Shown: positions 1 to 30,763, counted from the first letter of the stretch. The stretch is DNA of 30,763 nucleotides from a virus (IMGVR_UViG_3300028558_000081:1-30763), one strand, 5' to 3'. Program-made: numbers and translations. The notes: a model not told the origin generated them from the sequence alone.

Positions 1-1
1 C

Positions 2-565
2 GGTTCTGGCCTCCATGCGCGCCTTGCGGGCGCGGAACGGCAGGCCGAGGGCCACCAGGACGGCCACGCTGCCGTCGAGCTCGACCAGATTGCTGGCAAC
101 GGCGCGGCGGCGGAACGCCTCAAGGATGCGGCACAGTCCAAGCCGGAGACCCGCCAAGAGGCACGGCAAGAGCAGGCCGCTACCCAAGCCCAACAGGAGC
201 CGGAAACGCGCACGGGTGAGGCTGAGAATGGCTCGGTTACCGGTGGCACCGAAACGGTCAAAACCGACACCGTCAAGGAACCGGAAACGCCGAAAACAGA
301 GGCCAAACCCGCCAAAAAGGCGGCGGCGCCGAAAACCGCTGAAAAGCCCGACGACCCGCTGGCCGATATCACATCGCCGGGCATGTACCGGGACCACGCG
401 CTGGACTGGATCGAAAAGGCGACAGACCCGGAATTGATCCATGCCCAATGGCGCCGGGAAAAGGACAAACGGGCGGCACTCGGCATTGTCGAGGACGTGA
501 TGATCGAACTCAATACGGCCAAGACTGATCGGATCAAGGCTTTGCAAAAGGGTTCGACGACATGA
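2..565 (+). CDS. 3' part of unidentified phage gene (open at the left edge)
   Basis: The frame is open from base 2 to the TGA at 563-565, so the window holds only the C-terminal ~187 residues. The visible part is a low-complexity stretch rich in Ala, Glu, Lys, Thr and Pro (about residues 25-120), then a compact charged helical C-terminus starting near base 383 (MYRDHALDWIEKATDPELI) with many Trp, Arg and Lys residues. A disordered linker followed by a small helical tail is common in phage recombination and DNA-binding proteins, but I cannot name the family. The stop overlaps the next start (ATGA, 562-565), so the gene is translationally linked to the zinc-ribbon gene downstream. The long arginine-rich reading in another frame over the same bases is a GC-rich shadow. 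Confidence 0.7.
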   Translation, partial: GSGLHARLAGAERQAEGHQDGHAAVELDQIAGNGAAAERLKDAAQSKPETRQEARQEQAATQAQQEPETRTGEAENGSVTGGTETVKTDTVKEPETPKTEAKPAKKAAAPKTAEKPDDPLADITSPGMYRDHALDWIEKATDPELIHAQWRREKDKRAALGIVEDVMIELNTAKTDRIKALQKGSTT

Positions 566-744
566 TGGACCGCCAGCACGGCCGCGTCGTCGTCGAATGC
601 GATTCCTGCGACGCGACGATTGAGAGCGAGAAGGGCGAGGAGTTCGAGGCGTTCTGGAAGCGCGCCAAGGACGACGGATGGGCCGCTCGCAAGATCGCCG
701 GCGAGTGGTTGCATGGCTGCCCTCGGTGCGGAGCGCCGACGTGA
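562..744 (+). CDS. Small zinc-ribbon protein
   Basis: A 60-residue protein with two CxxC knuckles (CDSC near residue 13, CPRC near residue 53) that could bind one zinc. The region between is acidic and helical. It starts at the first ATG of ATGATGG, overlapping the previous stop by 4 bases, and ends overlapping the next gene (GTGA, 741-744). The family is unknown. The fold suggests binding to nucleic acid or protein, inferred from the knuckles only. It is the first of a series of small Cys-rich proteins in this operon. Confidence 0.75.
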   Translation: MMDRQHGRVVVECDSCDATIESEKGEEFEAFWKRAKDDGWAARKIAGEWLHGCPRCGAPT

Positions 745-1265
745 CGCGCAAGACGCTCAAAGCCCCAACCTGCCAGCACTGCCCCGACTCCGAGGCGGCG
801 CTGGTGCGCGGCTCTGTGCTGATGCCGAAACGCGGTGATCTCGCCGCGAATTGGTTCTGGTATTGCGCGGATTGCGGGGCCTATGCCGAATGCTCAAAAG
901 GCACAAAGAAAGCTCTAGGCCGTCCGGCAAACCGTGAGCTGCGAGAGGCCCGCGAGAAACTGCGGCTGCAACGCATCGATCCGATTTGGTCCACCGCTGC
1001 GGGGAATTACGACGTTGACCATCGCGATACCGTCGCGCGCAAGATGATCACGAATGCGGCGCGCAAGCGCACCTACGCATGGATTGCGGAACAAGTCGGT
1101 TTGCCGCCAGGTGAGACGCATCTGGCGATGCTCAATCTCGAGCAATGCCGGGTGGCATGGCGTGCGCTTACCGGCGTCGACTACGCGGTGATTCGGGATT
1201 GGCACAAATCGAAAGAGGCGGCTAAGTCGCTCGACGAGACGAACGAGCATGCGGCGCGTTTATAA
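741..1265 (+). CDS. Zinc-finger protein, DUF3268-like
   Basis: I chose the GTG at 741 because it overlaps the upstream TGA as GTGA, the rule in this operon; an in-frame ATG at 678 would run deep into the previous gene. The 174-residue product has CQHC near the N-terminus, then a WYCADCGAY-type second knuckle, the segment LGRPANRELREAREKL, an ‘IDPIW’ element and a later block with YAWIAEQVGL and HLAMLNLEQC. This order matches the phage zinc-finger family DUF3268 (PF11672) as I know it: a zinc ribbon, an LGR.AN..LR.aR helix and a small C-terminal domain. The molecular role of the family is unknown; it is usually encoded near phage replication and accessory genes. Confidence 0.85.
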   Translation: MTRKTLKAPTCQHCPDSEAALVRGSVLMPKRGDLAANWFWYCADCGAYAECSKGTKKALGRPANRELREAREKLRLQRIDPIWSTAAGNYDVDHRDTVARKMITNAARKRTYAWIAEQVGLPPGETHLAMLNLEQCRVAWRALTGVDYAVIRDWHKSKEAAKSLDETNEHAARL

Positions 1266-1277
1266 CGGGAGGATGTG

Positions 1278-1574
1278 ATGGCTGAGATACGATTGTTAGA
1301 CACTCGCATTGCCTACGGCGCGCAATGTACTTGGTGGGATGGCATCCGTGAAGTCGGCAAGTCCCGCTCTGGACTGCCGTGCTGCCCGCGTTGCGGCGGC
1401 ATGCTTTACGAGACCGAGAACGAGGGAAACTGGTTTCGCGGCGTTGATAAACACAACGAGGCGAACCACGGATATCGCGCGATGGTCGAGTGGGCGCGCG
1501 GCAGATGTTTCAAGAACTACAGCGAGTTGCAAAAAGCCTACGAGGAAAGCCTTGCCGCCACTCCTAAAAACTAG
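1278..1574 (+). CDS. Small Cys-rich phage protein of unknown function
   Basis: A 98-residue protein. The ATG at 1278 is preferred to the GTG at 1275 because the Shine-Dalgarno sequence GGGAGGA (1267-1273) is then better spaced. The protein has a single C-CPRCGG motif (residues ~33-38) with a further Cys upstream (QCTWWDGI) and one downstream (GRCFKNY), several Trp residues and a His (KHNEANHGY), so a zinc site is possible. No family is recognised. It is separated from the DUF3268-like gene by only 12 bases and its 3' end is overlapped by the start of the HNH-like nuclease gene. Confidence 0.75.
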   Translation: MAEIRLLDTRIAYGAQCTWWDGIREVGKSRSGLPCCPRCGGMLYETENEGNWFRGVDKHNEANHGYRAMVEWARGRCFKNYSELQKAYEESLAATPKN

Positions 1575-1902
1575 GTCGAGGTCAAGGCGCGAGCCGAAGG
1601 GCTCACCATCGTACCTCGCCAAAATCCGGCAATGCCCTTGCGTCCTTTGCGGCGCGCAGGCAGAGGCCGCACACCTTCGCATGTCGGCGGCAAAATACGG
1701 CAAGACGAATGGTCGGCAGGATCAATGGTGCCTGCCGTTATGTCCCCAGCATCATCGGCTGGACCATACGTCGCAGCACGGCTCTGGCGAGGCCGTATGG
1801 TGGTCGCGGCAAACTATCGATCCACTTGCTACCGCTGCCCGCATGTGGGCGGCACGCGACGACTTGGAAAAGATGCAGCGCATCGCGCGCGGCATCGAAT
1901 AA
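1552..1902 (+). CDS. HNH nuclease, Ref/DUF968-like
   Basis: The product (116 residues) contains KIRQCPCVLCG, an AAHLR His, then a LPLCPQHHRLDH block: paired CxxC and C-x2-HH metal ligands with the catalytic His region of HNH nucleases. The ‘short basic N-terminus, CxxCG, AH, CxxHH’ layout is that of the Ref-type (P1 Ref) and DUF968 phage nucleases, which assist recombination in known members. I place the start at TTG 1552 because GAGGAA (1542-1547) is spaced 4-6 bases upstream and it precedes the conserved domain; the frame runs open further upstream but without a credible site. The start overlaps the previous gene by 23 bases. Confidence 0.8.
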   Translation: MPPLLKTRSRSRREPKGSPSYLAKIRQCPCVLCGAQAEAAHLRMSAAKYGKTNGRQDQWCLPLCPQHHRLDHTSQHGSGEAVWWSRQTIDPLATAARMWAARDDLEKMQRIARGIE

Positions 1903-1915
1903 AGGAGAAAAGTTG

Positions 1916-2161
1916 ATGGCACGAAAGAAAATCACTAAACGACCGGTGAAGCACACCAAGGAAAGCTTCACGCTGGCCGATATCGACTGGCTGGCGCCGG
2001 AGGCCGGTGTTGACGGGATACGGCTCGACTTGCTCAAGGCGTCGATCGACAAGGGATATATCGCTCTTGCCGAACAATTTGGCATGGCGGTCGGCACCGT
2101 CAAGTCGCGGTTGGCGCGGGCACGAGCGGCCATTGCTGCGGCGAAGGGACCGGCACGATGA
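1916..2161 (+). CDS. Small HTH protein, sigma-70 region 4-like
   Basis: An 81-residue protein with a basic N-terminus (MARKKITKRPVKHTKE) and a C-terminal helix-turn-helix: ALAEQFGMAVGTVKSRLARARAAI. The GTVKSRL.RAR pattern is the recognition-helix signature of sigma region 4/ECF-like HTHs. AAAGGAG (1901-1907) lies 8 bases before the ATG. It lacks a sigma region 2, so it is more likely a DNA-binding accessory factor or a regulator than a sigma factor. It overlaps the next gene by ATGA (2158-2161). Confidence 0.75.
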   Translation: MARKKITKRPVKHTKESFTLADIDWLAPEAGVDGIRLDLLKASIDKGYIALAEQFGMAVGTVKSRLARARAAIAAAKGPAR

Positions 2162-2364
2162 CGGCCAAAGGCACCGGCCTGCGGCCGGCCATCATCCAGA
2201 CGCTATCGCAGTCGAGCGAAGGCCTCACGACAGCACAGCTTGCCGAACGTCTCGGCACGCAACAGAAATATGCGCGCAAACTGATGCTCGAATTGAAAGA
2301 GGACGGCATTGTGAGTGCGCGGCGCGATAACCGGCAACATGTCTACAGCCTGGTGACGCCGTGA
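2158..2364 (+). CDS. Small winged-helix DNA-binding protein
   Basis: A 68-residue protein consisting almost entirely of one winged helix: helix 1 (RPAIIQTLSQ), the HTH (LTTAQLAERLGTQQKYARKLMLELKEDG) and a beta wing (IVSARRDNRQHVYSL). The pattern resembles MarR/ArsR-like or replication-initiator winged helices, but it is too short to assign. It follows another HTH gene with ATGA overlap and is itself overlapped by GTGA (2361-2364), so both HTH proteins are probably made together. They are candidates for regulating this operon or the switch to late genes, which is inference. Confidence 0.75.
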   Translation: MTAKGTGLRPAIIQTLSQSSEGLTTAQLAERLGTQQKYARKLMLELKEDGIVSARRDNRQHVYSLVTP

Positions 2365-2882
2365 CCGATCTCACCAAGATGCTCGACCGCATTTACAACG
2401 AAATGGAGGGGTCAGACGCATCAATGGAATACTCAAATAGACACGGCATTGCGTCGGCTGCAGTTCTTACGGTCACCGATGACGAGACTGCGGCCCTGAT
2501 TGCCGACCATCTTTCACCGCGCATCAGCGGTAAAACCGTTGTTGAAATTGGCGGTGGCATTGGACTGCTATCGCTGCATATGGGGAGGATCGCCAAGCGC
2601 GTCTATTGCATCGAAGCAAATCCGATGTGGTCAATGACATTTGTCCACCTGATGCTGCGCGTCAAGCCACGCAACGTTTCGTTTCTATTCGGCGCCGCTG
2701 ACGAGTTTGTCGGAATATTGCGGGCCGACGTGGCTGTAATAGCCACCCATTCGGACGTATCCGGCATGAAGCTAGTTGCGGCGCAATTTGCGCCGGTCGT
2801 GATCGATATCTATGGAGAGATGATCGCCGCCAACCCGGACAAGTTTGACAAACTTGCCAGTCAACTACGGGCCATGACATGA
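2361..2882 (+). CDS. SAM-dependent methyltransferase-fold protein
   Basis: A GTG start overlapping the upstream TGA gives 173 residues. Motif I is clear: VVEIGGGIGLL (about 60-70), followed by VYCIEANP (82-88) with Glu85 at the position that binds the SAM ribose. Later motifs are weak: no DPPY/NPPY of an amino-methyl DNA methylase and no PC motif of a cytosine-C5 enzyme. The N-terminal segment (NRHGIASAAVLTV.DDETA) resembles the lead-in of the FkbM/PRMT-type fold. Substrate unknown; a small phage-encoded methylase acting on DNA, RNA or protein is possible. It sits one gene upstream of an ASCH-domain gene, which makes a nucleic-acid substrate slightly more likely. The end overlaps the next gene by ATGA. 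Confidence 0.8.
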   Translation: MTDLTKMLDRIYNEMEGSDASMEYSNRHGIASAAVLTVTDDETAALIADHLSPRISGKTVVEIGGGIGLLSLHMGRIAKRVYCIEANPMWSMTFVHLMLRVKPRNVSFLFGAADEFVGILRADVAVIATHSDVSGMKLVAAQFAPVVIDIYGEMIAANPDKFDKLASQLRAMT

Positions 2883-3109
2883 CCGACCGCACCGATCCCG
2901 AGTATCGCATGTCAAACGACGAAAAGATCATGACCGCGACATCGCAATTCGAGCGCGGCGCGATGACAGAACCGGTGTTCCGCGCCAGTGTTTTTGCTGC
3001 CGGATTGCGTGGTGCGGCTATTGAAACGCTGGTGCGGTTGCATAGGCCGTTCCGCTCGCTTGCTGAAATCAGTGCGCCGGTTGTCGGCTTTGTGTCGGGG
3101 TTGCCATGA
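2879..3109 (+). CDS. Small hypothetical protein
   Basis: A 76-residue protein, ATGA-overlapped at both ends (2879-2882 and 3106-3109), so it is clearly part of the operon. The first half is acidic and polar; the second half (FRASVFAAGLRGAAIETLVRLH) looks like an amphipathic helix pair. No Cys, no signal peptide, no membrane segment. No family recognised. Confidence 0.7.
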   Translation: MTDRTDPEYRMSNDEKIMTATSQFERGAMTEPVFRASVFAAGLRGAAIETLVRLHRPFRSLAEISAPVVGFVSGLP

Positions 3110-3624
3110 CAGACCTTCCGCAGATTGCACTATCGGTTCGCCAACCTTGGGCTTGGGCGATCATTTACGCTGGAAAAACAATCGAGAACCGCGGCCCTGT
3201 CATGCTACGCCATCTTCCCAAGCCGATATGCCGCCGCATCGCTATTCATGCGAGCAAGGGCATGACGCGCGATGAATACGAAGTGGCGAGCGACTTCATC
3301 AACGGTCTGGCTGGCCGGATTGTCTGCCCCTCTGCTGCCGATCTATTACGGGGCGGTATCGTGGGCAGCGTTGATGTGGTTGATATAGTCACAAAAAGCC
3401 TCAGCCCGTGGTTCTTTGGGCCTCGTGGTATGGTGCTGCGCGACCCTAAGCCGTGCGAGTTTGTCCCGGCTGTTGGTGCACTCGGCTATTTCAAATGGAC
3501 GCGCGGGGACACCTCCATCGTGCCGAAAACGGCGCGATGGATGACTGCCCCAGTTGCTGCCGTTCCGGCGATTGGCACAAAAGAACCGGCGTCGCTGCCA
3601 CTATTCGATGCAGGTGACGAATGA
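3106..3624 (+). CDS. ASCH-domain protein
   Basis: The N-terminus (LSVRQPWAWAIIYAGKTIENR, about residues 9-29) is the hallmark of the ASCH fold: the SVRQPWA strand/helix, a glycine-lysine turn and the ENR motif. A central AIHASKG segment and IVGSVDVVDIV strand complete the PUA-like barrel; a C-terminal extension from about residue 125 is specific to this protein. ASCH domains bind RNA or modified nucleosides; some members hydrolyse N4-acetylcytidine and others are RNA-processing partners. No catalytic assignment can be made from sequence. It is ATGA-coupled to both neighbours. With the methyltransferase two genes upstream and the exonuclease downstream it forms a nucleic-acid-acting group. Confidence 0.85.
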   Translation: MTDLPQIALSVRQPWAWAIIYAGKTIENRGPVMLRHLPKPICRRIAIHASKGMTRDEYEVASDFINGLAGRIVCPSAADLLRGGIVGSVDVVDIVTKSLSPWFFGPRGMVLRDPKPCEFVPAVGALGYFKWTRGDTSIVPKTARWMTAPVAAVPAIGTKEPASLPLFDAGDE

Positions 3625-4232
3625 CGATCTACCGCGCAATCGATGTCGAGAGTACCGGCATCCCATCCGAAACCGAACGCCACGCGCTCGTGGAAATCGG
3701 ATGGTGCGACGTCGTCGGCGCGCGCGGTGCCGAGATGGTCATGGACCCTGCGTCAATACTCGTTAACCCCGGCCGGCCGATACCGGCCGAAGCCAGTGCT
3801 ATTCATCATTTGCGTGACTGCGATGTGGTCGATGCCGTTCCCCCCGACGTTGCGTGTGCCGAGGTTGCGAAGGCTGGCGATTATTATGTCGCTCACAACG
3901 CCGCATTCGATCCGCAGTTCTTTGGCGGCGGCGACAAGCCTTGGATTGATACATGGAAATGCGCGCTCCGCGTCTGGCCAGACGCACCGTCGCACAAGCT
4001 GCAGGTCCTGCGCTATTGGCTCAAATTCGACGACAACCCGCAGTTCGACCGAACATGTTCTGAGCCCGCTCACCGTGCCGGTGCCGATGCGTATTGCTGC
4101 GCTTTCCTTCTGGTCGAATTGCTCAATGCCTCGACCGTTGAACAACTCGTGAAATGGTCAAGCGGCCCCGCATTGCTGGTGACGTGCTACATGAACAAGC
4201 ACCGCAATAAGCGGTGGCGCGATGTGGCGTAG
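3621..4232 (+). CDS. 3'-5' exonuclease, DEDDh (DnaQ-like), truncated by frameshift
   Basis: All five catalytic positions of the RNase T/DnaQ superfamily are present: Asp8 and Glu10 in AIDVESTG, Asp97 in HNAAFD, and His151 with Asp156 in HRAGADAY. The nuclease domain is therefore intact and predicted active on single-stranded 3' ends. The frame stops at TAG 4230-4232, just after the start of a second domain (GPALLVTCYMNKHRNKRWRDVA). The continuation of that domain lies in another frame (see 4214-4351), so this 203-residue form lacks most of its C-terminal module. Every other junction in this part of the operon is an ATGA overlap; this stop is not, which fits a recent frameshift. Confidence 0.85.
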   Translation: MTIYRAIDVESTGIPSETERHALVEIGWCDVVGARGAEMVMDPASILVNPGRPIPAEASAIHHLRDCDVVDAVPPDVACAEVAKAGDYYVAHNAAFDPQFFGGGDKPWIDTWKCALRVWPDAPSHKLQVLRYWLKFDDNPQFDRTCSEPAHRAGADAYCCAFLLVELLNASTVEQLVKWSSGPALLVTCYMNKHRNKRWRDVA

Positions 4233-4351
4233 AAGATCCTTCGTATCTTCGCTGGATCGTCGACAAGTCCGATATCAGCGACCGTGATATTCTGGCGACC
4301 GCTCGCTACTATCTCAAAAACCCACCGCAAAAACCCGGAGCGACGACATGA
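4214..4351 (+). pseudogene. Out-of-frame C-terminal domain of the exonuclease (DUF3820-like)
   Basis: In the -1 frame relative to the exonuclease the bases encode EDPSYLRWIVDKSDISDRD followed by ILATARYYL and a short Pro/Lys tail. Joined to the end of the upstream frame (KHRNKRWRDVA) this rebuilds the ‘KH.G..W.DV...YLRWI...SD.....TA.YYL’ layout of DUF3820-like modules that follow exonuclease domains in phage proteins. The segment ends in TGA at 4349-4351, overlapping the next ATG as ATGA, exactly like its neighbours. The -1 frame is closed by TAA at 4208-4210, so the shift point lies between 4211 and 4232. No heptanucleotide slip site is present there. A GTG at 4214 could give a separate 45-residue peptide, but a one-base indel or sequencing error is simpler. 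Confidence 0.65.
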
Positions 4352-4503
4352 CCGAAGTCATGCACATAATTGAGGCGGCCATAATTGGGTCGTCCGTGAC
4401 GACGTTTTATTTCGAGGTTGAAACCGGGATTCCGAAATGGTGGGTTCTCGCACTCTGCGCTTTTTCCTCCTGCGGTAGCGGCCTTCTAATTCTGTTCACA
4501 TGA
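4348..4503 (+). CDS. Tiny membrane protein
   Basis: A 51-residue protein: an amphipathic N-terminal half (MTEVMHIIEAAIIGSSV) and one hydrophobic segment of about 20 residues near the C-terminus (WWVLALCAFSSCGSGLLILF). The ATG overlaps the upstream TGA as ATGA. It ends 13 bases before the ParB-like gene. Function unknown; one transmembrane helix is the only safe statement. Confidence 0.6.
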   Translation: MTEVMHIIEAAIIGSSVTTFYFEVETGIPKWWVLALCAFSSCGSGLLILFT

Positions 4504-4516
4504 AAGGACCATCAAC

Positions 4517-5983
4517 ATGACGGCGACGACACTCAAACTCGCACAACTACGGTTCGGCCACGATCCTCTCGCCGGTCCTGAGATCAATGCCAGGTGCACC
4601 GGCAGGCTGGAAGGCACCGAGAAAATGGCCGCGATGTTGGCCAGCCAAGGCCAGCTCGAACGGCTGATGGTCGTGCCCAATCCGACAGAATCGAAGGAAG
4701 GCACCGGCCTCTATTTCGTCGTCAACGGTAACCGCCGCTTGGCCGCGATGCAGAAGCATTGGCAACCGGATGCCGATGTGATGGTCGAAATCACGAAGCC
4801 GGAAAAGCTTCTCGAAAAATCCCTTGCGACCAACACATCGCTGCCGATGCACCCCGTCGATCGGTATCGCGCCTATGCCGAGGTCATCAAGCGCGACAAG
4901 ATCGACGCCGCGCAATTGGCGCGTCGGTTCGGCGTATCGGCCAAGGAAATGCAGAAGTCCCTCGCACTCGGCGCCCTGTGCGACGACGTGCTGGACGCAT
5001 GGCTTGCTGATATCGTCACGCAGGAATCTGCCGCTGCATTCACACTGCAACCCGACAAGAACGAGCAGGCGAAGTTGCTCGCCGCGTCGATCAAAAGCAA
5101 TGCCGTTGACCCCCGATCAATCCGCGCCAAGATCGTCGGCAAGCGGAAAGACGTCGGCAATCTCATCGCGTTCGTCGGCATCGATGCCTACCGTAAGGCC
5201 GGGGGAAAGCTTGACGAGGATTTGTTCGGCATCAAGCACATTGCGCACAATCCCGAGACCGCGGTCAAATTGGCCAATGCCGCTCTGGATAAGGAATGCA
5301 GACGGCTTATGACAGCAGGGTGGACGTGGGCTTCGCGCGCCGACGAAATGTCGAATGATTGGGGCATCAAACACGGCAGTCTCGCTAGGCCGAAAATGCC
5401 GAAGCTTACCGACGACGAAACCAAGGCGCGCGGCGCTTTGGTTGATGGCGATCCGGCCGAACTCGCGGCCTTCGACTCTGTCATCATGGCGCGCGGCTTC
5501 AAGCCGGACCAGATGGCAACGGCTGGATGCGTCGTCACCGTGACAGCGGGCGGCAATCTCGAGATCATCAGCGGCGTCATCACGCAGTTGGCCAAAAAGA
5601 AAAAGACGGCGAAGGCCGATAAGGCCAAACCGTCGGCACCGAAGGAACCAACCAACGACCGGCCGCCGCAAATCTCGGCGCGCCTCGCCGCCGATCTGAC
5701 GGAAACCAGAAACCGCGCCGTGACTGCGCTGGTGGCAACGCTGCCGCCGAAAAAACTCGTGGCGGCGATCCGCAAGGAATTCGATGCCGACGACTATTTT
5801 GACCGATTACCGGCTGCTATGGTTGCGCCGGCCGTTGCCGAAATGGGCATCGCCATGTCACCGAACGTCAAGCCGAAGGTCTTGCTGGCCTCGGCCAAGA
5901 GCGGCGCCAAGAAAACCGGCTGGCTGCCGCCAGAATTGCGGACTGCCGGTTACGAAAACCCGAAAAAACCCAAAGGAGACTAG
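4517..5983 (+). CDS. ParB/RepB-like protein
   Basis: 488 residues. The N-terminal ParB/Srx-like domain spans about residues 5-105 and includes GQLERLMVVPN and the VVNGNRRLAAM box (69-78), equivalent to the ParB G-x-RR-x-xA nucleotide-binding motif. After the NTSLPMHPVDRY linker comes a helix-turn-helix (AAQLARRFGVSAKEMQKSLALG, 131-152). The long C-terminal part contains a Lys/Pro-rich linker (about 355-385) and a further helical domain. AAAGG precedes the ATG at good spacing. No ParA partner is visible. In phages such proteins may act in partition of plasmid-like prophages, in transcription control or as nucleases; the sequence does not decide between these. It is by far the largest gene of the plus-strand operon. 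Confidence 0.85.
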   Translation: MTATTLKLAQLRFGHDPLAGPEINARCTGRLEGTEKMAAMLASQGQLERLMVVPNPTESKEGTGLYFVVNGNRRLAAMQKHWQPDADVMVEITKPEKLLEKSLATNTSLPMHPVDRYRAYAEVIKRDKIDAAQLARRFGVSAKEMQKSLALGALCDDVLDAWLADIVTQESAAAFTLQPDKNEQAKLLAASIKSNAVDPRSIRAKIVGKRKDVGNLIAFVGIDAYRKAGGKLDEDLFGIKHIAHNPETAVKLANAALDKECRRLMTAGWTWASRADEMSNDWGIKHGSLARPKMPKLTDDETKARGALVDGDPAELAAFDSVIMARGFKPDQMATAGCVVTVTAGGNLEIISGVITQLAKKKKTAKADKAKPSAPKEPTNDRPPQISARLAADLTETRNRAVTALVATLPPKKLVAAIRKEFDADDYFDRLPAAMVAPAVAEMGIAMSPNVKPKVLLASAKSGAKKTGWLPPELRTAGYENPKKPKGD

Positions 5984-5987
5984 CGAC

Positions 5988-6383
5988 GTGAACATGCTCA
6001 AACTTGCTCTTGTTGCCGCCCTGATTGTTATCGGCACCCCCGTGCTCGCCGGCACGGTCAATTTCGCCGCCGTTCTTGCCGACCAGGACGGCCAACCGAT
6101 CAAGGACGGCGACCAGCACGCTCTTACGCTCGGTCGCGCATCGATGATGGCCTTGATGCAAAGCTATCCCGACGATGCGGCGGCATCGACCGAGGAGAAA
6201 GCCCGGCGCGGCCTTCTCGCGTTGAAGGTCTACACCGCCGGCAAGGAGGACCTGCCGGCCGAAGATATCGCGCTGATCAAGAAATACATCGGCAAGCTCT
6301 ACCCGCCGCTGATCGTGGTTCGCGCGATGCCGTTGCTCGAAGGCAAGGAACCTTTGCCATTGCCGGCCGGGGCTGGTAAGTAG
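5988..6383 (+). CDS. Small exported protein of unknown function
   Basis: 131 residues starting at GTG 5988, preceded by AAAGGAG (5972-5978). The N-terminus is a typical Sec signal (Lys near the start, hydrophobic LALVAALIVIG core, cleavage likely after PVLA, about residue 22). The mature part is helical and charged (EKARRGLLALKVYTAG, DIALIKKYIGKLYPP). No Cys. No family recognised. Last gene of the plus-strand operon and only 4 bases after the ParB-like stop, so co-transcribed with it. A periplasmic effector on the host cell is possible, but there is no direct evidence. Confidence 0.7.
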   Translation: MNMLKLALVAALIVIGTPVLAGTVNFAAVLADQDGQPIKDGDQHALTLGRASMMALMQSYPDDAAASTEEKARRGLLALKVYTAGKEDLPAEDIALIKKYIGKLYPPLIVVRAMPLLEGKEPLPLPAGAGK

Positions 6384-6398
6384 GCGTCGCAAGTTTCC

Positions 6399-6419
6399 GG
6401 GGCGGCGCAACGCCGCTCC
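6399..6419 (+). other. Stem-loop after the plus-strand operon
   Basis: GGGGCGGCG, loop CAA, CGCCGCTCC: nine pairs with one G-U, 15 bases after the last plus-strand stop codon. There is no T-run behind it, so it is at best a weak intrinsic terminator or an RNA 3'-end stabiliser. Confidence 0.45.
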
Positions 6420-6433
6420 GGCGGCTCCTAACG

Positions 6434-6458
6434 AAAAAGGCCGCCCCGAAGGGCGGCC
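6434..6458 (-). terminator. Intrinsic terminator of the late (minus-strand) operon
   Basis: Read on the minus strand: GGCCGCCC, loop TTCG, GGGCGGCC, then TTTTT. An eight-pair GC stem with a UUCG tetraloop and a T-run, 43 bases beyond the last minus-strand stop codon. The plus-strand reading has no T-run, so it acts mainly on minus-strand transcripts. Confidence 0.85.
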
Positions 6459-6500
6459 AGTCTAAGGGAGGCGTCCAGCCCGCTAGGGCGAGACGGTTCC

Positions 6501-7181
6501 TTATAGCCGGCCTGCGGACCGCGACGCAAGCCGGTGCTTGTGAGGCCCGAACGTGCCGCGCGCCGTGCATGTCGTTCCTGTCGGGATAGCCTGTGCATGG
6601 CCGTAGTCAGGACTACCGCACCATGTTGACCCTTCGGATAGGCCGTGCCGAGCGGCAATCGCCGCCATCTCGACCGGCCCGGGAAGGTTGCAATCCCGCG
6701 CGCCGCTGACGTGGCCGCGGTAATCCTGGCAGACGTCAAGCGCCGAGCCGCAAGGATGCTGACTTGCTGGCGAGCACCGACCGGGCCTTATGCCTCCCAT
6801 GTAGTGGATCACGGCACCATGCGCCTCGAGATCATCAACATAGGCCTGAAAAACCCGCGACCATTTCGGTGATACCCGAGCCGTCGCTCCAGTTTTGGCC
6901 GATCGAACGACCACGGAACCGCCATTAGAGCCTTCCTGAGAGGCCCCAGCCTCGCGGGCACTACGGTCGCCTGTCCGGGAGGCTTTTGTCGCACCGCCGC
7001 GCGCCGCGTGCCCGGTGTGCCCCGGCATTTCAGCGGTCGGATAGGCTGGAACGGCGGCGACATCGAAAACCGGCATTGCGCCGGCGTGGGCTTTTGTTGC
7101 ACGGCGGGCGTCGGCCGGGGCGGTCAGGGTCAGGATTGTTGCGGCAGCCAGAACGGCCAGAGCGATTCGCGAGTGGGTCAT
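6501..7181 (-). CDS. Exported M15/extensin-like peptidase, probable second lysin
   Basis: The start is ATG 7181 (GAGG 9 bases upstream); a longer reading exists but passes through the upstream stem-loop region. 226 residues: a Sec signal (MTHSRIALAVLAAATIL, cleavage near APADA, residue 25), a low-complexity spacer (~26-100), then the peptidase domain. This carries SQHPCGSALD (141-150), which matches the M15 SxHxxGxAxD zinc motif with His142 and Asp149, and DYGHAQ with His195 as third ligand. Four or more Cys in the domain suggest disulfides. Members cleave peptidoglycan peptides. Position at the 3' end of the lysis cassette and a signal peptide suggest export to the periplasm independent of a holin. 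A GH19 lysin is encoded upstream in the same operon, so two wall enzymes are predicted. Confidence 0.85.
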   Translation of the reverse strand: MTHSRIALAVLAAATILTLTAPADARRATKAHAGAMPVFDVAAVPAYPTAEMPGHTGHAARGGATKASRTGDRSAREAGASQEGSNGGSVVVRSAKTGATARVSPKWSRVFQAYVDDLEAHGAVIHYMGGIRPGRCSPASQHPCGSALDVCQDYRGHVSGARDCNLPGPVEMAAIAARHGLSEGSTWCGSPDYGHAQAIPTGTTCTARGTFGPHKHRLASRSAGRL

Positions 7182-7301
7182 GTCGTTTTGCCTCGTTGAG
7201 GAAGGTATTCGCCTCATACGAACACCTTGGTTTCGGGGCGCGCCGAAGCGCGGACAGGGACTCGTGATCTCCAATGGTTGGGGGAAGCCGCAGAATAGGC
7301 G

Positions 7302-7335
7302 AAGCCGCCCAAGGTGGTCAACCCTTGGACGGCTT
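7302..7335 (-). other. Strong intercistronic stem-loop upstream of the M15 peptidase gene
   Basis: AAGCCGTCCAAGG and CCTTGGGCGGCTT pair over 13 positions on the minus strand (one G-U), with an 8-base loop. It lies in the 175-base gap between the stop at 7357 and the ATG at 7181. No T-run follows, so it is not a standard terminator; RNA processing, attenuation or 3'-end protection are possible. Nothing else is seen in the gap. Confidence 0.55.
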
Positions 7336-7356
7336 GGCATTAACGGTTGTGGCGGT

Positions 7357-7509
7357 CTACCAGCTCAACGGCGCCTGTGCGAAGGCAATCGCCAGCAACG
7401 ACAGAATGCCGGGCAACCCGAAAGGCTGATGCCCGAGCACGATAAGCACCGCCGCGGCGACGATGCAAAACCAGCAGCCGAAGAATTTGATAATCGCGAC
7501 TGGGCTCAT
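7357..7509 (-). CDS. Small two-segment membrane protein
   Basis: A 50-residue protein, too short for routine gene calling: MSPVAIIKFFGCWFCIVAA opens a first hydrophobic helix, then a GHQPFGLPG turn and a second hydrophobic stretch (ILSLLAIAFAQAPL). Two short hairpin helices with a tight turn resemble small holin-like or membrane-active phage peptides; this is inference from shape alone. It lies 5 bases after the preceding stop codon, inside the lysis cassette. Confidence 0.6.
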   Translation of the reverse strand: MSPVAIIKFFGCWFCIVAAAVLIVLGHQPFGLPGILSLLAIAFAQAPLSW

Positions 7510-7514
7510 AGTGC

Positions 7515-7679
7515 CTAGTCCTTGTCGATCTCGGTCACTTCCGACCGCAGCACGGTCTTTTCCGAAGTGCCGTCGTTGATGATGATCTGGTCCTTGGTCT
7601 TGTCGTAGCCGGTGTCAGTGGTGACAGCGTTGCGAACGACAGAGACCGTCTTGCCCTGATAGGTGTAGGTTTTGGTCAT
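7515..7679 (-). CDS. Small beta-rich hypothetical protein
   Basis: A 54-residue hydrophilic protein (MTKTYTYQGKTVSVV..., ending EVTEIDKD) of alternating polar/apolar residues suggesting a small beta sheet. Its ATG overlaps the preceding gene's stop (ATGA, 7676-7679), which supports it as real despite its size. No family recognised. Confidence 0.6.
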   Translation of the reverse strand: MTKTYTYQGKTVSVVRNAVTTDTGYDKTKDQIIINDGTSEKTVLRSEVTEIDKD

Positions 7680-7960
7680 CGTTTCCGTCCATTTTTTGAG
7701 GGGGAGGCGCGCGGCCTCGCATGGACAATTCGACGACGTGGTGTTTTGTTCCGCGCATCGTCAGTCGGGAATGCCGGATATATTTCGATCCAGTATGTGT
7801 GCCCTACCGCTGGCACGCCGCGAGATCGCAGCAGGTTCATCATCACGACTTCGTCCTGATGCCTACCGCGGTGCGTAAGCAGCACATCGACGATCCCGTT
7901 GTTCCCCCGGACGTGGTCGCATCGGGCGGTGAATTTGGCGCGCAAATGATTTGAGGCCAT
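7676..7960 (-). CDS. Small basic hypothetical protein
   Basis: 94 residues, strongly basic, with a central segment containing His/Arg/Asp (LLTHRGRHQDEVVMMNLLRSRGV) and an Arg/Lys/Pro-rich tail. It starts 1 base after the preceding stop and ends ATGA-coupled to the next gene, so the operon structure supports it. No membrane segment. Function unknown. Confidence 0.6.
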   Translation of the reverse strand: MASNHLRAKFTARCDHVRGNNGIVDVLLTHRGRHQDEVVMMNLLRSRGVPAVGHTYWIEIYPAFPTDDARNKTPRRRIVHARPRASPSKNGRKR

Positions 7961-7961
7961 G

Positions 7962-8456
7962 TCAGGGGCCCCGGGCCTTTGGCTTGGCTCTCATTATTCC
8001 GAATAGCGCGCCAGCGCCGACAAGCAGCCCGGCGACTGCGGCAACGCCGGCCACCATCAGGCCCCACAGCCAGGTTGCGCCTTCGCTGCGCCCTATTGCC
8101 TGAATACGACTTTGCTCTATCGTCGTAATACGGTCCTCTATCCCCTTGAAACGTAGCCCGGCTTCGTTGCGCGTGAGTAGAGTGGTCTGCTGGTCCTTGA
8201 GAGTGCTGCGAAATTCGTTGACTGACTCAAACCGTTTTTCGCTGGCGGCCTCAGCTTTAAGAACCGCTTCCTTCGCAGCCGCAAGTGCCGCAGCAACGGC
8301 GCGTTCCTGACTGTCAAATCTCTGGCTATACCGCTGATCGCGCTCGTTGATGATCGCATACAGTTCCCGCACAGTGGGTTCTGGAGACGTTTGCGACATG
8401 CACGGCGTGACGCAAGTCAGCGTCACGGCAGTCACCACTGTGATATAGCCGCGCAC
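7962..8456 (-). CDS. Coiled-coil protein with C-terminal membrane anchor
   Basis: Start GTG 8456, with GGAGGGG five bases upstream; longer readings would overlap the upstream gene. 164 residues: a hydrophobic N-terminus (MRGYITVVTAVTLTCVTPC, signal or anchor, no good lipobox), a long heptad-like region (~33-115, RDQRYSQRFDSQERAVAAAL, KAEAASEKRFESVNEFRSTL) and a transmembrane helix (~128-152), ending basic. The ‘ERDQRY.QRF..QE.AV..AL..A..A......A..KRFE.VNEFR’ pattern recurs in many phages next to holin genes, without an assigned function. It could be a spanin-like or holin-associated factor. Confidence 0.7.
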   Translation of the reverse strand: MRGYITVVTAVTLTCVTPCMSQTSPEPTVRELYAIINERDQRYSQRFDSQERAVAAALAAAKEAVLKAEAASEKRFESVNEFRSTLKDQQTTLLTRNEAGLRFKGIEDRITTIEQSRIQAIGRSEGATWLWGLMVAGVAAVAGLLVGAGALFGIMRAKPKARGP

Positions 8457-8505
8457 GTCCCCTCCGCCGTTCGGCGAGATCGGATTGCCGCTAAGATTAG
8501 ATGGA

Positions 8506-8925
8506 CTATATCGCGAAAACGATACCGAATGCGACCGCCCCAATGGCAAGCCAAACCCACCGCCACTGCGGCCAGTCATAGCGAGAGATCGCCCGAACAA
8601 GGCAAATCAATCCCCAGACCGACATGCCGGAGCCAAGCAAGAAAGCCGGGAGCAACAACGGGTAGTTCGGGCTCATCCCTTTATTTTTGAGATGAAACCA
8701 CCACCATTCCGTGCCGACCTTCAACATCAACCCGGCAGACAAAGTCAGCAGCGCAATCGTCGCCTTGTTCTCGTAGGTGTAGAGGTCACGGAATTTCATG
8801 CCGGGCATCATGTCCCGCCACGCGCGCAACAGCGCGAGCGCCAGCACCGACGATGTGACGGCAAGCATCGCAACCAACGCGCCGTTGACCGCCTCGTTCA
8901 ACCACCCTGGAATTGCGAAGGTCAT
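8506..8925 (-). CDS. Four-helix membrane protein
   Basis: 139 residues with four predicted membrane helices: about 12-34 (AVNGALVAMLAVTSSVLALALL), 54-73 (ATIALLTLSAGLMLKVG), 86-110 and 120-139. No family recognised. Such proteins in a lysis cassette can be holins or antiholins, but four helices and this length are not typical of the main holin classes. The ATG overlaps the preceding stop as ATGA (8922-8925). Confidence 0.7.
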   Translation of the reverse strand: MTFAIPGWLNEAVNGALVAMLAVTSSVLALALLRAWRDMMPGMKFRDLYTYENKATIALLTLSAGLMLKVGTEWWWFHLKNKGMSPNYPLLLPAFLLGSGMSVWGLICLVRAISRYDWPQWRWVWLAIGAVAFGIVFAI

Positions 8926-9116
8926 GCTGCGGTCCTCTTTTTGCGCGCCGGTGCCGGGCCCTTCAATTTGCGGACGACGGCACCGAGCACGTCAGTCTCG
9001 CGGGCAACTGTTTTTGTCGTCTCGTGCAAACGGGTCTGTGCTTCCTCGAACGCGCGCAAGTCCTCCGGCTTGCCGATCGGCCGGTGTCTGAATAGGTCCA
9101 GCAGCGAATGGAGCAT
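8922..9116 (-). CDS. Small charged hypothetical protein
   Basis: 64 residues, helical and charged (PEDLRAFEEAQTRLHETTKTVARETDVL is split by Pro), ending in a basic tail (RKLKGPAPARKKRTAA). It starts in TAATG overlap with the preceding gene and ends ATGA-coupled to the next. An amphipathic helix that could dock to a membrane or partner; function unknown. Confidence 0.65.
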   Translation of the reverse strand: MLHSLLDLFRHRPIGKPEDLRAFEEAQTRLHETTKTVARETDVLGAVVRKLKGPAPARKKRTAA

Positions 9117-9505
9117 TATGCTCGCTCCCCTGCGGTGCGCCTGCGGCGGCGCCGCGTCTTGGCAACACCGATCGCCGTGGCGATGGTCTGGAGAACCGGC
9201 GAAAGCTCTTTGAACGCCTCCGCGGTACGGTCTGCGGAGTTAGCCTGCAGGTTGGTCGACTTGATGAAATCGATAGTTCGGTCGTTGCATTGTCGGTTGG
9301 CTTCCTCGCGTTTAGCCTCCGACCGCAACAGCAAAACAAACAGCACCATCGCCACAGGCGGGCTGGCTTGGGTCAGGCCGCCCCAGATGTCTCGGATAAA
9401 ACCGCCGTCAACGCCGAGCGTCGAAAGATACCCGGCCGCGCCGGCCGCGACGACAAGAACCGCTTGGCGTATCCAAGTCGGGGCCTTATCGAGGAACGGC
9501 GCCAT
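9116..9505 (-). CDS. Two-helix membrane protein with coiled-coil tail (holin candidate)
   Basis: 129 residues: membrane helix 1 about 13-33 (IRQAVLVVAAGAAGYLSTLG), helix 2 about 47-61 (PPVAMVLFVLLL), then a helical polar region (RSEAKREEANRQCNDRTIDF) and a C-terminus with six consecutive Arg residues. Two helices followed by a basic tail fit the general shape of class II holins, although the tail is long for one. It lies between a small charged protein and a hypothetical gene, four genes downstream of the GH19 endolysin. Best holin candidate in the window together with the gene at 10390. Confidence 0.65.
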   Translation of the reverse strand: MAPFLDKAPTWIRQAVLVVAAGAAGYLSTLGVDGGFIRDIWGGLTQASPPVAMVLFVLLLRSEAKREEANRQCNDRTIDFIKSTNLQANSADRTAEAFKELSPVLQTIATAIGVAKTRRRRRRTAGERA

Positions 9506-9508
9506 AGC

Positions 9509-9967
9509 CTAGCCAACGAGCGGCACGTTGAAGCGGGGATCTTGCGGCGAGAAGAAAGATCGCTCGAAGATCGATCCGGCAAACTTCATGGCGTCGCTGT
9601 CGCTGATGCTCGACGCCGCGACAGTGATTGCTCCGCCCGGCGCGTGGGCAAACGCGATCGACATGACGTCCTTGATATGCGGCAGGATGCTCGGCGCAGC
9701 GGCCTGGAAGGCTTCGATTACCGGCCGGCCAGCATCGATCGCGCCGGACACGGCCGGTGCCGCCGCGTTGATCTTGGCAAGGATCGGGTCGGCAATCCGC
9801 AAGACAGTCATGGCCTGCGAATAGTACGGGATGAAGCCGGCCAGCGACCCGATGACGGAATCGACACCCTCGGCGCCGCGGTCGATCTGGAGCGCGATAC
9901 CGGCCATCTTGCCGACGATGTCGACGAACTTGATGCCGGTGTCGGCGATGCTGCTGCTCGACACCAT
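9509..9967 (-). CDS. Hypothetical Ala/Ile-rich protein
   Basis: 152 residues, mainly helical, alternating Ala/Ile/Val-rich stretches (MAGIALQIDRGAEGVDSVIG, ILAKINAAAPAVSGAIDAGR). No Cys, no signal peptide, no clear membrane helix, although several segments are hydrophobic. AAGGGG lies upstream of the ATG. No family recognised. Position between lipoprotein and holin candidate suggests a lysis-related or membrane-peripheral role. Confidence 0.65.
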   Translation of the reverse strand: MVSSSSIADTGIKFVDIVGKMAGIALQIDRGAEGVDSVIGSLAGFIPYYSQAMTVLRIADPILAKINAAAPAVSGAIDAGRPVIEAFQAAAPSILPHIKDVMSIAFAHAPGGAITVAASSISDSDAMKFAGSIFERSFFSPQDPRFNVPLVG

Positions 9968-9969
9968 TA

Positions 9970-10365
9970 CTAAGACCCCTTCAACGCGGCTTTGCCGTCC
10001 GCGATGGCTTGCGTCAGCACAACGACGGCGGTCCCGACGTCGTTGATCGGCGCCGTGCAGTACGCATTGAGCGCACCACCTAGTGCATCAAGCGCCTTCA
10101 TCGCGGTGTCGTTATTTTTCACGATTTTGCCGACGTTGGTGCCGGTCTGCTTGGCCTGATCGCAGTACGGCCGCGCGGTGGCGTCGGTCTTGCTGATCGA
10201 CTGATTGTACCGCGCGACGATGGTGTTGAAGTTGTCGAGCGAGTGGTCGTACTTGTCCAGCACCGCGTTGGTGCTGGCAACCTGGCTATCCGAGCAAGCG
10301 GTAATCGCGGGGGCGAGAAGCGCGCCCACCGCTGCGGCCGCCAGCAGCATACGAGAAAGTCTCAT
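9970..10365 (-). CDS. Lipoprotein of unknown function
   Basis: 131 residues. Signal peptide MRLSRMLLAAAAVGALLAPA followed by ITAC, a recognisable lipobox with Cys24 as the modified residue; the next residues (SDSQ) predict outer-membrane sorting. The mature part is helical (VLDKYDHSLDNFNTIVARYN) with two more Cys. GGAG is well placed upstream. A phage lipoprotein in a lysis cassette could be an outer-membrane spanin subunit, but o-spanins are usually shorter and Pro-rich, so that is only one option. Confidence 0.75.
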   Translation of the reverse strand: MRLSRMLLAAAAVGALLAPAITACSDSQVASTNAVLDKYDHSLDNFNTIVARYNQSISKTDATARPYCDQAKQTGTNVGKIVKNNDTAMKALDALGGALNAYCTAPINDVGTAVVVLTQAIADGKAALKGS

Positions 10366-10389
10366 CGTCGTCGCTCCTTTGGTTGACGG

Positions 10390-10932
10390 CTAGATGGCCT
10401 TGATCGCGTCGGCGCGCTGCTGCGAAAGCAGCGGCGGGATTTTCGAGACAAGATAGGCGAGGTCGTCGGCCGTGGCGCGGCCTGACTTGGCCGCATCAAT
10501 GAATGCCTGCACCTTCGGGTCTGTCGCGGCCGCGGTCTGGAGTGCCTGCTGTTCCGCGGCGTCAAGGGCACCCCACCATGCCACGACAACGGCCGGCGGC
10601 ACCGGCGGTGTGGCACTCGGCGTCGGTACCTTATCGGCAAGAGCCTTCGATACGGCGGTCTGGGCGTCGTCCTTTTTGTCGGAGCCAGCGCTCGAGACAA
10701 ACTGATAGTCGGATGCCGACTTCGCCATCAGCAGGAAGGTGGTCACGAAGCCGGCGAGCAACGCCACCGTGCCGGAGTCGAGCTTGTTCGGCCCGGCGTA
10801 GTAGAGCAGAAGCGCGAAGAAGACGAACAATACCGCCGCGAGGACGATAAGGAAAAATGCGAGAACGATCTTCGGGTTCAACGTCATGACCGAGCCCCAG
10901 AATGTCTGTTTGTTGTCGCTGCTGTCCGCCAT
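10390..10932 (-). CDS. Two-helix membrane protein with Ala-rich C-terminal domain
   Basis: 180 residues: short cytoplasmic N-terminus, membrane helix 1 about 19-47 (KIVLAFFLIVLAAVLFVFFA), short loop, helix 2 about 54-70 (TVALLAGFVTTFLLMA), then a soluble part with a Pro/Thr linker (PTPSATPPVPPA) and a helical C-terminus (ALDAAEQQALQTAAATDPKV). GGAGG precedes the ATG. The gene directly follows the GH19 endolysin in the transcript, which is where a holin is expected, but the large soluble domain is unusual for one. Confidence 0.7.
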   Translation of the reverse strand: MADSSDNKQTFWGSVMTLNPKIVLAFFLIVLAAVLFVFFALLLYYAGPNKLDSGTVALLAGFVTTFLLMAKSASDYQFVSSAGSDKKDDAQTAVSKALADKVPTPSATPPVPPAVVVAWWGALDAAEQQALQTAAATDPKVQAFIDAAKSGRATADDLAYLVSKIPPLLSQQRADAIKAI

Positions 10933-10963
10933 CGTCGCCTCCAGTCGGTTATGGTTCCCTCTC

Positions 10964-11890
10964 TTACGCCGCCTCGGCTAACGATCCGACAACGCCGCGC
11001 GTCGTTGACATGGCTGAATTGATCATTGCCGTGGTCACGGGACCGGCAACGCCGTCAGCTTTGAGACCGCGCAATGTCTGGAACCAGACCACAGCGGCCT
11101 TGGTTGCCGGGCCGTACCGGCCGTCGCTATTGAGTGCTGGCGAATAGCCAAGGATATTGAGGGCTTGCTGCAATTTTGCGGTGTCGCTCGATACCGATGC
11201 CGCTGCCCATGCATCGGTCGGCTGCTTGTCGGGGTCGCGAAGCGCAGCCCATGCCTTCTCTTGCCATGCCTCGACGTCGGCCAGCCCGTTGTAACCGCCG
11301 TTGATGATGCGGCGAATTCGTCTCACGTCGTTCTGATCCGCCAGAAGATTGAGTTTGCCACGATCCCATTCATAGAGCGACGGCAGAAAGACAATCTTGG
11401 GGTCCAGCATCCAGAGTTGATCATTGCCCGGCGCAACGCCGAGCTTCGCCGCCCACGCCGTAGCTGCGGCGCGCCCGGTCGATTGTAACGGGCCGGTCCC
11501 ACGAAACGGCCAGCCGTCGCCGGGCCGATTGCCGAGTTCATTCATCTTGTGCGGATTGCCCGCGCCATAGACGCGCTCAAAAATAGCCTTTTCCTTCGCC
11601 GGCATCGGCAACGCGATGATCTTCTCGGCCTCGGATTCGGTAATCGCTGCGGAGTGCCGCCCGACGCCGAATATCTCCATTAGCCTGGCGACCGTCGTGT
11701 AATTCCCGCTCTCTTGCAGGACAACGCCGCCGCCGGTCTCGCCTAGGAATTGTCCGAGGAAATGAGATTGGCGCAACGGCGTCGAAACGCCGCGCGCCTC
11801 AAAGTCTCCCGCAGCAGCATCAAGCCCGGTAAGATATACGGGACTGCAATGCGGCGCGATGCGGCGAACGGTATCTGCCAGACTTCCCAC
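10964..11890 (-). CDS. GH19 endolysin with C-terminal peptidoglycan-binding domain
   Basis: The GTG at 11890 is chosen because TAGGAG lies 8 bases upstream and it clears the upstream stop at 11902; an ATG at 11920 would add 10 residues and overlap that gene. 308 residues. The catalytic domain shows FLGQFLGETGGG (Glu51) and VVLQESGNY (Glu60), then GDGWPFRGTGPLQSTGR (from ~126), the family 19 glycoside hydrolase core with the Q.TGR motif. Residues ~230-290 form a peptidoglycan-binding type 1 domain (LQQALNILGY, SDGRYGPATKAAVVWFQ). No signal peptide, so it needs a holin. It cleaves the glycan strands of the wall. First gene of the lysis cassette in transcription order. Confidence 0.9.
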   Translation of the reverse strand: MGSLADTVRRIAPHCSPVYLTGLDAAAGDFEARGVSTPLRQSHFLGQFLGETGGGVVLQESGNYTTVARLMEIFGVGRHSAAITESEAEKIIALPMPAKEKAIFERVYGAGNPHKMNELGNRPGDGWPFRGTGPLQSTGRAAATAWAAKLGVAPGNDQLWMLDPKIVFLPSLYEWDRGKLNLLADQNDVRRIRRIINGGYNGLADVEAWQEKAWAALRDPDKQPTDAWAAASVSSDTAKLQQALNILGYSPALNSDGRYGPATKAAVVWFQTLRGLKADGVAGPVTTAMINSAMSTTRGVVGSLAEAA

Positions 11891-11901
11891 GGGCTTTTCT
11901 C

Positions 11902-13632
11902 CTACTGTGTGTCGTCCCATCCTGCGGCAAACACTCGAACCGTACCGCCGACCGTCGCCATATAGATGTTCGACGTTTCGATAATGATCGACCCTGATCC
12001 GGATTGGCTCGTGATGAGCAACGGCGGCGGCGCCGTGAGACTGCCTGCGGCATAGACATTGTTCGGCGCAATGCTTGCGGTCGACGTCGTGCTCAAGGTG
12101 CCGGAGAGATAGATCGTCGCAGCCGTGACCGGCACAAACGCGGATATCGACTTCGCGACATACGTCGAACTTGTCGTGTTGCCAATTTCCGGCAGTTGCG
12201 TCGTGACGACCGACGATACGATGTATTGAGACCGCAATCCGTATTTGATGATGCGGTTAAAATGGCTTGATCCATCGGTCAAATTCCAGCCGACACGAGC
12301 CTTGAACGTATAGCCGCTCGGCATCGTCGGCGCTGTCGCGCTTGTGGAAAAAAGCCCGGCAGTCGTGCTCGTGGTCGGATTGTAGATAACCCATACCGAA
12401 TACCAGGTTGAATTTGCGACCGACCCGGTATCAAGACCGTTTGCGCCGGACGCCGTCACGTCAATAGTCGGAATGGCCACCGACGAAAGTCTTGCGGCAC
12501 CGCCTGACGAATCTTCGACGGTCAACTCATCAGCCGCCACGCTCATTTGTGAATTCGGCACTGATGGTGCGCTGTCGCCGAAATACGTGGCGACATTGAA
12601 CACGCGCAGATTTTTTGAGCCGCCAGCAATCGGTTGTGACGTGACCTCTTGCGTAAGGCGCCACCGCGAGGCATTGGAATCATACTTGACCGTCAGCGAT
12701 CGGCCGGGGCGGATTGAGATAGGCCGGTCAAAACCAAAACGATTTGCCGCGGTCGAATTGGAATCCTGCGACGTCAGGGTGCATGTCGCGGCCGACGTCA
12801 GAAGGCTATCGATCACGATGATCTGGCCGTCCGTCGCCGGGGATGACATGCCGGTGATGTTCGACGCGACGGAACAATTGAGCCTGATCACATTTGCGGT
12901 CGCAATGCCGGTCGGCGCCCAGTTGTTCGTATTGGTCGACACCGTCGCGGAAATCGGCGAGTCGAAAAAGACGCCGCCGGTAAAGACGGCAGAGAACGAA
13001 ATTGATGTGCCGTCGGCGCGCGTCCATGCAACGGCTTTCCAGTTGCTGCCGCCGAGATAAACGAATAGCGCAGCATCCCCGGCCTGTGCGGTGATTGAAG
13101 CGGCACCGGGAAGGATCAAGCTCGTGCCGTTGTAAGTCACGATCGGTGTCGAGACGAACGATACGAACTTCATCGTTCCTGCAACGCACGTATTCGAGAA
13201 CCCCGTGATCGTGGTCGTGCCGGTGATTGACACATAGCTGCCGGCAACCGAGCACAGGTCCGTCGTCGTCGCGCTTGCAAGAGTTTCCGAACCGCCGCCG
13301 ACGGGCGGCTTCCACAGATGGCCGCTGGTATCGACTGCGCCCAATGCGAGCCAATTCGCACCGTCGTAAATTTTCAGGATGTTCGGCGTGCCGCTGGTGT
13401 CGAGCCAAAGCTGGCCTTTGACCGCGACCGCAGTGCAGTCCGTCGCAGGGGCAGTTGCTCCACTATTCGACGAAATCAGCGCAGCGATGCCGGCATTGAT
13501 ATCCTGCACCAGCGTAAGGCCGGACACGGTGCCGCTGGTCGGCATGCAGCCGGAGCCTTGCGCCGCGAGGGCCGCAGACCCCCACATAAAGAATGCCGCG
13601 ACAAGAGCGACAACGGTTTTTATTTTGGTCAT
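11902..13632 (-). CDS. Exported fibre-like protein (tail fibre/adhesin family)
   Basis: The ATG at 13632 has AGAGGTGG (13638-13645) five bases upstream; a GTG at 13641 would lose this. 576 residues. A Sec signal (MTKIKTVVALVAAFFMWGSA, cleavage after ALA-A, ~24) is followed by a module at residues ~75-106 (QLWLDTS, ILKIYDGANWLALGAVD, SGH), nearly the same as in the protein encoded at 14534-16447. Beyond it the sequence is Ser/Thr/Gly-rich with alternating beta pattern, typical of fibre shafts, and ends in a compact beta region (GGTVRVFAAGWDD). Exactly six Cys, all in the first half, consistent with disulfides after export. Likely a receptor-binding or surface-exposed protein. Confidence 0.75.
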   Translation of the reverse strand: MTKIKTVVALVAAFFMWGSAALAAQGSGCMPTSGTVSGLTLVQDINAGIAALISSNSGATAPATDCTAVAVKGQLWLDTSGTPNILKIYDGANWLALGAVDTSGHLWKPPVGGGSETLASATTTDLCSVAGSYVSITGTTTITGFSNTCVAGTMKFVSFVSTPIVTYNGTSLILPGAASITAQAGDAALFVYLGGSNWKAVAWTRADGTSISFSAVFTGGVFFDSPISATVSTNTNNWAPTGIATANVIRLNCSVASNITGMSSPATDGQIIVIDSLLTSAATCTLTSQDSNSTAANRFGFDRPISIRPGRSLTVKYDSNASRWRLTQEVTSQPIAGGSKNLRVFNVATYFGDSAPSVPNSQMSVAADELTVEDSSGGAARLSSVAIPTIDVTASGANGLDTGSVANSTWYSVWVIYNPTTSTTAGLFSTSATAPTMPSGYTFKARVGWNLTDGSSHFNRIIKYGLRSQYIVSSVVTTQLPEIGNTTSSTYVAKSISAFVPVTAATIYLSGTLSTTSTASIAPNNVYAAGSLTAPPPLLITSQSGSGSIIIETSNIYMATVGGTVRVFAAGWDDTQ

Positions 13633-13643
13633 GTGTTCCACCT

Positions 13644-14537
13644 CTATGGCGTTGGATAGCTTACGACACCGATGCCGCTGCCACCGTCTCCGCCGTTGCC
13701 ACCTGCGCCGGCCGAATCGCGCGAACCGCCACCACCGCCGCCGGTATTAGGAGTGCCCGCCGTAGCGTTTGAATTGCCGGTTGATCCTGCGCCGCCGCCG
13801 CCTGATCCGCCGGTGCCGGCCGTGACGCCACCGCCACCACCACCGCCGCCGCCGTAGGTCTGGCTTGACCCGCTGATGCTCGAGGTGCAGCCGGGCCCTC
13901 CGTTGCCGCCGACATTGCTGGTCGTAGCGTCTTGCCCCACCCCACCGCAACCGCCGCCACCGCCGCCTTCGGTCTGCGTTGCGGTATTGCCTAGGCCGCC
14001 GTTATTGCCTTGCCCGACCGTCCCGGTGCCACCTGCATGCGATCCGCCGGCCGAACTGCCGCCGCCGCCAGAACCGCCGTTCGCGCCAGTTGGGTTGGAC
14101 TGCGAACCACCGCCACCGCCGCCCTTGGCCGCCAGTGAATTGAACGTGGTGTCGGTGCCGTTGCTACCTTTGTTCGCTTCATTCGTCGATCCGGAACCGC
14201 CGGGGCCAACGACAACCGGGTATGTGCCGTGCACAAGCGCGATAGTGCCCTGTAGAACGCCGCCGCCGCTTCCGCCGCCTGCAGCTCGACGGCCGCCGCC
14301 AGCGGCCCCGCCGACCAAGAGATAGTTGAGCGTCGGCTGGTCTGTCGTGCAAACGAGAGAATCGTTCGTCGTGAAGGTGTGGATCGTATTGCCGCCGACC
14401 CGCGTGATTGTACCGCCGGTACATTCGACGCGCGCGACTGCAACGCCGCCAGGTCCGGGAAAAGGTATCGACTGCGATCCGACCGACCCGATAAATGCGC
14501 CGAGGACCGCGAGCGAAAGTAGGAGGCGCTTGATCAC
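13644..14537 (-). CDS. Exported glycine-rich adhesin candidate
   Basis: 297 residues starting at GTG 14537 in GTGA overlap with the preceding gene. Signal peptide MIKRLLLSLAVLGAFIGSVG (cleavage ~21), then a small beta domain (GGTITRVGGNTIHTFTTND) with two Cys, and from ~75 to the end a run of glycine tracts (GGGGGG, GGSGGGG) spaced by short polar turns. This is the composition of polyglycine-II sandwich domains, seen in phage adhesins such as S16 gp38, where the Gly helices carry variable loops that bind the receptor. The tracts are separated by changing NT/ST/AG loops as expected for that fold. It may be the receptor-binding tip; the fold is inferred. Confidence 0.75.
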   Translation of the reverse strand: MIKRLLLSLAVLGAFIGSVGSQSIPFPGPGGVAVARVECTGGTITRVGGNTIHTFTTNDSLVCTTDQPTLNYLLVGGAAGGGRRAAGGGSGGGVLQGTIALVHGTYPVVVGPGGSGSTNEANKGSNGTDTTFNSLAAKGGGGGGSQSNPTGANGGSGGGGSSAGGSHAGGTGTVGQGNNGGLGNTATQTEGGGGGGCGGVGQDATTSNVGGNGGPGCTSSISGSSQTYGGGGGGGGGVTAGTGGSGGGGAGSTGNSNATAGTPNTGGGGGGSRDSAGAGGNGGDGGSGIGVVSYPTP

Positions 14538-16447
14538 CGCACCACCCGCCAGTTTATAGTGATCGCGCCGGGGGTGACCGTGGACGTGGTGTTGTTGCAG
14601 ACCTTGAAATTCACGGTGTCAGCCGTCGGATAGGCGATGATGGTGAGCATGCCTGTGGTCAGAGGCACGTAGCCGGTCACTCCGGTCGGATCGCCGTTAA
14701 ACGAAGCACTCACGGCGTCCGTCGTAAGCGTGCCGGTAGCCGTCGCGGTCTGCGCCGACGTGCACGCCGCCGACGATATGGAGCTGGTTGCAAGAGCCTT
14801 TGACCCGCTCGCAACCGTGTAGGTAACAGTGCCACCGGTGCCGAACGCGACCGAGCTGCTGTCGGTCCCGGTGAAAGTGAGAGTGTTGCTGAACGTCGCG
14901 GTCTTGCTTGCGCCGATGGCAAGCGTACCGGTCCCGGCCGTCCATGAATTGCCGTTGTAGGTTTTATTGGTGAAGGCCTCCGATCCCGCGAGCGTGGCGA
15001 GCGTTCCCGTCGTCGGCAATGTGACGTTGGTCACCCCCGTGGTGGTCAGCGTCAAGGAATTCGCACCGGAGGTAATAAACGCCGCAGCGGTGGTCAGGTT
15101 GCCCGCAAGGCTGATGGTTCGAGCCGCATCGTTCAACGTGACGGTCAGCGTTCTGCCCGCAGTCAACGTCTCGGTATTGGCGATCGTCATGTCGAACGCC
15201 GCGCCGGTCGAACGAATTCCGAGAGACGTAATCGCCGTATGCGTTCCGCCCGCGATCGTCGGCGTATTGATCGCCGGCGACGTGAGGGTTTTTGCGGTCA
15301 ACGTCTGCGTCGCACCTAACGTGACGACGGTGTCCGACGTATTCGGGAAGGCAAAGCTTGTGCTGTCGGTTCCGGTGAAGGTCAGGGAATTCGACGCCGC
15401 CAAAGTCTTGCCGTTGGTAATGGTCAGCGTGCCGGTCGAATTCGTGACAGTCAGGCCGTTGATCGACTTGTTCGTCAGGGCCTCGGAACCGGCCAAAGTC
15501 GCCAGCGTGCCGGTTGTTGGCAGGGTGACGTTCGTCGATCCGGTCGTCGTCAGAGTGAGAGGGTTTGCGCCGGACGTGATGAGGGCTCCGGCCGTCGTTA
15601 AATTTCCTGCGAGACTGAGCGTGCGCGCCGCGTCGTTAAGCGTGATCGTGAGCGTGCGTCCGGATGTCAGAACCTCGGTGCTGGCCAAGGTCAGATCAAA
15701 CGCCGCACCTGTTGACCTGATACCGAGGCCTGTCAAAGCAGATGCGGAACCACCGGTAATAACCGGCGCCGTAAGGGACGGCGCGGTCTGGAGGACCATC
15801 GCACCCGACCCCGTATCGGTGAGGGGAGAGTGGCCGAAGGCCTGGTAGTTCGTGCCATCTGAGACGATCCGAACACCACGGCCTTGCTTCACAACCAGCG
15901 TCGATGCACCGTTGATGGTCGATATCGTCGGCGTAATCGTGACCGTTCCGACCCCTTCATTGAAAAGGTCAGCCCACCACCCTGATGCAAAAGCCGCCGC
16001 AGTCCCGGCGCGCGGCAGCGTGTAGGCGGTCGAACCAGCGTTGCTCGCCGTAATCAACTGGCCGCGGTTGGTGTCCGCGATTGTGTACGTCGTGCCGGTC
16101 TGGGCACTGACGGTCTGGTTTGTTGAGATCGAAAACGTGTGGCCGGAGATATCCAGCGCGCCAATCGCTACCCACTGAGCGGTGTCGTAAATCCGCAGAA
16201 TTCGCGGCGACGTGCTGGTATCGAGCCAGAATTGATAATTACAGGCCGTCGCGCCTGCACAAACCGCCGGAGGCGTTGCGCCGAAATAGTTAGTCGCAAC
16301 CGAGGCAAAAGCGCTGTTGAGAAAAGACGCCAGCCCCGTCATGGTCAGAGGCGAAACGGGGGTTACCAGCGTGGATTGGTCGGCGCGGGCCGGTAAGGCC
16401 GTCAAGCCGAGGATAGCGAGAACCGCGAGCCGCCGAGCGATTTTCAT
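14534..16447 (-). CDS. Exported tail fibre-like protein with duplicated beta module
   Basis: The start is ATG 16447, which overlaps the upstream TGA as TGATG; a TTG at 16450 is less likely. 637 residues. Sec signal MKIARRLAVLAILGLTALPA, cleavage after RA-D (~22). Residues ~74-103 (QFWLDTS, ILRIYDTAQWVAIGALDISG) share the module of the protein encoded at 11902. The central part has two tandem copies of an 88-residue segment (see repeats) with LTNK-type junctions and TFTGTDS strands, typical of triple-stranded beta fibre shafts. The C-terminus is a small beta domain. Four Cys, two in a CAGATAC pair. Directly follows the tail-tip gene, the normal place for a fibre. Confidence 0.8.
   Translation of the reverse strand: MKIARRLAVLAILGLTALPARADQSTLVTPVSPLTMTGLASFLNSAFASVATNYFGATPPAVCAGATACNYQFWLDTSTSPRILRIYDTAQWVAIGALDISGHTFSISTNQTVSAQTGTTYTIADTNRGQLITASNAGSTAYTLPRAGTAAAFASGWWADLFNEGVGTVTITPTISTINGASTLVVKQGRGVRIVSDGTNYQAFGHSPLTDTGSGAMVLQTAPSLTAPVITGGSASALTGLGIRSTGAAFDLTLASTEVLTSGRTLTITLNDAARTLSLAGNLTTAGALITSGANPLTLTTTGSTNVTLPTTGTLATLAGSEALTNKSINGLTVTNSTGTLTITNGKTLAASNSLTFTGTDSTSFAFPNTSDTVVTLGATQTLTAKTLTSPAINTPTIAGGTHTAITSLGIRSTGAAFDMTIANTETLTAGRTLTVTLNDAARTISLAGNLTTAAAFITSGANSLTLTTTGVTNVTLPTTGTLATLAGSEAFTNKTYNGNSWTAGTGTLAIGASKTATFSNTLTFTGTDSSSVAFGTGGTVTYTVASGSKALATSSISSAACTSAQTATATGTLTTDAVSASFNGDPTGVTGYVPLTTGMLTIIAYPTADTVNFKVCNNTTSTVTPGAITINWRVVR
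14963..15226 (-). repeat. Fibre repeat copy B (88 residues)
   Basis: Encodes SLGIRSTGAAFDM...SEAFTNK. By hand count 75 of 88 residues are identical to copy A at 15467-15730 and the length is the same, while third codon positions differ often. The similarity continues more weakly beyond both copies (…LTFTGTDS…). Confidence 0.9.
15467..15730 (-). repeat. Fibre repeat copy A (88 residues)
   Basis: Encodes GLGIRSTGAAFDL...SEALTNK; partner of 14963-15226, 504 bases apart start to start. Synonymous divergence with protein conservation points to an old duplication kept by selection or by the fold. Confidence 0.9.
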
Positions 16448-19400
16448 CAATAGCCCTCGACTTGCATGTTCACGTCGCTGACCGCAGTCGGCGTTCCCGT
16501 CGCCGTCTCGAAATGGAACTGGATAGTCGCCAGCGTCAGGCTGTCGATGACAGGGTGTAGCCCCGGCTGGTTAATCAATGAAAAATTGACGAACGGCAGC
16601 GGTTGGTTTGTCACCGAGCTGCCGAGCGGCACGCCGCCGTTAAACGGCGCGTCAATCGAGGCGTCGTCCGGGATGAAGGTGACCGTTATGCCCTCAGACG
16701 GGACATCCAGGTTCTGGTAGTGGTCGATCCTTGGAGGGACGGAAACCTCATAGGAAAACGTCAGGACGGTGCAGATCGTCTGGCCGTCGATGGTGGTCAG
16801 CACCAGCCGGAACTTGACCAGCCGACCGCGGTAAACGCCGGGGACAAAGTCCTGCCACTCGGACCACGGGATGCCGTAGCCGTAAAGGTCCGGGCTAACG
16901 GCATAGAGATCGCCAGCCGCATAGAGATCGCCCTCATCCGCACTCTGTGCGATAGCGATCTGGAGAACGGCATTGACGTATTGAGTGGATGCCGAACCCA
17001 AAATATCCGGCGCGTTCAAAAAGTCCGTAATGGTTAGAACGTCCTGCCCGACAGGAACGCCGGCGACGCTCCAGCTTGCATTGACGTTGAGGTCCGCGAC
17101 ATAGCCAGCGTCAACGTAATCCTGCGGCCGGATTTCATAGGTGCCGCTCGAAATCACGCCGCCGTAATTGAGAATATCCGACGTGCCGAGGAAGTCGGCG
17201 ACGTCAAGAATATTTCCGCCACCGCCTAGCCTGATGTTGGTGCCATCGCGAGCAACGCCGTTTGAATAGATGCCGGGCCACCCTGCGGCTCTTTGGTCCG
17301 ACTGATGCACGAGATTTTGCACCAGCATATTCCCGGCAATCGTGACCGATACGGGATCTTCGCTGTAAACGAAAAGCGTAGGCACGGGCTGGGCATACGC
17401 AACGATCCAGTAAGTCCCCGCGCCGAATGCGATGAAAGGCGCATGGGCTTGGTCCGCGACAACCTCGGCGCCGGCGTAAGTTGCGCCGCGAAGGACTTTG
17501 TAGCGGATGGCGGTGCGGAAGTCGGATACGTCGTCCCACCATATTTTCTGGAAACCGGCCTCAAAGACCGTGCGGGCGTTCTGCACAATCGGCAACGGTG
17601 AAGTCAGCGCAACGCCGGTTATCGTGTAGGGATAGGCGGGGACATCGGCAATCTGTTCCGTTCCACCACCCCAGATATTGAACGAGCAGAACTTGATGTA
17701 AATCGTCGCGCCGACCCGGCTCTGGTCATACGGGATTTGAATGACGCCTTGATCCAGCCGCGCAAAGCGCGTCCCGGCAGGATGTGCGGCAATTGCTGAT
17801 TCCGTGCCGTAAATGCCGCGCGCCAGATAGCCGAGATTGTAATTGTTCGGGCTCGTGAGTGTGGCGTCTCGATAAGCCAGCAATTCATCGCCAACCCGGC
17901 AAATCGTATTGAACGCCAGAACGTCGGAAAGAGAACCACCAATCAACGCGCCGTCGCATTCCGACAGATCGACCGACAGTGTGCTGGTCTGGTCGATGGT
18001 TACGCCTGTCGGATTGACAGGGAATGTCGGCAACTGCGCCGTCAGCGTGCCGGTTCTTGCGGCACCAAGGATGCGACCGACGGCCTGATAAGTCTCGTTG
18101 TCGTAAGAGGCATAGACGTTCGCGCCACCCCACAAAGTCGGATCGCTTCCTGAAACCGCAGCATCCACAAACAGGCCGCCGGCAAGCTGGTCGGTCGGCT
18201 CGAAAATAATCGGCGCATTGATCGAACCTGGAGCGACGTTGTAATCAGGAACGTATCCGGTTGAAGCCTGCTTGCCATAAAGCGGGGCCGCTCCGCTGCC
18301 GCCGAGATATTCCTCTGCTGTAATCGCAAGAGAGAGATCGTCATTTTCCTGAATTTCGGTAATGCGAACCCACTTTCGCGACAGACCTTGCGATGGTCTG
18401 GTCAGCGTAATGATGTCCATGGGATCAAGCCGGACAAATCTCGGTGGCAGTTGAAACTGATACGTCGTTCCGATCTGCAACCTGCCGAGTTCGAGCGACG
18501 CCGACATTTGGGCAGCATCAGCAAGAGCAAACATATGCCGTTGCTCTTGAACGGCAGGACGTTCACCGAACAAAATAATTGAGGCATCGTCCTTGGCGTC
18601 GATCGCCACCGGATTATAACTATTCGACCTGTCGAGATATTCGACGCTCACCCAATTCGGCCGGTCCTGCTGGGCAGACCGAACGATTTTAATCGGCGGA
18701 TCAGAACTACCGCTTGGCAAAAGAGCATCATCATCAATATCGTATTCCGGCGCCGAGGGCGCGACATAGACCGCGCCGTTTGCCGTAATGTCTTGATCAC
18801 CTCTCGGCACGACGTTGAGAACGCCGCCCGACATGACGGCTTCGCTATTGGTCGCGGCGAGAAGGTCAGAGACAAATCGCGATGCTTCCTGCTGGTCGGT
18901 CAGGATTGGAGAAACGACCATGCCGGTCGCTCGAGCATAACTCGAATAGACGTCAAGCGTGCCCAATCGACCCGCCGGATAGCCCGCACCATAATGCGAG
19001 TTCGTCAAACCGTCGATCATCACGTCACGAGGGTCAGCATCTGGCGAGCCTGCGATTGCATCGCAAATCGCGAACTTGATCTCGTAGCTGAGGTTCGGGA
19101 TTTCCTGACTGTCGCCGAGGTCCATTGGCCCGGCGCCGACATACGCAAGACCGCGAAAATTATAAGCCGACCCGGGATGAAGGCTGGAGAGATAGCCCCA
19201 TGCCGTCTGAGCATAGGTGCCAAGGAATGCGGTCAGGTTCAACGCGCCGAGAGATGTCTCGCTCTTGTTATTCCAGACCGACAGAATTCCGGTTACCGGC
19301 CCTTCACAGATCGCACCGGCAAATGCGACCTGATAGGTGTAGCTGATGTTGCCGGCCGAACCTTTGCCTCCGCCGCCGCCTCCGGCACCTTTGCCACCAC

Positions 19401-19584
19401 CGCCTGACGAATCGCTATGCGCGATTGCGACGAAGTCGCCGTACCAGATCAGGTTAGCGGCTAAACGACCCTGTCCCCAACCGACCGGAATTGCCTTGCC
19501 TTGGATAGACGTCTGGATGCGCAACGCCGTCGCCGGAGGCGTCGGGTTGGAGGTAGTTCCGCGTTGCCCGAAAAAGCTCGCCAT
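16447..19584 (-). CDS. Tail-tip/host-specificity protein (GTA gp15-like, J-like)
   Basis: 1045 residues, the largest gene. The N-terminus (IPVGWGQGRLAANLIWYGDF) and the Gly-rich loop (GGGGKGAGGGGGGKG, ~62-76) followed by YTYQVAFAGAICEGP is the start of the large alphaproteobacterial tail-tip proteins. A central part (SRFVSDLLAATNSEAVMSGG, RPNWVSVEYLDRSNSYNP) corresponds to the Phage-tail_3/TIM-like region, and the C-terminal third is beta-rich with fibronectin-like strands. It would form the tip of a siphovirus tail and contact the receptor or fibres. Last of the four tail-tip genes in the GTA order; its stop overlaps the first fibre gene. Confidence 0.85.
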   Translation of the reverse strand: MASFFGQRGTTSNPTPPATALRIQTSIQGKAIPVGWGQGRLAANLIWYGDFVAIAHSDSSGGGGKGAGGGGGGKGSAGNISYTYQVAFAGAICEGPVTGILSVWNNKSETSLGALNLTAFLGTYAQTAWGYLSSLHPGSAYNFRGLAYVGAGPMDLGDSQEIPNLSYEIKFAICDAIAGSPDADPRDVMIDGLTNSHYGAGYPAGRLGTLDVYSSYARATGMVVSPILTDQQEASRFVSDLLAATNSEAVMSGGVLNVVPRGDQDITANGAVYVAPSAPEYDIDDDALLPSGSSDPPIKIVRSAQQDRPNWVSVEYLDRSNSYNPVAIDAKDDASIILFGERPAVQEQRHMFALADAAQMSASLELGRLQIGTTYQFQLPPRFVRLDPMDIITLTRPSQGLSRKWVRITEIQENDDLSLAITAEEYLGGSGAAPLYGKQASTGYVPDYNVAPGSINAPIIFEPTDQLAGGLFVDAAVSGSDPTLWGGANVYASYDNETYQAVGRILGAARTGTLTAQLPTFPVNPTGVTIDQTSTLSVDLSECDGALIGGSLSDVLAFNTICRVGDELLAYRDATLTSPNNYNLGYLARGIYGTESAIAAHPAGTRFARLDQGVIQIPYDQSRVGATIYIKFCSFNIWGGGTEQIADVPAYPYTITGVALTSPLPIVQNARTVFEAGFQKIWWDDVSDFRTAIRYKVLRGATYAGAEVVADQAHAPFIAFGAGTYWIVAYAQPVPTLFVYSEDPVSVTIAGNMLVQNLVHQSDQRAAGWPGIYSNGVARDGTNIRLGGGGNILDVADFLGTSDILNYGGVISSGTYEIRPQDYVDAGYVADLNVNASWSVAGVPVGQDVLTITDFLNAPDILGSASTQYVNAVLQIAIAQSADEGDLYAAGDLYAVSPDLYGYGIPWSEWQDFVPGVYRGRLVKFRLVLTTIDGQTICTVLTFSYEVSVPPRIDHYQNLDVPSEGITVTFIPDDASIDAPFNGGVPLGSSVTNQPLPFVNFSLINQPGLHPVIDSLTLATIQFHFETATGTPTAVSDVNMQVEGY

Positions 19585-19596
19585 ATCAGTCGCGGC

Positions 19597-20052
19597 CTAC
19601 CAATAGCTGAAAAACTCGGTCTCCTTGCCGGACAGGTCCCCCCCGGTCCCGTCGGCTTCGATGACAAAGCCAGCGCGAGAATAGGCGTGAATGATGAACG
19701 GCCAGCCGCGTGCGGTGACGATGCCAGCGTGCGCCTTCACATGGCCCCAGTGGTAAAGGACCACGTCGCCAGGCTTTACGACTGCCGGCTCAATGGGGTG
19801 AGCGTAGGCGAGAACGATTTCGCGAAGCCGTTCGACCTTGCGGTGCAGGTGCCATTGCGGGCTGTAAGGGGGAACCGTGACTGGATCGATCAGCCCAACA
19901 TTCTCGAAAACCGCCGCCAGAAGGTTGCCGCAATCAACGCCGACGCCTTTGATGCGCGCGCCATGGTGATATTTTGTGCCGAGCCAAGTCTGGGCTTCGG
20001 CCAGCACCAAGGCGCGTTGTTCGGCTTCCGGAAGGTCGCGCGGATTTGTCAT
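19597..20052 (-). CDS. Tail-tip NlpC/P60 peptidase (GTA gp14-like)
   Basis: 151 residues. Catalytic Cys41 in GVGVDCGNLL, His108 in KAHAGIV, and a third polar position near His122 (IIHAYSRAG). The spacing and GDVVLYHWGH strand are those of NlpC/P60 cysteine peptidases attached to phage tail tips, which cut cell-wall peptides during DNA entry. No signal peptide, as expected for a virion protein. Starts immediately after the stop of the DUF2163-like gene. Confidence 0.9.
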   Translation of the reverse strand: MTNPRDLPEAEQRALVLAEAQTWLGTKYHHGARIKGVGVDCGNLLAAVFENVGLIDPVTVPPYSPQWHLHRKVERLREIVLAYAHPIEPAVVKPGDVVLYHWGHVKAHAGIVTARGWPFIIHAYSRAGFVIEADGTGGDLSGKETEFFSYW

Positions 20053-20973
20053 CTACACCGCCGTAGAAGGGTCTGGAATTTCCGGCTCTCCGCCATAGTT
20101 CGCTAGGTTGGCGAACGCGGTGCATGTTGTGGCGGATTTGTCACAGCCAGGATAGGCGTCGAACGTATCGCCGGCCATGACCGCGAACGGCAACGGCGTG
20201 ATAAGGCCTAGCTGGCCGCCCTGCCATGACCGCACAGCGCGGGAAAACGTCTGGTTGAGGCCAGAGGTCATGACGATGCGCCCCAGCGCATAGGTGCCGC
20301 TCCCGTCCGGCGCAGCGATGGTCGAAATGATGAGGCTTTGCGTCGATCCAGCCCCTACCAGTCCGGTTTTCTTGAATGTGGCGGCGGTCAACTGGCACCC
20401 GCTGTCGAAAAGGGTATGACGGCATGCAGCTTTGAAATAGTTCCTCGGCAACTGGATATTCAGCCGGGACCGGTCGTCCATTGCGTTGATGATCACGGTC
20501 GTATCGCCGATATCGACCTCGCCGACCGTCCCGGCGAATATCGTGATAATGCCTGTCGGGGTTGCGGCATTCCCGGCCGGCAGCGGCAAGGTGGGAGCGG
20601 CCGGGAAATAAGCCCGCGTCACCACAAAGTCGGCATTGTCCAAGGCACCTGCGGCCGCAGCAGCGCCCCACGGCACCCCGCCGATCTTGTCGGGGTAAGC
20701 CGCTCCGGTGATTTCATCCCGGATGCGCGGCATGACCGTCACGACCCACGTATCGACGTCCAGACCAATCTTCTGATGGCCGACCGCGCGTGAGCCTTTC
20801 GGGTCGACACGAACACCGCGCGACGACCACACATCGCCATCCCACGCAATGTCGACCTGGCAATTCGTGAAGCGGATTACGCCGCCGCCAAACAAAGTTA
20901 GCGAGTATAGATTGTAGCAGGCAAATACGCCGGTCTCGAGCAGTGCGGAGACTTCTGGCGTGACCGGCTTCAT
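20053..20973 (-). CDS. Tail hub protein, DUF2163/BR0599-like (GTA gp13-like)
   Basis: 306 residues. Beta-rich, with LYSLTLFGGGVIRFTN at the N-terminus and a Cys-rich C-terminus (CRHTLFDSGC, AYPGCDKSATTCTAFANLAN, YGGEPEIP) that carries the family's characteristic ‘GC….C..F.N…FGG.P.IP’ ending. Five Cys in the C-terminal half may coordinate iron or zinc, as described for the hub of related particles. ATGA overlap with the preceding gene (20970-20973). Confidence 0.9.
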   Translation of the reverse strand: MKPVTPEVSALLETGVFACYNLYSLTLFGGGVIRFTNCQVDIAWDGDVWSSRGVRVDPKGSRAVGHQKIGLDVDTWVVTVMPRIRDEITGAAYPDKIGGVPWGAAAAAGALDNADFVVTRAYFPAAPTLPLPAGNAATPTGIITIFAGTVGEVDIGDTTVIINAMDDRSRLNIQLPRNYFKAACRHTLFDSGCQLTAATFKKTGLVGAGSTQSLIISTIAAPDGSGTYALGRIVMTSGLNQTFSRAVRSWQGGQLGLITPLPFAVMAGDTFDAYPGCDKSATTCTAFANLANYGGEPEIPDPSTAV

Positions 20974-21569
20974 AGAGGTTCCGATGTGAATGTCATTTTG
21001 CCCAAACTAAAAAGATTACTCGTGAACTTCTCGAATTCGAGAATGTCCTCGTCAAAACGCACGAGCCAATTATACGTGCCCGTCCATACCAACGCAGCAC
21101 CGTTGGCCGGCGCGGCGTCGAACGTGATCAACCCACCATCTTCGGAATATGCAGCGGTCGGAACGCCGGCAACCGTGATTGATGTGATTGTCGTCGGGAC
21201 GAATACGGGTTCCGCAAACGAAAAGCCGCCAGACGAAATGGTGCGGACAAGCTGGAATTCCGTCGCGACACCGTCGCCTTGACCGAACGATTGCGCCGTT
21301 GCGGTGTCGTCATCGACATCGTGAAATGCCCATGCTTTTGCCCGGCCACCATTGGCCAGAAAAAAAGTCGAGAGGGTCTGGAATTCGGTATGAGGCGAGA
21401 CCGACCGCAGGAACGAATACGGCAACGTCCAGTTCCAAAGCGGGTAGCTCATCAACTGCAACGCATTGACCTTGCCGCTGACAGACCGGTTAAGGTCGGT
21501 CGCCATCATCGGCTTTTTGAGAACCGGATAGGTAATGCCGTCAAGGGCTGGAAGGGTCAAAAGCGTCAT
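20970..21569 (-). CDS. Distal tail protein, DUF2460-like (GTA gp12-like)
   Basis: 199 residues. It shows the pattern of DUF2460 proteins: an opening segment ending in the RSVSGKVN-like turn, a WNWTLPYSFLR strand, FQTLSTFFLANGGRAKAWAFHDVDD and a C-terminal beta part (WLVRFDEDILEFEKFT). In the siphovirus/GTA tail this protein forms the distal tail ring between tape measure and hub. Position directly after the tape measure gene supports this. Confidence 0.85.
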   Translation of the reverse strand: MTLLTLPALDGITYPVLKKPMMATDLNRSVSGKVNALQLMSYPLWNWTLPYSFLRSVSPHTEFQTLSTFFLANGGRAKAWAFHDVDDDTATAQSFGQGDGVATEFQLVRTISSGGFSFAEPVFVPTTITSITVAGVPTAAYSEDGGLITFDAAPANGAALVWTGTYNWLVRFDEDILEFEKFTSNLFSLGKMTFTSEPL

Positions 21570-21573
21570 GCCG

Positions 21574-23742
21574 TCACCACTTCGGTCGCGTTGAACGGTT
21601 GCGCCCTTGATAATTGGTCACTGCCACAGCAAGTGCTGGCGCGTTGGTCTTTATGAAATCTGCAACGCCTGCCGCATCGATTGCGTGAATGTGGATTGGC
21701 GACCCGCCACCAACCTTGGCACCGTCACGAATTGCCTGCGCTGGACCTGCCGGCACGATCATTTCGTCCTTGTGAATTTGGGCATACATCGTTGACGGGA
21801 CCTGCCATGCCCCGGTCTCGAATTTTGGCACGGCGGCAAGTTGCGCCAGCACAGTTGCTTCTCCCGCAGCGGCAGGACCGGCAGCAGCCGGGCCAAGGAA
21901 TGGTGCCAGGTTTGCGAAGATGCCGGCGAACGCCAGCGCCGCATCGGCGGTAATGGCGCTCGTGAACGACGCAACGCGGATAGGAAGCGTCTCAGCCGCG
22001 GCAGCAGCTTCTGCGGCAGCCTTCGCACCCGTCGTGCTTTGCGTCGCAAAAAGCTGCGCCGCCTGCCCGGCGAGCCATTGGAACACCATCTTTTCGATGG
22101 CCTGAATGAAATAGATCACCATGTCACCGATGATCGACCGGAATGCTTGCGTAAATGTGGTCGTGCCAGCAAGCAAGCCGCGAAGCTGGCCATTGAACGA
22201 CGACTGCAACGAACCGAAAACCTCGTCCCATTTCGATTTCATCGACAGCAAAGACTGGGCATTGAGGTTGACCATCTCGGTGCTGAATTTCGCAGTAGCG
22301 GCAACCATCTTCTGGTTTTCGGCTTCCCACTCTTTCGAGTGAGCGGGCCAGAGATCGCGGATTTTCTGCAGCGTTGCGCGTTCTTGCTCGAACTCCGCCT
22401 CGGTCGCAGCCATCGTCGATGCAAATTTCTGGTCGTCCGACGTTTTCCATAAACCCGCATCAAGGTCGTACAGGATTTTCTTTTTCGCCAAGGTCTGTTG
22501 CAGCAGCGATAGCTCAGTTTCGTATCGCGCCCTCTGTGCTTCAAGAGAAGCTCTCGCGCCTTCGTTTATCGCCGCGGCATTCTGACCGCCGCCGCCGCCG
22601 TGGTCGTCGCCATGTGACGCACCGCCGGAAATGGCGTCAGACAATTCCTTCATCATCGCCTTGACGCGGGCGACAAGTTCGGTCTGCTTTTCCGTGAGAT
22701 TTCGTCCAGCTTTCTCAGCGCCGGTATTGAAACTCGCGATGAATGCGTCCCATGCCGCCACGATACCGCCACCAATGATGGCACCCCCAGCCGCGCCGCC
22801 AGGTCCGCCCAAAGCACCAAGCGCACCACCAATCGCAGCACCGGCAAGCACGCGCTTGAATTTCGTGGCGATGTCGTCAAGGCTTGCGCCGAGTTCATCG
22901 AATAGACCGATGAGACCGATGATTGCATTGCCGAGCGTTTCGATCAGCGCCTTCGCAAAGTCCTGAATGGTCTTTGTGTCGAGCGACTGAATCCACTTCG
23001 TCATGCTGGTGACAATGAGATCGATCGCAGGCTTGAGCACGGTAAAAATTCTAGCCCCGAGGCTCTGGGCGCTGAGGCTCAAGAATTCCAGTTTGTTGTG
23101 CGTATCCGCCATTCCCGGGATGGCAGCGGCCAGACCTTCCTGTGACTGACGCACCGCGTCCTGCATTTGCTTGAAGCCTTCGGCCCCGAGCCGAAGCGCC
23201 GGGATCATCTGCTGCACACCGCGACCACCGAGGATCATCAGCGCGTTGGTCAGATTGAGGCTGGGGTTGAACTTTGAAACCGCATCAGCCAACTTGCTGA
23301 AATACTCATCGGCCGGAATGCCGATCAGGTCCTTCGCATTAAGACCGAGGACCTTCAACGCCTGCGCTTGCGGGCCAAGAGCATCGGCCGTCGATCTCTG
23401 CACACCAAGCGACATGCGCTCGATCGCAAGAGACATTCCTTCGATCGACGAACCTGTGAGTTTTGCGACGCCGGAAAGATTGACCACGGCATCTGCCGAA
23501 AGGCCAAGCCTGGCCATCATGATCTCGGTCTGCTCACCGAGTTCGGCCATCGTCTCGACAAATTGCTTCATCGCCTCGACTGAGAACGCGATGCCGATTA
23601 TCTCGCCGAGTTTTTTGAAACTCTCGCCAGCGGTTTCGACGCTGCCTTTGATGCTCTCGATATGAGATTTCGATTCATCGACCGCCGCAATGAGCTGGTC
23701 GATCTTTGCGCCGATAGTCAGTTCGACGTCATTGTCGGCCAT
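21574..23742 (-). CDS. Tail tape measure protein
   Basis: 722 residues, mostly helical: coiled-coil N-terminus (KIDQLIAAVDESKSHIESIK), long amphipathic regions, and a Gly/Ala-rich hydrophobic segment (GGALGALGGPGGAAGGAIIG) of the kind that inserts in the host membrane. The C-terminal third again is Ala-rich with apolar stretches. Position between the tail chaperones and the distal tail protein fits. By the usual ~0.15 nm per residue, a tail of about 110 nm is implied; this is an estimate. Confidence 0.9.
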   Translation of the reverse strand: MADNDVELTIGAKIDQLIAAVDESKSHIESIKGSVETAGESFKKLGEIIGIAFSVEAMKQFVETMAELGEQTEIMMARLGLSADAVVNLSGVAKLTGSSIEGMSLAIERMSLGVQRSTADALGPQAQALKVLGLNAKDLIGIPADEYFSKLADAVSKFNPSLNLTNALMILGGRGVQQMIPALRLGAEGFKQMQDAVRQSQEGLAAAIPGMADTHNKLEFLSLSAQSLGARIFTVLKPAIDLIVTSMTKWIQSLDTKTIQDFAKALIETLGNAIIGLIGLFDELGASLDDIATKFKRVLAGAAIGGALGALGGPGGAAGGAIIGGGIVAAWDAFIASFNTGAEKAGRNLTEKQTELVARVKAMMKELSDAISGGASHGDDHGGGGGQNAAAINEGARASLEAQRARYETELSLLQQTLAKKKILYDLDAGLWKTSDDQKFASTMAATEAEFEQERATLQKIRDLWPAHSKEWEAENQKMVAATAKFSTEMVNLNAQSLLSMKSKWDEVFGSLQSSFNGQLRGLLAGTTTFTQAFRSIIGDMVIYFIQAIEKMVFQWLAGQAAQLFATQSTTGAKAAAEAAAAAETLPIRVASFTSAITADAALAFAGIFANLAPFLGPAAAGPAAAGEATVLAQLAAVPKFETGAWQVPSTMYAQIHKDEMIVPAGPAQAIRDGAKVGGGSPIHIHAIDAAGVADFIKTNAPALAVAVTNYQGRNRSTRPKW

Positions 23743-23745
23743 GAC

Positions 23746-24317
23746 CTATTGCCTCCCCAGTCCGGGGATTGTCCCGCCAGTAGCGCGCATCAGCGCCATC
23801 GCTTCCTCAGCGTTAAGGTGCTTGGACTTGTCTGCGACGGGATCGGACGGCTTGAAGCCGACAAACCCGGCGACAAGCTGGCGGATCGGCGGGAAGCGAC
23901 GCCAGTGTGCGAACAATCGCTGGACGTCGAACAGTGTCATGGCGCCGATCTCGCGGGGCGTATAGCCGCAATCGGTTTGCAGCAGCCCGTAGATTTCCTC
24001 GAAGTAATTTCCGTCCAGAGGGCGGCTTACGCCGCCTGCGGAGGGTTTTCGCTGGTCTTGACCACCCCCGCGCCGCCCATGACGGCATTGATCGCCGTGG
24101 TGACCTCGTCCATCGATGCGCGCACCGGGCCGGTCGGCTTCGGCTCCATGTCCTCGATGATGATCTTGAACATGCCGAATGCGACCTTGGCACTCGCGGC
24201 CGGATTTGCGGGATCGACGTCGGCCTGAGATTCTGCCAACCGCTCGAGTTGGTCCAGCGTGAGAGTGGGGACCTTGTAGGTCTCGCCGTCGAGGACGATT
24301 TCAGTGTGTCGCGCCAT
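23746..24317 (-). CDS. Tail assembly chaperone G-T (made by -1 frameshift)
   Basis: The frame that ends at TAG 23746-23748 is open well upstream of its first ATG and encodes DGNYFEEIYGLLQTDCGYTP, then REIGAMTLFDVQRLFAHWRR, a typical T-domain of alphaproteobacterial tail chaperones. It joins the G frame through the slip site at 24042-24048: join(24317..24042, 24042..23746), predicted 190 residues. The T part recruits the tape measure/tail tube during tail assembly in known G/GT systems. A separate protein from the internal ATG at 23940 is less likely because it would cut the conserved segment. Confidence 0.85.
24021..24048 (-). promoter_or_regulatory. Programmed -1 ribosomal frameshift site
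   Basis: On the minus strand: heptamer A-AAC-CCT (24048-24042) in the right phase for X-XXY-YYZ, then a 5-base spacer, then the hairpin GGCGGC-GTAA-GCCGCC (24036-24021) with a GNRA loop. The zero-frame stop TAA lies in that loop. All three parts of a classical signal are present. Confidence 0.88.
24027..24317 (-). CDS. Tail assembly chaperone G
   Basis: 96 residues; N-terminal beta part (HTEIVLDGETYKVPTLTLDQ) and helical remainder (FGMFKIIIEDMEP). It lies between the major tail protein and the tape measure, the canonical place of the G gene. Its ATG is separated from the previous stop by 1 base. The zero-frame stop is placed inside the frameshift hairpin. G alone is expected to be the more abundant product, G-T the minor one. 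Confidence 0.85.
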   Translation of the reverse strand: MARHTEIVLDGETYKVPTLTLDQLERLAESQADVDPANPAASAKVAFGMFKIIIEDMEPKPTGPVRASMDEVTTAINAVMGGAGVVKTSENPPQAA

Positions 24318-24318
24318 A

Positions 24319-25083
24319 TTACGAAATCTCCGGATAGGTCATGTCGAAGACCCGGTTACTCGAATCCGCAAAGAAGCTGAAATCGAATTCCGGGATCATG
24401 AAGTCTTCGAGCTTGAACGGCATCGACAGTTTGTCTGCGATGCACTGATAGACGCGGACTACGAACGGCTTGGCCGTCGGCTGATTGAGGCTCGTGTAAT
24501 AGTCGAGTTGGAACGTCGGCGTGTAGCCGATCGGCTTGTTGATGACGTTGAGGGTCTCGCCGGTCGCCGTGGTCGAGCGGTAGGTGACCTTGATGCCGAC
24601 GCTCTCATCCGCATCCGCGAAATAGTACAGGCCGGTTGCCGTGGCCGCGTACTGGCCGACGGTCAATGCCGAGACATTGGCCGTGCTAACCCGCTGCATC
24701 GGTAGGCCCTTGGTCGAATAGGTCACGCCGAGGTCGGATTCAAACGTCGCGGTTGACCCGACTTGCACGGTCGGGTTTGTGCTGCCCGGGATCGAATAGG
24801 TGGAATCGACGCTCCATGCCGCGCCGCCAGTCGAGAAGTTGTTCCCGAAAAAGCAGGCATTCCACGCAATGCCGGAAATTTCGGCGGACTTGAATTTGCC
24901 GGTGGCTTTGATGGTGGACCGAGCTGCGACCAGCGGATATTGGTTCTGCCCGTAGAGCATCTTGGTCGTGCCGGCCGCGTCGAGCGAGAATTCCTGCGCG
25001 TAACCGACGTTGATCGCAAGCGGGGTGGTGAGATCGGTGCGCGTAAGGATCAGGATGCCGGGGCCGAAGGCTGCAAAGGCCAT
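24319..25083 (-). CDS. Major tail tube protein
   Basis: 254 residues, beta-rich (QEFSLDAAGTTKMLYGQNQY, STIKATGKFKSAEISG, FQLDYYTSLNQPTAKPFVVR), no signal peptide or membrane part. The length and the position directly before the G chaperone are those of siphovirus tail tube proteins. The C-terminal segment (MPFKLEDFMIPEFDFSFFAD) matches the end of tail tube proteins that carry a strand-rich tail. It starts 60 bases after the upstream gene; that gap shows nothing else. Confidence 0.8.
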   Translation of the reverse strand: MAFAAFGPGILILTRTDLTTPLAINVGYAQEFSLDAAGTTKMLYGQNQYPLVAARSTIKATGKFKSAEISGIAWNACFFGNNFSTGGAAWSVDSTYSIPGSTNPTVQVGSTATFESDLGVTYSTKGLPMQRVSTANVSALTVGQYAATATGLYYFADADESVGIKVTYRSTTATGETLNVINKPIGYTPTFQLDYYTSLNQPTAKPFVVRVYQCIADKLSMPFKLEDFMIPEFDFSFFADSSNRVFDMTYPEIS

Positions 25084-25143
25084 GACGCGATCTCCATCAA
25101 AGGGCGGCCGGCGCCGTCTCGGCGCTGGAGTTGCCGGGTTATA

Positions 25144-25704
25144 TCATGCAGAGTTTGGATAAAGCATTACCGATATCGGTATCCCAACCATCCCCAGACC
25201 TGTCGGGTCGATGTCAGGGGTGATGTAGAGAATATCGCCCTCCACCCAGCAATGGCTTACCAGCCCGGTCGGATAGGCCGCCTTGTTGTCCGGCGTCGAA
25301 AGGGTGCAGGCATTCTGCGACGCGCTGTCGTTGGCGAAGCCGTCGTTTAGGATTGTCTCCACAAGGTCGTTGAACGGGGTCGAACCTGGCCCCGGCTCCG
25401 ACGACGGGCCGCCCGGCGTTCCTGTGCCGGGGTATTCCGCATAGATCACTATGGTGCGCTTCATCGTGATAACCGACGGCGACGCCCGGCCACGCGGTTC
25501 GACCTTGTCAACCCCGCCGCCTAACCCGACGCCGTCATATAAAAACAGGGCCGGAAGACTTATCGGGGAATCCCCCTGCTGCCGGCTCGCCAGCATCTGT
25601 TCCCACGTCCAGAAACGACGGCTGTAATACTTAAAGCTATCCCCGCATGCGTCCTTTAGCCGAGCGAGTAACGTGTCCATGACGGTATCGCGAAATGAGG
25701 TCAT
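25144..25704 (-). CDS. Tail terminator-like protein
   Basis: 186 residues: N-terminal helices (RDTVMDTLLARLKDACG), beta strands and a Pro/Gly-rich loop (PGTGTPGGPSSEPGPGST), then FNDLVETILNDGFAN and a final strand pair (IDPTGLGMVGIPISVML). The fold order (helix, strand, loop, helix, strand) and location between gp10-like and tail tube genes fit the tail terminator/tail-completion family. No direct motif. ATGA overlap with the preceding gene. Confidence 0.65.
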   Translation of the reverse strand: MTSFRDTVMDTLLARLKDACGDSFKYYSRRFWTWEQMLASRQQGDSPISLPALFLYDGVGLGGGVDKVEPRGRASPSVITMKRTIVIYAEYPGTGTPGGPSSEPGPGSTPFNDLVETILNDGFANDSASQNACTLSTPDNKAAYPTGLVSHCWVEGDILYITPDIDPTGLGMVGIPISVMLYPNSA

Positions 25705-26189
25705 GCCGCTTTCGCCCCATTCTGCGCCGCTTTTTGCAAGGCGTTGACAATCTCGCTCTGCATTTCGTCCAGCGACCGCTGCATGTAGTTGATGCCGGCA
25801 AATCCCGGATGATGCACGGCCTTAAAGGCCGCATTGATGCCGAGTTTTTCCCAAAAGAAAAACAGCGCGGAACCGGGCTTGGCTTCGATCAAATGCGCCT
25901 TGGCGCCGGTATCGAGCACGGCCGGAACCATGTTCGACTTTTGATCGCCGGTCCAGACTACTCGAACCCGTCCGTAAAGATAGGTCGGGCTTTCGACCAT
26001 TTCCTTTTTGACGTCGATATTCTTGCGGCTTTTGAGTTCGCTGTTGAGCTTGGCCTCAACCGACGCGCCGAGGCGCTTCGTCAAATCGGGGATCACGGTA
26101 CGAAGATTGCGCCGGATGCCTTCCGGTATTCCGGCATCGGAGAATTTCAGCAGGGCCTTTCGGGCGTCGACTTGGATCTCAGGGATCAT
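25701..26189 (-). CDS. HK97 gp10-like head-tail joining protein
   Basis: 162 residues: helix-rich start (GIPEGIRRNLRTVIPDLTKR), a central beta part (PTYLYGRVRVVWTGDQ, LDTGAKAHLIEAKPG) and a C-terminal helix pair (NYMQRSLDEMQSEIVNALQK). The ‘LDTGAKAH.IE….AL’ segment is typical of gp10-like minor tail/head-tail proteins. Located between the connector and the terminator candidate, as in HK97-type cassettes. ATGA overlaps at both ends. Confidence 0.75.
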   Translation of the reverse strand: MIPEIQVDARKALLKFSDAGIPEGIRRNLRTVIPDLTKRLGASVEAKLNSELKSRKNIDVKKEMVESPTYLYGRVRVVWTGDQKSNMVPAVLDTGAKAHLIEAKPGSALFFFWEKLGINAAFKAVHHPGFAGINYMQRSLDEMQSEIVNALQKAAQNGAKAA

Positions 26190-27004
26190 GACCCGCTCCC
26201 GGTCGGGCCGCCATCGATGTAGACCGGCGGCGCACTCCCTGACGGGTTAAGCAAATTGTCGTCCATGCCGATGATGAAACTCGGCTGGACGCGGTCGGTA
26301 TCGTTCTGCTGTGCCACCTTATCCGCGATGCTGATGCCGCCCATGTACGGCATCGTGCCGCCGCGCGCCATGCCGCGGTTCTCCAATTCCTTGGCCCGCA
26401 GTGTGTAGGCGATGGCCTGCTGGCTGTAGTTGGTTTGCAGACCGCTGGCGCCCTGCACGGTGTTGACCTTGCGGCTGTACTGCGCTGCTATCTCCCGACA
26501 GCACTCCGCCGCAGCAAGATAAACGTTCGAGTAAAGACTGATCGCAAAGCGGATTTCTTCATCCTGCAACTGCTGATCAGAGGCCAGCACGTCGCCCACG
26601 AGACGGCGAACCTGGTAAAGCGTGTTAGTTCGCAACGCGGTGCTGTCGTAGGTCCACGTCGGTGCGAGGCCGACCTGCATTCGGCCGACCGAGACGGTGG
26701 TCGGGTTGCCGTCACCGTCCGTGACCGTGGCCTGATGAATGTAGGAACCGCTTAGACTAGCGGTGTCCGTCGCAAGGATGGCGACCTGAAATTTGCCATC
26801 GGTGCCGTCCGTGACGAACGTAATGCCGCCACCGGTCTTGGTCTTTGAAATGACCGGCACATCAAGGTCATCGCGGATCGCGGACCATGCAATCTCGGTC
26901 GACCCCGAAATATCGATGGCTACGCCGGCGCTGTTCTTCACCGTGAAAATCGGCGAGACGGCGTTGCCTTGATAGGTGACGAAATCCTGATTGATTGATG
27001 CCAT
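26186..27004 (-). CDS. Fusion of Ig-like domain and head-tail connector
   Basis: The ATG at 27004 (AGG 7 bases upstream) is used; a longer reading runs into the upstream stop at 27028. 272 residues. Residues 1-115 are an immunoglobulin-like beta sandwich (YQGNAVSPIFTVKNSAGVAI, FQVAILATDTASLSGSYIHQ) like the N-terminal domain of BppU-type baseplate proteins. Residues ~125-200 (LYQVRRLVGDVLASDQQLQD, EEIRFAISLYSNVYLAAAEC) are the helix pattern of gp6-like head-tail connectors. A connector with an Ig domain in front is uncommon; the Ig part may decorate the neck. The C-terminus is Gly/Pro-rich. Confidence 0.75.
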   Translation of the reverse strand: MASINQDFVTYQGNAVSPIFTVKNSAGVAIDISGSTEIAWSAIRDDLDVPVISKTKTGGGITFVTDGTDGKFQVAILATDTASLSGSYIHQATVTDGDGNPTTVSVGRMQVGLAPTWTYDSTALRTNTLYQVRRLVGDVLASDQQLQDEEIRFAISLYSNVYLAAAECCREIAAQYSRKVNTVQGASGLQTNYSQQAIAYTLRAKELENRGMARGGTMPYMGGISIADKVAQQNDTDRVQPSFIIGMDDNLLNPSGSAPPVYIDGGPTGSGS

Positions 27005-27027
27005 CGCAGACCTATAGCACGGGCAGG

Positions 27028-28998
27028 TTACCCGCCGCTGCCGACCCCGAGCGTCGGCAGACCGCCGCCCCCAAGCCCGTAAAACCGCCAACCGCTATTG
27101 CCGCCACCGCTCGTCGAATGGTTTCCGGCAAACCACAGGGCCCCCCCGGTCGCGGTGCTGTCCGTGATCGACAGATAGTCGCTTGACACATAGCCGCTCG
27201 ATTTGGATAGCGTCGCGGGTGTGCCAGGTGACGAAGAAGTCAGGCTGATCTTGTGGCTTGCATCGGCTCCGGACGCCGTAAAACTCGATACCGTCTGCGT
27301 CGTGCTCGCCGGGAACTGGACCGTCCGCGCCGTGGTGCCGTCAATCTTGAAGTCGTTGAAGGTGTTTGCGCCTGTGATGATGAGGGTGCCGGTAGAGGCT
27401 GGGTTGTAAAAGTTCAGTTTGTAGTACGATACGGTGTTGCTCCCGGAGAAACTCGCCGTTCCGGAGATTATGCCCGCATACCTAATCTCAATGGTCCCGC
27501 TGACCGTGAAACCAGCATAGTTCGGAGCCCAAGGCGAGCCGGAGGTTCGCCACATGTTCCAGACGCCGCTGCCGGAAATCCCGTGCGACACGTTTCCGTT
27601 GGCTCGGAGGATGTCCAAGTTTACTATATTGCCGCCGTCGGCAAAAGTGCCTAATTGCACATCCAACCCACTCGTGCCGGAATTGCCGAAGGTGTCTTGC
27701 GCGGTATATGAGCCGCCGAAGGCGTTGATCACTAAAATACCCGGAAATCCTTTACCAGCACAGGTTATCGTCTGAGCTCCTCTTCCCTGAGCGTTGACAG
27801 GCTGAACGCCCGACGCGGTCATCCCGCTGCCAAACTTCCAGTTTCCGTAGAACGCGCTTCCGTTGCCGTCAGATGAGACAAAATTGAAACTCAGCGTCTT
27901 CAGGTATTGCGAGGCGTCTATGTTTCTACCCATCCTAGGAACGTCGATCCCTAGCGTGGTGGCCGTCGATGAACTGCCGAGGCTCACGTCATCCTGCGGC
28001 AGCGGCACGCGGTTCGTCGTTCCGGCCCATGTCGCGGTCGACCAGTTGATCGTGCCGGTCGAGGCGAGCGTCAGCGAGACAGACGGGTCGAACGTGATGC
28101 CGGAATTGCCGAGCGCATCCCCGAAGCTCGTCCCGGTCCATGTGCCGAAGGTGCCGGCCGAGGCGATGTCCTGGAAGTCGACGTTGGTCAGCGAGACGGT
28201 CGCGCCAGAGGGGACGGAGATGGTGCGCTGTGTGCCGAGCGCATTCGATTTCACGAATGCGCGGTTGACCGTCGAGTTACCAGAAATAGTGAGCGATCCG
28301 GCGGCAGCAATCGTGATATTCGAGCTTAGCGAATAGCTGTCAGTTTTGTTGGTCGTGCTGGTGTAGCTGAATGAACTTGCGGTCAGCGCACCACCTGCGG
28401 TCCATAGGCCAGCGCCAGTCGTGCTGATCGTGCCATAGGTCAAAGCCCCGAACGTCTGTGTGAGCGAAGTGCCAGCGCCCCCACCTGTAAAATTGATCGT
28501 GCTGCTGGCCGCTGTGAACGTCAGCGTCCCCGCCGTGCTCACATTCCACGGCGTCCCGCTCGTCCCCGTGATATTGATCGTGCTGCCAGTCAGCGTCAGC
28601 GTGCGCGTGCCGGAGGTGGAGGTCAGGCTCGTGAAGCTGTGCGTATTTGCGCCGGTAACGAATGTCCCGGCCGTCACCGTCACGGTGCCGAACGTCACAC
28701 CGCCGCTGAAAGCGGTAGTGATGTTGGCTGCGCCGAAGGCCAAGGCGCTCGTAGCCGCCGTCGATGCAATCGTGACCGTGCCGGTTCCGCTGTTTGCGTC
28801 AAAAGTTGCAGTGTCGGACGATGTTGGAGGTCCTGCTCCTGGCGTGCCACCCGACGACGTTGCCCAGTTGGTCGTAAGAACGTTGTTCCACGTCCCGGTG
28901 CCGACGCCGGCAATCGCAACCCAAAAATAGCTTGCGGCAAAGCTCTGGCACGACAGAGATATCAGTAGCAGGAATGCGATGACAGCGCGGCGGATCAT
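27028..28998 (-). CDS. Exported autotransporter-passenger-like beta-repeat protein
   Basis: 656 residues; ATG 28998 overlaps the preceding stop as ATGA. Signal peptide MIRRAVIAFLLLISLSCQSF (cleavage after SFA-A, ~22). The mature N-terminus (SYFWVAIAGVGTGTWNNVLT, TNWATSSGG, SSDTATFD) matches the start of autotransporter-associated beta-strand repeats (W….G.W….NW….D.A.F). The rest is Ser/Thr/Gly-rich parallel-beta-helix-like sequence. There is no C-terminal beta-barrel: the protein ends in GLGGGGLPTLGVGSGG. It stands in the head-tail part of the operon rather than next to the fibres. Function unknown; an exported passenger domain or a capsid/neck fibre are the two main possibilities. Confidence 0.75.
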   Translation of the reverse strand: MIRRAVIAFLLLISLSCQSFAASYFWVAIAGVGTGTWNNVLTTNWATSSGGTPGAGPPTSSDTATFDANSGTGTVTIASTAATSALAFGAANITTAFSGGVTFGTVTVTAGTFVTGANTHSFTSLTSTSGTRTLTLTGSTINITGTSGTPWNVSTAGTLTFTAASSTINFTGGGAGTSLTQTFGALTYGTISTTGAGLWTAGGALTASSFSYTSTTNKTDSYSLSSNITIAAAGSLTISGNSTVNRAFVKSNALGTQRTISVPSGATVSLTNVDFQDIASAGTFGTWTGTSFGDALGNSGITFDPSVSLTLASTGTINWSTATWAGTTNRVPLPQDDVSLGSSSTATTLGIDVPRMGRNIDASQYLKTLSFNFVSSDGNGSAFYGNWKFGSGMTASGVQPVNAQGRGAQTITCAGKGFPGILVINAFGGSYTAQDTFGNSGTSGLDVQLGTFADGGNIVNLDILRANGNVSHGISGSGVWNMWRTSGSPWAPNYAGFTVSGTIEIRYAGIISGTASFSGSNTVSYYKLNFYNPASTGTLIITGANTFNDFKIDGTTARTVQFPASTTQTVSSFTASGADASHKISLTSSSPGTPATLSKSSGYVSSDYLSITDSTATGGALWFAGNHSTSGGGNSGWRFYGLGGGGLPTLGVGSGG

Positions 28999-30236
28999 TT
29001 GTAGCTGGCCTCGATATAGACGCCGGTCGCAGCATTAGTGTTATCGGTGTCGCCACCGCCGCCCGTTACGCAAAACCCGATACCGTTCGCGTAAGCCTCA
29101 CCCAGCGGCAAAGACCGCTGCAATCCGGCACCGTTTGAACTGGCGCTGCTCGGGATCGGATAGACGTGCTTGATGTTCGTCGCGCTTGAGCATGTCGGCG
29201 CTGCTGCGCTGTCATAGACCTTGAGATAGTAGGTCACCGCCGTCGTATTGAGCACCGTCAGGTCACACAGCGTGCCGGCCGCGCTGGCCTTGATCGAGTT
29301 CGAGTTGGTCGATGCGCCCGTACCGCCTGACAGGTGGTAGGGCGTGCAGCCGCCCGTAGTCGCGGCGACCGGCGTCACGGTGCCGCCCGAGGATTGCATC
29401 GGCGTCCCTAGCGCCGTGATCAGCGACGTGACGCGCTGCGCGATACGCTGCAACAGCGCATTGAGCGAGCAGGATGCGGTGTCGGTCGAGCACGCCGTCG
29501 CTCCGGGAGCGCCGAGGTTCGTGTTCGTGGTGCCGACCGAGGTATCGAGCGCCAGCGCCGATGTGTTGAGGTTGGTGCCGGCGTTCGCAGTGACCGACCC
29601 GCCGGTCTGCTGCATCGGGGAGCCGAGCGCCGTAATGATCGACGTGAGCCTCTGGGCAAGCCGCTGGATCAATGCGTTAAGGGAACACGACCCCGTGTCC
29701 GTGGCGCAAGCGGTAGCACCTGGGGGACCGAGGTCTGTGTTTGTCGTCGCAACTGTCGTGTCCTGCGCTGCGCCGGCCGGCAATGGCAACGAGGCTGCAC
29801 TGATCGGTTGCGTCGCCTGCCAAAATGTTCCTGAAACCGGAATAGCGCCTTGGTTGCTGGCGATGACGACCGGCAGTGAGTTTGCCATTGTCGCTTGGCC
29901 ATAAGTCAACTGCGTCAGGATGGCCGCCAGCGTGGTTTGTGTGGCCGCTCCTGTGGGCAGAGGCCATGAAGCTGCGGAAACCGGCTGTGTGGCCTGCCAG
30001 AACGTCCCGGTGACCGGCTGCGCGGAGGGGAATGCCACGTAAAACGGATTGCCCGAGACGCCAAAAGCCGCTCCGGTCGTATCCTGCGGCGTCATGCCAG
30101 GGCATATTTTCCCCGAGCACGTAAAGGCCTTGATGGTCTGCGATGCCCCGTTGCCGTCCTTGATGACGTAGTCGGCGCGCGCCGGCCCGGCGATCGACAA
30201 TGCCAAGGCAACGGCAAGCCATAGTTTTCTGGTCAT
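28995..30236 (-). CDS. Exported repeat-containing virion-type protein with paired cysteines
   Basis: 413 residues from ATG 30236 (TGATG overlap with the upstream stop; a GTG at 30239 is possible). Signal peptide MTRKLWLAVALALSIAGPAR, cleavage after ARA-D (~22). Then a segment with the widespread phage motif LPVVIASNQGAIPVSG, two copies of a ~28-residue P..GTFWQATQP.SAAS.PLP.GAA block, two copies of a 52-residue block with a C-x6-C pair, and a ~110-residue C-terminal beta domain with four Cys (YYLKVYDSAAAPTC, YANGIGFCVTGG). All ten Cys are in pairs or in this domain. The C-terminal domain recurs in phage proteins without assigned function. Confidence 0.75.
   Translation of the reverse strand: MTRKLWLAVALALSIAGPARADYVIKDGNGASQTIKAFTCSGKICPGMTPQDTTGAAFGVSGNPFYVAFPSAQPVTGTFWQATQPVSAASWPLPTGAATQTTLAAILTQLTYGQATMANSLPVVIASNQGAIPVSGTFWQATQPISAASLPLPAGAAQDTTVATTNTDLGPPGATACATDTGSCSLNALIQRLAQRLTSIITALGSPMQQTGGSVTANAGTNLNTSALALDTSVGTTNTNLGAPGATACSTDTASCSLNALLQRIAQRVTSLITALGTPMQSSGGTVTPVAATTGGCTPYHLSGGTGASTNSNSIKASAAGTLCDLTVLNTTAVTYYLKVYDSAAAPTCSSATNIKHVYPIPSSASSNGAGLQRSLPLGEAYANGIGFCVTGGGGDTDNTNAATGVYIEASYK
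29373..29528 (-). repeat. 52-residue repeat, copy 2 (C-terminal)
   Basis: TNTNLGAPGATACSTDTASC...GGTVT. By hand count 40 of 52 residues are identical to 29589-29744, with synonymous differences throughout; both carry Cys pairs six residues apart. Confidence 0.88.
29589..29744 (-). repeat. 52-residue repeat, copy 1 (N-terminal)
   Basis: TNTDLGPPGATACATDTGSC...GGSVT, partner of 29373-29528. Confidence 0.88.
29757..29840 (-). repeat. 28-residue block, copy 2
   Basis: Encodes P.SGTFWQATQPISAASLPL and following residues; related to 29934-30016 (FWQATQP.SAAS.PLP.GAA). Tandem arrangement with the 52-residue blocks downstream. Confidence 0.75.
29934..30016 (-). repeat. 28-residue block, copy 1
   Basis: Encodes PVTGTFWQATQPVSAASWPL and following residues; partner of 29757-29840. 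Confidence 0.75.
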
Positions 30237-30445
30237 CACAGCATCCCCGGAATATATTGTGAATTGCGCGGATCGGAAAAGTCGAGCGACGGCGTGAATG
30301 CCGGGACCGCTGTTGAAATCGGCACTAGTCCGCTCAACATCACAGTCCCTTGAATTGCGCCCAGCGACGGCTGCGCGTCCAGCCCCTGCAACGCAGGCTG
30401 CCCCACATATTCGCCATTCAATAGCGGGGCACCGATAATCGTCAC
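30236..30445 (-). CDS. Small virion-type hypothetical protein
   Basis: 69 residues from GTG 30445, no Cys, rich in Pro, Gly, Leu and Val (GEYVGQPALQGLDAQPSLGA). It starts 4 bases after the previous stop and its own stop overlaps the next ATG (TGATG). No family recognised; it sits where small head or decoration proteins are common. Confidence 0.6.
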   Translation of the reverse strand: MTIIGAPLLNGEYVGQPALQGLDAQPSLGAIQGTVMLSGLVPISTAVPAFTPSLDFSDPRNSQYIPGML

Positions 30446-30449
30446 TGGC

Positions 30450-30752
30450 CTAGCTCGTCTGGATTACGGAAAGTTTCTGGCCCTTGCTCACGCCGTAAAG
30501 CCGCGGCACGCCGGCCGGGACGCGCCAGCCGTTCGCAGTCGACACGATGACCGTCGATGCACCCGACAGGACTGCCATCAAGATCGGCGTATCGGTGTTG
30601 ATCTCGATATAGTTGGTCAGGGCGTTAAACGCCGCCGATGTCGATGCGGATGAGCTAGGCGATATGGCCTGCGTCGCGACTGCGGGGGCCTGCGGGATCG
30701 GCAGACCGAAATTGCCGCAACTGGCGAACTCGGTAATGTAGGTAGCGGCCAT
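30450..30752 (-). CDS. Small virion-type hypothetical protein
   Basis: 100 residues; GGAGG lies five bases before the ATG at 30752. Beta-rich with a Ser/Ala linker (ISPSSSASTSAAFNA) and a strand-rich second half (TDTPILMAVLSGASTVIVST). The position at the head side of the operon suggests a head or head-decoration protein; this is inference. First gene of the late operon that is complete in the window; only 11 bases lie beyond it. Confidence 0.65.
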   Translation of the reverse strand: MAATYITEFASCGNFGLPIPQAPAVATQAISPSSSASTSAAFNALTNYIEINTDTPILMAVLSGASTVIVSTANGWRVPAGVPRLYGVSKGQKLSVIQTS

Positions 30753-30763
30753 CTCGTCCTCCG

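Follow-up and report, generated by a model that had tools for sequence, protein, structure and literature searches.

The stretch of DNA analyzed here (the window), 30,763 bases long, is a single linear IMG/VR record from a soil-type bacterial virus. On its minus strand, the order of transcription is two small ORFs, S5, S4, connector genes, tail tube, tape measure, Dit-like genes, NlpC, hub, S3, S2, S1, endolysin, and lysis genes. S1-S5, all encoded on this strand, are five products proposed in the first-pass annotation to begin with signal peptides, and their frames and starts (13632, 14537 (GTG), 16447, 28998, and 30236) are as given there. The features considered are:

28995..30236, minus strand: S5, 413 residues, with a predicted signal peptide, PVSGTFWQATQPV repeats, and 10 mature cysteines, preceding the head-tail connector genes (signal peptide rule, repeats)
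27028..28998, minus strand: S4, fiber-like protein of 656 residues with a predicted signal peptide; cytosolic relatives begin M-ADRYWV at the predicted cleavage site (signal peptide rule, alignment with relatives)
16447..19584, minus strand: tail hub/tip protein (GTA host-specificity/J-like), 1045 residues, no signal peptide, used as the synteny anchor (Pfam PF13550 and PF23666; phrog_1101 tail protein; PDB 6tba GTA protein)
14534..16447, minus strand: S3, tail fiber of 637 residues with a predicted signal peptide (1-22), N-domain (about 23-104), repeats, and C-terminal tip domain (about 508-637) (signal peptide rule, N-domain family, tip model)
13644..14537, minus strand: S2, Gly-rich protein of 297 residues with a predicted signal peptide and mature N-terminus QSIPFPGPG, a candidate tip adhesin paired with S3 (signal peptide rule; Gly_rich_2, PF21722, E 4e-16; signal peptide-PGPG motif in relatives)
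11902..13632, minus strand: S1, tail fiber of 576 residues with a predicted signal peptide, mature N-domain QGSGCMPTSGTVSGL, and 6 cysteines (signal peptide rule, N-domain family; phrog_17105, E 1e-27)
10964..11920, minus strand: endolysin, no signal peptide, immediately after the fibers (phrog_181 endolysin; PF01471)
9970..10365, minus strand: lipoprotein-like ORF (LLAPAITAC) of 131 residues in the lysis region, the sole rule-positive gene of the window besides S1-S5 (signal peptide rule)

S1-S5 are genes of the operon and not single inserted genes, since the starts of S2, S3, S4, and S5 overlap the stop of the preceding gene and S1 has the ribosome site GAGGTGG. Among annotated records, the one nearest to S1, S3, and the C-terminus of the hub is the Bradyrhizobium phage ppBdUSDA122-1, which makes an alphaproteobacterial host likely. 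Proteins with signal peptides are common in bacteria and many of the contigs compared are metagenomic, as would be expected if bacterial adhesin genes had been misassigned to phages or if the contigs were assembly chimeras; we regard this, however, as the least credible of the alternatives, because the genes are tightly packed with those of hub, NlpC, Dit, and endolysin, several with starts overlapping the preceding stop, the same order recurs in many contigs and in a phage record bounded at both ends by tRNA, and the S3 tip pattern was found at one bacterial locus, in a Bryobacterales MAG, among 84,980 species genomes.

N-termini were assessed by a rule requiring a basic n-region, a charge-free hydrophobic core, an A-x-A-like site, and no long transmembrane segment, which recovers 22 of 27 known E. 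coli signal peptides and, in phage lambda, the exported Lom and Bor together with the membrane-anchored Rz and RexB. All five products pass it, as proposed earlier, with predicted signal peptides MTKIKTVVALVAAFFMWGSAALA (S1, before AQG), MIKRLLLSLAVLGAFIGSVGS (S2, before QSI), MKIARRLAVLAILGLTALPARA (S3, before DQS), MIRRAVIAFLLLISLSCQSFA (S4, before ASY), and MTRKLWLAVALALSIAGPARA (S5, before DYV), the S2 site (VGS before Q) not being a strict A-x-A. Hub, NlpC, Dit, tape measure, tube, and connectors of the window are negative, in agreement with the earlier statement that the neighboring virion proteins do not carry such N-termini. When N-termini were shuffled, 0-4% of trials passed the rule. 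Among proteins of at least 200 residues, about 5 of 15 pass in the window versus 2 of 123 in six control phages (Fisher p 1.4e-4), and around hub homologs picked regardless of signal peptides, positives comprise 19 of 116 downstream genes, 3 of 182 upstream genes, and 0 of 64 hubs (p 3e-6).

Two further ORFs of the window appear signal peptide-like by eye. The product of 6501-7184 (minus strand), outside the tail operon, contains 6 cysteines, shows a weak match, below cut-off, to M15 D-Ala-D-Ala carboxypeptidase (PF13539), and is possibly an exported peptidoglycan enzyme. The other, of 129 residues (5994-6383, plus strand; leader MLKLALVAALIVIGTPVLAG), is encoded on the other strand, beside a ParB-like gene, and has no Pfam match.

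S1 and S3 belong to a tail-fiber family encoded directly after the tail hub, with profile matches in both. Its N-domain comprises 81 residues (PTTGTVSGL...NSGASAP...GQxWxDTS...YDGxxW); cytosolic members begin with M-SQxSLxLPTTGTVSGL, and the signal peptide of exported members ends exactly at the position of that methionine. Mature S1 would be AQGSGCMPTSGTVSGL, its predicted cleavage site coinciding with the start of the cytosolic form, M-SQGSLVLPTTGTVSGL, with which genes adjoining hub homologs in other contigs begin, without a signal peptide. A wider scan and profile search yielded 72 different N-domains in 49 contigs, 52 of them with an export-like leader ending at the domain start and 20 starting there. 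Thirty contigs contain exported members only, 17 cytosolic members only, and 2 both, so that 30 of the 32 contigs in which the exported form occurs yielded no cytosolic one, most contigs being possibly incomplete. The leader sequences diverge, with the n-h-c layout kept. Relatives without the hydrophobic N-terminus, which had been named as a finding that would speak against export, do exist, but they support modular addition of a signal peptide rather than refute export. Among exported relatives, the signal peptide, whose conservation was suggested earlier as a check, is conserved in character, and 49 of the 50 genes of the S3-tip family with an intact 5' end carry one (corrected starts counted).

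A gene of the N-domain family directly follows the tail hub in the window and in contigs L136, L244, L214, L246, L364, and L386. In L361 and L364 (about 1-5 kb), the genes preceding the same exported fiber family are a lambda J-like hub and a lambda I-like one; by this gene order, the family is not tied to a single hub family. Contig L246 (13100-17600) encodes one cytosolic and two exported fibers of the family consecutively. The N-domain fold shows weak likeness to trimerization domains (Z 3.4), and the N-domain tree requires four changes between exported and cytosolic states, two of which are forced by well-supported branches.

The hydrophobic N-terminus could instead be an uncleaved structural part of the virion that attaches the fiber to the tail, helps trimers form, or inserts into the membrane during infection, and fiber N-termini do usually bind the tail. 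Such a part, however, would hardly vary in sequence while keeping the layout of a signal peptide, be dispensable in cytosolic relatives, end exactly at the domain start, and exist in twin-arginine-like versions, and the cysteine parity described below demands an oxidizing compartment; we therefore consider this explanation very improbable.

S4 shows the same exact join as S1 in an unrelated fiber family: A22, the first residue past the predicted cleavage of a signal peptide spanning residues 1-21, corresponds in the alignment to residue 2 of five cytosolic relatives, which start with MADRYWVGGTGTW or similar. For S5, most of the first 80 matches listed are generic GTFWQATQPV repeats, 10 of 65 carry a signal peptide, and no cytosolic counterpart was found among the signal peptide-bearing N-terminal relatives (L071, L073, and L178). 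In L073, the S5 relative (8303-10039) lies downstream of a terminase-like gene and is followed by a protein of 874 residues with a twin-arginine-like leader (10971-13595); by their surroundings, the exported proteins of this contig look as if they sit in the head region. S5 itself contains two repeats with identical cysteine spacing (Cys177/184, GSCSLNAL; Cys249/256, ASCSLNAL).

The last 110 residues of S3 match more than 100 viral contigs. The model of this tip (pLDDT 88.8) gives VIA Z 7.1 to KP32gp38 and 6.5 to both LKA1 gp49 and phi297 gp61, with no PDB match at E < 0.001; against predicted viral protein models, E reaches 6e-5 and many predicted phage proteins are similar. PDB sequence searches with S1, S3, and S4 returned no match. 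The predicted fold of the S3 tip thus resembles the C-terminal, H-type-lectin-like fold of the tailspikes KP32gp38, phi297 gp61, LKA1 gp49, and Pam1 (VIA Z 6-7; Foldseek top ranks, with E not significant), from which the S3-tip family differs by a conserved cysteine pair and a signal peptide on nearly every member; these tailspikes are not known to have signal peptides. The S3 tip was also found in 4 of 297 genomes sampled from the phylum of the Bryobacterales MAG, two of the matches being strong. In that MAG (L138) and in L324, both Acidobacteriota genomes, it occurs together with a PGPG protein, and signal peptide-bearing proteins reach 1424 residues; on thin evidence, the hosts of this branch may include Acidobacteriota, as a separate host branch for the S3-tip fiber type.

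The gene after the S3-tip gene usually encodes another signal peptide-bearing protein, whose mature end is Q followed by FPGPG, WPGPG, or GPGPG (QSIPFPGPG in S2). At least 11 of the 13 PGPG proteins called negative by the rule have a leader by eye, 3 of them with twin-arginine-like motifs. Such motifs occur on fibers or PGPG proteins in L214 (6873, pectate-lyase-like), L008, L034, L178, L200, and L073; the Tat profile TIGR01409 (NCBIfam) is below cut-off or absent on these leaders, the assignment being one by motif alone. This mix of Sec-like and apparently Tat-like leaders is consistent with selection for export irrespective of the pathway. Among isolated phages, no relative of S2 was found. 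In T4, gp38 is a Gly-rich partner encoded after the fiber gene, and the S3-S2 gene order and the Gly-rich domain of S2 recall such gp37/gp38-type pairs of fiber and tip adhesin in order and domain only; S2 differs by its signal peptide and PGPG mature N-terminus, whereas T4 fibers are made in the cytoplasm without a signal peptide. S2 is a candidate tip adhesin partner of the S3 fiber.

Signal peptide-bearing proteins of the S3-tip contigs match tail-fiber, collar, virion-structure, LamG, Gly-rich, and GTA head-spike families (Collar, GTA_spike_fiber). Some carry pectate-lyase, arabinofuranosidase, cellulase, esterase, or LamG domains, and could be secreted in free form, as enzymes or lectins (depolymerases, glycan-binding proteins), to open the capsule or matrix round the cell before or after lysis. 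Such a role is improbable for the class, as most members show only fiber or tip domains and both the gene position and the N-domain are of tail-fiber type.

Cysteines set exported and cytosolic proteins apart. The mature products contain 6 (S1), 4 (S2), 4 (S3), 1 (S4), and 10 (S5), so that the even number reported earlier for four of the five holds, S4 with its single cysteine being the one without. Exported N-domains carry two cysteines in 42 of 52 cases, one in 2, and none in 8 (10 of 52 are thus without a pair), while 19 of 20 cytosolic N-domains have none (Fisher p 3e-9); the pair sits at different positions in different subgroups. The cytosolic exception is L363, whose leader may be frameshifted, and L373, a cytosolic member within an exported clade, has neither cysteine. 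Over whole mature proteins, the ratio of even to odd counts is 48:4 in exported members (p 1e-10) versus 8:10 in cytosolic ones, and 46:4 in exported members outside the N-domain. Among proteins of at least 200 residues in S3-tip contigs, it is 154:21 with a signal peptide and 181:199 without (p 3e-21). In Gram-negative bacteria, exported proteins are known to favor even cysteine numbers (PMC7678975). Taken alone, the link between N-domain cysteines and signal peptides rests on few independent events, since the tree needs only four changes of the signal peptide, two of them forced; an independent-pairs test had no power, with too few switches on the tree.

Export, with disulfide formation, is very probable on these data, because signal peptides are placed exactly at the start of otherwise cytosolic families, their character is kept while their sequences diverge, Sec-like and Tat-like leaders occur on the same type of protein, and cysteine counts are even. 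By position, N-domain, tip fold, and family matches, the proteins look like tail fibers; S1-S3, and probably S4 and S5, would be receptor-binding fibers, lectins, or spikes.

Tailed-phage fibers are normally made and assembled in the cytoplasm. Virion proteins with cleavable signal peptides are known in filamentous phages (the coat proteins pIII and pVIII), which S1-S5 resemble as virion-type proteins with predicted signal peptides; filamentous particles, however, assemble at the membrane, whereas the window, with its tail and endolysin genes, comes from a tailed dsDNA phage. Also close are the tail fiber WAX24263 of ppBdUSDA122-1 and its neighbor WAX24264, two N-domain fibers which share with S1 and S3 the N-domain, a hydrophobic export-like N-terminus, the cysteine pair, and the post-hub place; they differ in their C-terminal parts and are annotated just as a tail fiber and a hypothetical protein. 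The host strain of this phage, Bradyrhizobium diazoefficiens USDA 122, spontaneously releases siphovirus particles, as seen by TEM (PMC10127595).

The main rival to a place in the virion is that the exported proteins act outside the particle, for example by masking receptors: fiber-derived lectins would cover receptors in the envelope or in released debris so that progeny are not lost (superinfection exclusion or anti-readsorption, as with lambda Lom-type genes beside J). Lom is a late protein with a described signal peptide (PMC12309495), whose gene immediately follows J, the tail tip gene, and precedes those of the tail fibers, and thus sets a positional precedent for S1-S3; export itself is well supported, and the large hub could act as the adsorption protein. 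Lom, however, is a small beta-barrel protein destined for the outer membrane of the host, whereas S1-S3 are large fiber-domain proteins that replace tail fibers. With masking, the virion would be left without these fibers, as no cytosolic N-domain fiber remains in 30 of the 32 contigs; the fiber N-domain is preserved intact, and several large, different fibers per phage (up to 2516 residues) would be costly as masks. We consider masking unlikely, although less so than the other alternatives.

Taken as a whole, the observations are probably best explained by exported, periplasm-matured receptor-binding fibers, lectins, or spikes, and the fibers are probably part of the virion. Of the two roles inferred in the first-pass annotation, fibers with a membrane-involving assembly step thus fit better, and exported products acting in superinfection, adhesion, or matrix fit less, given the position, N-domain, tip fold, family matches, and missing cytosolic members.

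We lean, by a small margin, towards fibers that undergo export and periplasmic oxidation and become attached to tails when the cell lyses. This order of events is favored by the position, the N-domain, the tip, and the replacement of the cytosolic version, and by ppBdUSDA122-1, whose leader-bearing fibers come from a strain with siphophage particles. S1-S3, and probably S4 and S5, would be exported from the cytoplasm of the siphovirus-infected cell mostly via Sec and, in some relatives, apparently via Tat. After cleavage of the signal peptides, the chains would fold in the periplasm and acquire intramolecular disulfides; fiber S3 and its presumed Gly-rich partner S2, with its PGPG N-terminus, would mature there. 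Once holin, endolysin, and spanin break the cell, fiberless particles made in the cytoplasm would meet the periplasmic fibers and bind them via the conserved N-domain. T4 fibers can attach late, to finished particles (PMC3004832). A point against this reading is that the hub may carry a receptor-binding part of its own, so that fiberless virions might infect.

Assembly of tailed phages is taught as cytoplasmic and complete before lysis. Our literature search, whose coverage was without most subscription journals and preprints, so that absence is not proof, found no report of tail fibers with signal peptides or of exported fibers. The fibers are of a known kind; exported, cysteine-paired fibers would be new, as would the assembly route if late joining were shown, an extracytoplasmic last step being so far unknown for tailed phages. 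Whether these fibers mark a widespread class, in which tailed phages of diderm bacteria use the secretion and disulfide machinery of the host to make receptor-binding fibers and finish their virions outside the cytoplasm at lysis, is in our estimate evenly balanced. If so, virion assembly would in part take place in the periplasm and require either Sec or Tat along with signal peptidase and probably DsbA, infectivity would depend on host redox enzymes, and the large cysteine-paired fibers of soil phages would be explained. Many receptor-binding proteins would then have been misfiled where a signal peptide was read as evidence against a virion protein, and a simple sequence rule would serve to find exported fibers.
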